A stretch of DNA of 64,000 bases from positions 229,570 through 293,569 of the forward strand of contig JAGRDY010000029.1 in assembly GCA_020446815.1 (NCBI GenBank). The letters are read 5' to 3'. Positions 1 through 64,000 of this stretch are shown piece after piece (within the stretch, counting starts at the first letter, position 1; each line of letters begins with the position of its first letter). This DNA comes from Paracoccaceae bacterium. GTDB taxonomy: Bacteria; Pseudomonadota; Alphaproteobacteria; Rhodobacterales; Rhodobacteraceae. The position numbers were made by a program, and so were the translations under genes. The notes under the pieces were generated by a model that made no database searches, had not been told where the DNA came from, and saw nothing but the letters and a program-made list of their open reading frames with translations.

Positions 1-695
1 TCGACATCGCCCATGTAGTGATGCAACAGCACATAGGCCGTTCCGGGCGAATAGACGCCAAGACCCGTGCCGATGATGCCCGAGCCGGCGAGATGCGCCT
101 TGATCAGGTCACTTTGGAAATGTTCATCGAGGAAATCGCCGATGGACAGGGTCCAGAAGCGCAGGGTTTCGGCCAGTTCGCGCCGTCCCAGGCCATGCGC
201 CTTGCGGATCAGGAACAGAAGTTCGCCCATATCGCGCGGCCTCAGCGACGCCGGATCGGGCGCGTTGCGCAACAGGAACGGCCGGATGAACCGGCACTGG
301 CGCATCACGGTCTGGCTGAAACGCGCATAGGCATCGGCATCCGCCGGGCTGTGGCGCGCCATTTCGCGGCGCAGCGCGTCGTGATCCGAAAAATAGGCGA
401 AATAATCCCCGTCGCGCGTGAAGCTGGCCCCGCCTTCGTAGGGGATCACCTGAAGGCCGAAGCGCGGCAGTTCGAGATCGCGGACGATTTCGCGGCGCAG
501 GAGCGAGCAGACATAGGAACAGTTGGAATAGGTCCAGCCTTCGTGCAGCGACCGGCTGACCGCGGCGCCGCCGACCCAGTCGTTCTTTTCGACGACCAGA
601 ACCCTGAGCCCCGCGCGCGCGAGGTAGCACGCGGCGGTCAGCCCGTTATGCCCCGCCCCGGCGATGATCGCGTCATATCTGTCGTGCCGGCTCAT
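1..695 (-). CDS. FAD-dependent oxidoreductase, phytoene-dehydrogenase-like (3' end outside window)
   Basis: This gene runs off the left edge, so about 231 N-terminal residues are visible. They begin [18 protein letters not shown], a Rossmann FAD-binding motif (GAGHNG) within the first 20 residues, followed by an acidic/VGGAA segment ([12 protein letters not shown]) typical of the COG1233 phytoene desaturase-like flavoproteins. Those enzymes oxidise C-C or C-N bonds using bound FAD. The start at 695 directly precedes the Rossmann fold. The gene is transcribed away from the TetR gene at 859 and shares the intergenic palindrome at 754-767 with it, which suggests common control. The family assignment is firm. 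The substrate is unknown; the context suggests a methylated-amine intermediate, which is inference only. Confidence 0.8.
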
Positions 696-753
696 CGCCC
701 ATTCTCCGTTTCAGGCAAACTCTAGGAGAACCGGGCGGCACAGTAAATCATTT

Positions 754-767
754 TTTGAGCGCTCAAA
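754..767. promoter_or_regulatory. palindromic operator, site 1 of 4 (TetR-type)
   Basis: A perfect 14-bp palindrome, TTTGAGCGCTCAAA, lies between the divergent FAD oxidoreductase and tetR genes. The same core recurs at 7597-7608, 10961-10972 and 15521-15532, always upstream of genes of the same island. Regulators of the TetR family usually bind palindromes of about this size next to their own gene. Binding by the product of 859-1509 is inferred. Confidence 0.65.
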
Positions 768-858
768 TAAACTTTCCGGGGCTGACAGTATTCGCGATTT
801 GTGAAACAACGGTGCCAAACGCGGCGGCAGGATCGGGCGGGTAGCGGATGATGATCGG

Positions 859-1509
859 ATGACGGAGCAGAACGTTCAGGCCACAAGGCCCAGAAGGGAA
901 CGCAAGGAAAACGCCGACATGCGGCGGCGCCAGCTTCTCGATGCGGCCCAGCGCTCGATCGTTCGCAACGGCCTGGCGAAAACCACATTGGCGACCGTGG
1001 CGCACGAGGCGGGGCTTTCGCAAGGGGTGGCGGTGTTCTACTACAAGTCCAAGAACGGGCTGCTGGTGGCGGCGCTCGAAGATCTCTACCAGAAATACGA
1101 GGCCAACTGGCGCAAGGCGGTCGACGAGGCCGGGGACGATCCGAAAGACCGGCTCTGGGCGCTGATCGAGGCCGATTTCAATGAGGACATCTGCAACGCG
1201 GAATCGCTGTCGATCTGGTTCGCGTTCTGGGGCGAGCAGAATTTCACGCCCCAGTATGCCAGCATAACCCAACAGTTCGACCTGAACCGGGGGGGCGCCA
1301 TCCGCGAGATATGCCGCGCCTTTTTCCCCGACGACCAGGCGGCGGCTGCCGAAGCTGTCGCGGATTGGATCGACACGCTCACCGATGGCTACTGGCAGCG
1401 CATGCATCTATTTCCCGAGGCATCCCCAAAGGAAACCGCGCTTGCGGGAACCCGGGCTTTTCTGGCCCGGATACTGCCGGATCATTTCCGTACCGAACGC
1501 GCCGGATAG
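859..1509 (+). CDS. TetR-family transcriptional regulator, BetI-like
   Basis: The 216-residue protein has an N-terminal TetR helix-turn-helix (about residues 20-70: RRRQLLDAAQRSI, then VAHEAGLSQGVAVFYYKSKNGLL), which closely resembles BetI in the recognition helix region. The C-terminal part contains the IWFAFWGE segment typical of the BetI ligand-binding domain. BetI-type repressors sense choline or related quaternary amines and usually repress neighbouring genes. The ATG at 859 follows an AT-rich promoter region holding a perfect palindrome (754-767), and the gene is divergent from a flavoprotein gene. The same palindrome occurs at three other promoters in the next 15 kb, so I infer that this protein is the local regulator of the island. 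It is not BetI itself, because no betA or betB genes are visible nearby. Confidence 0.88.
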   Translation: MTEQNVQATRPRRERKENADMRRRQLLDAAQRSIVRNGLAKTTLATVAHEAGLSQGVAVFYYKSKNGLLVAALEDLYQKYEANWRKAVDEAGDDPKDRLWALIEADFNEDICNAESLSIWFAFWGEQNFTPQYASITQQFDLNRGGAIREICRAFFPDDQAAAAEAVADWIDTLTDGYWQRMHLFPEASPKETALAGTRAFLARILPDHFRTERAG

Positions 1510-1528
1510 CCGCCATCCGGCCTGCCGC

Positions 1529-1552
1529 GCGCACCCCGGTTTGCCGGGGCGC
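1529..1552. terminator. hairpin between convergent tetR and rpiR genes
   Basis: The sequence CCCCGG-TTTG-CCGGGG (1534-1549), flanked by GCGC arms, forms a compact GC-rich stem-loop in the 53-bp gap between two convergent genes. No clear T-tract follows on either strand, so this is a probable rather than certain bidirectional terminator. Confidence 0.4.
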
Positions 1553-1562
1553 GGCCATGCGG

Positions 1563-2450
1563 TCAGTAAAGTTTCAGCGCCTCGATCAGCGGCGGCCATT
1601 CCTTGATGCGGCGGCGTGTGTTTTCCGGGCATTTGCTGGATACGGCATGAATGATCACATTGACCATTGTGGTCATCGGCCCGGTGCTTTCCAGGAAGGT
1701 GTTCATCTTGGTCGTGACATGGAAGACAAAGGGCGTTTCCTCGGTGGCCCAGGTATTGAGAATGTCGGTCACGACGACGACGTCGATCCCCGCCTCTCGG
1801 GCGATGCGGACGATCGGGCGTGCCTCGCGCGCGTAGGGGACTATGTCTATCATCACAAGACAGCGCGCCCGGTCCTTGTGGCGGCCCGCCGATATCCATT
1901 CCACAAGGCCGTCGTCATGCGGAGACAGGAACCGGACCGAATCGCGCACGATTCCCAGCCGGCGCGCGAAATCTTCGGCCAGGCCGCGAACCGTCTGAAA
2001 GCCGGTGACATAGACATCTTCGGCGTCGGCGATGGTTGTGATCGCCTCTTGCCAGCAAGGTTTTTCGACTTCCTTGGAGATCGCCAGAATTGCCTCGGCA
2101 TCGCGTTTGAGAAATGCGGAAATCCCTCCGTCGATCAACCGCAGATAGAAATCGGGCGTGGTGGCGAGATGGCTTATCCGGGTCAGTTTCAATTCTTCCT
2201 TGAGACCCGCAAGACCCTTGAATCCCGCGCGTTTGAGAAAACGGCTGACGGTAATTTCGCTGACGCCGGTCTTGGCGGCGATCGAGGCGCCGGACTCCAG
2301 CGCCACGGTGGCTTCGTTCGCGATCAGCCATTGGGCGATGATCGCCTCGGATTTGGTCAACGCACCCCCAATGGCGCGCAGCCGCGCGGCAAGGTGCGAT
2401 TCATCGGATTCGGGGCCAGCTTGATTCATGACAGGATTTACAGCAATCAT
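1563..2450 (-). CDS. RpiR-family transcriptional regulator (HTH + SIS)
   Basis: The 295-residue product has an N-terminal RpiR-type helix-turn-helix (about residues 25-85, with GASIAAKTGVSEITVSRFLK) and a C-terminal SIS sugar-isomerase-like domain (about 125-270: VYVTGFQTVRGLAEDFARRLG and VVVVTDILNTWA). RpiR proteins sense small phosphorylated or amino metabolites through the SIS domain and control adjacent catabolic or transport operons. The gene is divergent from the ABC importer operon beginning at 2538, its probable target. Two starts are possible, at 2450 or at the internal Met at 2429 (MNQAGPES); neither has a strong ribosome-binding site. A candidate operator with 6-bp inverted arms lies at 2456-2485. 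Confidence 0.88.
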   Translation of the reverse strand: MIAVNPVMNQAGPESDESHLAARLRAIGGALTKSEAIIAQWLIANEATVALESGASIAAKTGVSEITVSRFLKRAGFKGLAGLKEELKLTRISHLATTPDFYLRLIDGGISAFLKRDAEAILAISKEVEKPCWQEAITTIADAEDVYVTGFQTVRGLAEDFARRLGIVRDSVRFLSPHDDGLVEWISAGRHKDRARCLVMIDIVPYAREARPIVRIAREAGIDVVVVTDILNTWATEETPFVFHVTTKMNTFLESTGPMTTMVNVIIHAVSSKCPENTRRRIKEWPPLIEALKLY

Positions 2451-2455
2451 TATTA

Positions 2456-2485
2456 ATGTTAGAGATATATCACCAAAAGTAACAT
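2456..2485. promoter_or_regulatory. candidate RpiR operator/promoter region
   Basis: The AT-rich gap between rpiR and the ABC importer contains the inverted arms ATGTTA (2456-2461) and TAACAT (2480-2485), separated by 18 bp. An overlapping 11-bp palindrome, CATTATTAATG, lies at 2448-2458. The location between divergent regulator and target genes fits an operator. Nothing in the sequence proves which protein binds. Confidence 0.35.
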
Positions 2486-2537
2486 AGCCGCAGCATTGGG
2501 GCCAGAGGTTCCGCGAGCGGCGAAAAGGGAGAGGATC

Positions 2538-3560
2538 ATGAGAAAAGCTATCGGTCTCGCGCTAGGGCTGGCGCTTCTGGGAACCGCTGCCGACGCCGAA
2601 GGCAAGCTGGCGCTCTATAATTGGGGCGACTATATCAACCCGCTCATCTTGAAGAAATTCAGCGACGAGACCGGCATCGAAGTCAGTCTCGACACCTATT
2701 CCTCGAACGAGGAGATGCTGGCCAAGATCCAGGCCGGCGCCACGGGTTATGACATCATCTTTCCGTCCGTCCACATGCACGACATCATGATGAAGCTCGG
2801 CCTGCTGGAAAAGACCGACATCAATCAATCCCCCGGTTTCGAGAACATCGACCCCGCGACCTTCCGTTCGCAAGAAGACCCCAAGTCGGAATACTGTCTG
2901 CCCTATGCTTTCGGGACCGTGGGCATATTCTACAACGAGGACATCACCGGCCCGATCACCGGCTGGGCGGATTTTTTCAATATTCCCGAAAAGACAGGGG
3001 CCAAGATCACTCTCCTGGATGACATGCGCGAGGTCATGGCCATCGGTCTTTTCATGACCGGACATTCGATCAACTCGACCGACCCGGAAGAGATACAGGA
3101 GGCGACGGACTACATCCTGTCGAAAAAACCGGCCGTGTCCGCATTCACCTACGAATCGCCGACCCTGCTGCTTTCGAATGATATTGCCGCCGCGCATTTC
3201 TTCGTCGGCGGGCATGTGTATTACGTCGACAAGCCGAACATCAAATATGTCATCCCCAAGGAAGGTGCGACGCTTTACCAGGAAGACATGTGCATGTTGA
3301 AGACAGCGCCAGACAAGGCAGAGGCCAAGCGTTTCATGGAGTTCTACCTGCGCCCCGAAATCGCCGCGCTGAACGTGGACCAGCAGTTCAACGGATCGGC
3401 CAACGTGCCGGCGCGCGAACTGGTTGCCGATTACATCAGGAACGATCCCACCATCACCCTGCCCCCCGAAACGTTGAAGCGGGTGCAGACCTTCGTCGAT
3501 CTTGGCAAGGCGCTGAAGCTTTACGACCGGGCCTGGAACACGATCCGCACCGCGCAATAG
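2538..3560 (+). CDS. ABC importer substrate-binding protein, PotD/PotF type
   Basis: The 340-residue periplasmic protein starts at the ATG at 2538, preceded by GGGAGAGG. An upstream in-frame start at 2496 lacks such a site. The first 20 residues (MRKAIGLALGLALLGTAADA) are a Sec signal peptide with an Ala-x-Ala-like cleavage site and no lipobox cysteine. The mature protein opens with LALYNWGDYINP, the hallmark of the PotD/PotF spermidine/putrescine-binding family, whose Trp and Tyr residues cage amines. It is the first gene of an operon with an ATPase, two permeases and a P1-family peptidase. Polyamine is the family substrate. Given the surrounding methyltransferases, a methylated amine is equally possible (inference). 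Confidence 0.9.
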   Translation: MRKAIGLALGLALLGTAADAEGKLALYNWGDYINPLILKKFSDETGIEVSLDTYSSNEEMLAKIQAGATGYDIIFPSVHMHDIMMKLGLLEKTDINQSPGFENIDPATFRSQEDPKSEYCLPYAFGTVGIFYNEDITGPITGWADFFNIPEKTGAKITLLDDMREVMAIGLFMTGHSINSTDPEEIQEATDYILSKKPAVSAFTYESPTLLLSNDIAAAHFFVGGHVYYVDKPNIKYVIPKEGATLYQEDMCMLKTAPDKAEAKRFMEFYLRPEIAALNVDQQFNGSANVPARELVADYIRNDPTITLPPETLKRVQTFVDLGKALKLYDRAWNTIRTAQ

Positions 3561-3601
3561 CGCATCGCGGGCTCTGGCGGGCGGCAACTTCGGGGCAGGA
3601 A

Positions 3602-4669
3602 ATGGCATTGTTGGAAATCCGCGGCGCGCGGCGCATCTTCACTACACCCGAGGGCGGCAAGGTCACCGCCCTGGACAGGGTCGACCTGAACGTTGACGAG
3701 AATGAATTCGTCACGCTTCTTGGCCCTTCGGGTTGCGGCAAGACCACGCTCTTGCGCGCGATTTCGGGATTCGAGATGCTCGATGGCGGCACGGTGCGAC
3801 TGGAAGGCGCCGATCTGTCGAAGCTCGCTCCGTTCCGCCGGCCGATCAACACGGTGTTCCAGAGCTATGCGCTTTTCGGGCATATGAGCGTGGCCCGAAA
3901 TGTGGGCTACGCACTTGAGGTGCGCGGCGTTGACCGCGCCGCGCGCGAGCGCAAGGTAAGCGATGCGCTGGAAACCGTCGGGCTGTCGGACATGGGCAGC
4001 CGCCGCCCGTCGCAGCTTTCCGGCGGGCAGCGCCAGCGGGTCGCGCTTGCCCGGGCGATCATCGCCGAACCCCGGCTGCTGTTGCTGGACGAGCCACTAT
4101 CGGCCCTGGACCGCAACCTGCGCCAGCAGATGCAGCTTGAACTGAAAGCGCTTCAGGCCCGGCTGGGCATCGCCTTCATCTTTGTCACCCATGACCAGGA
4201 GGAGGCCCTGACCATGTCCGACCGGGTGGTTGTGATGCGTGAGGGCCGGATCGAGCAGATCGGCACCCCGCGCGAAATATACCGCCATCCGCGCAACCGC
4301 TTCGTTACCGAATTCATCGGCGAGACCAATATCTTCGCGCTTACCGTCGACCGGATCGAAGGCGATCTGGCGCGGGCCAGGACCGCCGAGGGCACCTGCC
4401 TGAGCTTGCCCGCGGCGGGGCGCAGCCGCGGCGAGGCGGTGACGGCGGTGCTGCGCCCCGAGAGCTTGCACCCCGGCGCCGAAGGCATCGCCGGTACAGT
4501 GATGCGGTCGGTCTATCTGGGCTCCGATCTCGTGATCTTTGTACGCCCCGAAGCGGGAGGCGCCGAAATTCGCGTCACCACGCGCGACGGCGCCGATGCA
4601 CCAATGACCGGTGATGCGATCAATCTGGCCTACGATCCGGCGGTGATCCACATTCTGGAGGATCGGTGA
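3602..4669 (+). CDS. ABC importer ATPase, PotA type
   Basis: The 355-residue ATPase powers import through the permeases encoded next to it. Visible motifs are Walker A (GPSGCGKTTLL, about residue 40), the Q-loop in NTVFQSYALFGHM, the signature LSGGQRQRVALARA, Walker B (LLLLDEPLSALD) and the switch histidine in FVTHDQEEALTMSD. A C-terminal TOBE-like regulatory region follows (about 280-355), as in PotA/MalK relatives. The ATG at 3602 is preceded by GGGGCAGGA. A longer reading frame from 3290 overlaps the binding-protein gene and is not credible. The gene overlaps the next permease by one base (TGATG), which indicates translational coupling. Confidence 0.93.
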   Translation: MALLEIRGARRIFTTPEGGKVTALDRVDLNVDENEFVTLLGPSGCGKTTLLRAISGFEMLDGGTVRLEGADLSKLAPFRRPINTVFQSYALFGHMSVARNVGYALEVRGVDRAARERKVSDALETVGLSDMGSRRPSQLSGGQRQRVALARAIIAEPRLLLLDEPLSALDRNLRQQMQLELKALQARLGIAFIFVTHDQEEALTMSDRVVVMREGRIEQIGTPREIYRHPRNRFVTEFIGETNIFALTVDRIEGDLARARTAEGTCLSLPAAGRSRGEAVTAVLRPESLHPGAEGIAGTVMRSVYLGSDLVIFVRPEAGGAEIRVTTRDGADAPMTGDAINLAYDPAVIHILEDR

Positions 4670-5553
4670 TGGCCCTTCGCCGCGACTCGGTGGTTCTTGG
4701 CGTGTTGCTGGCGCCGGTGACGATCTTTCTTGGCGTTTTCTTTCTGGTCCCGCTTCTGATAATCGCGGTCTTTTCGTTTCTCACGCCCGGCCTTTATGGT
4801 GGCGTCGAATGGTCGTTTTACCACTGGAACTACGGCCGCATCTTCGGCTGGGCCGACGGTATCGAGGAAATATACGAGCCGGTCTATCTGCAGATCCTTT
4901 TCCGGTCGCTGGCGTTCGGAGTGCTGACGGTGGCGCTGTGCCTGGTGCTGTGCTATCCGGTGGCGTTCTGGGTCGCGCGTCTGCCGGAACGCGCGCGGCT
5001 CTTTTTCCTGTTCCTGGTGGCATTGCCGTTCTTTTCCAGCCTGATCGTGCGGCTTTATGCCTGGCTTCTGATCCTGAAGCCTTCCGGGGTCCTGAACGAG
5101 ACCCTGATTGCGCTGCACATCATCCGCGAACCGATCGAGCTTCTTTATACCCCTGCCGCCGTGGTGCTGGGCATGGTTTATGTGATGGTGCCGTTCATGT
5201 TTCTTCCGCTTTATGCCGCGATCGACAATCTCGACCGGTCGCTGGTCGAAGCCTCGATGGATCTTGGCGCGAACCGGCGGCAGACCTTTCTGAAGGTGAT
5301 CCTGCCGCAGACCATTCCCGGCATCATCGGCGGCTCCGTGATCGTCTTCATCCCTTCGGTCGGCAACTTCGTGGTGCCTGATGTCCTTGGGGGCGCGAAG
5401 GGGCTGATGGTCGGAAACCTGGTCGAGCAGCAGTTTCTTTCGGCGCGCAACTGGCCCTTTGGTTCGGCGCTGTCGATGCTGATCATGTCGGTGGTGCTGG
5501 CGGTTCTCCTGCTGGCCACGGCACGGGCCCGCAAGGCGGGAGGCCAGGCATGA
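4669..5553 (+). CDS. ABC importer permease, PotB type
   Basis: The 294-residue inner-membrane protein has about six hydrophobic segments, starting with LGVLLAPVTIFLGVFFLVPLL. It carries the binding-protein-dependent permease EAA motif (LVEASMDLGANRRQTFLKVILP, about residues 190-210) that docks on the ATPase. The ATG overlaps the ATPase stop codon (TGATG). A GTG immediately upstream is the alternative start. It forms a heterodimeric channel with the product of 5550-6392. It belongs to the PotB/HisM-like branch used for polyamine- and opine-type substrates. Confidence 0.92.
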   Translation: MALRRDSVVLGVLLAPVTIFLGVFFLVPLLIIAVFSFLTPGLYGGVEWSFYHWNYGRIFGWADGIEEIYEPVYLQILFRSLAFGVLTVALCLVLCYPVAFWVARLPERARLFFLFLVALPFFSSLIVRLYAWLLILKPSGVLNETLIALHIIREPIELLYTPAAVVLGMVYVMVPFMFLPLYAAIDNLDRSLVEASMDLGANRRQTFLKVILPQTIPGIIGGSVIVFIPSVGNFVVPDVLGGAKGLMVGNLVEQQFLSARNWPFGSALSMLIMSVVLAVLLLATARARKAGGQA

Positions 5554-6392
5554 CCCCGCGTGTCGCACAGATGGGGCTTGGGGCCTTTTCGCTGCTTTTC
5601 TTCGCCTTCATCTATGCCCCGCTGCTGATCATCATCGTTTATTCGTTCAACTCGAACCCGGTGAACATGATGTTATGGGATCACTTCACGCTGGAGTGGT
5701 ATACCGGGCTTTTCGGGCTGAGCGAGCGCGGCCCCGAGATCGGCGACCAGAACCGGTCGCTCTATCTGGAAAGCACCGACCAGATGCTTCACGCGCTGCG
5801 AACCTCGCTGACCGTCGCGGCCTTTACCACCACCATTGCCACTGTCGTCGGTACCGCGACCGCGATTGCGCTGAACCGTTTTCGCTTTCGCGCACGGCGC
5901 TTCTACAATGGTTTCATGCTGCTGCCGATGATGATGCCCGATATCGTGCTCGGCATCGGCCTGCTGATCTTCTTCGTCACCATCGGCCTGAACCTTTCGA
6001 TTGTGACCATCATCATCGGCCATTGCACGTTTCTGATTTCCTATGTCTTCATCGTCGTGCAGGCGCGCATCGCCGGGATCGACCCGGCGCTGGAGGAGGC
6101 CTCGGCCGATCTCGGCGCCAGCGAGTGGGTGACGTTGCGCAAGGTTCTGTTGCCGCAACTGGCGCCCGGTATCCTGGGCGGCGCGCTGCTGGCCTTCGTG
6201 ATCTCGATGGACGATCTGGTGATCACCTATTTCATTGCCGGAACCGAAAGCACCACGCTGCCCGTGTTCATCTTCGGGATGATCCGCCGCGGCGTGAAGC
6301 CCGAAATCAACGCCATAGCCACGCTGATGATCCTCGCCTCGGTGATCATTGCCGGGTTTGGCCTTTGGCTGCGCGCCAGAAAGACTGACTGA
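5550..6392 (+). CDS. ABC importer permease, PotC type
   Basis: This 280-residue permease starts within the previous gene (ATGA overlap). It shows multiple membrane segments, an N-terminal FIYAPLLIIIVYSFNSN as in PotC, and the EAA loop (LEEASADLGASEWVTLRKVLLPQ, about residues 180-200). With the preceding gene it makes the transmembrane channel of the importer. The MDDLVITYFIAG segment near residue 225 is characteristic of PotC-like proteins. The stop codon at 6392 is one base from the ATG of the peptidase gene, so all five genes are probably co-transcribed. Confidence 0.92.
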   Translation: MTPRVAQMGLGAFSLLFFAFIYAPLLIIIVYSFNSNPVNMMLWDHFTLEWYTGLFGLSERGPEIGDQNRSLYLESTDQMLHALRTSLTVAAFTTTIATVVGTATAIALNRFRFRARRFYNGFMLLPMMMPDIVLGIGLLIFFVTIGLNLSIVTIIIGHCTFLISYVFIVVQARIAGIDPALEEASADLGASEWVTLRKVLLPQLAPGILGGALLAFVISMDDLVITYFIAGTESTTLPVFIFGMIRRGVKPEINAIATLMILASVIIAGFGLWLRARKTD

Positions 6393-6393
6393 G

Positions 6394-7503
6394 ATGCCCA
6401 CCCGCCCACGCGCCCGCGGCCTTGGCCTGCCGTTTCCCGGAACCACCGGACCGCAAAATGCGATCACCGACATTGCGGGGTTGAGCGTGGGTTTCTGCAC
6501 GCTCACCGATACCGCGCAAAAGATGCGGACCGGGGTGACAGCCATCCTGCCGCGCCCGGAGCGCGAGGCCCGCCCGGTCTGGGCGGGGCAGTACACGTTG
6601 AACGGCAACGGCGAAATGACCGGGACTCACTGGGTCAATGACGCGGGCTACTTTCTTGGCCCCGTGATGATCACCAATACCCATGGCGTCGGCGCGGTGC
6701 ACAGTGGCGCGACGCGCTGGATGCTTGACCATTACGCCGACCATTTCAGGGGCGAGCACCACGCATGGGCCATGCCGGTCGTCGCGGAGACCTATGACGG
6801 CGTGCTCAATGACATCAACGCCATGTTCGTTCGCCCCGAACACGCGATCGCGGCGCTTGAGGCGCGTTCGACGGGGCCCGTCGCCGAAGGCTCGGTCGGA
6901 GGCGGCAACGGCATGATCTCCTACGAATTCAAGGCCGGCACCGGCACATCGTCGCGTATCGTGACGCTTGGCGGGCACTGCTGGACGATGGGCGCACTTG
7001 TCCAGGCCAATCACGGTCTGCGGCCCTGGCTGTCGGTTCTTGGCCGGCCGGTGGGGCGGACGATGACCGAAGGCCGGCTGCTTGAACAGGAACTCGGCTC
7101 CATCATCGTGATCCTCGCGACGGATGCGCCGCTATCGGGACTGGCGCTGCGCCAGCTGGCCAAGCGCGCGGCAATCGGTATCGGGCGCGGCGGGACCCCC
7201 GGGGGCAACAACTCGGGCGATATCTTCCTGGCGCTGTCCACCGCCGACCCCAGGCCGATGCCCTGTGCCGCCCCGGCCCTGGCCACCCGGCAGGAGCTCA
7301 ACATGGAAATGATCGACCCGCTTTATCTGGCGGCCGTCGAGGCGATCGAGGAAGCGGTAATCAACGCCATCGTGGCCGGCGAGGACACGGTCACGGTAAA
7401 GCCCGAAGGCCGGGTTTGCCGGGCAATCGATACCGGGCGGCTTGTCGAAGCCTTCCGGCAGGACAGGGCCGACAGCGGCAGCGGCACGCCGATCGGGCGA
7501 TGA
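6394..7503 (+). CDS. P1-family peptidase (DmpA/BapA-like aminopeptidase)
   Basis: The 369-residue product belongs to the self-cleaving P1 N-terminal-nucleophile hydrolases, which remove N-terminal amino or beta-amino acids from small amides and peptides. The N-terminus (ITDIAGLSVGFCT) and the central SVGGGNGMISYEFKAGTGTSSR match the family. The segment GRGGTPGGNNSGDIFLALST holds the expected autoprocessing site and nucleophile, Ser near residue 274 in NNSGD. The ATG at 6394 is one base after the upstream permease stop; a longer frame would overlap the permease. As the last gene of an importer operon it may hydrolyse an amide-linked form of the imported compound (inference). No signal peptide is apparent, so a cytoplasmic location is likely. 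Confidence 0.88.
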   Translation: MPTRPRARGLGLPFPGTTGPQNAITDIAGLSVGFCTLTDTAQKMRTGVTAILPRPEREARPVWAGQYTLNGNGEMTGTHWVNDAGYFLGPVMITNTHGVGAVHSGATRWMLDHYADHFRGEHHAWAMPVVAETYDGVLNDINAMFVRPEHAIAALEARSTGPVAEGSVGGGNGMISYEFKAGTGTSSRIVTLGGHCWTMGALVQANHGLRPWLSVLGRPVGRTMTEGRLLEQELGSIIVILATDAPLSGLALRQLAKRAAIGIGRGGTPGGNNSGDIFLALSTADPRPMPCAAPALATRQELNMEMIDPLYLAAVEAIEEAVINAIVAGEDTVTVKPEGRVCRAIDTGRLVEAFRQDRADSGSGTPIGR

Positions 7504-7596
7504 CCGGCGCTTGCCCGCGCACGCACGGCATGTCCGGCGGTTTCGCCGCCGGGCAGGCCCCCCCCCCGCGCAGGTGCGTGAATTCTACCTTTTTGT

Positions 7597-7608
7597 TGAA
7601 GCGCTCAG
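7597..7608. promoter_or_regulatory. operator, site 2 of 4, upstream of first mttB-like gene
   Basis: TGAAGCGCTCAG followed by an ATAAATTAATT flank matches 9 of 12 positions of the palindrome TTGAGCGCTCAA seen at three other island promoters. It also keeps the AT-rich right flank of sites 1 and 4. It lies about 70 bp before the start of the MttB-like gene at 7677. It is the most diverged of the four sites. Confidence 0.5.
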
Positions 7609-7676
7609 ATAAATTAATTGCCGGGGCGCTGGTGGCGGTGTTAGGCTCGGCGCGAAGATTGCAGATCGGATGAACC

Positions 7677-9242
7677 ATGCAGGCCAGACCACGCAAACCC
7701 CGCCGCGCGGGCGGCCGCGCCGCGCGCGTGGCGGTGCGCGAGGCGCCCGTATCCACCGCCCGCGCCGCCGTTCGCGCCGGGCTTGAAGGGGGTACCTACA
7801 ACCCCCTGGCGGGCCCGGATCTGGAGGCGATCCACCGCGCCGCGCTGACGATCCTCGAAGATGTGGGGATTGCCGATGCGACCCAAGAGGTGACCCAACT
7901 GGCCGTGGCCAAGGGATGTTTCGTCAATGCCCATGGCAGGCTGAGCTTTCCGCGCGCCCTGGTCGAGGACACGCTCACCCTCGCGGCGCGGCAATACACG
8001 ATCTTCAGCCGCGATCCGGCGCATGCCGATATCGAGGTGGGCGGCAGCAAGGTGAATTACTGCACCAGCGGCGAAGCGGTCTCGATCCTCGATTACGAGC
8101 GCCGCAGCTATCGCCCCTCGACCCTGGCCGATCTTTACGACACGGCCCGCGTCGTCGATGCGCTGCCCAATATTCACCAGTTCGGGCAGACGGTCGTGCC
8201 GACCGAAATCACCGATCTGATCGAGCATGACCTCAACGTGGTCTATGCAGTTCTCGCCGGTACCGCGAAGCCGGTCGAACATACCTTCAACACCGTCCGC
8301 TCGCTGCCCGCCGCGCTGGAAATCTATGCCATGGTCGCGGGTGGTGAAGCGCGTTTCCGCGAGCGGCCGTTCGTCAGCTTCGGCGGCTGCCCGATCGTGT
8401 CGCCGCTGCGGTTCGCACAGGAAAACCTCGATGTGCTGGTGGCGACAAGCCGCCTGGGGCTGGTCAACGACATCGCCATCGCGCCGCAATCGGGGGCAAC
8501 GGCGCCGTCTTATCTTGCCGGATCGCTGGTTCAGGTGACCGCCGAGGCGCTGGCCTGCCTGTGCGTCGTCAACATGGTGCGCCCCGGTTGCCCGATGTCC
8601 TTCGCCGCCTGGCCGTTCTCGGTTGATCTGCGCACCGGCGCCTTTGCCGGGGGATCGGCCGAAGTGGCGGTGTCGATGGCGGCGATCGCCCAGATCGGGC
8701 GCTTTTACGATCTGCCGACCACCGTCGCGGCCTCGATGTCGGACGCCAAGATGCCCGATGCGCAGATGGGCTATGAAAAAGGCATCACTTCGGTCGTCGC
8801 GGGCCTTGCCGGGGCGAATCGCGTGCTCGAATCGGCGGGGATGATGGCCAGCCTGATGGGCTGTTCGTTCGAGGCGCTGGTGATCGACAACGACATGCTG
8901 GGAATGGCGCAGCGGGTGGTGCGCGGCATCGAGGTGAACGACGAGACGCTCAGCGTCGCGGCGATCAGGAACGCCGTGCTTGGCGAGGGGCACTATCTGG
9001 GTGCCGCCGATACGCTGAAATCCATGGAAACCGAATATGTCTACCCCCAGACCGCCGACCGCACGTCGCGGCAGGTGTGGATGGACGCGGGCGCGAAAAC
9101 CATGGACGAACGCGCCCACGAGACCGCCGGCCGGCTGCTGGCCGAACATTTCCCGCAGGCGATCCCGGCAAAGGTTGACGCGGCCATCCGCGATCGGTTC
9201 CCGATCAGGCTGCCAAGGTCGCGGATGGGCCTGGCGGATTAG
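7677..9242 (+). CDS. MttB-family (non-pyrrolysine) amine methyltransferase, copy 1
   Basis: The 521-residue protein belongs to the trimethylamine methyltransferase (MttB) superfamily of TIM-barrel enzymes, which transfer a methyl group from a methylated amine to a corrinoid cofactor. Recognisable segments are the N-terminal YNPLAGPDLEAIHRAALTIL, the glycine-rich core (FVSFGGCPIVSPL, GAFAGGSAEVAVSMAA) and the C-terminal GEGHYLGAADTLKSMETEY. The frame is open throughout, with no in-frame TAG, so it is a non-Pyl member, as in MtgB-type glycine betaine methyltransferases. The basic, Arg-rich first 30 residues look unusual; a later start is possible, but none is better supported. It is preceded by operator site 2 and converges with a second paralogue. 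The substrate is not identifiable from sequence. Confidence 0.88.
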   Translation: MQARPRKPRRAGGRAARVAVREAPVSTARAAVRAGLEGGTYNPLAGPDLEAIHRAALTILEDVGIADATQEVTQLAVAKGCFVNAHGRLSFPRALVEDTLTLAARQYTIFSRDPAHADIEVGGSKVNYCTSGEAVSILDYERRSYRPSTLADLYDTARVVDALPNIHQFGQTVVPTEITDLIEHDLNVVYAVLAGTAKPVEHTFNTVRSLPAALEIYAMVAGGEARFRERPFVSFGGCPIVSPLRFAQENLDVLVATSRLGLVNDIAIAPQSGATAPSYLAGSLVQVTAEALACLCVVNMVRPGCPMSFAAWPFSVDLRTGAFAGGSAEVAVSMAAIAQIGRFYDLPTTVAASMSDAKMPDAQMGYEKGITSVVAGLAGANRVLESAGMMASLMGCSFEALVIDNDMLGMAQRVVRGIEVNDETLSVAAIRNAVLGEGHYLGAADTLKSMETEYVYPQTADRTSRQVWMDAGAKTMDERAHETAGRLLAEHFPQAIPAKVDAAIRDRFPIRLPRSRMGLAD

Positions 9243-9314
9243 GGTGCGGCGCGTTCAAATGGAAATGTTCGGGCGCCAGGCGCGCGGATAGAAACACGGA
9301 CCGAGACGCGGACA

Positions 9315-9344
9315 GGCACGCGGCCGCCCGCAAAGGCGCGTGCC
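9315..9344. terminator. hairpin between convergent mttB-like genes
   Basis: The arms GGCACGCG (9315-9322) and CGCGTGCC (9337-9344) form an 8-bp perfect stem around a 14-nt loop, in the 147-bp gap between two convergent genes. There is no clear T-tract, so this is a plausible bidirectional terminator only. Confidence 0.35.
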
Positions 9345-9389
9345 CGTCACTTACGCGACAGGCTGGTGCTTCGGATCGAACGCGACATG

Positions 9390-10883
9390 CTAACCCTCGG
9401 CGAAGCGCGACAGGACATCGCGCGCGACCCGCATCACCGCATCGGAGGGCGCCGGCGGCGGGGGCGCGGCGCGGCGTTCGGCAAGGTCGGTCTCGATCCG
9501 TTCCATCAGGTCGAGATCCGGCAGGCCACCGTTGCTCAGCGGGATGTTCGGCCCGAGATAGCGGGAGTTCCAGACCTGCTTGCGGCAATTGTCGACGGTA
9601 TGCTGCTCGGCAAGAAACTGCCCGGTCGGCCCGAGCGCGCGAATCAGTTCGGTTCCGATCATCTCGTCGGAGACGGTCACTCCTTCCCACATCTTGCGCA
9701 AAAGCCCCGCCATGTCGTCGCACAAGAGCAGGGCGTGATCGGAATAGGTCAGGCCCTGATCCAGCGAGCCCAGATAATCGCAAGTCGCCGGCCGGCTGTA
9801 GAACATCTGCATCATGTTGGCCGAAATTTCCCAGACCGCGTCTTGATTGAAACGCCGCGCCACCGAACAGCCCCCCGACCCGGTAAGCGACGGCAGGCCG
9901 AGCCGCCGACGCACCTGGCAGGCGGCCATGTCGGCCATCGCCGTCTGCGAGAAACTGCCGATCGCACCGGTGGCGGGTTCCATGAAGAAGACATCCGAGC
10001 CGCCAACGCAGAAACATCCCTCGGCGGCGAGCTGGCCCAGAACCATGGCCGCGAAATCGGTCATCAGCGAATGGACCAGACACCCGGCCAGGGTGATCGG
10101 CGACGACGCGCCGCCGATCGGCAATGTACCGACCCCGACCGGCACACCGGCGGCGATCCCCGCGAGGATCTGGTCGATATGGATTCGCGCGAAATGCACC
10201 GGCAGGGGCGTGACGAGATGCAGGAAATAGGGCCGCGCCGCAAGCTTGCCCGCGCTGCCGCGCAGCGCTGTCGCGATCTCGAGCACCGCGTCGAGCGATT
10301 CGGGATGCTCGCACAGGTATTCCAGCGGCTTGGTCGAATTCTCCATCATGCAGACGAATTCGTCGATCTCGCCATGCATGGTCGAATCGGCCACGTTCTT
10401 CACGGCCACGCAGATCGCGTCGATGTTGGGCAGACCGTCGGCCAGCCGGGTGACGGCGGCCAGATCCTCGCGGTTGGACGCCCGCGGTTTGCCGGTCGTG
10501 GAGTCATAGACGGCGATACAGGTCATGCCGGGCATGAAAACCGTGTGATCGGGGCCGATGGTGATCGGATTTCGCCCGTTGCGATCGAATAGCACTGTCT
10601 TTTTCGCGACGGTTTCGAGCGCGCGCCGGGTCACCGATTGCGGAATCTTCACGATTCCCTTGCCATCCAGATCGCAGCCCGCATCGCACAACAGGCTATC
10701 GGCCGCGGTTCCGGGCTCGAACACGACGCCCGATTCGGCCAGCAGCATGACGGCGGTGTCGATGACCTTGTCCACCTCCGCTTCGCTCAGCGGCGCATAG
10801 GCCGATGTGGGGCCCAGATGGCACCCGTTGTGACGCTGCGGCGTCGAGCCGGTGCGTGATTGTCTTGTGCGTCCGCGGCGCAT
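9390..10883 (-). CDS. MttB-family (non-pyrrolysine) amine methyltransferase, copy 2
   Basis: The 497-residue product is a second MttB-superfamily protein and clearly differs from copy 1. The N-terminal region reads APLSEAEVDKVIDTAVMLLAESGVVFEPG. The core has IGGASSPITLAGCLVHS, and the C-terminal GPTGQFLAEQHTVDNCRKQVW matches the conserved terminal helix region of the family. No in-frame TAG is present. The ATG at 10883 has a strong AAGGGGG site 7 bp upstream and is preferred to the in-frame start at 10934. Operator site 3 (10961-10972) lies about 80 bp upstream. Two diverged paralogues suggest different methylated substrates or successive demethylations. No corrinoid-binding partner is encoded beside it. 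Confidence 0.88.
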   Translation of the reverse strand: MRRGRTRQSRTGSTPQRHNGCHLGPTSAYAPLSEAEVDKVIDTAVMLLAESGVVFEPGTAADSLLCDAGCDLDGKGIVKIPQSVTRRALETVAKKTVLFDRNGRNPITIGPDHTVFMPGMTCIAVYDSTTGKPRASNREDLAAVTRLADGLPNIDAICVAVKNVADSTMHGEIDEFVCMMENSTKPLEYLCEHPESLDAVLEIATALRGSAGKLAARPYFLHLVTPLPVHFARIHIDQILAGIAAGVPVGVGTLPIGGASSPITLAGCLVHSLMTDFAAMVLGQLAAEGCFCVGGSDVFFMEPATGAIGSFSQTAMADMAACQVRRRLGLPSLTGSGGCSVARRFNQDAVWEISANMMQMFYSRPATCDYLGSLDQGLTYSDHALLLCDDMAGLLRKMWEGVTVSDEMIGTELIRALGPTGQFLAEQHTVDNCRKQVWNSRYLGPNIPLSNGGLPDLDLMERIETDLAERRAAPPPPAPSDAVMRVARDVLSRFAEG

Positions 10884-10960
10884 GATAGCCCCCTTTTCCG
10901 GCATGACGGGCCGGGCAGCGTGAGCATGGCGCAAAAATCGCGCGCAGGCAAATTGTTTGA

Positions 10961-10972
10961 TTGAGCGCTTAA
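10961..10972. promoter_or_regulatory. operator, site 3 of 4, upstream of second mttB-like gene
   Basis: TTGAGCGCTTAA is an 11-of-12 match to the palindrome TTGAGCGCTCAA, embedded in an AT-rich patch (GTTTGA before, AAAAAAATTT after). It sits between the leftward mttB-like gene and the rightward importer genes, so it could control either or both. Confidence 0.6.
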
Positions 10973-10983
10973 AAAAATTTTGA

Positions 10984-11403
10984 TAACAGATGGCAGCGCA
11001 TTGCTGGCGAGATAGACGATGAACGCATTATCCGCACCAAGGATCCAGCCGCCTGACGCCCGTCCGGGCCTGCCCGCCCGGGGCCATGAAATGCCGGGGC
11101 CGGAGAAAGGGCTGCCCTGTCAACGTCACTGGCAGTTCATCGAAAAAGGCCGGCAGGCCGCGTTTTCAAATGGTTATGACGGCGCCTGTCTCGCAAGCCC
11201 GGAAAAGGGCATGCGCGGTCTTCGCGATGCATTGCGCGGGCATTTTCACCTTTTCGAAGAACCCGAAACGCAGCCCGGCGAACTGACTGGATGCAATGCG
11301 AGATTGCTGCGCCGGGCGGGCGGCAGGGCATGAACCTGTTGTCATGCCGCCTGAAATATGCGTCGATTGGCGGCGGGGCATCGGCACAGCGGGGAGTGGC
11401 GGT
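10984..11403. other. 420-bp leader without a convincing gene
   Basis: No reading frame here resembles a known protein. The 104-residue frame at 11019-11333 is Pro/Gly/Arg-rich low-complexity sequence without a good ribosome-binding site, and I do not call it. The stretch lies between operator site 3 and the permease at 11404, and probably forms the 5' leader of that transport operon. Confidence 0.5.
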
Positions 11404-12276
11404 ATGCGGATGAGGCTGGGGCTTGACAGGGAAGCCAGGCGCGGGCTCTTGCTGCTCAGCCCGACGGCGGGATATGCGCTCCTGATGCTGGCCGCGCCGC
11501 TGGTCATGGTGGTCACCTTCAGCTTCTGGACCCAGGATTATCTGGATATCGACACGACCCTGACGCTGAACAATTACCGTGAGGCCTGGTCCGAGCCGAT
11601 CTACCGGGTCTTGATGTTCCGGTCACTCAGGATATCGCTGATCGTGACGCTGGCGACCGTCCTGCTGGCCTTTCCGGTCGCCTATTTCCTGTCTTTCCAC
11701 GTTACGCAGCGCAAGGCGCTGTGGCTGTTTCTGATCACGGTTCCGTTCTGGACTAGCTATCTGATCCGGGTGTTCCTGTGGAAGGTGATTCTCGGCTTCA
11801 ACGGGGTGCTGAACACGGCGCTGCTGGAGGTCGGGTTCATCGAGAAACCGCTGACTTTCATCCTCTACAATGCCAATGCGGTGGTCCTGACGCTTGCCCA
11901 CGCCTGGGCACCCTTCGCCATTCTGCCGATTTTCGTCGCGCTGGAAAAGATCGACCGGTCATTGCTGGAGGCCGCCGAGGATCTGGGCGACGGGCCGCTG
12001 CGCCGCTTCGTCCGCGTTACCCTGCCGCTGGCGATGCCCGGCGTGATCGCGGCGACGCTGATTGTCCTGATCCCGACGGTGGGTGATTTCATCACGCCCC
12101 GCCTGGTGGGCGGCACCGAGGGCCTGATGATCGCCAACATGATCCAGGTACAGTTCGGCAAAGCCAACAACGCCCCGCTTGGCGCCGCGCTTGCGGTATC
12201 CTCGATGGTCATCGTGGCGGCGGTCAGCCTGGTGATCTACCTGGCCGGCAAGAAGCTCGGGGGGAAGGTCGAGTGA
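11404..12276 (+). CDS. ABC importer permease, PotB type (second system)
   Basis: The 290-residue inner-membrane permease starts at the ATG at 11404, shortly after GGGGAGTGG. An in-frame start at 11296 would add a non-hydrophobic, Cys-rich tail and is rejected. The first membrane segment is LLLLSPTAGYALLMLAAPL. The EAA loop reads LLEAAEDLGDGPLRRFVRVTLP (about residues 188-209), and GDFITPRLVGG follows as in PotB. It is the first gene of a permease-permease-ATPase operon whose stop codon overlaps the next start (GTGA). It belongs to the same family as 4669-5553 but is clearly diverged, so this is not a recent duplication. Confidence 0.92.
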   Translation: MRMRLGLDREARRGLLLLSPTAGYALLMLAAPLVMVVTFSFWTQDYLDIDTTLTLNNYREAWSEPIYRVLMFRSLRISLIVTLATVLLAFPVAYFLSFHVTQRKALWLFLITVPFWTSYLIRVFLWKVILGFNGVLNTALLEVGFIEKPLTFILYNANAVVLTLAHAWAPFAILPIFVALEKIDRSLLEAAEDLGDGPLRRFVRVTLPLAMPGVIAATLIVLIPTVGDFITPRLVGGTEGLMIANMIQVQFGKANNAPLGAALAVSSMVIVAAVSLVIYLAGKKLGGKVE

Positions 12277-13106
12277 GGGGATCGGGCCGCAGAGGAGCCG
12301 CGAAATGGCTCAGCGTCTACGCCGTCACCTACATGGTTTTCCTTTATGCACCGGTGATACTCTTGCCGCTGTTTGCGTTCAACGACGCGACGGTGGTGGC
12401 GTTTCCGCTGAGCCACTTCACGACCAAATGGTTTGTCGTGCTGTGGCAGACCGAGGCGCTTCACGGCGCGGTTCGCAACAGCCTGATGGTGGCGCTTTCC
12501 ACCGCCGTGTTCAGCACCGTTCTGGGCGCCAGCGCCGCACGCGCCGCGGCGCGCTACCGTTTTCCGGGCAAGGCCCCGGTGATGGGGTTCATCATGCTGC
12601 CGCTGGTCCTGCCAGAAATCATCGTCGCCGTCGCGTTGCTCGTGCCGATCATGCAGATGGGGCTGTCGCTGTCGTTGTGGACCGTCATTGCCGGGCACGT
12701 CCTGATCTGCACGCCGTTTTCAATCGCGATCCTCAGTTCGGCGTTTCAGGGGTTCGACACCAGCCTCGAAGAGGCGTCGCTCGATCTCGGTGAAACACGG
12801 CTGGGAACCTTCAGGCGGGTGATCCTGCCGCTGGTGATGCCCGGAATCGTGTCGAGCCTGCTGATCTGCTTCACGATCTCGCTCGACGAATTCATCATCG
12901 CCTTTTTCCTGACGGGCACGGATGTCACGCTGCCCGTATACATCTGGAGCCAGTTGCGCTTTCCGACCAAACTGCCGTCGATCATGGCGCTGGGCACCAT
13001 CCTGCTTGCCCTGTCGGTGGTGCTGCTGGTCCTGGCGGAATGGTTCCGGCGGCGCGCCGCGCGCCGGCAGGGCATCGAGGCTTCAGTAACCGGAGGGTTG
13101 GTCTAA
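12273..13106 (+). CDS. ABC importer permease, PotC type (second system)
   Basis: This 277-residue permease begins with a GTG codon that overlaps the previous stop (GTGA), with GGGGGAAGG just upstream. No better in-frame ATG exists before the first membrane segment (YMVFLYAPVILLPLFAF). The EAA loop is LEEASLDLGETRLGTFRRVILP (about residues 168-189), and the following ISLDEFIIAFFLTGTDVTLPVYI is typical of PotC. It pairs with the product of 11404-12276. The stop is immediately adjacent to the ATPase start codon, consistent with one transcript. Confidence 0.92.
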   Translation: MRGSGRRGAAKWLSVYAVTYMVFLYAPVILLPLFAFNDATVVAFPLSHFTTKWFVVLWQTEALHGAVRNSLMVALSTAVFSTVLGASAARAAARYRFPGKAPVMGFIMLPLVLPEIIVAVALLVPIMQMGLSLSLWTVIAGHVLICTPFSIAILSSAFQGFDTSLEEASLDLGETRLGTFRRVILPLVMPGIVSSLLICFTISLDEFIIAFFLTGTDVTLPVYIWSQLRFPTKLPSIMALGTILLALSVVLLVLAEWFRRRAARRQGIEASVTGGLV

Positions 13107-14210
13107 ATGGCGCCGGGCACAAACAAGGGCATCATCCAGCTCAGCGATGTCACCCGAACCTTCGGGGCGTTTTACGCGCTCAGGAAGATCAACGCCGAGA
13201 TCCGCGAAGGCGAGTTCTTTTCACTTCTCGGCCCTTCGGGGTGCGGCAAGACGACATTGCTGCGTCTGATCGCAGGCTTCGACGAACCGACGTCGGGGGC
13301 GATCTCGATCGGTGGCAGGCCGATGGCCGGGATCGCGGCAAACAAGCGCCCCACCAACATGGTCTTCCAGAGCTATGCGATATTTCCGCATCTCAATGTC
13401 GCCGAAAATGTCGGATATGGGCTCACGACGCGCAAGCTTTCCAAAGCCGAGATCGCCGCCGAGGTCGAAAAGGCGCTGGCCATGGTCGATCTGCAAGGGT
13501 TCGGCGGGCGCGCCGCGCACGAGCTTTCGGGCGGCCAGCGCCAGCGCGTCGCCCTGGCGCGCGCGCTGGTCATGCGGCCCAAGGTGGTGTTGCTCGACGA
13601 ACCTCTGTCGGCGCTTGACAAGAAATTGCGCGATCAGATGCAAGTCGAGCTGCGCGCGTTGCAGCAATCCATCGGCATCACCTTCATTCTGGTGACTCAT
13701 GACCAGGAAGAAGCGTTGATCATGTCGGACCGGATCGCGGTCATGTTCGAAGGTGAAATCGCGCAGATGGCGTCGCCCGAACAGCTTTACCGCCGCCCCC
13801 GGACGAAGCGCGTGGCATCCTTCATCGGTGTGATGAACTTTCTGCCGGCGACATTCGTCGCGCAGGGCGATGACGGCGTCACGGTCGACATCACCGCCCT
13901 GGGGCGGGTGACGATACGTCCGGGCATGGTTCCCGAGGTTCTGAACCCGGCCACCATCGACACGATCGGGATCCGCCCCGAGATGCTGACCATCCTGTCG
14001 AACGATGCAGAACCGGCGGAACGCTCGGCCCGGGGCAGCGTTACCGGAACCTCCTATTACGGCGACATGACCTATTACACGGTGCAACTGGCCGGCGGCG
14101 GCGATCCCGTCACCATCTCCATGCGCAATACCGCAGGGCGCTCGGTCCTGCCGTCCGGCAGCCCGGTGACGGTGGGCTGGGGAGCCGAATCGGTCGTCCT
14201 TTTCGAATGA
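13107..14210 (+). CDS. ABC importer ATPase, PotA type (second system)
   Basis: The 367-residue ATPase shows Walker A (GPSGCGKTTLLRLIAG, about residue 40), the Q-loop NMVFQSYAIFPHLN, the signature LSGGQRQRVALARAL, Walker B (VVLLDEPLSALDKKL) and the switch histidine in LVTHDQEEALIMSD. A C-terminal TOBE-like region (about 285-365: GIRPEMLTI, SYYGDMTYYTVQL) completes the PotA/FbpC architecture. It energises the permease pair encoded directly upstream. The gene ends this operon, and its binding protein is encoded convergently at 14356-15420. Two strong hairpins follow in the gap. Confidence 0.93.
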   Translation: MAPGTNKGIIQLSDVTRTFGAFYALRKINAEIREGEFFSLLGPSGCGKTTLLRLIAGFDEPTSGAISIGGRPMAGIAANKRPTNMVFQSYAIFPHLNVAENVGYGLTTRKLSKAEIAAEVEKALAMVDLQGFGGRAAHELSGGQRQRVALARALVMRPKVVLLDEPLSALDKKLRDQMQVELRALQQSIGITFILVTHDQEEALIMSDRIAVMFEGEIAQMASPEQLYRRPRTKRVASFIGVMNFLPATFVAQGDDGVTVDITALGRVTIRPGMVPEVLNPATIDTIGIRPEMLTILSNDAEPAERSARGSVTGTSYYGDMTYYTVQLAGGGDPVTISMRNTAGRSVLPSGSPVTVGWGAESVVLFE

Positions 14211-14268
14211 CCAGCCGGGTCTGGCGCGGCCATGCTCCAGCGTATCGCAAGACCGCAACCGATACGAT

Positions 14269-14340
14269 GCCCGGCCTTCGCGATCAGACGAAAGCCGGGC
14301 GGGTGAATCGCGCCGCCGGACTTTCGGAGATCCGGTGGCG
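14269..14340. terminator. two tandem hairpins between convergent importer genes
   Basis: The first hairpin pairs GCCCGGCCTTCG (14269-14280) with CGAAAGCCGGGC (14289-14300), with one mismatch and an 8-nt loop. The second pairs CGCCGCCGGA (14311-14320) with TCCGGTGGCG (14331-14340). They fill the 145-bp gap between the ATPase and the convergent binding-protein gene, and probably terminate transcription from both sides. Confidence 0.6.
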
Positions 14341-14355
14341 CGGCGACAGGCAGTC

Positions 14356-15420
14356 TCAGAAACCGGCCTTGATAAGCTCGAACTCGGCGATCATCTTTTC
14401 GCGCAACTCCGCGGGAAGCGGCGATTGCCACAGGGTGTTCTTGCGGATGTCGTCGGTCGAATCGAGGCCTGCGGCGACCAGATCCTCCTGCGGCATCGCC
14501 GCCATCGCGGCCGCGTTGCTATGGCCATACCCCCACGCCGTCACCAGGTAGTTCGCCGTTTCCGGTTCCAGCCAGGCGTTGATGAAATCGTAGAACCTGT
14601 CCACAGACCCCGGGCCATCGGCAAGTTCGGTATAGCCGCACACCCAGCTCGAAATGCCCTCGTCGGTATCCTTTTTGACGGCGATGGGATAGCCTTCGCT
14701 GCTCATGGTCCAGTAGGTTTCGTTCCAGGCCCAGGCCAGATAGACCTCGCCGCTTTGCATCAGCTGCGCCAGCGATGCGCCATCGGCCCAATAGGCCCGG
14801 ACGTTCGGATGCACCTTGCGCAGGAAATCCGAGGCGGCGCGGAACTGTTCGTCAGTGGCGTTGGCCCAGTCCTTCACACCGGTAGCCAGGAACGCGAGCG
14901 CATAGGCGTCATCGACATTGTCGCCGATCGACACCCGGCCCGCATGTTTGGGGTCGGCGAATGCCTGAAGCGACTGCACATCGGCCTCGCTCAGGAGGTC
15001 GGTGTTATAGGTGGTCATCGTATAACCCCAGTCGATCGGAACGAAATAATATTCGCCGTTCTTCTGGTAGGCGGGAATGTCGCGGAACGACGGTTCCAGA
15101 TCGTCCCAGCGCGCGATCCGGCTGGTATCGAGCGGCCTGAGCAGCCCTGCCTCGATCCATTTCGGGATCGATTGCGAACAGGGATGCGCGGCATCGGCGC
15201 GAAACCCCGCGCGAAGCTTCTGAAACGCTTCTTCCTCATCCCCGAAGAAGGCGTAGGTCGGGCTGTCGCCGTGCTCGTCTATGTAATCGGTGAAAAAGTT
15301 CGGGTCCTCGTATCCGGCCCAGTCGAAAACCGTCAACTCGGGGTCTGCGGCAAGGGCCGCGCCGGCGGCAAAGGCTGCCGCTGCGATGGCACCTGCCGCT
15401 GTTATCGTGAAGTGTCGCAT
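14356..15420 (-). CDS. ABC importer substrate-binding protein, PotD type (second system)
   Basis: The 354-residue periplasmic protein starts at 15420, after GGGAG, rather than at the upstream in-frame 15513. It has a clear signal peptide (MRHFTITAAGAIAAAAFAAG, ending ALAA-D). The mature part begins ELTVFDWAGYEDPNFF, the PotD-like ligand-cage strand, and continues with SDFLRKVHPNVRAYWADG. It is probably the receptor for the permeases and ATPase at 11404-14210, although it is encoded on the opposite strand. Its promoter region carries operator site 4, shared with the divergent trimethylamine-dehydrogenase-like gene. This physically links uptake to a catabolic flavoenzyme. The substrate is unknown. 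Confidence 0.9.
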   Translation of the reverse strand: MRHFTITAAGAIAAAAFAAGAALAADPELTVFDWAGYEDPNFFTDYIDEHGDSPTYAFFGDEEEAFQKLRAGFRADAAHPCSQSIPKWIEAGLLRPLDTSRIARWDDLEPSFRDIPAYQKNGEYYFVPIDWGYTMTTYNTDLLSEADVQSLQAFADPKHAGRVSIGDNVDDAYALAFLATGVKDWANATDEQFRAASDFLRKVHPNVRAYWADGASLAQLMQSGEVYLAWAWNETYWTMSSEGYPIAVKKDTDEGISSWVCGYTELADGPGSVDRFYDFINAWLEPETANYLVTAWGYGHSNAAAMAAMPQEDLVAAGLDSTDDIRKNTLWQSPLPAELREKMIAEFELIKAGF

Positions 15421-15520
15421 GTTTTTCTCCCTGCTAGCCTGGCGCGGTCCATTCTGCGCGCACGTCCGGACCGGGTCCACGGAAAAGTTAGGCGGGAAGA
15501 GTGCTTGACTCAAGACTTAA

Positions 15521-15532
15521 TTGAGCGCTCAA
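15521..15532. promoter_or_regulatory. operator, site 4 of 4, between divergent binding protein and dehydrogenase
   Basis: This is a perfect 12-bp palindrome, TTGAGCGCTCAA, with the same AAATAA right flank as site 1. It lies 31 bp before the dehydrogenase start (15563) and 101 bp before the divergent binding-protein start (15420), so one bound dimer could control both. Its left half could also serve as a -35-like element for the rightward promoter. Confidence 0.65.
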
Positions 15533-15562
15533 ATAATTTTCAGGCAATATCGGCAGGTAAAG

Positions 15563-17596
15563 ATGCGTGATCCACGACATGACATATTGTTCGAGCCGTT
15601 GAGCATCGGCCCGGTCACCACCGCGAATCGTTTCTATCAGGTGCCCCACTGCTCCGGTATGGGGTGGCGGCGCCCGCAGATGCTTGCGGCGATGCGGGGC
15701 ATCAAGGCCGAAGGCGGTTGGGGTGTGGTCAACACCGAATACTGTTCGGTGCATCCGACATCGGATAACGACGCCTTCCCCTTTGCCGCCCTGTGGGATG
15801 ATGGCGACATTCGCGCCCATCGGCTGATGACGGATGCCGTCCATGAACACGGCGCCCTGGCGGGGGTCGAGTTGTGGCTTGGCGGGGGCATGGTGATGAA
15901 CCTTGCCACCCGCCTGCCGCCGCTGGGCCTGCGCAACCGGCCGCAGACCGACAGCGGCGTCTTCCACCCCGGCCAGACCCGCAAGATCGATCGCGACGAC
16001 ATCCGCGACATCCGCCGCTGGCATCGCGATGCCGCGCGCCGCGCGGTCGACGCCGGATTCGACATCATTTATGTCTATGCGACGCATGGCTACCTGCTGT
16101 CGGAATTCCTCGACGCCGACGTCAACGATCGCACCGACGAATATGGCGGCAGCCTCGAAAACCGCGTGCGCATCGTGCGCGAATTGATCGAGGACACCCG
16201 CGAGGCGACAGGTGGCCGGATCGCCGTGGCGACACGCTTCAGCGTCGATCTGGCCGACCCCGAGACCTACGACGCTTTCGGCCTGCTCGCAGACCTGCCC
16301 GACCTGTGGGATCTGACGGTGCCAGATTACGGGATCGAGATGGGCACGAGCCGTTTCGTCAAGGAGGCCGCCCTTGTCGACAGCATCGGGCGCGCCAAAT
16401 CCCTGACCTCGAAGCCCGTCGTGGCGGTCGGGCGCTTTACCTCGCCCGACACCATGGCGCAGGCGCTCCGGGCCGGCCATCAGGACCTGATCGGGGCCGC
16501 GCGCCCGTCGATCGCGGACCCGTTCTTGCCGCGCAAGATCGAAGAGGGGCGCTATGACGACATCCGCGAATGTATCGGCTGCAACATCTGCTATGCGCAC
16601 GATTCGTCGGGGGTGCCGCTGCGCTGTACGCAAAACCCGACGATGGGCGAGGAATGGCGGCTGGGCTGGCACCCCGAACGGGCCGGACGCACCGAAAAGC
16701 CCGCCAGGGTGCTGGTGGTCGGCGCCGGCCCGGCCGGGCTCGAGGCGGCGCGGGTTCTGGGCGAGCGCGGCCATGCGGTGATGCTGGCCGAGGTCGGGCG
16801 CGATCTGGGCGGCCGGGTCCGCCGCGAGGCTCGCCTGCCGGGCCTTGGCGAATGGCTCCGGGTGCGCGACTGGCGGCTCGGGCAGATCGAAAAGCTCGCC
16901 TCGGTTGAGATCTTCCGCGAAAGCCTGATGGCGGCTTCCGACATTTCCGATCTCGGGGCCGATCACATTCTGATCGCTACCGGCGCAAAATGGGCGACCG
17001 ATACAATCGGCCGACACTCGGCCACCGGACTGACCCGTGAAGCGCCGGGGATGGTCGCCAGCGCCGAGACGATCCTGAACCATCAGCATGTGGACGCGGA
17101 TCATGTCGTGATCTATGACGACGATCACTATTACATGGGCACGGTCCTTGCGTTGCATCTGCGCCAGGCAGGACACCGGGTGACATTGGTCACGCCCGCC
17201 GGAAGACCCTGTGAATACGGGGTTTTCACCGGCGAAATTCACAGCTCGAATGCCGCGCTTGTCGAAGCGGGCGTCGATATCATCACCAATCGGATGATCA
17301 CCGCGGTCGAGCCGGGCCGCGCCGAAATGGAATGCGTGTTCGCGGGCCGCCGGTCGTCCCTTGACTGCGATCTGGTCATTCCGGTCTGCCGCCGCCTGCC
17401 GGTCACGACACTTTACGACGGGCTGCGCGCGCTCATGGACGGGCCCGCGGCCGCGGGGATCCGATCGGTTCGCCGGATCGGCGATGCGGAAGCCCCCGGC
17501 ACGATCGCGGCGGCGGTCTATTCCGGCCACCGCGCGGCGATGGAACTGGGATGCGAGGTCGATTCGACAAGGATTTACGGGCGCCGCGACCGCTGA
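15563..17596 (+). CDS. trimethylamine-dehydrogenase-like iron-sulfur flavoprotein
   Basis: The 677-residue protein has the full architecture of trimethylamine dehydrogenase: an N-terminal FMN TIM barrel (about 1-350), a 4Fe-4S site (Cys337, Cys340, Cys343, Cys355) and a C-terminal FAD/ADP-binding region (GAGPAGLEAA at about 387). Family enzymes oxidatively demethylate tertiary amines. Cys30 in NRFYQVPHC matches the 6-S-cysteinyl-FMN cysteine of Methylophilus TMADH. Tyr60 and the Tyr172/His175 pair are also kept. Two of three aromatic-bowl tryptophans appear absent: the residue aligned with Trp355 is Asp347, and the Trp264 region is shortened. Trimethylamine is therefore an unlikely substrate; dimethylglycine- or N-methyl-amino-acid-like compounds are alternatives. 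The start at 15563 (after CAGGTAAAG) is preferred to a TTG inside the operator. Confidence 0.88.
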   Translation: MRDPRHDILFEPLSIGPVTTANRFYQVPHCSGMGWRRPQMLAAMRGIKAEGGWGVVNTEYCSVHPTSDNDAFPFAALWDDGDIRAHRLMTDAVHEHGALAGVELWLGGGMVMNLATRLPPLGLRNRPQTDSGVFHPGQTRKIDRDDIRDIRRWHRDAARRAVDAGFDIIYVYATHGYLLSEFLDADVNDRTDEYGGSLENRVRIVRELIEDTREATGGRIAVATRFSVDLADPETYDAFGLLADLPDLWDLTVPDYGIEMGTSRFVKEAALVDSIGRAKSLTSKPVVAVGRFTSPDTMAQALRAGHQDLIGAARPSIADPFLPRKIEEGRYDDIRECIGCNICYAHDSSGVPLRCTQNPTMGEEWRLGWHPERAGRTEKPARVLVVGAGPAGLEAARVLGERGHAVMLAEVGRDLGGRVRREARLPGLGEWLRVRDWRLGQIEKLASVEIFRESLMAASDISDLGADHILIATGAKWATDTIGRHSATGLTREAPGMVASAETILNHQHVDADHVVIYDDDHYYMGTVLALHLRQAGHRVTLVTPAGRPCEYGVFTGEIHSSNAALVEAGVDIITNRMITAVEPGRAEMECVFAGRRSSLDCDLVIPVCRRLPVTTLYDGLRALMDGPAAAGIRSVRRIGDAEAPGTIAAAVYSGHRAAMELGCEVDSTRIYGRRDR

Positions 17597-17739
17597 CGCC
17601 GCCTTCGACCTGGCGTTGGAAGCGGCGGCGCGGATCAAGGGAAAGTGGTGCGGGCATGGCGATATCCTCCTGAACGGGATGAATCACAACGAATCTCGGT
17701 CGGGAATTCCAGATCAGACCTTACCGCAGGGTGCTTTGT

Positions 17740-17823
17740 GCGTTTCGCAAAATACCTGATCCATCACGCTTCGCCAAATGCCCCCGGTGCGCCACGGGCG
17801 TGGCGGGATTTGCCCGAAACGCC
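17740..17823. repeat. dispersed intergenic repeat, copy A
   Basis: The first 40 bp (from GCGTTTCGCAAAA) match 33 of 40 positions with 49340-49379 and share a CCTGATCC core with 21173-21212. The copy is bounded by perfect 8-bp inverted arms, GCGTTTCG (17740-17747) and CGAAACGC (17815-17822), and could fold as a cruciform or long hairpin. It sits in the 343-bp gap (17597-17939) between the dehydrogenase and folD. I see no other feature in that gap. Confidence 0.6.
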
Positions 17824-17939
17824 ATAGGTGATCGGCTCGACGGCAATTTGCTGTCAGACCTGTCGGGCTCGATTGACCGCTCTCAGTTAGCGGCGCGCGG
17901 GCCAGACAGGTTCAGTTCGACGACGTGCGGCATGACTTT

Positions 17940-18830
17940 TCAGGCCGTGAGCCCTTCCGGTTCGCTCAGCCCGTTGGCACGGCAGCATGAGGTTAGCGTG
18001 TTGGCCAGAAGACAGGCGATGGTCATCGGCCCCACACCGCCGGGCACCGGAGTGATAGCGCCCGCCACTGCGGCGCAGCTGGCAAATTCCGCATCTCCAA
18101 CAAGCATTTTCTTGCCACCCCGTTCAATGCGGTTGATACCGACATCGATAACGGTCGCCCCCGGTTTGACATAGTCGCCGGTGATCATTTCCGGGCGGCC
18201 GACGGCCGCCACCAGAATATCGGCGCGTTTGCAGACCTCGGGCAAATCCCTGGTGCGGCTATGGGCGATGGTCACCGTACAGCTATCGCCCAGCAACAGC
18301 TGCGCCATCGGCTTGCCAACGATATTGGAACGACCGACAACCACGGCATCAAGCCCCGACAATGTGCCGTGGTGATCACGCAGCATCATCAGGCAACCCA
18401 GAGGCGTGCAGGGCACCATGGATTTCTGTCCGGTGCCAAGGAGCCCGACGTTGGAAATATGAAACCCGTCAACATCCTTGGCCGGGTCGATTGAATTGAT
18501 GACCAGGTCGGAATTGAGGTGCTTGGGCAGCGGAAGCTGCACCAGAATGCCGTGCACCGCCGGATCGGCGTTGAGCGTGGCCACAAGCGCCAGCAGGTCG
18601 GCCTCAGACGTATCGGCGTCAAGCTTGTGTTCATAGGAATTCATCCCGGCTTCGACCGTCTGCCTGCCCTTGGAGCGGACATAGACTTCGGATGCAGGGT
18701 CTTCGCCAACCAGCACCACGGCAAGTCCGGGGACAATTCCGTGATCGGCCTTGAGGCGCGCAACATGTTCGGCCACCTGGCCACGAATCCTGGCGGCGAA
18801 TGCCTTGCCGTCGATGATCTTTGCCGTCAT
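17940..18830 (-). CDS. folD: bifunctional methylene-THF dehydrogenase / methenyl-THF cyclohydrolase
   Basis: The 296-residue cytoplasmic enzyme interconverts 5,10-methylene-, methenyl- and 10-formyl-tetrahydrofolate with NADP. Family signatures are visible: [14 protein letters not shown] with the catalytic lysine near residue 55, QLPLPKHL, the NADP-binding [14 protein letters not shown], and the C-terminal [15 protein letters not shown]. The ATG at 18830 is preceded by GAGGGG; upstream in-frame starts overlap the next gene. It lies 5 bp downstream of a chorismate-mutase gene and near fhs on the same strand. Together with Fhs it provides the C1-oxidation route from methylene-THF to formate that methylotrophic demethylation needs. 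Confidence 0.95.
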
Positions 18831-18835
18831 TCCCC

Positions 18836-19141
18836 TCACTCCTTGCCCAGCACCGTTTCTTCGCGCGCGATCGACCAATCGATCAGGATGCGCCAGAGGG
18901 TTTCGGCCAGTTCCGGCTCCAGCCCCCTATTCTTCGCGGTGGCGCGCACCCGCGCAACCACTTCCTCCACCCGCTCATTCACCCGCGCCGGCATCCCGAT
19001 GGCGGGCTTCAGTTGCGTCGCCCGGTCGATATAGCTTGTGCGTTCGGCCAGAAGCGCCACGAGTGCTGCGTCGATCTCGTCTATCGCTGCCCGCACCTCC
19101 AGCATGCTGTCGCATTCAGGCGCGGGTTTGGACACTGTCAT
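18836..19141 (-). CDS. chorismate mutase family protein (AroQ, PchB-like)
   Basis: The short 101-residue protein is a single all-helical AroQ-type chorismate mutase domain. The pattern [23 protein letters not shown], then a lysine in ATQLKPA and [15 protein letters not shown], matches the three-helix fold. The spacing resembles PchB (isochorismate pyruvate lyase) as much as true mutases. The start at 19141 (MTVSKPAPE) is used because the upstream extension is basic and lies in the gap after fhs. It sits between fhs and folD, apparently in one leftward transcript, an odd place for an aromatic-pathway enzyme. A pterin- or folate-related role cannot be excluded. Confidence 0.8.
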
Positions 19142-19213
19142 CCACTTGACTCCGTCAGACAGGAATGGGCGCTTCTTATCGCGCCCATTCCCGGTCTGCA
19201 ACGTGGCGTCGTG

Positions 19214-20890
19214 TCAGAACAGGCCCTCGACATCGCCCTTTTCATTCAACCGGATCACCTCGGCCGAAGGCTTGCGCGGCAGGCCCGGCATGGTCATGAT
19301 GGAGCCGCAGATGGCAACGATGAACCCCGCGCCGGCGGAAAGCCGCACTTCGCGTATTGGAACCGAGTGGCCAGTCGGTGCGCCGCGCACGTTCGGGTCG
19401 GTGGTAAAACTGTATTGCGTCTTGGCCATGCAGACCGGCAGATTGCCGTAACCCGCTTCTTCCCAGGCCTTGAGCTGGTCACGCACGGATTTGTCCGCCA
19501 GAACCTCGTCAGCATGATAGATCCGCTTGGCAATGGTTTCGATCTTCTGGAACAGGCCCATTTCGTCCGGGTAGAGGGGCGAGAAATTTGCCGAACCGCT
19601 ATCTGCAATTTCAACGACCTTGCGCGCCAGGTCTTCGGCACCCGCGCCGCCGTCGGCCCAATGCTTGCTCAGGATCGCTTCGGCACCCTGTTCGGCGACA
19701 TAGGCCTTGACGGCCTGCACTTCGGCTTCGGTGTCGGAATGGAAATGGTTGATCGCGACAACGACCGGCACACCGAAGCTTTTGACATTGGCGATGTGGC
19801 GGCCAAGGTTCGGGCATCCCTTTTTCACGGCGGCAACGTTTTCCGCGCCAAGATCGGCCTTGGCCACACCGCCGTTCATCTTCATTGCCCGCACCGTTGC
19901 CACGATGACTGTCGCCGATGGTTTCAGGCCCGCCTTGCGGCATTTGATATCGAAGAATTTTTCGGCCCCGAGATCGGCCCCAAAACCAGCCTCGGTCACG
20001 ACGTAGTCACCGAGTTTCAGCGCGGTCTTCGTAGCGATAACCGAATTGCAGCCATGGGCGATATTGGCGAAGGGGCCGCCATGCACGAAGGCCGGGTTGT
20101 TTTCGAGTGTCTGCACCAGGTTCGGTTGCATCGCATCCTTCAGCAGAACCGTCATCGCGCCATCGGCCTGGATATCGCGGGCATAGACCGGCGTCTTGGC
20201 GCGGGTATAGGCCACAACAATATCGCCAAGGCGCTTTTGCAGGTCTGCAAGGTCATTGGACAGGCAAAGGATCGCCATGACTTCGGATGCCACCGTAATG
20301 TCGAAACCTGTCTGACGCGGGAAACCATTGGCCACACCACCCAGATTCACCACGATATCGCGCAAGGCCCGGTCATTCATGTCCATAACCCGCCGCCAGC
20401 TGATCCGTCGTGCGTCGATATCCAGCTCGTTGCCCCAATAGATATGGTTGTCGATCATCGCGCTCAGCAGGTTATGCGCCGATGTGATCGCGTGAAAATC
20501 GCCGGTGAAATGCAGGTTCATTTCTTCCATCGGCACGACCTGGCTGTAGCCGCCGCCCGCGGCCCCGCCCTTCATGCCGAAATTCGGGCCGAGCGAAGCC
20601 TCACGGATACAGATCACCGCTTTTTTGCCGATCCGGTTCAGCCCGTCGCCAAGACCCACGGTGGTGGTGGTCTTGCCTTCGCCCGCAGGGGTGGGGTTGA
20701 TTGCGGTGACGAGGATCAGCTTGCCATCCTTGCGGTCCTTGAGCGCTTCGATGAAGGTCTGGCTGACCTTCGCCTTGTCATGTCCATAGGGCAGCAGATC
20801 TTCCGCCGGAATGCCCAGTTTGGCGCCAATATCCATGATCGGCTTTTTCTTCGCTTCACGCGCGATTTCGATATCAGTCTTGAAGGCCAT
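19214..20890 (-). CDS. fhs: formate--tetrahydrofolate ligase
   Basis: The 558-residue enzyme couples formate, THF and ATP to 10-formyl-THF, or runs in reverse to release formate and ATP. Full length is present, with the P-loop-like [18 protein letters not shown] (about 65-82), [20 protein letters not shown] (about 100-119), the HFTGDFHAI strand and the C-terminal [17 protein letters not shown]. The ATG at 20890 follows GGGAGAA. A perfect palindrome, TGGTATACCA, lies 27 bp upstream. Along with folD it completes a folate C1 module directly beside the methylated-amine island, giving the released methyl groups a plausible fate (inference). Confidence 0.96.
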
Positions 20891-20917
20891 TCATTTTCTC
20901 CCTACGCAATGACGATG

Positions 20918-20927
20918 TGGTATACCA
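20918..20927. promoter_or_regulatory. palindrome TGGTATACCA upstream of fhs
   Basis: A perfect 10-bp palindrome lies 27 bp upstream of the fhs start, overlapping the probable promoter (TATACCATATACA). Palindromes of the form TGGTATACCA are typical operators of GntR/FCD-family regulators. No such regulator is encoded in the window, so the cognate protein is unknown. Confidence 0.4.
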
Positions 20928-21172
20928 TATACACAAAACTATACGCGGTCCGCCAGCAATTGCACTACGATTCTGGCGATTCCCCGCGCAAATACGGCAA
21001 GATCCGTCTGGTCCGATAGCCGCAGCAGCATATTGGCGCACCCATGTCCCTTGCTTTGCCAAATCATGCGCACGACCATTTCCCTCGCTTTATTTTCACG
21101 AAGCAAAATCGCATACAAGGCATTATTTTGCGACCGTTTGCATCGCTTTTGCGCAGCGAAAGCCACGCCGAA

Positions 21173-21265
21173 CAGCTTCGGGAAACGCCTGATCCATCAT
21201 CCACCGTCAAAAACCCGAATGCGCCGATGGCGTGGCATGGTTCTGACAATTCAGGGTTTTTCCGA
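21173..21265. repeat. dispersed intergenic repeat, copy B
   Basis: The first 40 bp match copy C (49340-49379) at 29 of 40 positions, including the AAACGCCTGATCC core. Outer segments 21178-21192 and 21251-21265 are imperfect inverted complements. The middle shares GCGCC-A-GG-CGTGGC spacing with copy A. The right arm overlaps the stop codon of the MOSC gene. The rest of the 360-bp gap between fhs and this gene holds the fhs promoter and nothing else I recognise. Confidence 0.5.
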
Positions 21266-21868
21266 AACGGCATGCGTGTCCATCTGCGCGCACAACTGCC
21301 ATGGCCGCTGATCGGGTATATGGAGCGCGAGTGTTCCGCCTACCTGGAAAACGCCCTCGCGCTCAACCCAGGCCGTAACTCCCCTGCGGCCTCTTGCCGC
21401 CGACATGAAGCTCTTGCCAAAACCGGGCGCGGCCGCGTCGATCACCTTGGCGGGCAACACACAGGGGCGATTTTGCATATCGACGACAAGCGTTGCGCCA
21501 GACTGGCCCTGCATTCGTGAGGACGGCGGCAGGTGGCTGAAATCCGGAATGCCCGATACGACCATGCTTGCCCCGAGCCACGCCGGGTCGATTTCCGGCA
21601 ACCCCATGTCGGCAGCTATATCGGACAGTTCTTCAGCGGATATCACGGAAAGCTGGCGCACGTTGCGAATTTCAGTACCTTCAGGGTGCTGCGCGGTTAC
21701 CCGTGAACAGGACGGCCGCGTCAGCCCGCTATGTGCTTCGCCTACCAGCCCCTCGAACGTCGCGGTCACTTCCCCCACCGGGGTTGCGGCAAGGCTGGCG
21801 TCACGGTCCGGGACCAAGCCCAGCCAGGAAATTGTTCCGATAATCCTGGTAGGAACAAGCGCGGGCAT
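21251..21868 (-). CDS. MOSC-domain protein
   Basis: The 205-residue protein is a stand-alone MOSC (molybdenum cofactor sulfurase C-terminal) domain. It has a GEAHSGLTR segment early, then NVRQLSVISAEELSDIAADMGLPEIDPAWLGASMVVSG, and the conserved cysteine region ATLVVDMQNRPC. These are the usual MOSC landmarks for binding or transferring sulfur or Mo-cofactor. The ATG at 21868 has AAGG/GGAG just upstream. Its last codons lie inside dispersed repeat copy B, so the C-terminus may have been extended by the repeat. It stands alone between fhs and ftsH, and the physiological role is unknown. Confidence 0.83.
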   Translation of the reverse strand: MPALVPTRIIGTISWLGLVPDRDASLAATPVGEVTATFEGLVGEAHSGLTRPSCSRVTAQHPEGTEIRNVRQLSVISAEELSDIAADMGLPEIDPAWLGASMVVSGIPDFSHLPPSSRMQGQSGATLVVDMQNRPCVLPAKVIDAAAPGFGKSFMSAARGRRGVTAWVEREGVFQVGGTLALHIPDQRPWQLCAQMDTHAVSEKP

Positions 21869-22000
21869 CCTTGGCTCCGGATTAAAGGTTGACCGACATT
21901 CCCGGTTTTACGACCTTGTATGCCAGAGCCATCATCATGCAAATGAAAACCGCCACATGCGCGGGCACGCGGCGGTTGATTGCAGTTTGCGAAACGCAGG

Positions 22001-23923
22001 TCAGGTGGTCGGCTCCGGTTCCAACCCGCCCTTCGGCGTCTTGGGCTTCTTGGTCTTGGGGATCGCCGTCAGCGGGGCTTCATTGCCCTTGTCCGGCGTG
22101 CTGTCATCATCGTCATCGGTAAGCTTTTCACCGGCAATAATCTTGCGGATCTGATCGCCCGTCAGGGTTTCATACTCCAGCAAGCCTTTGGCCAGCCGTT
22201 CGAAATCTTCGTTTTTTTCCAGCAAGATCCGTCGGGCGGTATTGTAACCTTCTTCGATCAGACTGCGCACTTCGCTTTCGATCAATTCCTTTGTTGCCGC
22301 CGATACCGAAAATCCAGCGGTCTGCCCGGTATAGCCGGAATGTGCCTCCGAATAATCGACACTGCCCACCTTGTCGGACATGCCCCAGCGCATCACCATC
22401 GCCCGCGCCATGCTCGATGCTTGCATGATATCGCCAGACGGCCCGTTGGAAACGTGTTCCTCGCCCCATTTGATGATCTCGGCGGCCTTGCCCGCCATGG
22501 TCATAGCGATTTTCTGCTTGGCTTCGTCCTTGTGGAAATTCAGCCGGTCCATTTCCGGCAAGGACACAACCATGCCCAATGCGCCGCCGCGCGGAATGAT
22601 GGTGGCCTTGTAGACCGGATCGCATTTGGGCAGGTTCAGCCCCACCACCGCGTGGCCTGCCTCGTGATAGGCGGTATGTTGCTTCTGTTCATCGGTCAGA
22701 ACCATGGAGCGCCGCTCGACCCCCATCATCACCTTGTCCTTGGCGCGTTCGAAATCGTCAAGCGATACGAAACGGCGGCCGATTCGCGCGGCAAGAAGGG
22801 CGGCCTCATTCACCAGATTGGCAAGATCGGCCCCCGACATTCCCGGTGTGCCCCGCGCGATGATGCGCAGATCGACATCCGGGCCCAATGGCACTTTGCG
22901 GGCGTGAACATTAAGTATCTTTTCGCGACCCTTGATATCGGGGTTGGGCACATGAATCTGACGATCAAACCGACCGGGGCGCAACAGCGCCGGGTCCAGA
23001 ACATCCTTGCGGTTGGTGGCGGCCACGATGATCACGCCATCGTTGGCCTCAAAGCCGTCCATCTCGACCAGAAGCTGGTTCAGTGTCTGTTCACGTTCGT
23101 CATTGCCGCCGCCGATGCCGACGCCACGGCTGCGGCCCACGGCGTCGATTTCGTCGATGAAGACGATGCAGGGCGCGTTTTTCTTGGCCTGTTCGAACAT
23201 GTCGCGCACACGCGACGCACCGACGCCCACAAACATTTCAACAAAATCCGAACCGGAGATCGAAAAGAATGGCACCCCCGCCTCGCCGGCAATGGCGCGC
23301 GCCAGCAGCGTCTTGCCCGTGCCCGGCGATCCGACCAGCAGTGCGCCCTTGGGAATCTTGCCCCCCAAGCGGCTGAATTTCTGCGGGTTTCTCAAAAATT
23401 CGACGATTTCTTCCAATTCTTCCTTGGCTTCGTCGATTCCCGCCACATCGTCAAAGGTGACCCGGCCATGCTTTTCGGTCAGAAGCTTGGCGCGCGACTT
23501 GCCGAAACCCATGGCCCCGCCGCGCCCGCCGCCCTGCATCCGGTTCATGAAGAATATCCAGATGCCGATCAGCACCAGAAACGGCAGCCAAAGCGACAGG
23601 ATCGAAAAGAACCCCGACTGTTCCTGACGTTCGGCCTTGACCGCGACGCCCTTCTTGATCAGCATTTCGACCAGGTTCTCGTTCAACTGTTCGCCCTGGG
23701 GCTTTATCGTGACCCAGTTCGTGCCGTCCGTTGTTTGCACCTGAAGCTGTTCGCCATCGATGATGACGGATTTGACGCCGTTCTCTTCGACCTTCTGAAT
23801 GAAGTCGGAATAGTTCAGCGTACGCGAATTCATCGTGCTCTGGCCGTTCCCGAACAGGTTGAACAGCGCCAGAATCAACAAGAACAGCACGACCCAGAAG
23901 GCGATGTTTCTCGCGTTACCCAA
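22001..23923 (-). CDS. ftsH: ATP-dependent zinc metalloprotease FtsH
   Basis: The 640-residue membrane-bound AAA+ protease has two N-terminal membrane segments (about 7-25 and 105-125), the AAA module with Walker A GSPGTGKT (about 195), Walker [13 protein letters not shown] and the second region of homology [21 protein letters not shown]. The zinc site HEAGH lies near residue 420. It degrades unassembled membrane proteins and short-lived regulators. The start is a TTG at 23923, supported by a strong GGAGG and by the conserved MGNARN-like N-terminus of related FtsH proteins. Walker A has Ser where GPPGTGKT is usual, still within the consensus. It follows tilS, the standard alphaproteobacterial order. 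Confidence 0.97.
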
Positions 23924-24005
23924 GGGGATTCCTCCAAAACAATACGATCCGCCACCGCGCGTGACACCGGAACTTGTCCCTAAAATAGAGATAAGCTGGG
24001 CAGGT

Positions 24006-25265
24006 TCAATGCGCGATTAGCGAAGTAAAGAAATCTTCGTCGGCACGCGCAAGAAAAACACGCCATCCGGCGGCGAGCCCCGCCAATGGCGCGGCAAGCA
24101 AATTCTCCGCCTGCCAGATGGCGGGCGAGGCAATCAGCGTGGTGCGCGTGCGCCCGGTGTCGCGCCAGTCCGGGCAGGCCAGCAGCCCCGTTTCGCCCAG
24201 GGCCCGCACTTCATAGCCCGATGCCAGCGGCCCCGAAACCCGCCAACGCGAATCCCAGGCCATGCCCGGCGCGGCCACGATATCTTTGACGGCACTGTAT
24301 TCACGCGTGATCCGTATATCCTCGGGCGTGACCAATACCCTGCATCCATGCAAAGCCGTCGATCGTTGATCTTCGACAGCCTGCCACAGAGTCTCGACCG
24401 CATTTTGCCGCGGGCGGTACTCTGCCCCCGAAACCCAGAGCAGCGCATGAACCAGCAAACGGTTGCGGGTCTCTTTCAAGACAGTGCCTAATCCGCTCCG
24501 AACGAAAACCACATCCCCCGCATCGACGCTTGCGAAATGGCGTGCCTGGTCATGCGCATATTGGCACAACACCACCCGCGCAGAATGCAGCCGCGACGAC
24601 GCTTGTGAAAGAGATTTCGCCGTAATGCCCAGCGGGTCCAACACCGCCAGGGCCTTGCGAATCTTCACACGGTCAAAACTGTCATCTTCATTTGTCGGAT
24701 CATCAAACCAGCGTACCGCGCGGCGATGCAGGTAATCGCGCAGCTCCCAGCGTCTGACACCCAGAACCGGGCGCACCCATGTTATCCCTTCCGCGTTGCG
24801 CCACTCGCTCATGGCCGCCAGGCCGTCCACCCCCGACCCGCGCGCAAGCCGCATCACGAAGGTTTCGGCCTGGTCATCGGCGGTATGCCCCAGCGCCACC
24901 ATGGCAATGCCGCGGTCTTTGGCCCATTGCGCAATCAATCGCAGCCGGGCGCGCCGCGCCTGATCTTGAAGATTGCCCTTGTGGTCCCAGCCCGCCCAGA
25001 CGCGGGTTTCATGGGGAATGCCCAGTTCGCCGCATATTCGCGCCACGCCTGCCGCCTCTCGCGCGGCCCCGGCGCGCAACCCATGATTGACGGTCACCGC
25101 ACAGAGTTCCGGGCCGCCATCCGCGCGCCAGTCGGCCAGCAAATGCAACAGCGCCATGGAATCACTGCCACCCGAGACCGCAACGCCAAGCCGCTCATGT
25201 TGGTAGGGCGTCAGAATTCCGCGCAGGCCTTCGGCCAGCGCGCTATCGTCGTCATTCACGGACAC
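24006..25265 (-). CDS. tilS: tRNA(Ile)-lysidine synthase
   Basis: The roughly 419-residue enzyme makes lysidine at C34 of tRNA-Ile(CAU), which lets it read AUA. The N-type ATP pyrophosphatase P-loop SGGSDS is at about residues 31-36. Other landmarks are [35 protein letters not shown] and [18 protein letters not shown], all TilS signatures. The start is a GTG at 25265 or 25259; the latter overlaps the cpoB stop as GTGA. A frame continuing upstream to 25349 lies inside cpoB and is not used. Position between cpoB and ftsH matches other alphaproteobacteria. Confidence 0.93.
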
Positions 25266-26098
25266 GCGAGCGCACGCATTGCTGTATTTGCCTCGATAGC
25301 CTCGGGCGCGGTCGGGAAGCGGGCGGCAACTTCGCCCAATGTCACGCAAGCTTCCTGGGTCTGGCCCAGTACACCCAGGGCGCTGCCAAGCTTGAGAAGC
25401 GCCTTGGGTGCGGTCGGCCCGTTCGGGGTTCCCGAAAAAGCCTCGAGATAGGCCCTTGCGGCTTTCGCGGTCTCGCCCAGTTGAATCTGCGCGTCTCCGC
25501 GGTAGAATTGCGCATCCGCCGTCAGCGGCCCCCCCGTATAGGTCTGCGAAAAGGCCGCAAAGAGGTCAGCGGCGCTGCGAAAGTCACCGGAATCGAGCGC
25601 CGCCTTCGCCCGATCGAAATCCGCCTGTTCATTCACCGCCAGTTCCGCCGATGTGGTTCCGTTGCCTGGCTGGATCACGACGGCTGGCGTGTTCGGCACC
25701 AGGCCGACGAAATCGCCGAGGCTCTTGGTGATCGGCAAGTTGGCAACATCGCAGCCCTCTTCAAGCTCGCAAAGGCGGAATTCCAGATCGCCGATACGGT
25801 TTGTGCCATCGGCAACGATCCGGTGCAGGCTGTTTTGCAGTTCTTCGGTTCGGGCCGTCAATTGGGCCAGCTCGGCCTCGATCGCATCCATCCGTTCCAA
25901 TGCCGTGGCCCCGCCGGCGGCCTGCAACCCGTCGGTGCCGCCAGACACCAACTCTGAGCGCAGCGCCTGAATGTCGCCGGCGAGCGCCGCCAGTTCCGTT
26001 CTGATATCGGCCAGCGATTGCGCGCGGTCCTGTGCGGCCAAGGGTGCGGCGGCAACCGCCACCGTCACCGCAAGTATCAAGGCAATGTGCCGCATCAT
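25256..26098 (-). CDS. cpoB: Tol-Pal system periplasmic protein CpoB/YbgF
   Basis: The 280-residue secreted protein has a signal peptide (HIALILAVTVAVAAAPLAAQ), an N-terminal coiled coil (about 30-110, heptads such as LADIRTELAALAGDIQALRS) and a C-terminal TPR region (about 155-275, DFDRAKAALDSGDFRSAADLFAAF onward). CpoB coordinates peptidoglycan synthesis with outer-membrane constriction through TolA. Two adjacent ATG codons at 26098 and 26095 could start it. It is the last gene of the tolQRAB-pal-cpoB block and overlaps the start of tilS. Confidence 0.92.
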   Translation of the reverse strand: MMRHIALILAVTVAVAAAPLAAQDRAQSLADIRTELAALAGDIQALRSELVSGGTDGLQAAGGATALERMDAIEAELAQLTARTEELQNSLHRIVADGTNRIGDLEFRLCELEEGCDVANLPITKSLGDFVGLVPNTPAVVIQPGNGTTSAELAVNEQADFDRAKAALDSGDFRSAADLFAAFSQTYTGGPLTADAQFYRGDAQIQLGETAKAARAYLEAFSGTPNGPTAPKALLKLGSALGVLGQTQEACVTLGEVAARFPTAPEAIEANTAMRALACP

Positions 26099-26108
26099 CG
26101 GCTAACCC

Positions 26109-26624
26109 TTAAACACCCGCACCGGCGCCGATCACGGTAACCGCGCGGCGGTTCTGACTGTAGCAGGCCTCATTCGAACAGACGGCCAGGGGCCGTTCCT
26201 TGCCATAGGACACCGTGCGCAGGCGATGTGCCGCCACACCCTGGCTGACAAGGAAGTTCTGCACCGAGCTTGCCCGGCGCGCACCCAGTGCGAGGTTGTA
26301 TTCGCGGGTTCCCACCTCATCGGCGTGGCCTTCGATGATGGCTGTGTACCCCGGGTGCTGGTTCAGCCAGACAGCCTGATTTGTCAGCGTTGCCTGCGCC
26401 TCGGGGGTGAGCGTCGACTGATCGACGGCGAACAGAACCTTGTCGCCGATCGTCTGGGCAAAATACGCCGGGGAATTCGGGTCACCCGGATCGCCCAGCG
26501 CGCCCTGGGTGATACCCCCGGCGCCGGCCGCGCCCCCGGCGCCGCCGCCGAAACGATCGGGATTGTTACAGGCCGACAGGGCCAGCGCCCCGATCAGCAA
26601 CAGCAGTTTGGTCAAGGTGTTCAT
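26109..26624 (-). CDS. pal: peptidoglycan-associated outer-membrane lipoprotein Pal
   Basis: The 171-residue lipoprotein starts at 26624 (MNTLTKLLLLIGALALSAC), ending in a lipobox Cys at about residue 19. A Gly/Ala-rich linker follows. The OmpA-like domain (about 60-165) has the peptidoglycan-binding signature YTAIIEGHADEVGTREYNLALGARRA. Pal ties the outer membrane to peptidoglycan and works with TolB. The in-frame start at 26684 would put a charged leader before the signal sequence and is rejected. It lies between tolB and cpoB. Confidence 0.96.
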   Translation of the reverse strand: MNTLTKLLLLIGALALSACNNPDRFGGGAGGAAGAGGITQGALGDPGDPNSPAYFAQTIGDKVLFAVDQSTLTPEAQATLTNQAVWLNQHPGYTAIIEGHADEVGTREYNLALGARRASSVQNFLVSQGVAAHRLRTVSYGKERPLAVCSNEACYSQNRRAVTVIGAGAGV

Positions 26625-26711
26625 TGGTTTTGTCGCCTTTGTTCTTGGCTCGATGGCCGTTAGCATATCACCCCCTCGGGGCATTGAAAACGCCTTGTGT
26701 TGAGTGCGATC

Positions 26712-28049
26712 CTAGGGTTGCAGGGGCGACCAGTCCGGGTCGGACGCGGCCCCTTCGGTTGGCACCGCACGCAGGTTGCGCCCGGAAATATCAACCGAAT
26801 AGAGCTGTGCCCCGCCCGTTGCCCCTGCCGATTCACGGGTGAACATGATAACCCGCCCGTTGGGGGCCCATGTCGGCCCCTCGTCAAGGAACGATGCGGT
26901 CAGCAACCGCTCTTCGGACCCGTCGGTGCGCATGACGCCGATATGGAAGCGCCCTGCGTGCTGTTTGGTGAAAGCGACCAGATCGCCGCGCGGCGACCAG
27001 ACCGGCGTGCCATAGCGCCCTTCGCCAAAACTGATCCGTGTCGGTTCGCCGCCTTCGGCGGGCATCACATAGAGCTGCTGACTGCCCGAGCGGTCGCTTT
27101 CGAAAACGATCTGGCTGCCGTCGGGGGAATAGCAGGGCGCCGTCTCGATCGAGGGCGCATTGGTCAGTTGCCGCGTCTGCCCCGTGCCAAGCTGCATGGC
27201 GTAAATATCCGTGTTGCCGCCCTGTTCGAGCGAGAACACCACCGTGCCGCCATCCGGTGAAAAGCGCGGCGCGAATGTCATGTTGCCCGAGAGTTCCGCC
27301 AACGGGCGCGACGTCACCGTGGCGATGTCGAGCAGTTTGATGCGCGGAAATCCCGTCTCGAACGAGGTGAACAGAACCCTGTCCCCCGAAGGCGAGAACC
27401 GCGGGGCCAACACGATGGTCGAGCTGTCGGTAAGATATTGCACATTGGCGCCGTCATAATCCATCACCGCAAGCCGTTTCAGGCGGGCATTCTTCGGCCC
27501 GCTTTCCGATACATAGACCACACGGCTGTCAAAATAACCGCTTTCACCGGTGATCCGGCTATAGACCTGATCGGCGACCTTGTGGGCGATGCGGCGCCAA
27601 TCCTGAGCGGCACCGCCAAATTGCAGGCCTTCGCCAAGCTGGGCATCCGAAAATACGTCGAACAGGCGGAATTTGACGTTGATCCTGCCATCGCTGCCAA
27701 CCGAAACCGCCCCGGTCACCAGGGCCTGCGCGTTGATCGCCTTCCAGTCCGGATAGGCGACAGGGGCGTCAAAGCTGGTGATTCGGCTGATGAAGGCGTC
27801 AGGCGCGATCTCGCGGAAAAGCCCGGTGCCCGACAGATCCGCGGCCACCACGCCGGTCACGGCCGCGGCCATGTCGGCGGCCTCGGGGGTTTCGGCGATG
27901 AAAACCGGGGCGGCGAAAGGCAGCGGTTCGATCACGCCCTGATCGATGACGATCCGCAACGGGCCGCCCTGCGCCGCCGCATTCGGCACCACGGCGAATA
28001 TCGCCATCGCCAGGGCGGCCAGAACGGTTACTTGGTTAGCTATGCGCAT
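26712..28049 (-). CDS. tolB: Tol-Pal system beta-propeller protein TolB
   Basis: The 445-residue periplasmic protein has a signal peptide (about 1-26, ending NAAAQ), an alpha/beta N-terminal domain (about 30-160) and WD40-like PD40 repeats from about 190 to the end ([52 protein letters not shown]). TolB binds Pal and TolA in the envelope-spanning Tol complex. The ATG at 28049 sits just after GAGGTGAGA; a GTG two codons upstream lies within that ribosome-binding site. About 113 bp separate it from tolA. Confidence 0.96.
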
Positions 28050-28163
28050 TCTCACCTCTCACACCCGCTAGAGTTCCTCAAACTGCACGGCATCACGATC
28101 TGCGCCGCGCTCGACGACAACCTGCGCCCCGGAAAGACAAGCCCGGTTTTCGCCAAAAGGCCG

Positions 28164-29315
28164 TCATCTCCTGCGCATCCCGTTCGGGTCAAAGACAAGC
28201 TCCAGATCCTTCCATATCTCGTATTTTTCCTTCGGTAGCGGATAGCCATGCCTGGCACAGCGCACGATCGCGCTCTTGGCGGCGCGGAACATGATCTGGG
28301 CCGAGTCTTGCGTGCCGCCATCATAGCCGGTCATCCTGATGGATGCGACATCGGGCATGCCATCGGGTGTCATGTCCACCCGCACGGTAACAATCGTGTT
28401 CATCGCATCGGTCGAGACCGCGCCAAGTGTCCAGCAGCTTTGCACCGCAATCCGCAATGCGTCCTTTTCACCCGATGTCATCGGCGGCCCGGATGCCGCG
28501 GTGCCAGTACCGGGCGCGGGCGCTTCGCTGGCTTCGCCGGACATCGCTTCGGCCAGTGCGGCGGCAACGGCATCTTCGGCCACGGGTTCGGCGGCGGGCT
28601 TGCTGGCCGGCGCCGGGTCCGGCTTCTTGGGGCGGGTCTTGGGGCGCGCCGAAACCAGCGGGGCGGAGGATGCCGGTTTGTCCTGTGTCTCGGTTGCCTC
28701 GGTGACGATCTCGGTCGTGGCTTCGGGCGGCGCTGTCGCTTCGACGGGTGTTTCGGGTACCGGTTCCGGCGCAGGCTCAGGCGTGGTTTCCCTCACCACG
28801 GTTTCTGACGGGGCGGCATCGGGCGCGGGGGCTTCGGATGGTACCGGGGCCACACGGGGGGCTTCGCGGGGGGCGGGTTTCGGGCGGACCGTATCCAGCA
28901 CGACGTCGGAGGGCACCTCGACCGGCGCGATGGGTGGCGAGGGCGAGGCGTCGCTCACCTCCGCCGCGGGCGAGGCAGGTTCAAGCGGTTCGGGCGCGGC
29001 ATCCGGTTCCGGTGTGGCATCCGGTTCGGGCTGCGTTGGGATGCTGGGCACCGTCTCGGCCGAGGGCGCCACGGGCGCCGCCTCTGCCACCGCCGGGAGC
29101 GTTGGTTGTTCAGGCGTGTCGGCTGGGGCTTTCGGTGCCCGTGCCTGCATGGCGGCAAACTCAGCCGATGATATCAGCGATACCTCGGTCGTGGCCATCA
29201 GCGGCGGCAGGTCATGCGAAAAGAATATCCCGCCCAGGATCAGCCAGAGAATGGCGCCAAGATGCGCCGCCCCCGACACGATCACGCCGATACGTTGGGA
29301 CCGATCCACGGGCAT
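28164..29315 (-). CDS. tolA: TolA-like envelope-spanning protein
   Basis: The 383-residue protein has one N-terminal membrane anchor (about 8-33, IGVIVSGAAHLGAILWLILGG). A long Pro/Glu/Ala-rich periplasmic linker follows (about 60-270) with repeats such as PEPDATPEPDAAPEP. A small C-terminal TolA/TonB-like domain (about 280-383) contains ALRIAVQSCWTLGAVSTDA and VTVRVDMTPDGMPD. It transmits TolQR energy to Pal and TolB. The linker is Pro-rich rather than the helical Ala/Lys-rich linker of enterobacterial TolA, as is common in this order. It is flanked by tolR and tolB. Confidence 0.9.
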   Translation of the reverse strand: MPVDRSQRIGVIVSGAAHLGAILWLILGGIFFSHDLPPLMATTEVSLISSAEFAAMQARAPKAPADTPEQPTLPAVAEAAPVAPSAETVPSIPTQPEPDATPEPDAAPEPLEPASPAAEVSDASPSPPIAPVEVPSDVVLDTVRPKPAPREAPRVAPVPSEAPAPDAAPSETVVRETTPEPAPEPVPETPVEATAPPEATTEIVTEATETQDKPASSAPLVSARPKTRPKKPDPAPASKPAAEPVAEDAVAAALAEAMSGEASEAPAPGTGTAASGPPMTSGEKDALRIAVQSCWTLGAVSTDAMNTIVTVRVDMTPDGMPDVASIRMTGYDGGTQDSAQIMFRAAKSAIVRCARHGYPLPKEKYEIWKDLELVFDPNGMRRR

Positions 29316-29320
29316 CCGCC

Positions 29321-29806
29321 CTAGTTCTCCGTACCCGTTTGACCGCCCGCGCCAAATGACGGCCCGCCCGCATCCGTGACCAGAACGATATTGCCGAACC
29401 CGCCGGCATTGAGCGCCCCCATGACCTGCACGACACGTTCGTAAGGAATGGATCCGTCAGCGCGCAAAAACAGCTTGTTGTCGGTTCGTTCCGCCGCGAT
29501 AGCCTTCAACCTGCCGATCAGTTCAGCCTCTGGCACAGGTGTGTTTTGCACTGAAACCGTTCCATCGGCCTGAACCGAGATTGTCAGCGGCTCTTCCTGC
29601 TGGCTCGGCACCGCCTGGGCGGCGGTCCTGGGCAACTCCAAAGGGACCCCGACGGTCAACAGGGGCGCGGCCACCATGAAAATGATCAGCAAGACCAGCA
29701 TCACATCAACGAACGGCGTCACGTTTATTTCGCTCATCACCGCAGCCTTGCCGCGCGATCCGCGCCGCCGTCTGCCGCCGCTCGGCTTCATCAGACCCGC
29801 GCCCAT
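29321..29806 (-). CDS. tolR: Tol system biopolymer-transport protein TolR
   Basis: The 161-residue ExbD/TolR protein has one membrane helix (about 30-52) with the conserved functional aspartate in INVTPFVDVMLVLLIIFM. A periplasmic domain follows, ending NAGGFGNIVLVTDAGG. It partners TolQ in the proton-driven motor. The start at 29806 leaves 3 bp after tolQ; Met at 29791 is an alternative. The C-terminal Gly-rich tail (GPSFGAGGQTGTEN) is short and unremarkable. Confidence 0.95.
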   Translation of the reverse strand: MGAGLMKPSGGRRRRGSRGKAAVMSEINVTPFVDVMLVLLIIFMVAAPLLTVGVPLELPRTAAQAVPSQQEEPLTISVQADGTVSVQNTPVPEAELIGRLKAIAAERTDNKLFLRADGSIPYERVVQVMGALNAGGFGNIVLVTDAGGPSFGAGGQTGTEN

Positions 29807-29809
29807 GGC

Positions 29810-30505
29810 TCAAGCGTCCAACTGACGCGACAGTATGGTGGCGAATTCATCCGCGAAAGCCTCATATCCGGTGATGATGCGGTCGCTATCCGTAGAAAGC
29901 TTGTTATAGAAAATGACTGCCGGAATGGCCGCAAGAAGGCCCAGAGCCGTTGCGACCAGTGCTTCGGCGATCCCCGGCGCCACTACCGCGAGCGAGGTGT
30001 TTTGCGAAATCGCGATCTGTTCGAACGCGGTCTTGATGCCCCAGACGGTACCGAAAAGCCCGATGAACGGCGCCGTTGACCCAACAGTGGCCAGAAACGG
30101 CAATCCGCCCGACAACCTTTCCGTTTCCTTGGCGATGGCCACATCCATCGACCGGTCGATGCGCGCCTGCGCCCCGGCGATCAGTTCGCCCCCTTCGCGG
30201 TGGCTGCGCCGCCATTCGATCATGCCGCTGGCAAAGATCTTTTCCGATGCGCCATCAGGCTGGCTGCCGATCTTCTCGAAAAGCTCGTCCAGCGGCTCGC
30301 CCGACCAGAAAGCGCGGTCGAACACCGATGCCTCTGAGCGCGCCCTGCGATAGGAGATGAATTTCTGGACGATGATCGTCCAGGACCAGAAACTGGCCAG
30401 GGTCAGCGTGATCATCACAAGCTGAACGACGAATGAGGCACGCGCAAAAAGCGCCAGCAGGGAGAAGTCGATCTCCTGCGCCATCGCAAGGGTCTGGGTT
30501 TCCAT
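29810..30505 (-). CDS. tolQ: Tol system proton channel protein TolQ
   Basis: The 231-residue ExbB/TolQ protein shows a first membrane helix at about 17-45 and two further helices at about 130-200. The conserved stretches LATVGSTAPFIGLFGTVWGI and PGIAEALVATALGLLAAIPAV line the proton path. It forms the pentameric channel around TolR. It lies 3 bp upstream of tolR in the block, and the ybgC gene precedes it after a 137-bp gap that may hold its own promoter. Confidence 0.96.
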   Translation of the reverse strand: METQTLAMAQEIDFSLLALFARASFVVQLVMITLTLASFWSWTIIVQKFISYRRARSEASVFDRAFWSGEPLDELFEKIGSQPDGASEKIFASGMIEWRRSHREGGELIAGAQARIDRSMDVAIAKETERLSGGLPFLATVGSTAPFIGLFGTVWGIKTAFEQIAISQNTSLAVVAPGIAEALVATALGLLAAIPAVIFYNKLSTDSDRIITGYEAFADEFATILSRQLDA

Positions 30506-30642
30506 AAAAGTCTGCTCGCCGGTTGGACCGCGTTATGTGCGGCTCTGATTTATGGGCGATTCTATAGAGGATTCGGGGCGATTACCACCAGAACCACGCG
30601 CCTGCGCGATTTGCCGCGCGTCGGGCCGATGCCGGGACGAAA

Positions 30643-31053
30643 TCAGGCCGGTCCCTTGGCCGGCGGAACCCCTTGCGGACATATTTCTTTCGGCAGGCGC
30701 GTCGGCCGACCGGACTTGCCCAGACAGACCAGCGTCACGACGGCGGCAAACAGCCGTTCCTGCCCGCGCATGACCACCTGATCCAGCACGATCCGCGCAC
30801 CGGCCACGGTGCGTATGCCGGTTTGCACCTGCAATTCATCATCGAACCTTGCCGCATGCAGATAATCCGCCTCGATGCGCCGTACGGCGAATATCTTTCC
30901 CAGGTCCGCCTTCATCCTTACCTGGTCGATACCCATATCCCGCACCCATTCACTGCGCGCACGCTCGATGAATTTCAGGTAATTGGCATAATAGACGATC
31001 CCGGCCAGATCGGTATCCTCGTAATAGACGCGCAGGTTGAATTCATGGGTCAT
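30643..31053 (-). CDS. ybgC: Tol-Pal-associated acyl-CoA thioesterase YbgC
   Basis: The 136-residue hotdog-fold 4-hydroxybenzoyl-CoA thioesterase family protein has the signature YYEDTDLAGIVYYANYLKF with the catalytic Asp at about residue 15, followed by IERARSEWVRDMGID. It hydrolyses acyl-CoA or acyl-ACP and is almost always the first gene of tol operons, as here. The start at 31053 has AGGA upstream. Confidence 0.95.
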   Translation of the reverse strand: MTHEFNLRVYYEDTDLAGIVYYANYLKFIERARSEWVRDMGIDQVRMKADLGKIFAVRRIEADYLHAARFDDELQVQTGIRTVAGARIVLDQVVMRGQERLFAAVVTLVCLGKSGRPTRLPKEICPQGVPPAKGPA

Positions 31054-31236
31054 GGCAAGGTCCTGGCGACGGAAAGGTGACTTTCCCCTACCGCAGTCCC
31101 GGCCCGGCAGGCAAGCAGCGCCGCTTCGCCTACCCCGAACCGGACCCCTTGGCAGGTTGTTGCTTCTCTAGTAGCCATGGAGCCTGCCGCCGGTTATCAC
31201 ACAGGCAAAAACCAGCCCGCCCGAACAGGAGCTTTC

Positions 31237-31548
31237 ATGTCGCGCACCGTTATAGAAGAAGACCTCACCGTTACCGGCAATATCGCATCCGCTTCCGGCG
31301 ACGTGGCCGTAAAGGGTCGGGTGACCGGCGATATCAAGGCCAAATCCGTTGATGTCCAGCTCAGCGGCGACGTCACCGGCGCGATCGACGCCGACTCGGT
31401 CAATGTGCAGGGCAAGCAATCCGGCCGGATCAAATGCGCCGAACTGTCGCTGGAAAAATCCGCCGACGTCAAATCCGACGTGATCGCGCAAAGCCTTTCT
31501 TCGGAAAAGGGCGCAAGGCTGGTCGGCAAGGTGCAGGTGACGGGTTAG
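31237..31548 (+). CDS. bactofilin-family cytoskeletal protein
   Basis: The compact 103-residue protein consists almost wholly of a bactofilin (DUF583) right-handed beta-helix. The repeating hydrophobic/glycine pattern is visible in LTVTGNIASASGDVAVKGRVTGDI, then VQLSGDVTGAIDADSVNVQG. Bactofilins self-assemble into filaments that position envelope enzymes. The ATG at 31237 follows ACAGGAG; an upstream in-frame start has no site. It is divergent from ybgC/tol, with ruv-linked genes convergent on the other side. Its position beside the Tol system suggests, but does not prove, an envelope or division role. Confidence 0.85.
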   Translation: MSRTVIEEDLTVTGNIASASGDVAVKGRVTGDIKAKSVDVQLSGDVTGAIDADSVNVQGKQSGRIKCAELSLEKSADVKSDVIAQSLSSEKGARLVGKVQVTG

Positions 31549-31571
31549 CGCGGTTTGCCCCTGGCCCGGAG

Positions 31572-32081
31572 TCAGATCATCGGGTCATAGGCCCATTGCA
31601 GCAGCGCCTGTCTTTGGCGCGGGCGGCAGAAGATATCGCCCGTATGGCAGTTGGCCCTGATCTGCGCGGCATGTCGGGCAAAGCCTTTCCAGCGGCCGAT
31701 CTGAATGCGGTCGATCTCGGGCAAGCGACGGCCCAGATAGTACCGGCAATACCATTGAAACCAGCCGCGCGGATCGGGGCCGTAGATCCAGCCCTTCTGC
31801 CGCCAGACGCTCAGGGGTTGGCGGCTCTTCAGGCCAAAGTGGTTCAACGCGGGATCGGCAACCGCGCTGATCCGGGCGCCGGTGAACCAGTCAGCCGGAA
31901 ACTCGGCCCTGCAATCGTTGCAATACCTGCCTTCGAAAACCCCCATCGCCAGCATTTCCTTCGGGCTGTGGCAAGGGCGAAAATCATCGGCAAAGTCTCG
32001 GCCCGATGGTGCGCTCAACCGATAGCAATAGCCACTTTGCATGCGATCATTGACCTCGATGACATCACCGATCATCAACAT
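31572..32081 (-). CDS. conserved hypothetical protein, Cys/Trp-rich
   Basis: The 169-residue protein is not assignable to a function. It is rich in aromatic residues (FQWYCRYYLGRRLPEIDRIQIGRWK) and has cysteine pairs (RYCNDC near residue 54) that could bind metal. No signal peptide or membrane segment is visible. The start overlaps the stop of the upstream gene by 7 bp, so the two are likely co-translated. They form the tail of the leftward ruvCAB cluster. Confidence 0.6.
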   Translation of the reverse strand: MLMIGDVIEVNDRMQSGYCYRLSAPSGRDFADDFRPCHSPKEMLAMGVFEGRYCNDCRAEFPADWFTGARISAVADPALNHFGLKSRQPLSVWRQKGWIYGPDPRGWFQWYCRYYLGRRLPEIDRIQIGRWKGFARHAAQIRANCHTGDIFCRPRQRQALLQWAYDPMI

Positions 32082-32731
32082 TCACCTTCAGGCTGAGTCA
32101 GAACCGCGACCCGCGCCGCCAGCCGCAGCGCATGGCTCGGGTCGGACGCCGCTTCCGGCATCGTGCGGTCGTAGGCCGCACGGATCACATCGCCGATTTC
32201 GGGATGCAGGATGATGGCGCCTTCGGCCCTGGCCAGCATCGCGCGCCCCGAGCCGGCCCGATCCGAAAACGCCCGATCCGACCAGGCGAGAATCATCTGC
32301 CCCGCCAGTGACAGTGCCAGCACCTCGGCCGGTGTTTCGGCCAGATCGTCGTCCATGCGCACGAAACTGAAACAGGCGCGGATCGCGCCCGCCGCGTCGA
32401 ACCGGTAAATCCGGTACCGGTTGGCATTTTCGGTCTCAAGCCGTGCCACCAGCGGGTCAAGGCCGTCGATCAGCCGGTCGAGATTGGGCACGTCCAGCAA
32501 TTCCGCCCAGTCCCGGAAAAAGAACACCATCAGATTGGCGCCCAGTTCCGGGTCGGTCTCGGCCATCTGGTGGCCCGCCAGCGCCACCACCGCCTCGATC
32601 GCGCCCTTGATGACATCCAGCGCCGGCGTTGCGACCCCGAAGACCACCGGCACGATCGGTCGCCCCCATCGGGCAAAGCCATAGCCCCCCGACGGCCTGG
32701 CAAACAGCGTCGCAATATCATCCGGGGTCAT
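32075..32731 (-). CDS. conserved hypothetical protein, mostly helical
   Basis: The 218-residue soluble protein has no motif I recognise. It has an N-terminal GYGFARWGRPIVPVVFG and a central LMVFFFRDWAELLDVPNLDRL, and it ends EGEC. Codon use is like neighbouring core genes, and the frame is long and overlaps the next gene by 7 bp, supporting it as real. It follows ruvB by about 156 bp. No function is proposed. Confidence 0.6.
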   Translation of the reverse strand: MTPDDIATLFARPSGGYGFARWGRPIVPVVFGVATPALDVIKGAIEAVVALAGHQMAETDPELGANLMVFFFRDWAELLDVPNLDRLIDGLDPLVARLETENANRYRIYRFDAAGAIRACFSFVRMDDDLAETPAEVLALSLAGQMILAWSDRAFSDRAGSGRAMLARAEGAIILHPEIGDVIRAAYDRTMPEAASDPSHALRLAARVAVLTQPEGEC

Positions 32732-32887
32732 GCGAACGGGCTTTCATTTCGGTCAAGGTACCTTCGCCGCTGGCATAGAATCTTCGCCCCAAGCGTTCAA
32801 CCCATCTTTCCAGGGAATCAAACGACCCGGCGCGACGACCCGGGCGCCGGGTTCGCAGATGCCCGCGCAAACAGTTCTGCGACCTTC

Positions 32888-33925
32888 TCACTTCACGAAC
32901 AGATCGCCCTGCCCCGGTGCCTTTGGCGCGGCCAGCCCAAGATGCGCCCACGCCTTTTGCGCCAGCATCCTTCCTCTCGGGGTACGCTGGATCAACCCCT
33001 GCTGGAGCAGGAACGGCTCGATGACTTCCTCTATCGCATCGCGGGTTTCGGACAATGCGGCCGACAGGGTCTCCGCGCCGACCGGACCGCCGCCGTAGTT
33101 TTCAGCGATCAGCGTCAGATAGCGCCGGTCCGCGCCATCAAGCCCGATGTGATCCACCCCCAGTCGGGTCAGCGCGGAATCGGCGATCTCGCGCGTCAGC
33201 CGGCCGTTTCCCTCGACCAGCGCGAAATCCACCACCCGGCGCAGCAACCGCCCGGCGATGCGCGGCGTTCCACGGGCGCGGCGGGCGATTTCCAGCGTGC
33301 CATCCGGGTCCGACGAAACCCCCATCAACCGCGCCCCCCGCATGACGATGTGGTCCAGTTCCGCAACGGTATAGAACTGAAGCCGCGTCGGTATGCCGAA
33401 CCGGTCGCGCAAGGGCGTGGTCAGCAGCCCCAGCCGGGTCGTCGCCCCCACCAGCGTGAAGGGCTGCAACTCGATGCGCACCGTCCGCGCCGCAGGCCCT
33501 TCGCCGATCACCAGATCCAGCTCGAAATCCTCCAACGCCGGGTAAAGAACCTCTTCGACCGCCGGGTTCAGGCGGTGAATCTCGTCGATGAAAAGAACGT
33601 CGCGCGCCTCCAGATTGGTCAGGATCGCCGCCAGATCGCCCGCACGCGCCAGCACCGGCCCCGAGGTCATGCGGAAATTCACTCCCAATTCGCGCGCCAT
33701 GATCTGCGCCAGCGTGGTCTTGCCGAGGCCGGGCGGGCCATGAAACAGAGTGTGGTCCATCGCCTCGCCGCGCCTGCGCGCGCTTTCGATGAAAACCCGC
33801 AGATTGGCCCGGGCCTCCTGCTGGCCGACGAAATCATCAAGGCTCTGCGGCCGTAGCGCCCGGTCGCCTTCCGGGGCACTGTCCTCGGCCTGGGGGGCCG
33901 GGCGAAGGGTCGGGTCAGGTTCCAT
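32888..33925 (-). CDS. ruvB: Holliday junction branch-migration ATPase RuvB
   Basis: The 345-residue AAA+ motor shows [18 protein letters not shown] near the N-terminus, Walker [13 protein letters not shown] (about 64), Walker [13 protein letters not shown] and the sensor segment [19 protein letters not shown]. The C-terminal winged helix ends [13 protein letters not shown]. Hexamers drive branch migration on RuvA-bound junctions. It lies 4 bp after ruvA in the order ruvC-ruvA-ruvB. Confidence 0.97.
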
Positions 33926-33929
33926 CGCC

Positions 33930-34601
33930 CTACCCTTTCGGAGCCAGGAGTTTCAACGCTGCACGGATCAAGGCCGGGGTCGGGGCGGCAGCATCGACCC
34001 CCGATGCTTCGGCGACGGCAGCGGCGGCCTCGCTTTGCCCGTAACCGAGATTGATCAGCGCCGACAGGGCTTCCGCGGTCGCATTGGCGGTTGCCGATGA
34101 CCCAGGCACGGGGATATGCGAGGGGCGGGGCAGATTCTCGACGATCTCGCCCGGGTCCACTGTGGCCCCTGTAGACAGGGCGCCACCCATGGCCATTACG
34201 GCCGGCGCCTTTTCCTTGAGTTCCATCACCACCCGCTGCGCCAGTTTCGGCCCGACGCCCGGCGCGGCCTTGATGGCGCTCCAGTCGCCAAGGGCGATGG
34301 CGCGCCCCGCTCCCTCGGCCCCGAGTGTGCCCAGAATTGCCATCGCGGCCTTGGCGCCGACACCCTGTACCGAGGTCAGCATCCGATGCCATTCCTTTTC
34401 CAGCAGGGTAGGAAAGCCGAACAACTGCAACAGATCCTCGCGCACCAGAAGTTCGGTGAAAAGTGCGCAAGCCTCTCCCTCGGCAGGCAGGCCGGCGGCG
34501 GTTCGTTGCGAGATGTGAACGACGTAGCCCACCCCCCGCACGTCGATCAACACATGATCGAACGTACGGTGCAGCACGATCCCGGCGATCCGCCCGATCA
34601 T
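33930..34601 (-). CDS. ruvA: Holliday junction DNA-binding protein RuvA
   Basis: The 223-residue protein starts at 34601 with [13 protein letters not shown], the usual RuvA N-terminus. It has two helix-hairpin-helix motifs ([19 protein letters not shown] and [20 protein letters not shown], about 72-125). The C-terminal RuvB-binding domain (about 175-220) follows a flexible linker. The ATG overlaps the ruvC stop (ATGA). Confidence 0.96.
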
Positions 34602-35101
34602 GCGGCGCCTTTCATCGCCGCGGCCAACCGCCCGGCGCTTTGCAGATGGTGGGCATGGCAAATGGCGATCGCCAGCGCGTCCGCCGCGTCGGGGCCGGCA
34701 AGTTCCACCCCGGGAAGCTGATGGCGCACCATATGCGCGATCTGGGACTTGTCTGCGTGGCCGACGCCCGCCACGGTCTTTTTGACCTTGTTGGGGGCAT
34801 ATTCGCCGATGGTCAGCCCGGCCTGCGCCACAACCAGCATGGCTATCCCCCGCGCCTGCCCAAGTTTGAGCGTGCCCGCGCCGTCCTTGTTGACAAAGGT
34901 CTGTTCCACGGCAGCGGCATCGGGGACATGGTGCGCAACGATCTCGGTCAGCGCAGAATGCAATGACAGCAACCGCTGGCCGAGCGTGTCGCCTTCCGAA
35001 CGAATGATGCCATTGGCAACGTGGCTGAGTCTCGATCCGGCCATCTCGATGACCCCCCAGCCAAGATTCCTCAGCCCTGGATCAATGCCCAATACCCGCA
35101 T
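34598..35101 (-). CDS. ruvC: Holliday junction resolvase RuvC
   Basis: The 167-residue endonuclease starts at 35101 after CAGGAGCAGGG, with [16 protein letters not shown]. All four acidic catalytic residues are recognisable: Asp7, Glu66 in VEQTFVNKD, and Asp138 and Asp141 in [13 protein letters not shown]. It resolves junctions into duplexes. A longer frame from 35254 is not supported by a ribosome-binding site or similarity. Confidence 0.96.
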
Positions 35102-35417
35102 TTTGCCCTGCTCCTGTTGCTTTTCGGACACGACTAGCACGAATAGCGAACATCGGAAAGAGTGTTTGCCATCCCGCCAAAGTCTGAGAAGCGCCGGGAT
35201 CACGGCAGGAATCGCCTCTGGGCGTGCTGAAAGCGACATTTTCCGCTTTGTCATAAAAGGTTTGTTTACATAGCGTTATCGGCATTCCGATCCATGCAAA
35301 CGGCGCATAGCGGCCCTGCAACGGCCGCGCTTGTCCAATTCGGTACGCCGATCTACATCGCGGCCATGAACGCAGCATTGCAACACTGAATTGTTGCAAC
35401 ACCCGAGGAGCATGACA
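35102..35417. other. 316-bp intergenic region before the DUF1127 gene
   Basis: I see no gene here. The region must contain the leftward ruvC promoter and the rightward promoter of the small DUF1127 gene. An AT-rich stretch around 35250-35275 is a plausible promoter. The short inverted element TTGCAACA/TGTTGCAA-like near 35377-35400 lies just before the ribosome-binding site. Confidence 0.3.
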
Positions 35418-35612
35418 ATGTCTGTCTATGAAACCAACCGCCCCGCCACTGTCGGCACATTCTCCGGCGTGTTCGGACTGATGGTCTCAACCTTCACTGC
35501 ATGGAATGACGCCCGCGCCACGCGCAAGGCGTTGACCAAGCTTTCCGACCGCGAACTGGATGATATCGGCCTTTGCCGCAGCGACATCGATTCGATCACC
35601 AAAAACATCTGA
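35418..35612 (+). CDS. DUF1127 small basic protein (YjiS-like)
   Basis: The 64-residue protein ends in the DUF1127 module: ARATRKALTKLSDRELDDIGLCRSDID. Arginine-rich small proteins of this family bind RNA or regulators and affect phosphate, sRNA or stress responses in other alphaproteobacteria. Two ATG codons occur at 35412 and 35418; the second has ideal spacing (7 bp) from GAGGAG. A strong hairpin terminator follows at 35652-35684, so the gene is monocistronic. Confidence 0.85.
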   Translation: MSVYETNRPATVGTFSGVFGLMVSTFTAWNDARATRKALTKLSDRELDDIGLCRSDIDSITKNI

Positions 35613-35651
35613 GCAACAAAATGTCTGGATGCCTCAGCGATGGATGTCGCT

Positions 35652-35684
35652 AAAGGCCGTGTCGGATTATCCGTCACGGCCTTT
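35652..35684. terminator. intrinsic terminator after DUF1127 gene
   Basis: AAAGGCCGTG (35652-35661) and CACGGCCTTT (35675-35684) form a perfect 10-bp stem with A/T ends. It could terminate both the DUF1127 gene and the convergent gene at 35732-36079. Confidence 0.75.
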
Positions 35685-35731
35685 GCATGCGAACAAGCCT
35701 GCCCCCGGATGCGGGGCTGTCCGTCGCCCGG

Positions 35732-36079
35732 CTACTTGAAAATCCAGCGGAACTGGTCGGCCAGCGCCAGTGTCAAGGGATCGGCCTGCAAGACATAGGC
35801 CCCGACCTGGTCGATCAACGGGCCCTCCCACAAAGCGGCGATACGTTCGTCGTACACCTCGGCACCGATCGTCGTATGAACCGCAGCCTTGATGCCGACG
35901 ACCGTCATCATGACCAAGACAACCGGGCCGAGCAGGCCACGCCGACGCCGCGGATGCTTTTGACTGTTGTAATATTTCAGCCCAAGCGTCCCGTCGGCTT
36001 CGAAACCGCCACCTTCCTGGTGAATCCGTTCGATGCGGCCGACGCGGTTGTAAAATTTCTCCAAATTGCGATCGACCAT
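35732..36079 (-). CDS. conserved hypothetical single-pass membrane protein
   Basis: The 115-residue protein begins MVDRNLEKFYNRVGRIERIH, a basic amphipathic segment. A single membrane helix (about 48-70, LLGPVVLVMMTVVGIKAAV) and a C-terminal periplasmic segment ending ADQFRWIF follow. It has no known domain. The sharp topology and normal codon use support a real gene. It is followed by the shared terminator at 35652-35684. The function is unknown. Confidence 0.65.
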   Translation of the reverse strand: MVDRNLEKFYNRVGRIERIHQEGGGFEADGTLGLKYYNSQKHPRRRRGLLGPVVLVMMTVVGIKAAVHTTIGAEVYDERIAALWEGPLIDQVGAYVLQADPLTLALADQFRWIFK

Positions 36080-36165
36080 GTCGATCTCCCGACTCTACAC
36101 GCCCCACAGATGTCAATGCTGAGGAAGAATTGTGGCATTTGTTGGGCACATGCTTCGGTCGGGCG

Positions 36166-37038
36166 CTATTGGCCCCGGACAAGAACCAATGTCGTCCATT
36201 CACCAATTTCGTCACGATATGAGAGTGCAAAGCCCTGCCCAAGATAGGTTGAAACGACCTCATCGGCCTGGGAGGTCAGGATTCCGGACAAGATAGCGTA
36301 ACCCCCTGCGGCGACATGCGCGCCCATATCCGGGGCCATATCCATCAACGGCCCCTTCAGGATATTGGCAAAAACCAGATCAAACGGACCTCTCCGAGCT
36401 ATTTCGGCATGGTCGAAACCCGCCGCCTCGACACACCGAACCCGATCCGAAAGCGCGTTCGCCTTGACGTTGACCTCCGCCACCTCCACGGCGACCGGAT
36501 CAATATCCGAGGCGATGACAGGGTTTGGCCAGATCGCGGCGGCTGCCATGGCCAGAACCGCCGTTCCGCAGCCGATGTCCGCCACGTTCCGGCCGCAAAA
36601 GCCGGCCCTGTCCAACCTGTCCAACGCCAGCAGACATCCCAGCGTGGTGGCATGATGGCCGGTGCCAAATGCCATCGCCGCCTCGATCAGCAGCGCCACG
36701 CTGCCGTCGGGAATACTGTCGGCGTCATGACTGCCGTAGACAAAGAAACGCCCCGCCTCGACCGGCCTCAATTCGCGCTTCACATGGGCGACCCAATCCG
36801 TTTGCGGCACTTCGGAAACGACAAACGGGCGGGCACCATGGCTCGCAGCCATCAGCCGCAACCCGGTATCGTCTGGTTCCGCTTCGAAATAGACCCCCAC
36901 TTCATAGCGCCCCGAGCCGTCCTCGATTTCAAAGACACCAATGCCCGTGGGCTCGGGCTCAAACGCCTCCATCGCTTGGGCCAATGCTTCGGCGGGTTCC
37001 TTGGCTGGCAATGTCGTCAAGGCAGAATAGGTAGGCAT
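36166..37038 (-). CDS. prmA: ribosomal protein L11 methyltransferase
   Basis: The 290-residue SAM-dependent enzyme trimethylates lysines of ribosomal protein L11. The methyltransferase domain (about 120-290) shows AMAFGTGHHATTLGCL, the SAM loop VADIGCGTAVLAMAA, ASDIDPVAVEVAEVNVKAN and DLVFANILKGPLMDMAP, all PrmA features. The start at 37038 (MPTYSALTTL) with GGAAAT upstream is preferred to 37065. It is followed by a gap of about 87 bp and the hypothetical membrane gene. Confidence 0.93.
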   Translation of the reverse strand: MPTYSALTTLPAKEPAEALAQAMEAFEPEPTGIGVFEIEDGSGRYEVGVYFEAEPDDTGLRLMAASHGARPFVVSEVPQTDWVAHVKRELRPVEAGRFFVYGSHDADSIPDGSVALLIEAAMAFGTGHHATTLGCLLALDRLDRAGFCGRNVADIGCGTAVLAMAAAAIWPNPVIASDIDPVAVEVAEVNVKANALSDRVRCVEAAGFDHAEIARRGPFDLVFANILKGPLMDMAPDMGAHVAAGGYAILSGILTSQADEVVSTYLGQGFALSYRDEIGEWTTLVLVRGQ

Positions 37039-37082
37039 CGGCGGATTTCCATTTTCGCAAGGCAAGACAGGTTCGGGCGGCC

Positions 37083-38324
37083 CTATTCTGCGGCAACGGG
37101 CAGGCGCTTGGCAAAGATCGTTTCATGCCCGGCGTCAGGATGGCGCGGAACCAGCAGGGCCATCATCAGCGACAGCATGCTCATCGTGGCGGCAACGCCG
37201 AACACGGCGGCGGGCGACAAAACCCACAAATACCCCAGCCCGGCAGGCAGAAAGACCGCCGCTATGTGATTGATGGTGAATGATACGGCAGCGGTAGGCG
37301 CGATGTCTTCGGCGCTGGCGATTTTCTGAAAATAGGTTTTCAGCGCGAATGCCAGCGCAAAGAACAGATGATCCAACACATAGAGCGCGGCCGCGACCGC
37401 AACCCCCCAGCCAAAGAAATAGACCCCGCCATAAGCAAGAAAGATGCCGGTCAGCCCGAAATACTCGAAAATCAGCGCATTGCGTTCGCCGAACCACCCG
37501 ACGGCCCGCCCCATGAGCGGTGCTGCAAGCATGTTCGCCAGATAATTGATCAGAAACAAGGCCGTCACTTCATGCACTTCGAAACCAAATCTCTCGACCA
37601 TCATGAAGGCGGCAAAGACCACGAATATCTGACGCCGGGCCCCGGACATGAACTGAAGCCCGTAATAAAGCCAATACCGGCGGCGCAGCACGAATTTCTT
37701 CGATTGCGGCTCGGAGGTTTCGAACTGGGGATAGGCGAGCGCGACAAATAGCGCCATGGCAACGGTCAGGCCGCCCGAAACCGCATAGACCGTCTCATAG
37801 CTCAGATCGAACGTCTTCCATGTCAGCATGATCGCCGCATAGGCAACCAGCGATGCACCCGATCCGATGGACACGATCCAGCCAAGCGTTTGCGGGGCGC
37901 GTTTCCTGTCGATCCACTGAAGTTGAAGCGACTGGTTGACGGTTTCAAAATAGTGGAACCCGATCGACGACAAGAGCGTGATCGCCAGGATGCCGCCGAG
38001 ACTGGGAAACAGCGCCGTCACCGCCGTCGATGCCCCCAAAAGCGCCAGCGCCAGCACCGCCAGAACCTGTTCGCGCATCACCCACAGAAGCACGATCACC
38101 CCGATCGCCAGGAATCCGGGAATTTCGCGCACCGTATGCAGCCAGCCGATTTCGACGCCGGTGAACCCCGCCGCCTCCTTGACGAAGTTGTTCAGAAGCG
38201 CCGACCAGGTGGAAAAGGCGATCGGCATGGCCGCCGCCATCAGGAACAGCACGAAGGCCGGCTGTCGCCAGCGCGGCAAATTCCTTGCCTGTTCAATGGT
38301 AACGAAACTGGGCCGCAATCTCAT
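37083..38324 (-). CDS. major facilitator superfamily transporter
   Basis: The 413-residue protein has about 12 membrane helices in two bundles, separated by a basic cytoplasmic loop (about 205-225, FETSEPQSKKFVLRRRYW). The N-terminal half has FYLM-rich helices with VREIPGFLAIGVIVLLW. No substrate-defining motif is visible. It lies between priA and prmA on the same strand with gaps of about 66 and 44 bp. The role is unknown. Confidence 0.85.
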   Translation of the reverse strand: MRLRPSFVTIEQARNLPRWRQPAFVLFLMAAAMPIAFSTWSALLNNFVKEAAGFTGVEIGWLHTVREIPGFLAIGVIVLLWVMREQVLAVLALALLGASTAVTALFPSLGGILAITLLSSIGFHYFETVNQSLQLQWIDRKRAPQTLGWIVSIGSGASLVAYAAIMLTWKTFDLSYETVYAVSGGLTVAMALFVALAYPQFETSEPQSKKFVLRRRYWLYYGLQFMSGARRQIFVVFAAFMMVERFGFEVHEVTALFLINYLANMLAAPLMGRAVGWFGERNALIFEYFGLTGIFLAYGGVYFFGWGVAVAAALYVLDHLFFALAFALKTYFQKIASAEDIAPTAAVSFTINHIAAVFLPAGLGYLWVLSPAAVFGVAATMSMLSLMMALLVPRHPDAGHETIFAKRLPVAAE

Positions 38325-38390
38325 TCGTTTCGCTTACGCCGCTTTTGACCGTTTGACGAGACCATTTCACCGGCGCGGCGCGGTGGCGGA

Positions 38391-40598
38391 TCAAAAAAAG
38401 CTCTGCGGGTCGATATCGACCGACAGACGCAGGTTGCGCGGCACCTTGAGTTGCCCGATCCATTCGGCAAGCGCGCTCTGCAAGGGCGCCGCTTTGGCCG
38501 CTTTGACCAGCAGCCGCACCCGGTGGCGCCCGCGCACCCGGGCGACGGGCGCCGCGGCGGGGCCGAACACCTGCGCCCCCACACGCCGCAAGGGCGCGTC
38601 ACGGCGCGCCAGTTCGGCGCCGAAATCAAAGACCTGCGCCACATCCGGCGATGACAGCACGATCCCCGCCAAGCGGCCGTAAGGCGGCACGCCTGCCACC
38701 CGCCGTTCTTCGGCCTCGGCGCGCCAGAATGCCTCTTCATCACCCGACAGGATGGCCCGGATCACCCCATGTTCGGGCTGATAGGTCTGCAATAGGGCCT
38801 CGCCGGGTTTGCCCGCCCGACCGGCGCGGCCCGATACCTGGCGGATCAACTGAAAGGTGCGTTCCGCGGCACGCAGATCCGAGCCTTGCAGGCCGAGGTC
38901 GGCGTCGATCACCCCCACCAGCGTCAGCAAGGGAAAGTTGTGCCCCTTCGCGACGAGCTGGGTACCGATGACGATATCCGCCCCTCCTGCCGCGATGTCG
39001 CGAATTTTTTCCTTGAGCGCCCGCGCCGAGGCGAACAGGTCTGACGACAGCACCGCCACCCCTGCGTCGGGAAACCGCGCTGCCACCTCTTCGGCCAACC
39101 GCTCCACCCCCGGGCCGACCGGTGCGAGCCGGCCCTTGGCCTCACAGGCCGGGCAGGTCTCGGGCATCGGTTTCGTATCGCCGCATTGATGGCAGACCAG
39201 GCGTTTCAGAAACCGGTGTTCGACCATCCGCGCGTCGCAATGGTCGCAGCCGATCTGGTGGCCGCAGGCCCTGCAAATCGTCACCGGCGCATAACCGCGG
39301 CGATTGAGAAACAGCAAGGCCTGTTCGCCCTCGGCAATCCTCCGGGCGATGCCTGCGGCCAATGTCCGGCCGATCCAGCGGTTAGGTTGCAGATTTTCCC
39401 CGCGCATGTCCACGGCCCGCATCACCGGCAGCTCGGCCGTGCCGAAGCGTGAGGTCAGATCAATGCGTGCGTATTTGCCCGACTCGGCATTGGCCCATGT
39501 TTCCAGGCAAGGCGTTGCCGAAGCCAGCACCACCTGCGCGCTACAGATCGACGCGCGCAGCACCGCCATATCGCGGGCGTTGTAAATCACACCGTCTTCC
39601 TGCTTGTAGGCGGTGTCGTGTTCCTCATCGACGACGATCAGCCCCAGGTCGCGAAACGGCAGGAACAATGCCGAACGCGCGCCGACGACCAGCCCGACAT
39701 TGCCTTCGCCGGCCATGCGCCACAGCCTGCGGCGTTCGGTATGGGTGACACCCGAATGCCATTCGCCGGGATGGCCGCCAAAACGTTCTTCGACCCGCGC
39801 CAGAAATTCGGCCGTCAGGGCAATTTCGGGCAGAAGCACAAGCGCCTGCCGCCCCCCCGCCAGACAGGCCGCCACCGCCTCAAGATAAACCTCGGTCTTG
39901 CCCGATCCGGTAACACCCTTCAGCAGCGTCGTGCCGTAGCTGCCCGAGACCAGCGCCGCCCGCAATTGCGCCGCCGCCGCCGCCTGATCCGACGCCAGCG
40001 ATTTGCCCGGCAGATCCGGGTCGAGGCGGGGGTAGGGCAGGTCGCGTGGCGCATCCTCTTCGCACAGCGCCCCAAGCCTGGCCAGCCCCTTGACGACACT
40101 GGCCGTCACCCCCGCCAGCGCCGCCAACTCGCTTTGGGTAAAGGCAGCGTCGCCATATTCATCGACAATATCCAGAACCCTTGCGCGCGCATCGGTGATC
40201 CGGCCCGGATCGGCCCGGCCCCTGCGGAACACCCGCCGCGGTCCTGGCCGATCACCCAAACCGGGCGCGCGCGTGGCAAGGCGCAGCATCGCAGGCATCG
40301 GAGTCAGCGTATAGTCGGCAACCCGGGTCAGGAAGGCGCGCATGTCGTCGCGCATGGGCGCTACATCGAGAACCCGGTTGACGGCCCGCACCCTGCAGGG
40401 GTCATAGCCTCCCTCGCCCGGCCCCCAGACCACGCCCAGTACCCGGCGCGGCCCTAGCGGCACCTCAACAAACGCGCCGCACAGGCAGCCGCCTTCGGGG
40501 GCGCGGTAATCCAGACAGCGGCCGAGAGGTTCGGTCGTCAGTACCGAAACCAGCGCACCTTCATCGAAAAACTCAAACCCGGTCACGGCAATCCCCAT
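38391..40598 (-). CDS. priA: primosomal replication-restart helicase PriA
   Basis: The 735-residue helicase restarts stalled forks. Visible motifs are Walker [14 protein letters not shown], the DEEH box [15 protein letters not shown] and the zinc cluster ([13 protein letters not shown], then [17 protein letters not shown]). Helicase motif VI lies in [18 protein letters not shown]. The start at 40598 ([11 protein letters not shown]) is chosen because the extra 23 residues of the frame from 40667 would overlap the promoter of the divergent transaldolase. The N-terminal 3'-end-binding domain occupies about the first 100 residues. Confidence 0.95.
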
Positions 40599-40672
40599 TT
40601 GCGGGTTCCGGCGAGCAGGGTGTTGCGCTATCAACGCGGCCAGATGCAGCCGCCAACCCAAGGACACAACCG

Positions 40673-41323
40673 ATGAAATTCTTTGTCGATACCGCCGATA
40701 CCGCCGCCATAAAGGAGCTCAATGACCTCGGCATGGTAGACGGAGTTACCACCAACCCGTCACTGATCCTCAAATCCGGGCGCGACATCATCGACGTCAC
40801 CAAGGAGATTTGCGCCATGGTTTCCGGCCCCGTTTCCGCCGAAGTTGTGGCCACCGAGGCCAAGGCAATGATCGCCGAAGGGTTGAAGCTTGCCAAGATC
40901 GCCCCGAACATCGCGATCAAGGTGCCGCTGACATGGGATGGGCTGACCGCCTGCAAGGCTTTCGCATCCGAAGGCCACAAGGTCAACGTGACACTGTGCT
41001 TTTCACCCGCGCAGGCGATTTTGGCCGCAAAGGCTGGGGCGACCTTCATTTCACCCTTCATCGGACGGCTGGACGATATCCACCTCGACGGGCTGGAGGT
41101 AATCGAAGACATCCGGCTTATCTACGACAACTACGATTTCCGCACCGAAATTTTGGCGGCTTCGATCCGTTCTGTCGGCCATGTCATCGACTGTGCGCGT
41201 ATCGGCGCCGATGTTGTCACCGCGCCCCCTTCGGTGATCAAGGCGATGGCCAATCATGTGCTGACCGACAAGGGGCTCGATCAATTCTTGAAGGACTGGG
41301 CGAAAACCGGGCAGAAAATTTGA
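40673..41323 (+). CDS. small transaldolase (fructose-6-phosphate aldolase type)
   Basis: The 216-residue TIM-barrel enzyme belongs to the short transaldolase subfamily (TalC/Fsa). The N-terminus [17 protein letters not shown] is diagnostic. GVTTNPSLI at about 24-32 and the Schiff-base lysine Lys83 in [12 protein letters not shown] are present. Such proteins act as transaldolases in the non-oxidative pentose phosphate pathway. The ATG at 40673 has AAGGA upstream; it is divergent from priA with a 74-bp gap. Confidence 0.93.
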
Positions 41324-41464
41324 CAGCCCGCTGCGGGTTTGCACGGAAAGCACAAGTATCACAATTCAGGCAATTCCCGTTTGAATTCTGATTCCATCAA
41401 AGGCCCAAACGCATTAGGAACGTGTATAGTTGCCAAAACGAAGCAGTAGAACGTAAGGGCAAAC

Positions 41465-42172
41465 ATGGCAGAAACAGCAGCAATTGCAGGTGAGTTGCGC
41501 GACCGGCTTCTGGCTGCACCGGAAGTCATTCTGGAAGATCGTGATCTGATGCGGGCGCTGATCTCGGCCAATGAACGCACGATGGGGGCCAATATCGTCG
41601 ATCTGCGCGGCATCGCGATGGAACGGCTGGAGGCACGGCTCGACCGGCTGGAAGACACCCACAGATCCGTCATTGCGGCCGCCTATGAGAATCTCGCGGG
41701 GACAAATCAGGTGCACCGCGCCATTCTGCGGATGCTCGACCCCGTCGAATTTGTCGATTTCCTGAGCGACCTGGGCGGTGAAGTGGCCCAGATTCTTCAG
41801 GTCGACAGCGCCCGGCTGGTTCTGGAGTCGCTGCAATCCGACGATGATCCCGTGCTGGACCGCCTGGACGACGTACTGTGTGTGGTCAAACCCGGTTTCG
41901 TTGAAAACTACATGCTCGGCGGGCGTTCGGCACCGGCGCGCCCCGTCGTCCTGCGCCAGACGCAGGCCGATGCGGAAACCATCTATGGCAATTCGGACGC
42001 CTGGGTGCGGTCCGAAGCCGTCCTGCGGCTCGATCTGGGTCCGGGGCGTTTGCCGGGGATGCTGGCCCTTGGCGCCGAAGACCCGCACCAGTTCCGCGCC
42101 AATCAGGGAACTGATCTGCTGACATTTTTTGCAGGCGTCTTCGAACGCGCGATGCGGCGCTGGCTGGCCTGA
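41465..42172 (+). CDS. DUF484 family protein
   Basis: The 235-residue protein has the DUF484 layout. A helical region (about 15-80, PEVILEDRDLMRALISANERTM then ERLEARLDRLEDTHRSVI) is followed by a GAF-like domain (about 85-230, ending FFAGVFERAMRRWL). The gene sits directly upstream of xerC, the usual arrangement for this family, 11 bp before the xerC start. The function is not established; a sensory role via the GAF-like fold is a guess. Confidence 0.88.
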   Translation: MAETAAIAGELRDRLLAAPEVILEDRDLMRALISANERTMGANIVDLRGIAMERLEARLDRLEDTHRSVIAAAYENLAGTNQVHRAILRMLDPVEFVDFLSDLGGEVAQILQVDSARLVLESLQSDDDPVLDRLDDVLCVVKPGFVENYMLGGRSAPARPVVLRQTQADAETIYGNSDAWVRSEAVLRLDLGPGRLPGMLALGAEDPHQFRANQGTDLLTFFAGVFERAMRRWLA

Positions 42173-42182
42173 GGGGCGGCCG

Positions 42183-43112
42183 GTGAACATTGCATTTTCA
42201 CCGGCCTTGCGCGATGCGCTGACGAAATGGCTTGACCATCTCGTCGCGCTGGATGGCGCGTCGGCCCACACGATCAAAGCTTACCGTGCCGATACAACCG
42301 CCTTTCTGACCTTTCTCGGCCAGCATCTGGGCGGGTCGACCGGCATCGGCCAGATCACCGGAGTGACGCAAAGCGACATGCGTGCCTTCATGGCCCATGA
42401 ACGCGGGCGCGGCACCGGGGCGCGGTCTCTGGCGCGCACCCTTTCTGCGGTCAAGGGTTTCGCACGCTGGCTCGCCGAACGCGAGGGCTTTGAGCCGACC
42501 GCCATCCTTGCCGCGCGCAGCCCCAAATTCAGGCGCAAACTGCCACGCCCGCTGTCGGAAGAAGCCGCGCGGAATTTGATCCGCAACGTGGGCGATTTTG
42601 CCCGTGAAGATTGGGTGGCCGCGCGCGATATGGCGGTGGTCACCCTGCTTTACGGTTGCGGATTGCGGATATCCGAAGCGCTTGGCCTGACAGGTGCATC
42701 CAGCCCACTGCCCGAGGTTCTGCGGATCAAGGGCAAGGGTGACAAGGAACGGCTGGTCCCGGTTCTGCCCGCCGCGCGGAACGCCGTTGCTGACTATGTG
42801 GCGCTCTGTCCCTTTTCGGTCGAGGATGAACCGGCGGCAGCACTGTTTCGCGGTGTGCGTGGCGGGCCGCTCAACCCGCGCCTGATCTCCCGTGCGATGG
42901 AACTGACCCGCACGGGTTTGGGGCTGCCCGCCACGGCCACGCCACATGCGATGCGCCACAGCTTTGCTACCCATCTTCTGGCGGCAGGCGGCGATCTGCG
43001 GTCGATTCAGGAATTGCTGGGCCATGCGTCGCTTTCCACGACCCAGGGCTACACCGCCGTCGATACCGTCCGGCTGATGGAAATCTACGACAGGGCGCAT
43101 CCGCGCGCCTGA
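42183..43112 (+). CDS. xerC: tyrosine site-specific recombinase XerC
   Basis: The 309-residue recombinase resolves chromosome dimers at dif together with XerD. The SAM-like core-binding domain (about 10-95) precedes the catalytic domain with Arg in GCGLRISEALGL, Lys in IKGKGDKERLVPV, His-x-x-Arg in HAMRHSFATHLL, and the final His and Tyr in LGHASLSTTQGYTAV. It starts with GTG at 42183; a frame extending to 42129 overlaps DUF484. All catalytic residues are intact. No nearby integrase target or element ends indicate a mobile origin. Confidence 0.93.
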   Translation: MNIAFSPALRDALTKWLDHLVALDGASAHTIKAYRADTTAFLTFLGQHLGGSTGIGQITGVTQSDMRAFMAHERGRGTGARSLARTLSAVKGFARWLAEREGFEPTAILAARSPKFRRKLPRPLSEEAARNLIRNVGDFAREDWVAARDMAVVTLLYGCGLRISEALGLTGASSPLPEVLRIKGKGDKERLVPVLPAARNAVADYVALCPFSVEDEPAAALFRGVRGGPLNPRLISRAMELTRTGLGLPATATPHAMRHSFATHLLAAGGDLRSIQELLGHASLSTTQGYTAVDTVRLMEIYDRAHPRA

Positions 43113-43149
43113 CGGATTCATGGGGCCGGCACTGGCCCGAAAGGAAGAT

Positions 43150-43842
43150 ATGACCCCTGCGATCAAAGCCTTGTTGGTTCATCTGTTGACCGGCACGGGA
43201 GCCGTCCTGGCGATGCTGGCCATGCTGGCGGCCGTCGAGGAAAAATGGAGCCTGATGTTCCTTTGGCTGGTGGTCGCCCTTTTTGTGGACGGGGTCGACG
43301 GGCCGCTTGCCCGGCACTACCATGTCAAGACCAACTGGCCGACCTATGATGGGGTCCTGCTCGACCTCATCATCGACTACCTGACCTATGTCTTCATCCC
43401 CGCCTTTGCTCTTTTCCAGTCCGGCCTTCTGCCCGGATGGACAGGCTGGCTGGCAATTATCGTTATCACCTACGCCAGTGTAATCTATTTCGTCGACACA
43501 CGGATGAAGACCAACGACAACTCTTTCGCCGGGTTTCCGGCCTGTTGGAACATGGTGGTGTTGGTCTTGTTCGCCCTGGAGCCGAATTTCTACCTGATGC
43601 TGGTTGTCATCATCGCCCTGGCGATAACGATGTTCACCAACCTCAAGTTCATTCATCCCGTACGCACCGAACGCTGGCGCTGGATCTCGCTGCCCGTCGC
43701 GGTTGCCTGGGTAGCCTTTGCCGGTCGCGCCGCCTGGGTGGATTTTGCCCCCGGCGATCTCGCGCATTGGGGGCTGGCGATCACCTCGATCTATTTGCTG
43801 GGCGCGGGCATCGCGCAGGAACTGTTTCCCAGACGGGACTGA
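43150..43842 (+). CDS. pcs: phosphatidylcholine synthase
   Basis: The 230-residue CDP-alcohol phosphatidyltransferase condenses CDP-diacylglycerol directly with choline in the inner membrane. The signature is in DGVDGPLARHYHVKT, then DGVLLDLIIDYLTYVFIP (about 47-85). This fits the motif DG-x2-AR ... G-x3-D-x3-D and the YLTYVFIP extension seen in Pcs. About eight hydrophobic segments follow. The ATG at 43150 follows AAGGAAG. It implies that the organism uses choline, a quaternary amine, for its lipids. Confidence 0.88.
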   Translation: MTPAIKALLVHLLTGTGAVLAMLAMLAAVEEKWSLMFLWLVVALFVDGVDGPLARHYHVKTNWPTYDGVLLDLIIDYLTYVFIPAFALFQSGLLPGWTGWLAIIVITYASVIYFVDTRMKTNDNSFAGFPACWNMVVLVLFALEPNFYLMLVVIIALAITMFTNLKFIHPVRTERWRWISLPVAVAWVAFAGRAAWVDFAPGDLAHWGLAITSIYLLGAGIAQELFPRRD

Positions 43843-43845
43843 CGC

Positions 43846-44682
43846 TCATAGCCGCGTCAGGATGACCCCGCACGCGATCATGGCAACCGACACTGCCTTG
43901 GCCTTTGTCATCCTTTCGCCGAAGGCAACCCAGCCGATGGCCACCGCAAACAGGATCGAGGTTTCGCGCAGCGCCGCCACCAGGGCGATGGGCGCCTGGG
44001 TCATCGCCCAGACCGCCACGGCGTAGGATGCATATGACGCCGCCGCCGCGAAACCGCCCAGCACCCAGACACGCCCGCTTCCCGGCAGGGCCATCCTTCC
44101 CCGCAGTGCCAGCATGGCCGCTGCAAAGATCACCCCGTCAATAACGAACAGCCAGCCGACATATTGCGTCGCGCTTGCAGCCAACCGCGCGCCCAACCCG
44201 TCGACCAGTGTATAGCCCGCCGTGGTGCAGGCCGATCCGAAGGCAAAGGGCAGCAACTTGCCGCTCTCGCCACTGGTCCAGACCCCGCGCGCCAGCAGCA
44301 AGATACCAATGCCCAGCACCAGAATGCCCAGAGTCTCGATCGTCGTGACCAACTCCCCCAGCCACAAACCGCCCGCAACCAGCGTGATCATCGGGGCGGT
44401 CCCGCGCGCCAACGGATAGACGCGGGAAAGATCGCCATGTTCATAGGCGAATGTCAAAAATAGCTTGTAGACGGAATGGATCAACCCCGAAGCGGCCAGC
44501 CAGGGCAAGACCTTGGCCTCTGGCAGGGATTGCGTGGCCACCACCATCAGGCCGATCACCCCCTGCACCGCCGACAGCACCATCATCATGGCAATACGGT
44601 CGGCTCCGGCCTTGATCAGTGCGTTCCAGCTGGCGTGAAGCAGGGCGGCGGCAAGCACCGACAAAAAAACAAACAGACTCAT
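43846..44682 (-). CDS. EamA-family (drug/metabolite) transporter
   Basis: The 278-residue protein has about ten short membrane helices in two EamA repeats. The first contains LLHASWNALIKAGADRIAMM, and the second includes ALVAALRETSILFAVAIGWVAFGE, a typical repeat end. The start at 44682 is used; a 17-residue extension to 44733 has no support. EamA proteins export amino acids or other metabolites. The gene is convergent with pcs, with a 3-bp gap. The substrate is unknown. Confidence 0.86.
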   Translation of the reverse strand: MSLFVFLSVLAAALLHASWNALIKAGADRIAMMMVLSAVQGVIGLMVVATQSLPEAKVLPWLAASGLIHSVYKLFLTFAYEHGDLSRVYPLARGTAPMITLVAGGLWLGELVTTIETLGILVLGIGILLLARGVWTSGESGKLLPFAFGSACTTAGYTLVDGLGARLAASATQYVGWLFVIDGVIFAAAMLALRGRMALPGSGRVWVLGGFAAAASYASYAVAVWAMTQAPIALVAALRETSILFAVAIGWVAFGERMTKAKAVSVAMIACGVILTRL

Positions 44683-44991
44683 GCAAACCTCATTGCCCTC
44701 GTGACCAATAGCGGGGGGGCCTGGAAAGGACAAACAAATGGGAAATGGGAAGGGCCATGATCATCCGCAAAGCCGGCACGCGGATCGGCGCCAGAAACCT
44801 GAACGTCGAAAAAGCCAAGGGCAGGCTCCAAATGTCCCGTTTCACTCGTGAAGTTCCATCTTAACAAGTTGTAGCGGCCGCGTTCAGAGGGTACGTTGGA
44901 ATTATTGTTGCCGATGCGAAATAGCTGATATTCCGAATGAACCATCAAGCAGTGCATGCGTTCAAATCCGCCGCCAAAAGAGGAAGCTCAG
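44683..44991. other. 309-bp intergenic region with a possible 35-codon ORF
   Basis: A short plus-strand frame, 44757-44864, encodes MIIRKAGTRIGARNLNVEKA..., a basic peptide preceded by GGGAAGGG. It resembles no protein I know. The rest is AT-rich and probably holds promoters for the EamA gene (left) and the receiver-domain gene (right). Confidence 0.25.
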
Positions 44992-45390
44992 ATGGGCATG
45001 TTAAAAAACATCCTGCATGTCGATGATGACCCCGATATCCGTGAAATTGCCCTGATCGCACTTGAGACAGTGAGCGGATTCAGCGTGGTTCAGTGTTCGT
45101 CGGGGCAAGAGGCGTTGAATTGCGTCGAGGAGGTCCAACCCGACCTCATTTTGCTGGATGTCATGATGCCGGACATGGACGGAGAGCAGACATTTCAAAG
45201 CATTCAGAAGATTAAAGGATTCGACAGCACCCCTGTCATATTCGTAACGGCAAAAGCCCATGAGGAAGCCATTTCGGCGCTATTGCAGAAGGGCGCCGCG
45301 GGGGTGGTTACCAAGCCTTTTGATCCGATGACGTTAGGTGAACAGGTGCAAGCCATCTGGACCCGAACACGAGCCGAGCGCCAGCCGTAG
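44992..45390 (+). CDS. single-domain response regulator
   Basis: The 132-residue protein is a receiver domain alone. It has the acidic pocket in HVDDDPD, the phosphoacceptor Asp56 in LLDVMMPDMDG, Thr in FVTAKAH and the Lys in VTKPFDP. Such proteins act as phosphate relays or bind targets directly. The ATG at 44992 follows AGGAAG. It converges with the Hpt gene 2 bp away, a close pairing that suggests the two exchange phosphate. Confidence 0.93.
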   Translation: MGMLKNILHVDDDPDIREIALIALETVSGFSVVQCSSGQEALNCVEEVQPDLILLDVMMPDMDGEQTFQSIQKIKGFDSTPVIFVTAKAHEEAISALLQKGAAGVVTKPFDPMTLGEQVQAIWTRTRAERQP

Positions 45391-45392
45391 AG

Positions 45393-45770
45393 TTACGAAT
45401 TGGGCCCATGCGTTGTGGCGATCGTCGCCTCTATTTCGCACAGCATGGCATCCACCATTTCCAACACGCTTTCCGGGGTTGCACCCTGCTTGCCGCCGGT
45501 CAGATGATCATTGATGGCGTTTTCGGCATTTTTCGCAAACCGCCCCAATGATTCAAAACCGACACTCTTGGCGATTCCGCTGATCTTGTGCGCCTCGGCC
45601 GCCAAAGGCCCTAACGGTGCGGGGTCTTCCGCAGCGCGATCGAATTGGTCCGCCCAGCTTTCCAGAGATTGAAAATTCTTGTCGAGACGGTCGAGAAAGC
45701 TTTCCCTGATCTTGGCAATGGCACTGTCCAGTGCACCGTGACCAGCGCCCTGTTCGGACTGTTCCGCCAT
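45393..45770 (-). CDS. histidine phosphotransfer (Hpt) protein
   Basis: The 125-residue helical protein has the Hpt motif AHKISGIAKSVGF with phosphorylatable His61. It ferries phosphate between receivers. It lies 2 bp downstream of the receiver-GGDEF-like gene (45773) and converges with the single receiver at 44992-45390. This makes a compact His-Asp relay with the two kinases at 47041 and 49403. Confidence 0.88.
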   Translation of the reverse strand: MAEQSEQGAGHGALDSAIAKIRESFLDRLDKNFQSLESWADQFDRAAEDPAPLGPLAAEAHKISGIAKSVGFESLGRFAKNAENAINDHLTGGKQGATPESVLEMVDAMLCEIEATIATTHGPNS

Positions 45771-45772
45771 GG

Positions 45773-46786
45773 CTATTCCCCGGAGTGCCCTTTTGCCGCG
45801 GAAGCCGCTTTCCTGAACGGGAACCAGCGCGGCCCGGCATCAGCGGCCTCGGGCCGTCCAGACATCTTTTTCTCGACACTCGAAATTGCATGATCGATCC
45901 GGGCCAGAGGACCGCCGAAAGACAGGATCGTTTGCCTTTGCGGCTCGCTCATCAGAAGGGAGATTTTACACCACTTGCCATCCGCATATCGGAATCCCTG
46001 CTCATCTATCGACGCCTGGATCGATTTGCGCAACTGATTGGCGGTTTCGAAAGTCGTTCGATCCACCACACAGGCAAAATTACCGTTGCCCTTGTAGGCA
46101 ACCAGATACAGGCCTCCGGTCAGATTTTCGGTGATGATTTCAGCTATATCGGTAAGCGTGTCGAAGAGGTCGACCTTGCTGTAGCGTTGGTAAAGCTCTG
46201 AAAATTCCGCAATCTTTATGGCAAAGACATAGGACTTCATTGCGTCGACGCGCGACAGTTGCAGCAAATAATTATCGAGAATGGCAGCGTCGACGACTCC
46301 GGGGATATTTTCGATGGTCACCGGTGAATCAATATCAAAATACCTGTTCGCCTCGATCTGATCCCTCAGCTTTCTGACGGTAGACAGTTTATCTGAAATT
46401 TCACGGTTGGAATTATTCAGTTTCAGGGCAATCTTGATCCTGGTCACAAGTTCCGTTTTATCAAACGGCTTGGTGACATAATCTGTCGCGCCGGCAAGAA
46501 ATGCGCTGTCAATGTATGATTTATCGGACATTGCCGTAATCATTATTATCGGGGTCTTCTGGTATTTTGGCATCAAGCGGATAATCTTGCAAAGCTCGAT
46601 GCCATCCAGTTCCGGCATCTGAATATCCAGCAATACGGAGTCGAAAGTCGCGCCGGGATCGTTCAATTCATGAAGCGCCAGCGCTCCCGAAGCCACCGTC
46701 GTGACCTCCCGAAATCCTGCGTCATTCAGAATGGCCGTCAGCATGTCCAGTTGTAGCCGATCGTCATCAACCGCGAGTATTTTCAT
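45773..46786 (-). CDS. response regulator with degenerate GGDEF-like output domain
   Basis: The 337-residue protein has an intact receiver domain (about 1-120; Asp54 in LLDIQMPELDG, Lys106 in TKPFDK) and a short coiled linker. Its second domain (about 160-320) has the outline of a GGDEF cyclase: RVDAMKSYVFAIKIAEFSEL where substrate-binding strands lie, and GNGNF (about 233-237) at the GGDEF position. The active-site acids are missing, so it should not make cyclic-di-GMP and may be a receptor or scaffold. The GGDEF assignment is from pattern only. It is co-directional with Hpt. Confidence 0.75.
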   Translation of the reverse strand: MKILAVDDDRLQLDMLTAILNDAGFREVTTVASGALALHELNDPGATFDSVLLDIQMPELDGIELCKIIRLMPKYQKTPIIMITAMSDKSYIDSAFLAGATDYVTKPFDKTELVTRIKIALKLNNSNREISDKLSTVRKLRDQIEANRYFDIDSPVTIENIPGVVDAAILDNYLLQLSRVDAMKSYVFAIKIAEFSELYQRYSKVDLFDTLTDIAEIITENLTGGLYLVAYKGNGNFACVVDRTTFETANQLRKSIQASIDEQGFRYADGKWCKISLLMSEPQRQTILSFGGPLARIDHAISSVEKKMSGRPEAADAGPRWFPFRKAASAAKGHSGE

Positions 46787-46989
46787 CTTTGGGCCTTCAT
46801 GGAATGGTGTATGTCCCGGCGGGGTTCGGCCCCGCGCTTCAATCCACTCTTACGTCAAGCTCGTGAAACTGCCTGTCGAGCTTGTCTCTCACTTTTCTCG
46901 AAAGTGATCCCTTCCGCCCCAGGTTGCAAGTGGGCGCGAAATGAACCCGCCCAGTGTTGCACAAATTCATGCCGGCGCGGCGCCCGTAG

Positions 46990-47007
46990 AGCCCGGCCGG
47001 GCGGGCT
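46990..47007. terminator. hairpin between kinase and response regulator genes
   Basis: AGCCCG and CGGGCT (46990-46995 and 47002-47007) form a 6-bp stem in the 254-bp gap just after the kinase stop at 47041. Further hairpins lie at 46819-46835 (GCGGGG/CCCCGC), 46856-46884 (CAAGCTCG/CGAGCTTG) and 46889-46907 (TCACTTT/AAAGTGA). The gap is clearly structured. Which stem terminates is uncertain. Confidence 0.35.
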
Positions 47008-47040
47008 TTGTGGCAAGCTGGGCTGGCGGCGGGGGGTGGT

Positions 47041-49134
47041 TCAGGCGCGGCGCCGCTCGGCCAGCCGTGTCGCGTCGGGTACGGCTTGCTGGTCGTCATG
47101 CGCAGGCAATTCGGCGGCAAGCGGCAGGGCAATCCAGAACCTGGTCCCTTTGCCTTCCTCGCTTGACACGCCGATACTGCCTTCTTGCGCCTCGATGAGG
47201 CCGCGCGAAATGGCCAGGCCCATGCCGGTGCCGCCTTTCTTGCGTGTCGACGACGGATCGACCTGCGAGAAGGGCATGAATATGGCATCAAGATCGCTTT
47301 GCGAGATGCCGCATCCAGTATCGGTAATGTTGATCTGGGCCATTTCCCCAAGGACGCGGGTTGTCACTTCTATTGTGCCTGACTCGGTGAATTTCACGGC
47401 GTTACCGACGATCTCTCGCAAGACCTGCTTGAGACGCCGCGGGTCAGCCTGGACGACGATATCATCTGGTGCGAAGTCCAGGCTGACACCCTTTTCTGCG
47501 GCAGCCGCGCCATATTGTTCATGCAATTCTTCGAAGATCCGTTGGATCCGCGTCGGCTCGGGGAACAGGCGCATTTTGCCTGTTTCGATTGCTTCGAAAT
47601 CCAGAAGATCTTCGACCAGCGCGATGAGATCCTGCGCCGAATTGACGACTTTCCTGGCCAGGCTGAAAAACCGGTTCAGGACGGATTCCGCCTGTGGTGC
47701 AACTTCGGATGGCTGTGTCGCAGGATCATTGAGCGTGTTTCGCAGACCGCGGACCTCTGGCAGGGCCGATCCGTTCGCAAGCAGTTTCGCATAGCCGAGA
47801 ATGACGGTTAATGGTGTGCGGAGTTCATGGCTGAGATTGCTGATGATATCCGACTTGGCCTGGCTTGCCAGTTCCGCGGCATCCTTGGCGGCTTTCAATT
47901 CGGTGATATCGGCCCGCAAACCGACGGTGCCGCCATCGGCGGTGCGCCGTTCGGCGATCTTCAGCCATCGCCCACCGGGTTGCGAAAGTTCGGTGGTCTG
48001 CCTGGCCGCACGATGTGCTTCGATCCGCTTGGTCCGCCAGGCATTCATGTCGCTTGCCGCCTCGGGATATTCGCCGCGCTTCAGACCCTCATCGATGATC
48101 TGCCGGAAAGTCACGCCGGGCACGATGAAGGCGCTCATCCCGGGAAAGGAATGCTTGTATTTGCTGTTGCAAAGGACAAGCCGGTCTTGTGAATCGAAGA
48201 GAACGAATTCATCGTCGATCGCCTCGAGCGCCAGATGCAATCTTTTCTGGGCAAGATTTCTGGCTTTCAGCAATCGGCCGAAATACATGAGAGCAAAAAG
48301 CGCGAACAAACAGACGGCTGCGTAAAGCCCTCTGAAAATGTTCGCATTCGGCGCAGAGGCGGGCCAGCCTCCGACCGGCACCGCTGCCAGCATCCAGTAG
48401 GAATCCCCCCCGAGCGGAACCTTGGCCCATACCGGGTCACTGGCGAAAATATCGGAACTGCCCTCGACTACATCGCCGACCATATCGGTTCCCGTACCGC
48501 CTCTGATGGCGATATCGAGGCCGCTGCCCAGATCGTTCACGCCCGCTCTGGAAAACAGTGCTTCCGCGTCCTGAGAGACCGAGTAGATGCCCCAATAGGT
48601 TGGCGCCGAACCATTGGCCTTGTGCCAGGACACCGGCACACGAACGATGATCCCGCTGCCCCCCTGAACCAGCGGCAGCGGGCCCGAAACCATTTCCCTT
48701 CCGGATTCCAGGATTCTTCTCACCGCCTTGAACTGGGCGGGCGACTGGCGGTAATCGAAGCCAAGCAGCTTTGCGTTCGTGCCCTTGGGATACACATACC
48801 GGACCACCAGATCGGGCGCCGCGGCCATGTTCAGGATGCCGGTTTCGCCGGCACTCATCAGACGCGCGTGCGCTTCGTAATCCTGCTGCGTCATGTTAGG
48901 GTCATTGTCGAACAGGGCCGCCATCCCCCGTGCCAGGAAAAGCGATTTTGCAACCTCGCCGCCCAGTCTCGCCGATACCGTCGCCACGGATTGCGCGACA
49001 GAACTTCGGACGTCCGCTAAATAGCGGTCGTAGAAAAGGCGATCGATCTGGGTGCCCACCATGAAGGACCCCGCCAGAAACAGAAGGCCGAAAATCATCC
49101 CGGCATATCGCCCTATGACTGAAGGAAGCTTCAT
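47041..49134 (-). CDS. membrane histidine kinase with CHASE-like sensor and PAS domain
   Basis: The 697-residue kinase has a first membrane helix (about 12-30), a periplasmic CHASE-like sensor (about 35-265) and a second helix (about 270-287). A PAS domain (about 305-420) and a HisKA domain with His436 in ISNLSHELRTPL follow. The ATPase domain has the N-box VGNAVKFTES (about 577) and DTGCGIS. Between the H-box and the second dimerisation helix there is an insert of roughly 35 residues (about 455-490). It is probably the sensor of the relay; the ligand is unknown. It is co-directional with the receiver gene 254 bp downstream. Confidence 0.9.
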   Translation of the reverse strand: MKLPSVIGRYAGMIFGLLFLAGSFMVGTQIDRLFYDRYLADVRSSVAQSVATVSARLGGEVAKSLFLARGMAALFDNDPNMTQQDYEAHARLMSAGETGILNMAAAPDLVVRYVYPKGTNAKLLGFDYRQSPAQFKAVRRILESGREMVSGPLPLVQGGSGIIVRVPVSWHKANGSAPTYWGIYSVSQDAEALFSRAGVNDLGSGLDIAIRGGTGTDMVGDVVEGSSDIFASDPVWAKVPLGGDSYWMLAAVPVGGWPASAPNANIFRGLYAAVCLFALFALMYFGRLLKARNLAQKRLHLALEAIDDEFVLFDSQDRLVLCNSKYKHSFPGMSAFIVPGVTFRQIIDEGLKRGEYPEAASDMNAWRTKRIEAHRAARQTTELSQPGGRWLKIAERRTADGGTVGLRADITELKAAKDAAELASQAKSDIISNLSHELRTPLTVILGYAKLLANGSALPEVRGLRNTLNDPATQPSEVAPQAESVLNRFFSLARKVVNSAQDLIALVEDLLDFEAIETGKMRLFPEPTRIQRIFEELHEQYGAAAAEKGVSLDFAPDDIVVQADPRRLKQVLREIVGNAVKFTESGTIEVTTRVLGEMAQINITDTGCGISQSDLDAIFMPFSQVDPSSTRKKGGTGMGLAISRGLIEAQEGSIGVSSEEGKGTRFWIALPLAAELPAHDDQQAVPDATRLAERRRA

Positions 49135-49339
49135 CGGGAGTGGCTGTTTCCGATACCGTTGACAGATTTAAAACGATCAACTGGTTAATTATCGCGGCCA
49201 AGGCCCGCATTCACAAAATTGGTCAAAAAACTTGACAGCCAATATACGCAGCTTCAAGACGAATTAAAAGCAATAAATTCAATTATTAAGTGTTACCGGT
49301 ACGTCAAGCGGATTTTCGACACATTATTGCGCCGCTAGG

Positions 49340-49379
49340 GCGTTTCGCGAAACTCCTGATCCGTCGCGCATCGCCAAAA
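49340..49379. repeat. dispersed intergenic repeat, copy C
   Basis: The 40 bp starting GCGTTTCGCGAAA match copy A (17740-17779) at 33 of 40 positions and copy B (21173-21212) at 29 of 40. Here only the first half of the element is present. It lies in the AT-rich 268-bp gap between the two kinase genes, just after the end of the one at 49403. Confidence 0.6.
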
Positions 49380-49402
49380 CCTGCCGCACATGACCGATGC
49401 GA

Positions 49403-51100
49403 TCAATTGGCCATCCGCAGCTCGCTGGGGGCGACCTGTTCGGCGAAGGGGCGGATGTCAAAAAAGAACTCGGTCCCGACGCCGATTTCGCTTTTGTAGT
49501 CGATTCGGGCGTGATGGCGTTTGAGGATGGTTTTCACGATGACCAGACCCAGCCCGGTTCCGACGCGCTTTTTCCCATCGGTGGACGCCTGTTGAGAAAA
49601 CGGTTTGAACATCGTTTCACGCGCTGATTCCGGGATGCCAGGCCCGCTGTCGCTAACCGATACCCTCCAGAACTGCCCATGTTGCGATACGCGAAGTCTC
49701 ACCACCCCATTGGCTGGCGAATATTTTGCCGCGTTCGACATGAGATTGTTCATGACCTGCATCAGACGGTCATTGTTGCCCAGGATTTGGGCATTTTCGG
49801 GAACTTTTTCAACTTCGAACTTCACCGAGTGCTCGTCGCCGTAACCCTTGTTGGCCTGGACGGCCTCGGCCAGCAGGTCGGCCAGATTGACTTTGTCCAT
49901 CCTGAAATCCATCTTGCCGGCCTCGATCTTTTCGAGATCGAGGATGTCGCTGACCATCATGACCAGCCGGTCGCTGTTGCGCATGGCGATATCGACGACC
50001 TTTTGTGCCTTGGGCTCCAACACGCCCAGCACCCCCGACTGCAAAAGACCCAGCGACCCCTTTATCGAAGTTAATGGTGTGCGAAGCTCGTGACTTACGA
50101 TGGAAACGGATTCCATTTTCGCTTCCTCGACCTTCTTTCGCCAGGAAATGTCCCGCAATACCGACACGAAAACCTTTTGACCACCAAGGTCTTCGTATAG
50201 GCGCGTGGCTATTTCAACCGGCCCCTTGGGGTGCATCGCCTCGATCGCCACGACGGCCTTTTCGCCCGTCATGAGGGGCGAGACATGGTACCGAAATGCG
50301 GCTTCGTCGAAATCCGGCGCCGTGTCATTGATACGCATGCCTCGGATTTCATCTTCGTTCCAGTTGCAACGCGCGCGCGCGGATCGGTTCACATAGGTGA
50401 TATTCAGGGTATCGACTTCATAGATGTAAACCTCATCCTGGAGCTCTTCGAGCATCAGCGTCAGAAAGCGGTTCGCGTCGGCCTTGCGGTTGGCCGTGGT
50501 GTCTGTCCGAATATTCAGGCTGCGCAGGTGTTTGCCATCCTTGTCGAATTGCGGAATGATCGTGGTGTTGACAAAGATCGGCTCGTCGGTCTTCGAGACC
50601 AGCTTTTGTTCTCCCGACCAGACGCGTTTTTCCAGTACAGCATTGCGGATCTGCAAGTAACCTTCGTCGAGATGCTTGTGCTTGTAGAGGATCGAGTGAT
50701 TCTTGCCGATGATTTCGTCGCGCGTATAGCCAAACACCTTTTGGAAATTCTCGTTAACATCAAGAACTTTGCCGTTTGTGTCCGAAGCGCTGGTCATCGT
50801 GTGCATGTCGATCGCCGCCTGACGAAAATCGACTTCACGGCAAAATCGCGCATTCTGGGCGGCCTGCTCGGCCAGGCGCTTGCGTTTGTCGATATTCCAT
50901 ATCGCGTAGGCGCTGCATGACAAGCAGATCACCACCGACAGGCTGAAATAGATCTGCGATGCCAGAAATCCATCAGGCAGCAGCACCTGGAACGGTGAAT
51001 CCGTTTGCAGGTAAAGGCTTATATTAAAAGCAAAAAATGCCAGAGCCAACACGACGACCACAACCGCCATGATGTCGGAAAATCTAAACTCTTGTCTCAT
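49403..51100 (-). CDS. membrane histidine kinase with two PAS domains
   Basis: The 565-residue kinase has two N-terminal membrane helices (about 9-29 and 50-70), a first PAS domain (about 95-205: DVNENFQKVFGYTRDEIIGKN) and a second PAS (about 212-325). HisKA has His337 in SIVSHELRTPLTSIKG. The ATPase domain has MSNAAKYSPANG, DSGPGIP and GTGLGLVIVKTI. It resembles the neighbouring kinase in its catalytic core but has a different sensor. Together they could feed one Hpt/receiver set. It starts at 51100; the next 670 bp upstream are non-coding. Confidence 0.92.
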   Translation of the reverse strand: MRQEFRFSDIMAVVVVVLALAFFAFNISLYLQTDSPFQVLLPDGFLASQIYFSLSVVICLSCSAYAIWNIDKRKRLAEQAAQNARFCREVDFRQAAIDMHTMTSASDTNGKVLDVNENFQKVFGYTRDEIIGKNHSILYKHKHLDEGYLQIRNAVLEKRVWSGEQKLVSKTDEPIFVNTTIIPQFDKDGKHLRSLNIRTDTTANRKADANRFLTLMLEELQDEVYIYEVDTLNITYVNRSARARCNWNEDEIRGMRINDTAPDFDEAAFRYHVSPLMTGEKAVVAIEAMHPKGPVEIATRLYEDLGGQKVFVSVLRDISWRKKVEEAKMESVSIVSHELRTPLTSIKGSLGLLQSGVLGVLEPKAQKVVDIAMRNSDRLVMMVSDILDLEKIEAGKMDFRMDKVNLADLLAEAVQANKGYGDEHSVKFEVEKVPENAQILGNNDRLMQVMNNLMSNAAKYSPANGVVRLRVSQHGQFWRVSVSDSGPGIPESARETMFKPFSQQASTDGKKRVGTGLGLVIVKTILKRHHARIDYKSEIGVGTEFFFDIRPFAEQVAPSELRMAN

Positions 51101-51771
51101 ACTCGCCGTTCCAGTTCATTGGCTGGCCATGCGCTGCGGTACATGCCTGTGCCCGCTTAGCCGAGGTACAATCGGCAACTTCGCCGCTCATGGGGGTCAA
51201 ATTAAGATTGGAATGAGCCAAAAATGTGGTCATTGTTGCCAAAACATGGACCGCACACGATCATTTGCGGGGCCTTTTGGTTTTGCAGGCCAATGCCCGC
51301 AGCTTCGGCGCCCCAGGATTTTCCGGCCCCCTGACGCCCGGCTTGCGGCGCGCCGGGATAGGCAGCGACCGCAAGGCGTTCCTGCGCGATGCGGCGCAAC
51401 TTCTGCCCGGCAAATGTCAGCCTTGGGGCCATGAAAAGAAGAACAAGTCGAAGGTGCATCCAATTCAGCGGCCCCGATGCGCAAATCGGGTTACGGCTTC
51501 ACCGCGCTTGACATAACCGTCACAGAGGCCGTGCGACACGTGTGCCCAAGGAAAGAGAAAGCTTGGCCATCAGTCGATTTGCGCAACATAGCCTGCCCCT
51601 GATCGGGCAAACCAAGGGTGCCGGCATTTTTTTCGTGGCAACATTTCCGCATCACTCTACCCGATCACCGCTGGCCCTCATGACGATTCAGATTGAGGAA
51701 ACCCGCTTGGTTGGCAATTTGGCCCATCACACCCCATCTTAGCTTGCAGGCCGACAAAAAGGGGAAGCAAC
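51101..51771. other. 671-bp region without a recognisable gene
   Basis: Several overlapping frames exist (for example 51226-51516 plus, 51202-51459 minus, 51542-51742 plus), but none has a good start site or any family resemblance. They mirror each other in a GC-rich stretch (about 51260-51440). The region carries the kinase promoter near 51100-51200 and the msrB leader on the right. It could be the remains of a decayed gene. Confidence 0.35.
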
Positions 51772-52218
51772 ATGACCGTCTACAAGAAAACGGATGCCGC
51801 CGTCGCGCGTCTGACCCCCGAACAATTCAGGGTGACGCAGCAAAACGGAACCGAGCGGCCCGGCAGCGGCACCTATCTGAACAACCACGCCATCGGCATC
51901 TATGTCGATGTGGTGTCCGGCGAACCTTTGTTCGCCTCAAGCGACAAATTCGACAGCGGCTGCGGCTGGCCCAGTTTCACCAAACCGATCCAGTCCGCAA
52001 ATGTGAAGGAATTGCACGATTCGAGCCTTGGGATGGTGCGCACCGAGGTGCGCTCGGCCCATGGCGACAGCCATCTGGGCCATGTGTTCCCGGACGGCCC
52101 GCGCGACCGTGGCGGGTTGCGCTACTGTATCAACTCGGCGTCCTTGCGGTTCATACCCCGCGACGAAATGGACGCGGAAGGCTATGCTGAATACCTCAAT
52201 CAGGTGGAGGAAAACTGA
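51772..52218 (+). CDS. msrB: peptide-methionine (R)-S-oxide reductase
   Basis: The 148-residue enzyme reduces the R epimer of methionine sulfoxide. The catalytic Cys119 is in [10 protein letters not shown] and a likely resolving Cys64 in SGCGWPSF. The [14 protein letters not shown] loop is intact. The zinc-binding CxxC pairs of many MsrB proteins are missing ([12 protein letters not shown] replaces one), so this is the zinc-free form. The start has AGGGGAAG upstream. It overlaps msrA at the stop/start TGATG, which implies coupled translation. Confidence 0.95.
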
Positions 52219-52727
52219 TGGCTGAACAACGCGCCGTACTTGCCGGTGGGTGTTTCTGGGGAATGCAGGATTTGATTCGCAGATTGACGGGGGTGTCGTG
52301 CACCCGTGTCGGCTACACCGGCGGCGATGTGGCCCATGCCACCTACCGCAATCACGGCACCCATGCCGAGGGGATCGAAATTATCTTCGATGCCGACAAG
52401 ATCAGCTACCGCAGGCTGCTGGAGTTCTTTTTCCAGATACATGATCCAACAACGCCGCTGCGTCAGGGAAACGATCGTGGGCCGTCCTACCGGTCGGCGA
52501 TCTACTATGTCGACGAGGAACAAAAGGCGGTGGCGCTTGATACCATTGCCCATGTCGATGCTTCAGGTCTCTGGCCCGGAAAGGTCGTGACCGAGGTGGC
52601 GCCGGCCGGCGATTTCTGGCAGGCAGAGCCCGAACATCAGGATTATCTGGAACGGGTGCCCAATGGCTATACCTGTCATTTCATCCGCCCCAACTGGGTC
52701 CTGCCCCGGCGCGACGCGGCCGAGTGA
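52218..52727 (+). CDS. msrA: peptide-methionine (S)-S-oxide reductase
   Basis: The 169-residue enzyme reduces the S epimer. Catalytic Cys12 is in GGCFWGM. The variant [26 protein letters not shown] replaces the common YCEVCSGRTGHAE-type sequence. It uses the ATG overlapping the msrB stop. The pair handles both sulfoxide forms in the cytoplasm. Confidence 0.94.
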
Positions 52728-52784
52728 GCTTTGACAGCCAAGGCTGGCAGGGTCTTGGACAACCCCGGCAACGGAATGGGATCG

Positions 52785-54269
52785 ATGACGGTACAGGACG
52801 CGATCTTTGCTTTCGACAACAGTTATGCGCGCGAGCTTGACGGCTTTTACATCCCCTGGCAGGGCGCCAGCTTCCCGGCACCGAAGATGCTGCGTTTCAA
52901 CCGCGAACTGGCAACCGAACTGGGGCTCGATGCGGGTGCACTGGAAGGGGACGCGGGGGCGGCGATATTCGTCGGCACGCAGAAACCGAAAGGGGCGCGG
53001 CCGCTGGCGATGGCCTATGCCGGGCATCAGTTTGGCGGCTTTTCCCCGCAGCTTGGCGACGGGCGGGCACTGTTGATTGGCGAGGTGATCGACCGCAAGG
53101 GCCGGCGCCGCGATATCCACCTGAAGGGGTCGGGGCGGACGCCATTTTCGCGCGGCGGGGATGGCAAGGCCGTGCTGGGGCCGGTCCTGCGCGAGTATCT
53201 GCTGGGCGAGGCCATGCACGCACTGGGCATTCCGACAACGCGGGCCCTTGCCGCCGTGACCACCGGCGAAGCTGTCGAGCGTGACGGCGGATATCGGCGC
53301 GGCGCCGTTCTGACGCGCGTGGCGAGTTCGCATCTGCGCGTCGGCACATTCCAGTATTTTGCCGCTCGGGGCGAAACGGGGCGGCTGCGCCAACTGGCCG
53401 ATTATGCCATCGCGCGGCATTATCCGGATCTGGCCGGTACGCATGACCGGTACCTGGGCCTCTTGCACCGGGTTGCGGATGCTCAGGCTGCCCTTGTCGC
53501 GCGTTGGATGCTGGTGGGGTTCGTCCACGGTGTGATGAACACCGACAACATGACGATTTCAGGCGAAACCATCGATTACGGCCCCTGCGCGTTCATCGAC
53601 GCCTATGATCCGAACGCTGTTTTCAGCTCCATAGACCGGCAGGGGCGCTATGCCTATGGCAACCAGCCAGCCATCACCCAGTGGAACCTTGCCCGGCTGG
53701 CCGAAACGCTGCTCGACCTGATAAACCCTGATGATGGCGATGATGCGATCCGGCAGGCAACCGAAGTGATCGAGACATTTCCGGACCGCTACCAATTCGA
53801 ATGGCTGAAATGCATCCGGGCCAAGCTGGGGTTGCAGCAAGAACGCCCCGACGATCTTGACCTGGCCCGCGACTTGCATACCGCGATGGTCGGGCAAAAC
53901 GTAGACTTCACACAACTTTTCAGAACCTTGGCAACCACAGTGCGTGGCGATGCATCGGCGACACGGGCGCTGTTCAACGACCCGGCAGGGTTCGATGCAT
54001 GGCTGGAACGCTATCGGCGCCGCGGGGAAGCTGAAAAAAGGCCTTCAAAATGGCGTGCCGATTCGATGGATGCCGTCAATCCGATCCACATCCCGCGCAA
54101 CCACAAGGTCGAAGAAGCGCTCGACGCGGCGCAGCAAGGCGAAATGGCCCCGTTCGACCGGCTGAAGGAGGCGATAACCCATCCGTTCTCCCGTCGCGAC
54201 GATTTGTCGGAATACGCCCTGCCGGCCCCTGAAAGCTTTGGCCGCTACACGACTTTTTGCGGCACCTGA
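52785..54269 (+). CDS. selO: protein adenylyltransferase SelO (YdiU)
   Basis: The roughly 494-residue SelO pseudokinase transfers AMP from ATP, bound in a flipped orientation, to protein hydroxyls during redox stress. Visible are GHQFGGFSPQLGDGRA (about 90-105), the lysine in IHLKGSGRTPFSRGGDGKAV (about 115-130), HGVMNTDNMTISGE and the DYGPCAF metal-binding loop. The C-terminus ends FCGT, with a penultimate-region cysteine as in other bacterial SelO proteins lacking Sec. Candidate starts are 52785, 52776 and an upstream TTG at 52731. It follows msrBA at 57 bp, forming a redox module. Confidence 0.93.
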   Translation: MTVQDAIFAFDNSYARELDGFYIPWQGASFPAPKMLRFNRELATELGLDAGALEGDAGAAIFVGTQKPKGARPLAMAYAGHQFGGFSPQLGDGRALLIGEVIDRKGRRRDIHLKGSGRTPFSRGGDGKAVLGPVLREYLLGEAMHALGIPTTRALAAVTTGEAVERDGGYRRGAVLTRVASSHLRVGTFQYFAARGETGRLRQLADYAIARHYPDLAGTHDRYLGLLHRVADAQAALVARWMLVGFVHGVMNTDNMTISGETIDYGPCAFIDAYDPNAVFSSIDRQGRYAYGNQPAITQWNLARLAETLLDLINPDDGDDAIRQATEVIETFPDRYQFEWLKCIRAKLGLQQERPDDLDLARDLHTAMVGQNVDFTQLFRTLATTVRGDASATRALFNDPAGFDAWLERYRRRGEAEKRPSKWRADSMDAVNPIHIPRNHKVEEALDAAQQGEMAPFDRLKEAITHPFSRRDDLSEYALPAPESFGRYTTFCGT

Positions 54270-54481
54270 AGGGGCGGGTGCCAGCCCGGGCCGCACCGGA
54301 ACGCGATGGGCGCAAGGGTTTCGCGACCCGGAAAGCAGCATCAGGTTCGTCGGCAAGCGCCAGGTATGCCAGCAGTCCGACCCAAACGGTTTGTCTCGCG
54401 GTATTGCGGTTCCTGCCTGAAATTTCCTGCTTCAGGCAGCGATGGGCGATACCGGATCTTCCAATATAGCGCCGAGACGCG

Positions 54482-55612
54482 TCATCGGTGATCCACCAGC
54501 CGCATATGCTGAACCTGCCCCCGCACCCACTCCAGCCAGCGTTTGACGATGCGTGGATCATGGGGTGCGGCGTGAACACCCACCGGGATTTCGCGATCCA
54601 TCACTGCCTCGGCCGCCAGCGATACCGTGCCCGAAACCAGCCGCGCCATGGCCGAGCCGCGAATATCGCCCGCCGCGTCAAGCACCCAGGTCTTGTGCCA
54701 GACCGACTGCCCCGCCCGCTCGGCCTTTAGCGCCACGCAAAGCACCACGCGATCGGCTTCGTCCTTGCCGAGCGGGTATCTGGACCAAAGATCATCCGAA
54801 AGCGTCTTGAGTTCGTCCGCATCCGGGTCGGATTCGAGTGTGGCAAATACATCGGCCCAGGCCTCGGACCAGCCGTTAAGACGCAGCGTGCCACGGGTGA
54901 AATCACGGATCGTCCAGCCCGGATCAAACCGGTATTCGGCGATGAAGGGCAGTGAATCGCGGTTGGGGTAGACCTCGAACCTTTCCGGCTGCGGCAAGGG
55001 GGCGGTATAGTCGGCCACCGCATCCCACGGGCGCGCCACCCGCAATTCCACAAAATCGCGAATCGAACAGGCGGGCGATTGAAGTGCCTTCAGAACGCCA
55101 AGCGGCGACCAGGAAAACTTGTAACGAAAGGCGTTGGCCACTTTCGGCAGGCCGCCGCAATAGGAGGTGAATGAAATCACATTCTGCGCATGATAGGCGG
55201 GCGAGTCACGATAGGCTGCCACCAGATCATGCGCCATCAGGTGGTCGATGCCGGGGTCGAGCCCGACCTCGCCCAGAATCACAACGCCCGTTTCGCGCGC
55301 GGCACCATCGAGCGCGCGCATCGCGGGGGTAAGATAGCTTGACGAGATGAAATGCGCACCGGCCGCGACACAATGGGCGGCCAGCGGATCATGCATCTCC
55401 GATGGCAGCATGGAAATGACGATATCGCCGGGGCGCAAGGCAGCCTCCAGGGCGCCTGGGTCCATGGCGCGAATGTCTTCGCTCACGTCTCCTACGGCCT
55501 CACGGGCCGCCTCGACAGGCAGGTTCCAGACGGCAACCGGGTACCCGGCCCCGATCAGGCGGCGCAAGCCGGGGCGTGAGGAAAGGCCGGTGCCGCACCA
55601 GTGGATTCGCAT
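54482..55612 (-). CDS. saccharopine-dehydrogenase family oxidoreductase
   Basis: The 376-residue NAD(P)-binding protein begins MRIHWCGTGLSSRPG, a Rossmann strand that lacks the tight GxGxxG spacing. It continues with a catalytic-domain signature GEVGLDPGIDHLMAHDLV (about 125) and SYCGGLPKVANAFRYKFSWSP, as in saccharopine reductases of the Lys9 type. It could act in lysine breakdown via saccharopine, or be a homologous dehydrogenase. The ATG at 55612 follows AAGGAG. It stands alone between selO and a histidine phosphatase gene; no partner LKR gene is in the window. Confidence 0.8.
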   Translation of the reverse strand: MRIHWCGTGLSSRPGLRRLIGAGYPVAVWNLPVEAAREAVGDVSEDIRAMDPGALEAALRPGDIVISMLPSEMHDPLAAHCVAAGAHFISSSYLTPAMRALDGAARETGVVILGEVGLDPGIDHLMAHDLVAAYRDSPAYHAQNVISFTSYCGGLPKVANAFRYKFSWSPLGVLKALQSPACSIRDFVELRVARPWDAVADYTAPLPQPERFEVYPNRDSLPFIAEYRFDPGWTIRDFTRGTLRLNGWSEAWADVFATLESDPDADELKTLSDDLWSRYPLGKDEADRVVLCVALKAERAGQSVWHKTWVLDAAGDIRGSAMARLVSGTVSLAAEAVMDREIPVGVHAAPHDPRIVKRWLEWVRGQVQHMRLVDHR

Positions 55613-55639
55613 CTTGTCACTCCTTGACTTGTCCCCGGC

Positions 55640-56293
55640 TCAATAGTGGGTTCGCGCGCTGTGGCGGGCAGGAAAATCAAGATGGGGCGTTGCGCCGAAC
55701 TGGTTGAGATGCAGCGTACCACCTTGAAACTCGAATCGGTGAACCGAGGTGTTGGCTATCTTCAGAAACATCCGCGCCCTCATCATCTCCTCAAGCCCCA
55801 ATGCCAACGCACAAAGGGTGGCGATGACCCCGGTCGAGGTGACCAGAACCGCCCCCGGCCCCGCTTCCGCGGCGTCCTTGATGGCGCCCAGAACCCGGCT
55901 GCGAAAGTCGTCATAGCTTTCATGATCCGGCCCCGCATGCCCTTGCCGCCAGATCTCCAGAACCTGCGGGACATGCGCGGCGAAAGCCTCGGGCCCGTCG
56001 GGAAAGGGGATGCCGTGGCGATCCTCCAGCACCTGCGACAGCGTGAAGTAGTCAAGCTCATTCAGCCTTGGGTCGACATGATGGGGGCGGGCGCCAAGGT
56101 TCATGCCTTCCGCGGTCTGCCTTTGCCGATTGAGCGTACCCGACAGAACCCTGTCAAACCCGCCGGTCAGTTCCAGATGTTCGCCGAGCCAGCGCGCCTG
56201 TTGCGAGCCAAGCGGCGACAGCCGGTCATAATCCGCTTCGCTGCGGGCGCCGGAAATGGCCTGGCCATGGCGGACAAGAACGATTTCGGTCAT
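55640..56293 (-). CDS. histidine-phosphatase-family protein, second catalytic His missing
   Basis: The 217-residue phosphoglycerate-mutase-like protein has the RHG motif with His9 (VLVRHGQA) and the RQRQTAEGM segment with the paired arginine. At the position of the second catalytic histidine (usually THGG) it has VTSTGVIATL with Ser153. Activity may be reduced or altered. The loss is seen directly; the effect is inferred. It lies 27 bp from the saccharopine-type gene. Confidence 0.78.
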   Translation of the reverse strand: MTEIVLVRHGQAISGARSEADYDRLSPLGSQQARWLGEHLELTGGFDRVLSGTLNRQRQTAEGMNLGARPHHVDPRLNELDYFTLSQVLEDRHGIPFPDGPEAFAAHVPQVLEIWRQGHAGPDHESYDDFRSRVLGAIKDAAEAGPGAVLVTSTGVIATLCALALGLEEMMRARMFLKIANTSVHRFEFQGGTLHLNQFGATPHLDFPARHSARTHY

Positions 56294-56654
56294 GTCCCGC
56301 CGCCCCTGATGCTCATATCACATCCCCAAGGAAAATATCGACTGCCCCAAGGATCGTTTCGATCGGACGCGGGTCTGTCGGCTCTGCGCCCGGTTTGGTC
56401 CGCAACCGTAAAAGCGCACATCCATCGCCCGGTCAAGACTTTCACCCATTGCACCACCAGATGATGCCTGCATCCGTGCACGGCGGATCACCCGCCTGGC
56501 GTTGTCGAGCAAGTACCGTGGCGCCTCAACTTTGGCATGGCCGAAGGCATTTTTATTGCCAGCGTTGCGGATCAGGACATAGCGGCCCGCACGCACCGCC
56601 GAAGCGGAGCAAAAAGGCGGTCGCGCTGCAGCGTTCCGCATCGTTCCGGCCGCT

Positions 56655-56861
56655 GCGCAGGCGGGCACGGACACGGGCGGCGACTTCGTCGCGGTCAAGG
56701 GGCTTGATGATGTAATCGCCCGCCCCGGTTTCAGCCCGGTCACCCGGCCGAGCGATATCAGACAGAATCGGGCCGAACCCCGGCAGGTCGTCGAGCATGA
56801 GTTTCAAAAGCAGACGCTGCAACGTTCCCACCTCCAGCAGGATCGGCACAGCCATGACGCG
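56655..56861 (-). pseudogene. remnant of a PleD-like receiver domain
   Basis: In a frame spanning 56553-57071, a segment of about 70 codons reads VMAVPILLEVGTLQRLL ... GDYIIKPLDRDEVAARVRARLR. This matches the end of the second receiver domain of PleD-type regulators (family pattern VPILL...NDYLVRPVDRNEL.ARVR). No receiver N-terminus or GGDEF domain surrounds it. The adjacent frames are disrupted, and the whole 56294-57285 gap (about 990 bp) holds no intact gene. I read it as a decayed diguanylate cyclase gene. Confidence 0.45.
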
Positions 56862-57029
56862 CGGATCCCCCGGAAGGCCATCGCGACCGGCTGGCCGGGC
56901 GAGCAGCGCGCGGGCCGGGGGTGATGGCAAGCCGGCCGGGCGATGCCCCGCCTGGCTGCGCGCCGCCAGATCGCGCGTGGCGGCCTGCATCAGCGCCGTG
57001 CGGGTCAGCAAGGCCGGAGCCTCCGGCGG

Positions 57030-57079
57030 GAGTATTTGGGCAAAGGTGAAAACACCGCTTCTTCTTTGCAAAAATACTC
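57030..57079. repeat. inverted repeat in decayed region
   Basis: GAGTATTTGGGCAAAG (57030-57045) and CTTTGCAAAAATACTC (57064-57079) are inverted complements at 14 of 16 positions, around an 18-nt loop. The arms extend from a GCCTCCGGCGGG-type stretch. It may be a terminator or transposon-end-like element. Confidence 0.45.
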
Positions 57080-57285
57080 ATCGCGGCCTGTCCGATCGAT
57101 CCGTGCGCGACGGGGCGAGTGGCCAGGCTGCCAAGATCAAGCGCATGTTCGAGACGCTGAAACCGCGCGGCGGGATGGTGCTGGCGGCCAGGAGCGCGCT
57201 GCCCAATGACGGGCTTGTGATTGAGGCCAGGCGCAAACACGGCTAGGCTTGCTGCCGGGCGGGCATGTTTCGCGAAGGTTTTGCG

Positions 57286-58788
57286 ATGCTGGGAAAAGCA
57301 GGCGTTCTGGCGGCTTTGATGGCCGCGGGTTCAGCGGCGGCAGAGGATCTGGCGCTGGTCATCGGCAATGAAAATTATCGCAATGCGGCGGATATTTCGG
57401 CCGCCGACGATGCCGGGGATGCGGCCGGGATTCTGGCCGGTGGCGGGTTCACCACCCTGCGCGGCGACGATCTGAGTGCATCCGGCATGGCCGGGCTTCT
57501 GGTGCGGTTCTACGGTGATCTGCAAAGCGCGGAGCGGGTGGTGATCCTGCTGTCGGGACATTTTTCCCAGGCCGGAAAGGAGAGTTGGTTTCTGCCTGTC
57601 GATACCGATGCGCCGGAGCTGGCGGGGGTCGACAGGGTGGCTTTGCCGCTTGATACGCTGTTGCAGATGGCGGCGGAAAAGCCCGGCCGGGCGATTGTGC
57701 TGCTCGGCAGCGAGCACCGGCACATCCGGCTGGGGCGCGGCCTTGCGCCGGGGATTGCGGCGATGGATATCCCGCCCGGGGTGGCGGTGTTCCGCGGCGA
57801 CGCGGCGGATATCGCGGCGTTTGCAAGCGGGGTCGTTCCGCTGCGCGGCCAGAGCATCGCCCGGATGGCAGCACAGCGGGGCGCGTTGACCGCCGAAGGG
57901 GCAGTGGCCAATTTTGCCCCGTTCCGGCCGGCCCTCACAGCCGATGACGGCACCGCGCCGGCGCCGGCCGACCCGATCGAGATCGCCCGCCAGAGCGAAG
58001 CGGCACTGCACCTCAGCCGCGATCAGCGGCGCCAGATCCAGCGCGATCTGAGCATCCTCGACTTTGACCCACGCGGCATTGACGGGCTGTTCGGGCCCGC
58101 GTCACGCCGCGCCATTGCCGCTTGGCAGCGCCAGAACGGCGATCCGGCGACCGGTTTTGTCACCCAAGATCAGGTCGTGCAGCTGAACGCGCAAGCCGCG
58201 CGGCGCGCGGCGGAGCTGGAGATCGAGGCGACGCGCCGGCAGGCCGAACAGGACCGGCTCGACCGGCTTTTCTGGGCCGATACCGGGGCGGGTCGCGACG
58301 AGGCGGGCCTGCGCGCCTATCTGGAGCGGTATCCGGACGGCCTGTTCGCCGATCTGGCCGAACAGCGCCTGGAGGCGATCGGCGCGGCGCGGCGCGAGAG
58401 TGCAGGTGCCGAGGAGCGGCGGGCCTGGGAACGCGCGCTGCGCGACAATACGGCCGAGGGGTTTCGCGATTATCTGGCGAAATACCCCCGGGGCGCCTTC
58501 GCCGCCGAGGCGCGTAACCTGATCGCGCGATTGAGCGTCGATGCGGACGCAGAGGCGGCGCGCCGGGCGGCGGAGCAGGGCGAGGCGGCGCTGAACCTGA
58601 ACCCGATCGTCCGGTCACTGGTCGAACAGCGCCTGGCGCATCTCAACCTCGATCCCGGCCCGACCGACGGGGTATTCGACGACAATACCCGCCGCGCCAT
58701 CCGCCGCTATCAGCAGGCGCGCAATCTGCCCGCGACAGGATACCTGAGCCAGCAGACGCTGGTGCGGCTGTTGGCCGATTCGCTCTAG
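57286..58788 (+). CDS. secreted pseudo-caspase with two peptidoglycan-binding domains
   Basis: The 500-residue protein has a signal peptide (about 1-20, LMAAGSAAAE). A caspase-like (C14) domain follows (about 21-215: DLALVIGNENYRNAADI, ISAADDAGDAAGIL, VVILLSGHFSQAGKESW). His92 is kept, but where the catalytic Cys motif (DACR) belongs there is LLGSEHRH, so it is probably inactive as a peptidase. A first PG_binding_1 domain (about 245-300: IQRDLSILDFDPRGIDGLFG) and a second (about 435-495: HLNLDPGPTDGVFDDNTRRAI) are separated by a helical region with repeats like EARRQ and YLERYPDGLFADLAEQRLE. The start at 57286 gives the best signal sequence. Confidence 0.85.
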   Translation: MLGKAGVLAALMAAGSAAAEDLALVIGNENYRNAADISAADDAGDAAGILAGGGFTTLRGDDLSASGMAGLLVRFYGDLQSAERVVILLSGHFSQAGKESWFLPVDTDAPELAGVDRVALPLDTLLQMAAEKPGRAIVLLGSEHRHIRLGRGLAPGIAAMDIPPGVAVFRGDAADIAAFASGVVPLRGQSIARMAAQRGALTAEGAVANFAPFRPALTADDGTAPAPADPIEIARQSEAALHLSRDQRRQIQRDLSILDFDPRGIDGLFGPASRRAIAAWQRQNGDPATGFVTQDQVVQLNAQAARRAAELEIEATRRQAEQDRLDRLFWADTGAGRDEAGLRAYLERYPDGLFADLAEQRLEAIGAARRESAGAEERRAWERALRDNTAEGFRDYLAKYPRGAFAAEARNLIARLSVDADAEAARRAAEQGEAALNLNPIVRSLVEQRLAHLNLDPGPTDGVFDDNTRRAIRRYQQARNLPATGYLSQQTLVRLLADSL

Positions 58789-58842
58789 CGGCCCGCGATG
58801 CGGATCGTGGCCGTGCGCGTCAGTTTCGGGCGGACAAACGGA

Positions 58843-58876
58843 AAAGGCCGCCGGGGGGCAACCCGCGGCGGCCTTT
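58843..58876. terminator. bidirectional intrinsic terminator
   Basis: AAAGGCCGCC (58843-58852) and GGCGGCCTTT (58867-58876) form a perfect 10-bp stem with A/T ends. It lies between the pseudo-caspase gene (plus) and rpmJ (minus) and can serve both. Confidence 0.8.
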
Positions 58877-58896
58877 GCCATGGCGTCGGAAATGCC

Positions 58897-59022
58897 TCAG
58901 CCCTGGCGGGCCTTGAAGCGGCGCTGGGTCTTGTTGATCACAAAGACCCGGCCCTTGCGCCGCACGATCTGACAGTCGCGGTGACGCAACTTCAGCGAGC
59001 GGAGCGAGTTCTTGACCTTCAT
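58897..59022 (-). CDS. rpmJ: 50S ribosomal protein L36
   Basis: This 41-residue basic protein reads [20 protein letters not shown]..., ending RRFKARQG. It is the L36 form with a single cysteine (Cys17) instead of the zinc-binding set of the canonical type, the alternative (zinc-free) paralogue seen in many proteobacteria. The start at 59022 has AGGAGA upstream. It is too short for routine gene finding but unambiguous. It is flanked by a terminator and a tRNA gene. Confidence 0.95.
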
Positions 59023-59068
59023 CGGTCTTCTCCTTTTCGCGGCGCGCGTGCGCCATTAAAACAACAGT

Positions 59069-59087
59069 GCCCCCGCGAATCGGGGGC
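59069..59087 (-). terminator. terminator downstream of tRNA-Val
   Basis: GCCCCCG/CGGGGGC arms around a 5-nt loop. On the minus strand a T-rich tract (ACTGTTGTTTTAA) follows. It lies immediately after the CCA end of the tRNA. Confidence 0.75.
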
Positions 59088-59090
59088 GGG

Positions 59091-59165
59091 TGGTGGGCGG
59101 TACTGGGATCGAACCAGTGGCCACTACGATGTCAACGTAGTGCTCTACCGCTGAGCTAACCGCCC
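59091..59165 (-). tRNA. tRNA-Val (anticodon GAC)
   Basis: The 75-nt minus-strand sequence folds as a cloverleaf: acceptor GGGCGGT/ACCGCCC, D arm GCTC/GAGC, anticodon stem CTACG/CGTAG with loop TTGACAT (anticodon GAC), and T arm ACTGG/CCAGT with TTCGATC. The 3' CCA is encoded. It reads GUC codons (GUU by wobble). Confidence 0.96.
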
Positions 59166-59346
59166 GTTCCGTAAACGATTCCACCGCCCTGAAAGAATTA
59201 GGACGCGGGCGGAACCGCGTCGGTCGCTGGGTCTATAAAAGGGAACGCGAAACCTTTCAAGGGCTTTCCGAAGGCGCCTTCTTCGCCATATAGTTATTTG
59301 CCAGCGCAGGATACCCGGTACATTCTTGCCCGTGCAAGGAGCAAAG

Positions 59347-60210
59347 ATGCCCTATCGTGCCTATCAGTTGTCGATGCCGTCCACCCGTCTGACCAGCGTG
59401 GTATTCGCCTCGCCCCATAGCGGGCGCGCCTATCCGTCGCGGTTCCTGCGCGCGTCGATACTCGATCGGGATACCATCCGGACCTCCGAGGATGCCTTTG
59501 TCGATCAGCTTCTGGACTGTGTGCCGGGATTCGGCGCGCCGTTGCTGGCGGCAGCGGCGCCGCGCGCCTTTGTCGATCTCAACCGCGCCTCGGATGAGCT
59601 GGACCCGGCCCTGATCGAGGGGGTCAAGCTCAACAACCACAACCCGCGCATCAGTTCCGGGCTGGGGGTGATTCCGCGAGTGGTGGCAGGCGGCAAGGCG
59701 ATCTATCGCGGAAAAATTCCACTTGCCGAGGCCGAGGCGCGCATCGCCCTGCATTGGCAGCCCTATCACGAACTTCTGCAGGAACTCGTTCAAGGATCGC
59801 TGTCGCAGTTCGGCGAGGCGGTGCTGGTCGATATGCATTCGATGCCGCATGAGGCGATGGATTCAATCGCCAGCACCGGAGTCAAGCGCCCCGAAATCGT
59901 GCTGGGAGACCGCTATGGAACTTCGGCGAGCGCACTTGTCGTCGACCGGATCGAGGCCGCTTTCGCGTCGGCGGGGCTGCGTGTCTTGCGCAACGCGCCA
60001 TTTGCGGGGGCCTATATAACCCAGACCTACGGCCGCCCGTCGCGGGGGCTGCATGCGGTGCAGGTTGAAATGGACCGCGCCCTTTACATGAACGAACGCA
60101 CGATCAGGCCGAATGGCAATTTCCTGGGGTTCAAGAAGCTGCTGGCCGGGATTCTGGAAGAGATCGCCGCCATCGGCCGCGACAAGGCGATGCGGCTGGC
60201 TGCGGAATAG
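59347..60210 (+). CDS. N-formylglutamate amidohydrolase family protein
   Basis: The 287-residue zinc-dependent amidohydrolase of the HutG/FGase family has the N-terminal VVFASPHSGRAYPS with the first zinc-binding His. It continues with SEDAFVDQLLDCVPGFGAPL and the conserved VDMHSMPHEAMDS. The family releases formate from N-formylglutamate in histidine breakdown. No hut genes are present nearby, so another amide substrate is possible. The start at 59347 follows AAGGAGCAAAG. Confidence 0.87.
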   Translation: MPYRAYQLSMPSTRLTSVVFASPHSGRAYPSRFLRASILDRDTIRTSEDAFVDQLLDCVPGFGAPLLAAAAPRAFVDLNRASDELDPALIEGVKLNNHNPRISSGLGVIPRVVAGGKAIYRGKIPLAEAEARIALHWQPYHELLQELVQGSLSQFGEAVLVDMHSMPHEAMDSIASTGVKRPEIVLGDRYGTSASALVVDRIEAAFASAGLRVLRNAPFAGAYITQTYGRPSRGLHAVQVEMDRALYMNERTIRPNGNFLGFKKLLAGILEEIAAIGRDKAMRLAAE

Positions 60211-60271
60211 ATCCCGGCACGGTCCCGGCGCCGATTTGGACGCGCGTACCATTCATCGCGGTTGTGCCGCC

Positions 60272-61090
60272 TCAAATCCCCAGCACGTCGAACATGTCGT
60301 ATTCGCCGGGCTTGCGGCTCTGGCCCCAAAGGGCGGCGCGCAGCGCGCCGCGGGCGAAAAGGACGCGGTCGGTGGCGATATGGCGCAAGACGATGCGTTC
60401 GCCGTTACTGGCAAAGATCACATCGTGTTCGCCCACCACATCACCGCCCCGGATCGCGGAAAAGCCGATTTCGCCGCGCCGCCGCGCGCCGGTGATCCCG
60501 TCGCGCCCCGAAACGCGGTGATCGGCAAGGGCAATACCGCGCCCCGCCGCCGCCGCTTCGCCCAGCATCAGGGCGGTGCCGGAGGGAGCGTCGACCTTCA
60601 TGCGGTGATGCGCCTCGACGACCTCGATATCCCAGTCCTCGTCAAGCGCGGCGGCGACCTTCTGGGTCAGGCGCACCAGCAGGTTGACGCCGAGGCTCAT
60701 GTTGCCCGCCCGCACGATCACCGCATGGCGGGCCGCCGCCTTCAGTCTCGCCAGGTGACCGGCGTCAAGCCCCGTGGTGCCGATCACATGCACGGCGCGG
60801 GCCTGTGCGGCCAGGGCGGCGAATGCGACGGTGGCGTCGGGGGCGGTAAAGTCGATCACCGCCTGGGCGCTGGCGAAAGCTTCAAGCGGGTCATCGGTGA
60901 CGTTCAGGCCCGTTGCGGCCCCGCCCATGGCCTGCCCCAGATCGGCGCCGATCCAGTCATGGCCCGGGCGTTCAACCGCGCCGACCAGCCGCATCCTGTC
61001 CGACGCGGCGATGGCGCGTACCAGGGTCCGGCCCATGCGGCCTGAAACGCCGGTCACGACAATGCCGGGCAAATCGCTTTTGTCGGTCAT
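60272..61090 (-). CDS. dapB: 4-hydroxy-tetrahydrodipicolinate reductase
   Basis: The 272-residue lysine/diaminopimelate pathway enzyme has the NAD(P)-binding [17 protein letters not shown] (about 11-27) and the catalytic segment [26 protein letters not shown] with paired His and Lys. Its [17 protein letters not shown] ends the substrate domain. The ATG at 61090 has AGGAAAA upstream. It is divergent from rbfA. Confidence 0.95.
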
Positions 61091-61191
61091 GGTTTTTCCT
61101 TCGCCGCTGCTGCCGGCCCGGTTTAGCCGTTGGCGCGCCGATTGGCAAAGCCCCCGTTGCGGGCGTCGGGCACTTGGCCTAAACCGGCGTC

Positions 61192-61638
61192 ATGGCACAA
61201 AACCGCTTTTCATCGGGCTCGGGCCCCTCGCAGCGTCAGCTTCGGGTTGGCGAACTGATCCGGCGCACCCTGTCGGGGGTTCTGTCGCGCGGCGATGTGC
61301 ATGACCCCGATCTGGCGCGCATGATGATCACCGTCGGCGAGGTGCGCATGTCGCCCGATCTGCGGATCGCCACGGCCTATGTGCTGCCGCTGGGCGGCCA
61401 GGGCGCCGAAGAGGCGTTGCTGGCGCTGCGCCAGAGCAAGGGCGAATTGCGCCATGCGGTGGTCAAGGGGATGGCGCTGAAATTCGCGCCCGAGTTGCGC
61501 TTTGCCATTGATCGTACCTTCGACCAGATGGATGAAACCCGCCGCCTGCTGGCCGATGAAAAGGTGCAGCGCGATATCGCCCGGCGCAATGGCGCCGAAG
61601 ACGATGGCGATGCAGATGACGATGACAATCCGGTTTGA
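61192..61638 (+). CDS. rbfA: 30S ribosome-binding factor RbfA
   Basis: The 148-residue cold-shock and 16S-maturation factor binds the 30S subunit. The KH-like domain shows [21 protein letters not shown] near the N-terminus and [18 protein letters not shown] towards the end. A short acidic tail (DDGDADDDD) follows, overlapping the start of the next gene. It begins the rbfA - glycosidase - truB group. Confidence 0.95.
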
Positions 61639-62362
61639 ACCCTGCCTGGCTGCCGCGCTGTTTCTGGCGGGGGCGGCACATGCCGGAACCTGCCGCGACA
61701 TGCCCTTCGAGGCTGAGACCTATGCCGTTTGCGAGGTGGCCTTCGGTGCCGATCTGCGGCTTTTTCTGAACGGGCCCGATGGCCGGCCGATCGGCACTTT
61801 CGAGCGACTTCGCGGCACCGCGGCCGCGGCGGGCAAGGCATTGGGCTTTGCGATGAACGCGGGCATGTATCACCCCGACCGCAGCCCGGTGGGGCTTTAT
61901 ATCGAAGACGGGCGCGAATTTTCGAAGCTGGTGCGCAGCGCCGGGCCGGGCAATTTCGGGATGCTGCCGAACGGCGTTTTCTGCATCACCGATACCAGAT
62001 TTCTGGTGCAGGAAACGCGGGCGTTCGATACCGCCCGCCCCGATTGCCGTTATGCCAGCCAGTCGGGCCCGCTGCTGGTGATGGCGGGCATGCTGCATCC
62101 GCGGTTTCTGGAAAACGCCACGTCACGTCATGTGCGCAACGGAGTCGGGGTTTCGCAGGACGGTCAGACAGCCTGGTTCGTGCTGTCGGACCGGGCCGTG
62201 AGCTTTCACGATTTTGCCCGCCTGTTCCGCGACGGGCTGGGCGTTCCAGATGCACTTTACTTCGACGGCAACATTTCGCGCCTGTTCGCGCCGGAACTGG
62301 GGCGCGACGACGCCGGCTTTCCCATGGGGCCGATGGTGGGGCTTCTGGTACCGCCGCCGTGA
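61616..62362 (+). CDS. phosphodiester glycosidase family protein, secreted
   Basis: The 248-residue protein has a signal peptide (about 1-23, [16 protein letters not shown]). A NAGPA/DUF2233-type phosphodiester glycosidase domain follows, with [22 protein letters not shown] (about 75-96), NGVFCITD and [15 protein letters not shown] near the end. Family members cleave sugar phosphodiesters or process peptidoglycan-linked sugars. The start (61616 or 61622) lies inside rbfA, a 23-bp overlap. It precedes truB and is not functionally linked to it by any visible signal. Confidence 0.85.
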
Positions 62363-62388
62363 CGGCACGAGATTGACGGCACGAGATT
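62361..62388. repeat. 14-bp tandem direct repeat upstream of truB
   Basis: GACGGCACGAGATT occurs twice in direct tandem (62361-62374 and 62375-62388), followed by a partial third unit (GACGG). It starts at the glycosidase stop codon, in the 80-bp gap before truB. Confidence 0.8.
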
Positions 62389-62442
62389 GACGGGACCGGG
62401 CGCATTGGATAGCACCCGGCGGCCTGACAAAAAGGACAAGAC

Positions 62443-63345
62443 ATGGCACGCAAGAAAGGACGCGACATTTCCGGCTGGCTGGTGGTGGACAAACCGGCGG
62501 GGGTCACCTCGACCGCGGTTGTCAACAAGGTGCGTTGGGCGTTCGACGCGAAAAAGGCCGGGCACGCGGGCACGCTCGATCCGGCGGCGACCGGTGTGCT
62601 GGCGGTGGCGCTGGGCGAGGCGACCAAGACCGTGCCCTTTATCACCGACGCGCTGAAATGCTACCGTTTTACCGTGCAGCTGGGGACTGCCACCGAAACC
62701 GACGATGACGAAGGTGCGGTGATCGCCACCTCGGCCGCGCGCCCTTCGGACACCGACATCCGAGCCGCGCTGGCTGCGTTTCGGGGCAGCATCATGCAGG
62801 TGCCGCCACAGTATTCCGCCGTCAAGGTCGAGGGAGAGCGCGCCTATGCGCTGGCCCGCGCGGGCGAGGAGATGGACCTGGCGGCGCGCGAATTATGGGT
62901 TGAGAGCCTGGAGATGATCGCCCGCCCCGACGCGGATACGGTGGAACTGGAAATGATCTGTGGCAAGGGCGGGTATGTGCGCTCTGTCGCGCGCGACCTC
63001 GGGGCGGCGCTGGGGTGCCTTGGCCATGTAATCGCGCTGCGCCGCGAATGGTCGGGGCCGTTCGAATGTTCCGATGCGGTGACGCTGGAGCGGGTCGAGC
63101 AACTGGCGCGCAGCGCGGCGCTTGACGAATTGCTGCTGCCGGTGGCGGTCGGGCTTGCCGAGTTGAGCGAACTGAAAGCGACGCCGGAAGGGGCGGCGCG
63201 GCTGCGCAACGGCAACCCCGGCATGGTGATCGCGGCGGATGTCGAATATGGTGACGAAGCCTGGGCCAGCTATCAGGGCCAGCCGGTGGCGGTGGGGATC
63301 TACAAATCGGGCGCGTTGCATCCGAACCGGGTGTTCAATCTGTGA
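62443..63345 (+). CDS. truB: tRNA pseudouridine(55) synthase
   Basis: The 300-residue enzyme modifies U55 of elongator tRNAs. The catalytic Asp46 is in [13 protein letters not shown]. Further TruB landmarks are [34 protein letters not shown] and [15 protein letters not shown]. The ATG at 62443 has AAAGGACAAGAC upstream. The stop overlaps a possible GTG for the next gene. Confidence 0.96.
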
Positions 63346-63356
63346 AAGGGACCGCG

Positions 63357-63803
63357 ATGGCCTTTGCGATACGCGACATCATTGCGCAAGACCGCCCCGA
63401 GTGGGAGCGACTTTATCAGGGTTATGCGGAATTCTACAAGGTTGCCCAGACACCGGCGATGCGCCAGACTGTCTGGCGGTGGATCAATGATCCGGGCCAT
63501 GAATGCCGCGGGCTCGTGGCCGCAGCACCCGGCGGTCATCTGCTGGGTCTTGTGCATTTCCGCCCCTTCGCGCGGCCCCTGTCGGCGACGGTGGGCGGAT
63601 TTCTCGATGATCTTTTCGTCGAGCCCGGGGCGCGCGGGACGGGGGCGGCCGATGCCCTGATCGCGGCGGTGCGATCGGAGGGTCAACAGCGCGGCTGGTC
63701 GGTGATCCGCTGGATCACCGCCGACGATAACGCCCGGGCACGCCGGGTCTACGACCGGATGGCGGCACAGACCAACTGGGTGACTTATGACCTGAAGGTC
63801 TGA
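63357..63803 (+). CDS. GNAT-family N-acetyltransferase
   Basis: The 148-residue acetyl-CoA-dependent acetyltransferase has LDDLFVEPGARGTGAADALIAAV (about 85-107), with the R-G-x-G-A acetyl-CoA loop. A C-terminal ADDNARARRVYDRMAAQTNWVTYDLKV completes the fold, as in the common GNAT layout. The ATG at 63357 after GAAAGGG is preferred to a GTG at 63342 that overlaps the truB stop. The substrate is unknown. Confidence 0.9.
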   Translation: MAFAIRDIIAQDRPEWERLYQGYAEFYKVAQTPAMRQTVWRWINDPGHECRGLVAAAPGGHLLGLVHFRPFARPLSATVGGFLDDLFVEPGARGTGAADALIAAVRSEGQQRGWSVIRWITADDNARARRVYDRMAAQTNWVTYDLKV

Positions 63804-64000
63804 AATCACACACAGCCTCGCCGGTCCGGGCCCGGTCTTGCCGGAAACGGGCGACCGGTGCCGCCGACCCCCGCGGCGAAGCGGGCAAATCTCCGTGGTG
63901 TGCAGGGCTTGCGGGTTCGCGGTACGATAAGGGTTTCATCAAGGGTTTCACCGCGCACGGTGACATTCATTTTTGGCTCAACATGCTGACATCGAAAGGA

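Follow-up and report, generated by a model that had tools for sequence, protein, structure and literature searches.

Gene Organization of the Region

The window, a stretch of 64 kb of DNA from a Paracoccaceae bacterium, contains three units, not one: a TetR regulon, an RpiR-PotDABC1-S58 unit and a folD-fhs unit. A sequence-only reading of this DNA had taken them for one contiguous system; every gene that it named was recovered in the window, while gene neighborhoods and operator-like sites split the region as above.

The TetR regulon comprises the genes for an aminotransferase, a GcvT-like folate protein, FADox2, FADox1, TetR, MttB1, MttB2, PotBCA2, PotD2 and a flavoprotein similar to trimethylamine dehydrogenase (TMADH). 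FADox1 (1–695, minus strand) is an FAD amine-oxidase-like protein (Pfam) of 545 aa in full, and is cut by the window edge. Its leftward neighbors outside the window, assigned with Pfam in the locus L016, encode FADox2, the GcvT-like protein and a class-III aminotransferase, and the aminotransferase-GcvT-FADox2-FADox1 operon thus lies mostly to the left of the window. The gene listed earlier as a further FAD oxidoreductase is present, but as the truncated end of this operon. The GcvT-like protein is nearest to the folate domain of trimethylamine N-oxide demethylase, an affinity counted in favor of the explanation given below. The TetR-family regulator (859–1509, plus strand) is BetI-like (PF13977), and is below both NCBIfam cut-offs for the choline repressor BetI (112.8 vs. 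118 and 111.2 vs. 201.3 bits). The importer genes PotB2-PotC2-PotA2 (11404–14210, plus strand) are followed by that for the solute-binding protein PotD2 (14356–15420, minus strand).

The last gene of the regulon (15563–17596, plus strand) encodes a TMADH/histamine-dehydrogenase-like flavoprotein, as judged from Pfam and structure-entry matches. Its start ATG at 15563 is consistent with the orthologue in L044. Comparisons run on 15566–17593, one residue short, gave a higher score with histamine dehydrogenase (3K30, 667.2 bits) than with 1DJN (547.4 bits). The protein has the two-domain TMADH-like architecture with the Cys cluster CxxCxxCx11C. In trimethylamine dehydrogenase, aromatic residues bind trimethylamine.

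Between TetR and MttB1 lies the second unit, consisting of an RpiR-family regulator (1563–2429, minus strand; Pfam), which we assign to this unit, the ABC importer PotD1-PotA1-PotB1-PotC1 (2538–6392, plus strand) and an S58 (DmpA/P1-type) peptidase (6394–7503, plus strand; PF03576, 337.8 bits). PotA1 passes the TIGR01187 subfamily cut-off (360.8 vs. 355.6), and PotD1 is below the PotD and PotF equivalog cut-offs (179.5 vs. 582 and 147 vs. 636). At 7 of 17 other places with the S58 gene, PotB1 and PotC1 adjoin it without MttB, and an RpiR match is found at two of the 17. The first transporter and the peptidase, formerly included in the system, are excluded from the cluster since the unit occurs without MttB elsewhere; in addition, the matrix scan described below detected no strong operator site in it. 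The combination with a P1-type peptidase, noted earlier as unusual, is real insofar as the peptidase is there, but it goes with PotDABC1 and not with the MttB regulon.

Similarly, folD (17940–18830, minus strand) and fhs (19214–20890, minus strand; 910.1 bits) are neighbors of the cluster and not parts of the system, to which the sequence-only reading had added them: among seven regions available from 11 same-genus relatives with a folD match, fhs adjoins folD in six and the seventh is at a contig end, and none of the cluster genes was matched in these seven folD stretches of 18–20 kb. The folD product may still serve the cluster although the gene is outside it.

Operator-Like Sites of the TetR Regulon

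Four operator-like sites are found in the window. Sites 1 and 2, supported by both palindrome and matrix, carry TTGAGCGCTCAA: site 1 (749–772, with the sequence at 755–766) is located between FADox1 and TetR, and site 2 (15515–15538, with the sequence at 15521–15532) between PotD2 and the TMADH-like gene. Site 3 (10955–10978), with TTGAGCGCTTAA at 10961–10972, is 57 bp upstream of MttB2 and also on the PotB2 side. Site 4 (7591–7614), detected by the matrix, is degenerate and upstream of MttB1. The matrix was trained on the operators of relatives, with no sequence of the window in the training set. These four are the only strong matrix sites in 64 kb, all in promoters of the TetR regulon, and the best remaining site that overlaps none of them has a negative score. 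Even site 4 scores 23.3 and 25.3, while the highest maximum among 100 simulated windows is 22.4. Palindromes with at most one mismatch occur three times in the window against 0.15 expected, whereas those with at most two mismatches, with four matches against 2.72 expected, are not significant; support for the operators is thus taken from the exact and one-mismatch sites and the matrix, not from the two-mismatch search. In some loci, namely L070, L071 and L117 (MttB1 type) as well as L100, this matrix detects weak sites only. In weighing the explanation given below, the four sites in regulon promoters were counted for it, and the weak sites in some loci and the chance frequency of the two-mismatch palindrome in the window against it.

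From these sequences we infer that TetR binds the four sites. The sites delimit a unit with two MttB genes, and so provide a defined gene set, a regulator and an inducer to seek. Furthermore, MttB1, MttB2 and some Rieske genes of relatives have the same kind of upstream site as the core genes, which speaks for a single inducer or for several closely related ones.

Two Non-Pyrrolysine MttB-Family Proteins

MttB1 (7677–9242, plus strand) and MttB2 (9390–10904, minus strand) match PF06253 with 346.8 and 171.7 bits, respectively, both over the family cut-off of 25 bits, and the earlier description of two diverged non-pyrrolysine MttB-family proteins is borne out. At the site corresponding to Pyl334, MttB1 has Met and the divergent MttB2 has Cys346. 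Neither is a pyrrolysine-type trimethylamine methyltransferase, as they score 383.1 and 195.4 bits against the TIGR02369 cut-off of 525. Pyrrolysine itself is rejected by Met/Cys at this site and by the lack of an internal stop in any of the 12 paralogues of the genome, and an Rfam PYLIS_3 match at 8736–8835 is ordinary MttB1 coding sequence.

In the tree, six paralogues from the same genome (L020–L025) group with Desulfitobacterium hafniense MtgB (2QNE) with support of 100/98, and MttB1 and MttB2 are outside this group, that is, they do not fall with the MtgB glycine betaine methyltransferase. MttB2 is on a branch with a length of 2.21, in a tree whose program flags long branches, and a fold prediction gave no usable model for it (pLDDT 31.7). 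All 11 aligned members of the MttB2 clade have Cys at the Pyl334 site. Because MttB2 is so divergent, its reaction may differ, and its divergence was counted against the explanation below. With MttB2, the role of the pyrrolysine position becomes testable in a protein without pyrrolysine.

Corrinoid Machinery Encoded Elsewhere

It was stated earlier that no corrinoid protein or activase is encoded here, which holds for the window at most, because both are encoded on other contigs. A genome profile search detected 12 MttB-family (PF06253) genes, two PF02607 corrinoid proteins and one RACo/RamA-type activase; MtgC is on contig C32. The genome also has MtgC-like, MtgE-like, DUF1638 and RamA-type genes and a candidate MtgD, so that a corrinoid protein, a pterin methyltransferase and a RamA-type activase are all represented, with MtgD a candidate from a PF00809/CdhD match only and MetF2 not identified. 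The suggestion that missing components lie elsewhere is therefore the one that stood, and absence of corrinoid genes is dropped as an argument for another methyl acceptor. The distant corrinoid protein and activase are presumably common to all twelve MttB-family genes. An aerobe can thus carry many MttB-family genes of unassigned substrate, with the corrinoid gene elsewhere.

All 13 genomes with a cluster MttB1 or MttB2 have MtgC, as do 16 of the 18 without one; among these 18, L103 encodes a 30% relative of MttB at a distance of about 8 kb from FADox1. For RamA the values are 12 of 13 and 16 of 18, respectively. The RamA search found no match in G172, an MttB2 genome with an incomplete-looking assembly. 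With near-equal values in both groups, neither gene is informative as a discriminating test. MtgC is also a split methionine synthase, and owing to this double role and its occurrence with or without a cluster MttB, its presence is not specific support. The genome's corrinoid genes were counted for the explanation below, and the non-specific presence of MtgC and the case of G172 against it.

Related Clusters and Rieske Oxygenases

Comparison of 80 related loci showed that clustering of the regulon is conserved in relatives, while B12-dependent MttB and Rieske oxygenase genes are used variably in it. In Shimia, the order MttB1-MttB2-PotBCA2-PotD2-TMADH is identical to that in the window, including orientation. 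The two types of Rieske oxygenase tested from the clusters of relatives match carnitine monooxygenase and the structure entries 3VCA and 4QUP, which we take to be stachydrine demethylase (Stc2). Strict mutual exclusion of MttB and Rieske is ruled out by Leisingera-type and L117-type clusters carrying both. The Shimia gene order and these Rieske matches were counted for the explanation below, and the clusters with both, as well as the Mesorhizobium locus described there, against it. The Rieske-bearing versions of the gene set offer a natural comparison between oxygen-dependent and B12-dependent demethylation.

A Proposed Demethylation Pathway and Its Alternatives

Judging from the genes, TetR here probably controls the catabolism of an N-methylated, likely quaternary, amine, which would be demethylated stepwise into folate C1, in part by B12-dependent enzymes. 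We infer the following reactions and order of steps. PotBCAD2 would import the amine, and MttB1 and/or MttB2 would transfer a methyl group from it to the common corrinoid protein MtgC, kept active by the RamA-type protein; the pterin-binding MtgD-like protein would pass the methyl group on to tetrahydrofolate. Oxidation of leftover N-methyl groups may fall to the TMADH-like flavoprotein together with the set of FADox1, FADox2 and GcvT, in which the GcvT-like protein would capture formaldehyde in the form of methylene-tetrahydrofolate, and the class-III aminotransferase may then act on the freed amine. C1 units would exit via the general folate pathway, which includes folD and fhs.

In a possible but less likely alternative, the core alone would degrade a secondary or tertiary methylamine, and MttB and Rieske enzymes would be add-ons for differing quaternary compounds converging on the core. 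Indeed, the MttB1/MttB2/Rieske set changes from genome to genome, and in L100 of Mesorhizobium denitrificans, which has the aminotransferase, PotBCAD2, TetR, FADox1, FADox2 and GcvT, neither MttB nor Rieske genes lie within 21.6 kb; the core-type site upstream of MttB1, MttB2 and some Rieske genes, favoring a single inducer or closely related ones, argues against it. It is unlikely, though conceivable, that within one regulon B12-dependent methyl transfer and Rieske demethylation are evolutionarily interchangeable for one quaternary amine; MttB2 would then form a new branch within the MttB superfamily and use the invariant Cys at the Pyl site.

It is quite improbable that MttB2 works without a corrinoid protein, the methyl group being received by the conserved Cys or by the GcvT-like protein, a version of the differing methyl acceptor that the sequence-only reading had proposed as its second option: the invariant Cys, the long branch and the GcvT-like protein within the regulon would fit, but the tested relatives named in PMC12478193 act via a corrinoid protein, and MtgC is in 10 of 10 MttB2 genomes tested. 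Equally doubtful is a cluster for polyamines or other non-methylated amines with MttB incidental, to which the PotABCD-type importers, the histamine-dehydrogenase-like flavoprotein, the polyamine-binding proteins that are the best matches of PotD2 among solved structures, and the class-III aminotransferase, near polyamine and omega-amino transaminases, could point, since PotD2 scores far below the equivalog cut-offs for PotD (87.6 vs. 582) and PotF (59.8 vs. 636), a GcvT-like gene is a recurrent companion of the core, and 27 of 36 long stretches with the core include MttB or Rieske genes.

Comparison with Known Systems

Uptake and demethylation of a methylated amine, as first proposed, thus remains the best reading of these genes, but the system is not wholly undescribed, because its B12 core is already published for Ruegeria pomeroyi (PMC12478193). 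In the literature searched, the TetR regulon, the variable use of MttB and Rieske in it and the Cys-bearing MttB2 clade were not found, and none of the titles and abstract openings describes the cluster or its substrate.

The GcvT-like protein has the GcvT-type folate domain in common with trimethylamine N-oxide demethylase (Tdm) and DMSP demethylase (DmdA), while it is stand-alone and under both cut-offs (223.4 vs. 1100 and 116.1 vs. 410). Relatives of both Stc2 and the carnitine monooxygenase CntA sit in this gene set in other genomes, whereas the Rieske queries had no match in window positions 1–21000. Eubacterium limosum MtpB, MtcB and MtyB are likewise non-pyrrolysine proteins for differing quaternary amines with a common corrinoid protein, but they are tested enzymes of an anaerobe (as cited in PMC12478193), while the reactions of those here are predicted. 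The closest arrangement is that of R. pomeroyi MtgBCDE, for which the same part of that article describes PF06253 methyltransferases with distant MtgC, MtgD, RamA and DUF1638, serving as a glycine betaine demethylation/split methionine synthase system with the methyl group going to tetrahydrofolate (PMC12478193). In this part, "up to seven" is given, compared with 12 PF06253 genes here, and there is no mention of a TetR regulon that includes an aminotransferase, a GcvT-like protein and FAD oxidases; the arrangement of PF06253 genes with distant corrinoid machinery is the same in both.

Regulon and Its Operator-Like Sites

Pfam and NCBIfam scans, together with a codon-usage gene call, confirmed every gene named in the sequence-only reading. 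The window corresponds to positions 229570–293569 of contig C13 in its own genome (G000; 3.47 Mb, 37 contigs, 99.98% complete), and its right edge coincides with the contig end. The "further FAD oxidoreductase" of that reading is present at the left edge and truncated there, and its rest lies in the leftward DNA (L016), where genes for a class III aminotransferase, a GcvT-like protein, FADox2 and FADox1 form an operon in this order at 8895–14694, with uvrB next on the left.

A palindrome, TTGAGCGCTCAA, occurs in two exact copies in the window versus 0.02 expected. With up to one mismatch, three copies are found versus 0.15 expected, a number reached in none of 100 shuffles; with two mismatches permitted, the four copies are not above chance (2.72 expected). 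A matrix of 24 bases, built from 21 distinct sites of relatives with the window sites left out, scores 37.4 at 15515 (between PotD2 and the TMADH-like gene, which starts at 15563), 35.1 at 749 (between FADox1 and TetR), 33.0 at 10955 (between MttB2 and PotB2) and 23.3 at 7591 (upstream of MttB1), while the next non-overlapping score in the window is −3.8 and the best over 228 kb from 15 other loci of the same genome is 4.0. A second matrix of 14 sites, from whose training Rubellimicrobium and Shimia were also excluded, gives 37.1, 33.8, 32.6 and 25.3 at these sites in the same order; in 100 simulated windows its maximum is 6.7 on average and 22.4 at the largest. TetR would be the protein that binds to these sites. 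In relatives, sites are found upstream of Rieske genes too (L065–L067 near 7.9 kb and L060 near 3.4 kb); L117 and L100 have weaker sites only (12.4 and 16.9, respectively), and L069, L070 and L071 have none over 20. A 104-codon open frame without a Pfam family match lies between the 10955 site and PotB2 (11019–11333).

The matrix scan of the window detected no operator-like site at RpiR-PotD1, folD or fhs. The inclusion of folD and fhs in the system is not supported: folD is present in 11 of 12 same-genus relatives, and in the seven folD regions fetched out of these 11, fhs adjoins folD in six, the seventh being cut at a contig end, and no cluster gene is matched in any. The S58 peptidase (E ≤ 1e-60) is found at 18 places in 17 of 149 family genomes including our own; PotB1 and PotC1 adjoin it at 60% identity or more in seven of the 17 other places, and an MttB gene falls inside its 1.5 kb flank in our own genome only.

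Variable MttB and Rieske Gene Content in Relatives

Related loci were collected by a contig scan with FADox1 (alignment A1), the best 80 of 103 being taken, and gene presence was scored by tblastn (> 80 bits) in the 36 of these 80 stretches that reach at least 20 kb. FADox1, FADox2 and GcvT-like genes are present in all 36, and at least one Pot-type gene in 32. A Rieske gene is found in 24 and an MttB gene in four, both only in L103, and nine have neither. In six of these nine (L052, L053 and L055–L058) MttB2 sits just past the stretch end, except that in L057 it is found at the tip of a different contig; after the search was extended beyond the stretches, L069, L100 and L104 were left without either gene. 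Of the 80 loci taken, 11 carry a gene that reads as a SAM methyltransferase (L052 19795–20574 and relatives), for which window 1–21000 shows no match.

MttB2 orthologues (E ≤ 1e-60) are present in 10 of 30 genomes searched, in nine on the same contig as the cluster and in G155 on a different contig beside a Rieske gene; G156 has an additional partial match elsewhere. The TMADH-like gene is in the clusters of all 10, and among the 20 MttB2-less genomes only in that of L061, which a contig end truncates, although several of these stretches are short; these counts are not independent, as many holders are closely related. MttB1 orthologues (79% or more) are present in five of the 30. Shimia L201 carries MttB1, MttB2, PotBCA2, PotD2 and TMADH in the same order and orientation as the window, and L200 matches this arrangement over its available length with a longer MttB1-MttB2 gap. 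The MttB2-PotB2 gap is far shorter in L201 than in the window. In the 149-genome family sample, MttB2 is found in two genomes and MttB1-like genes (E ≤ 1e-150) in three, our own being counted in both. A Leisingera caerulea plasmid of 250 kb (L032, 3701–14721) bears a related cluster of TetR, PotBCAD, TMADH-like, Rieske, MttB1-like and mandelate-racemase-family genes.

Predicted Substrate Class and Reactions

The two Rieske types tested match 3VCA/4QUP, which we take to be the stachydrine demethylase Stc2, and carnitine monooxygenase; the gene set common to MttB and Rieske genes therefore points to a quaternary amine as the substrate class. The GcvT-like protein is closest to the folate domain of trimethylamine N-oxide demethylase, which fits a role in which it would trap formaldehyde released by FAD-dependent N-demethylation. 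The class III aminotransferase, scoring 645.7 bits with NF005447 (cut-off 618), a model that names no function, would take the amine once freed. We infer every reaction assigned to the cluster.

MttB Proteins and Their Corrinoid Partners

MttB1 and MttB2 are over the PF06253 cut-off and below that of TIGR02369. The position of Pyl334 in Methanosarcina barkeri MttB, as numbered in PMC9842639, is occupied by Met in MttB1 and Cys in MttB2. Cys is shared by all 11 aligned members of the MttB2 clade, which a branch of length 2.21 (support 100/100) separates from the rest of a tree whose program flags long branches. Six own paralogues cluster with the glycine betaine methyltransferase 2QNE in this tree, and neither MttB1 nor MttB2 groups with it. 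Rfam PYLIS_3, a pyrrolysine insertion element, matches the MttB1 coding sequence (8736–8835, 47.2 bits) in a frame without UAG; this family seems to respond to mttB homology. Another MttB paralogue (L029, contig C4, 5324–14857) adjoins a large protein, FAD/GcvT-like in appearance, and genes that presumably resemble the beta-hydroxyaspartate cycle; similar genes stand close to the MttB1 cluster in L046.

The corrinoid protein and activase missing from the window exist elsewhere in the genome, the first of the two alternatives proposed earlier: two PF02607 proteins and one RACo-type activase (679 aa) accompany 12 PF06253 genes, all free of stops. On contig C32, one corrinoid protein is grouped with a homocysteine S-methyltransferase, a DUF1638 protein and a radical SAM protein. 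The second (L019, contig C33, 5048–7814) adjoins a UroD-like methyltransferase and a ketopantoate-hydroxymethyltransferase-like protein, amid genes that on inspection resemble those of ABC transporters, and we read it as a corrinoid methyltransferase system of its own. As MtgD candidate, contig C21 encodes a PF00809 protein that also matches CdhD; its adjoining gene has no Pfam or NCBIfam match at E 0.001, and MetF2 was not identified from it. Of the 13 genomes whose cluster has MttB1 or MttB2, all 13 have MtgC and 12 the RamA type; of 18 others, 16 have MtgC and 16 the RamA type, a distribution that is consistent but does not discriminate.

The regulon is well delimited, and its B12 core is already published; the literature searched gave no description of the regulon, the variable MttB/Rieske use or the MttB2 clade. 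In Ruegeria pomeroyi, methionine synthesis and glycine betaine demethylation both need MtgC and MtgD, and additional PF06253 genes are assumed to act on other methylated compounds; the partner set of our genome is the set described there (PMC12478193).
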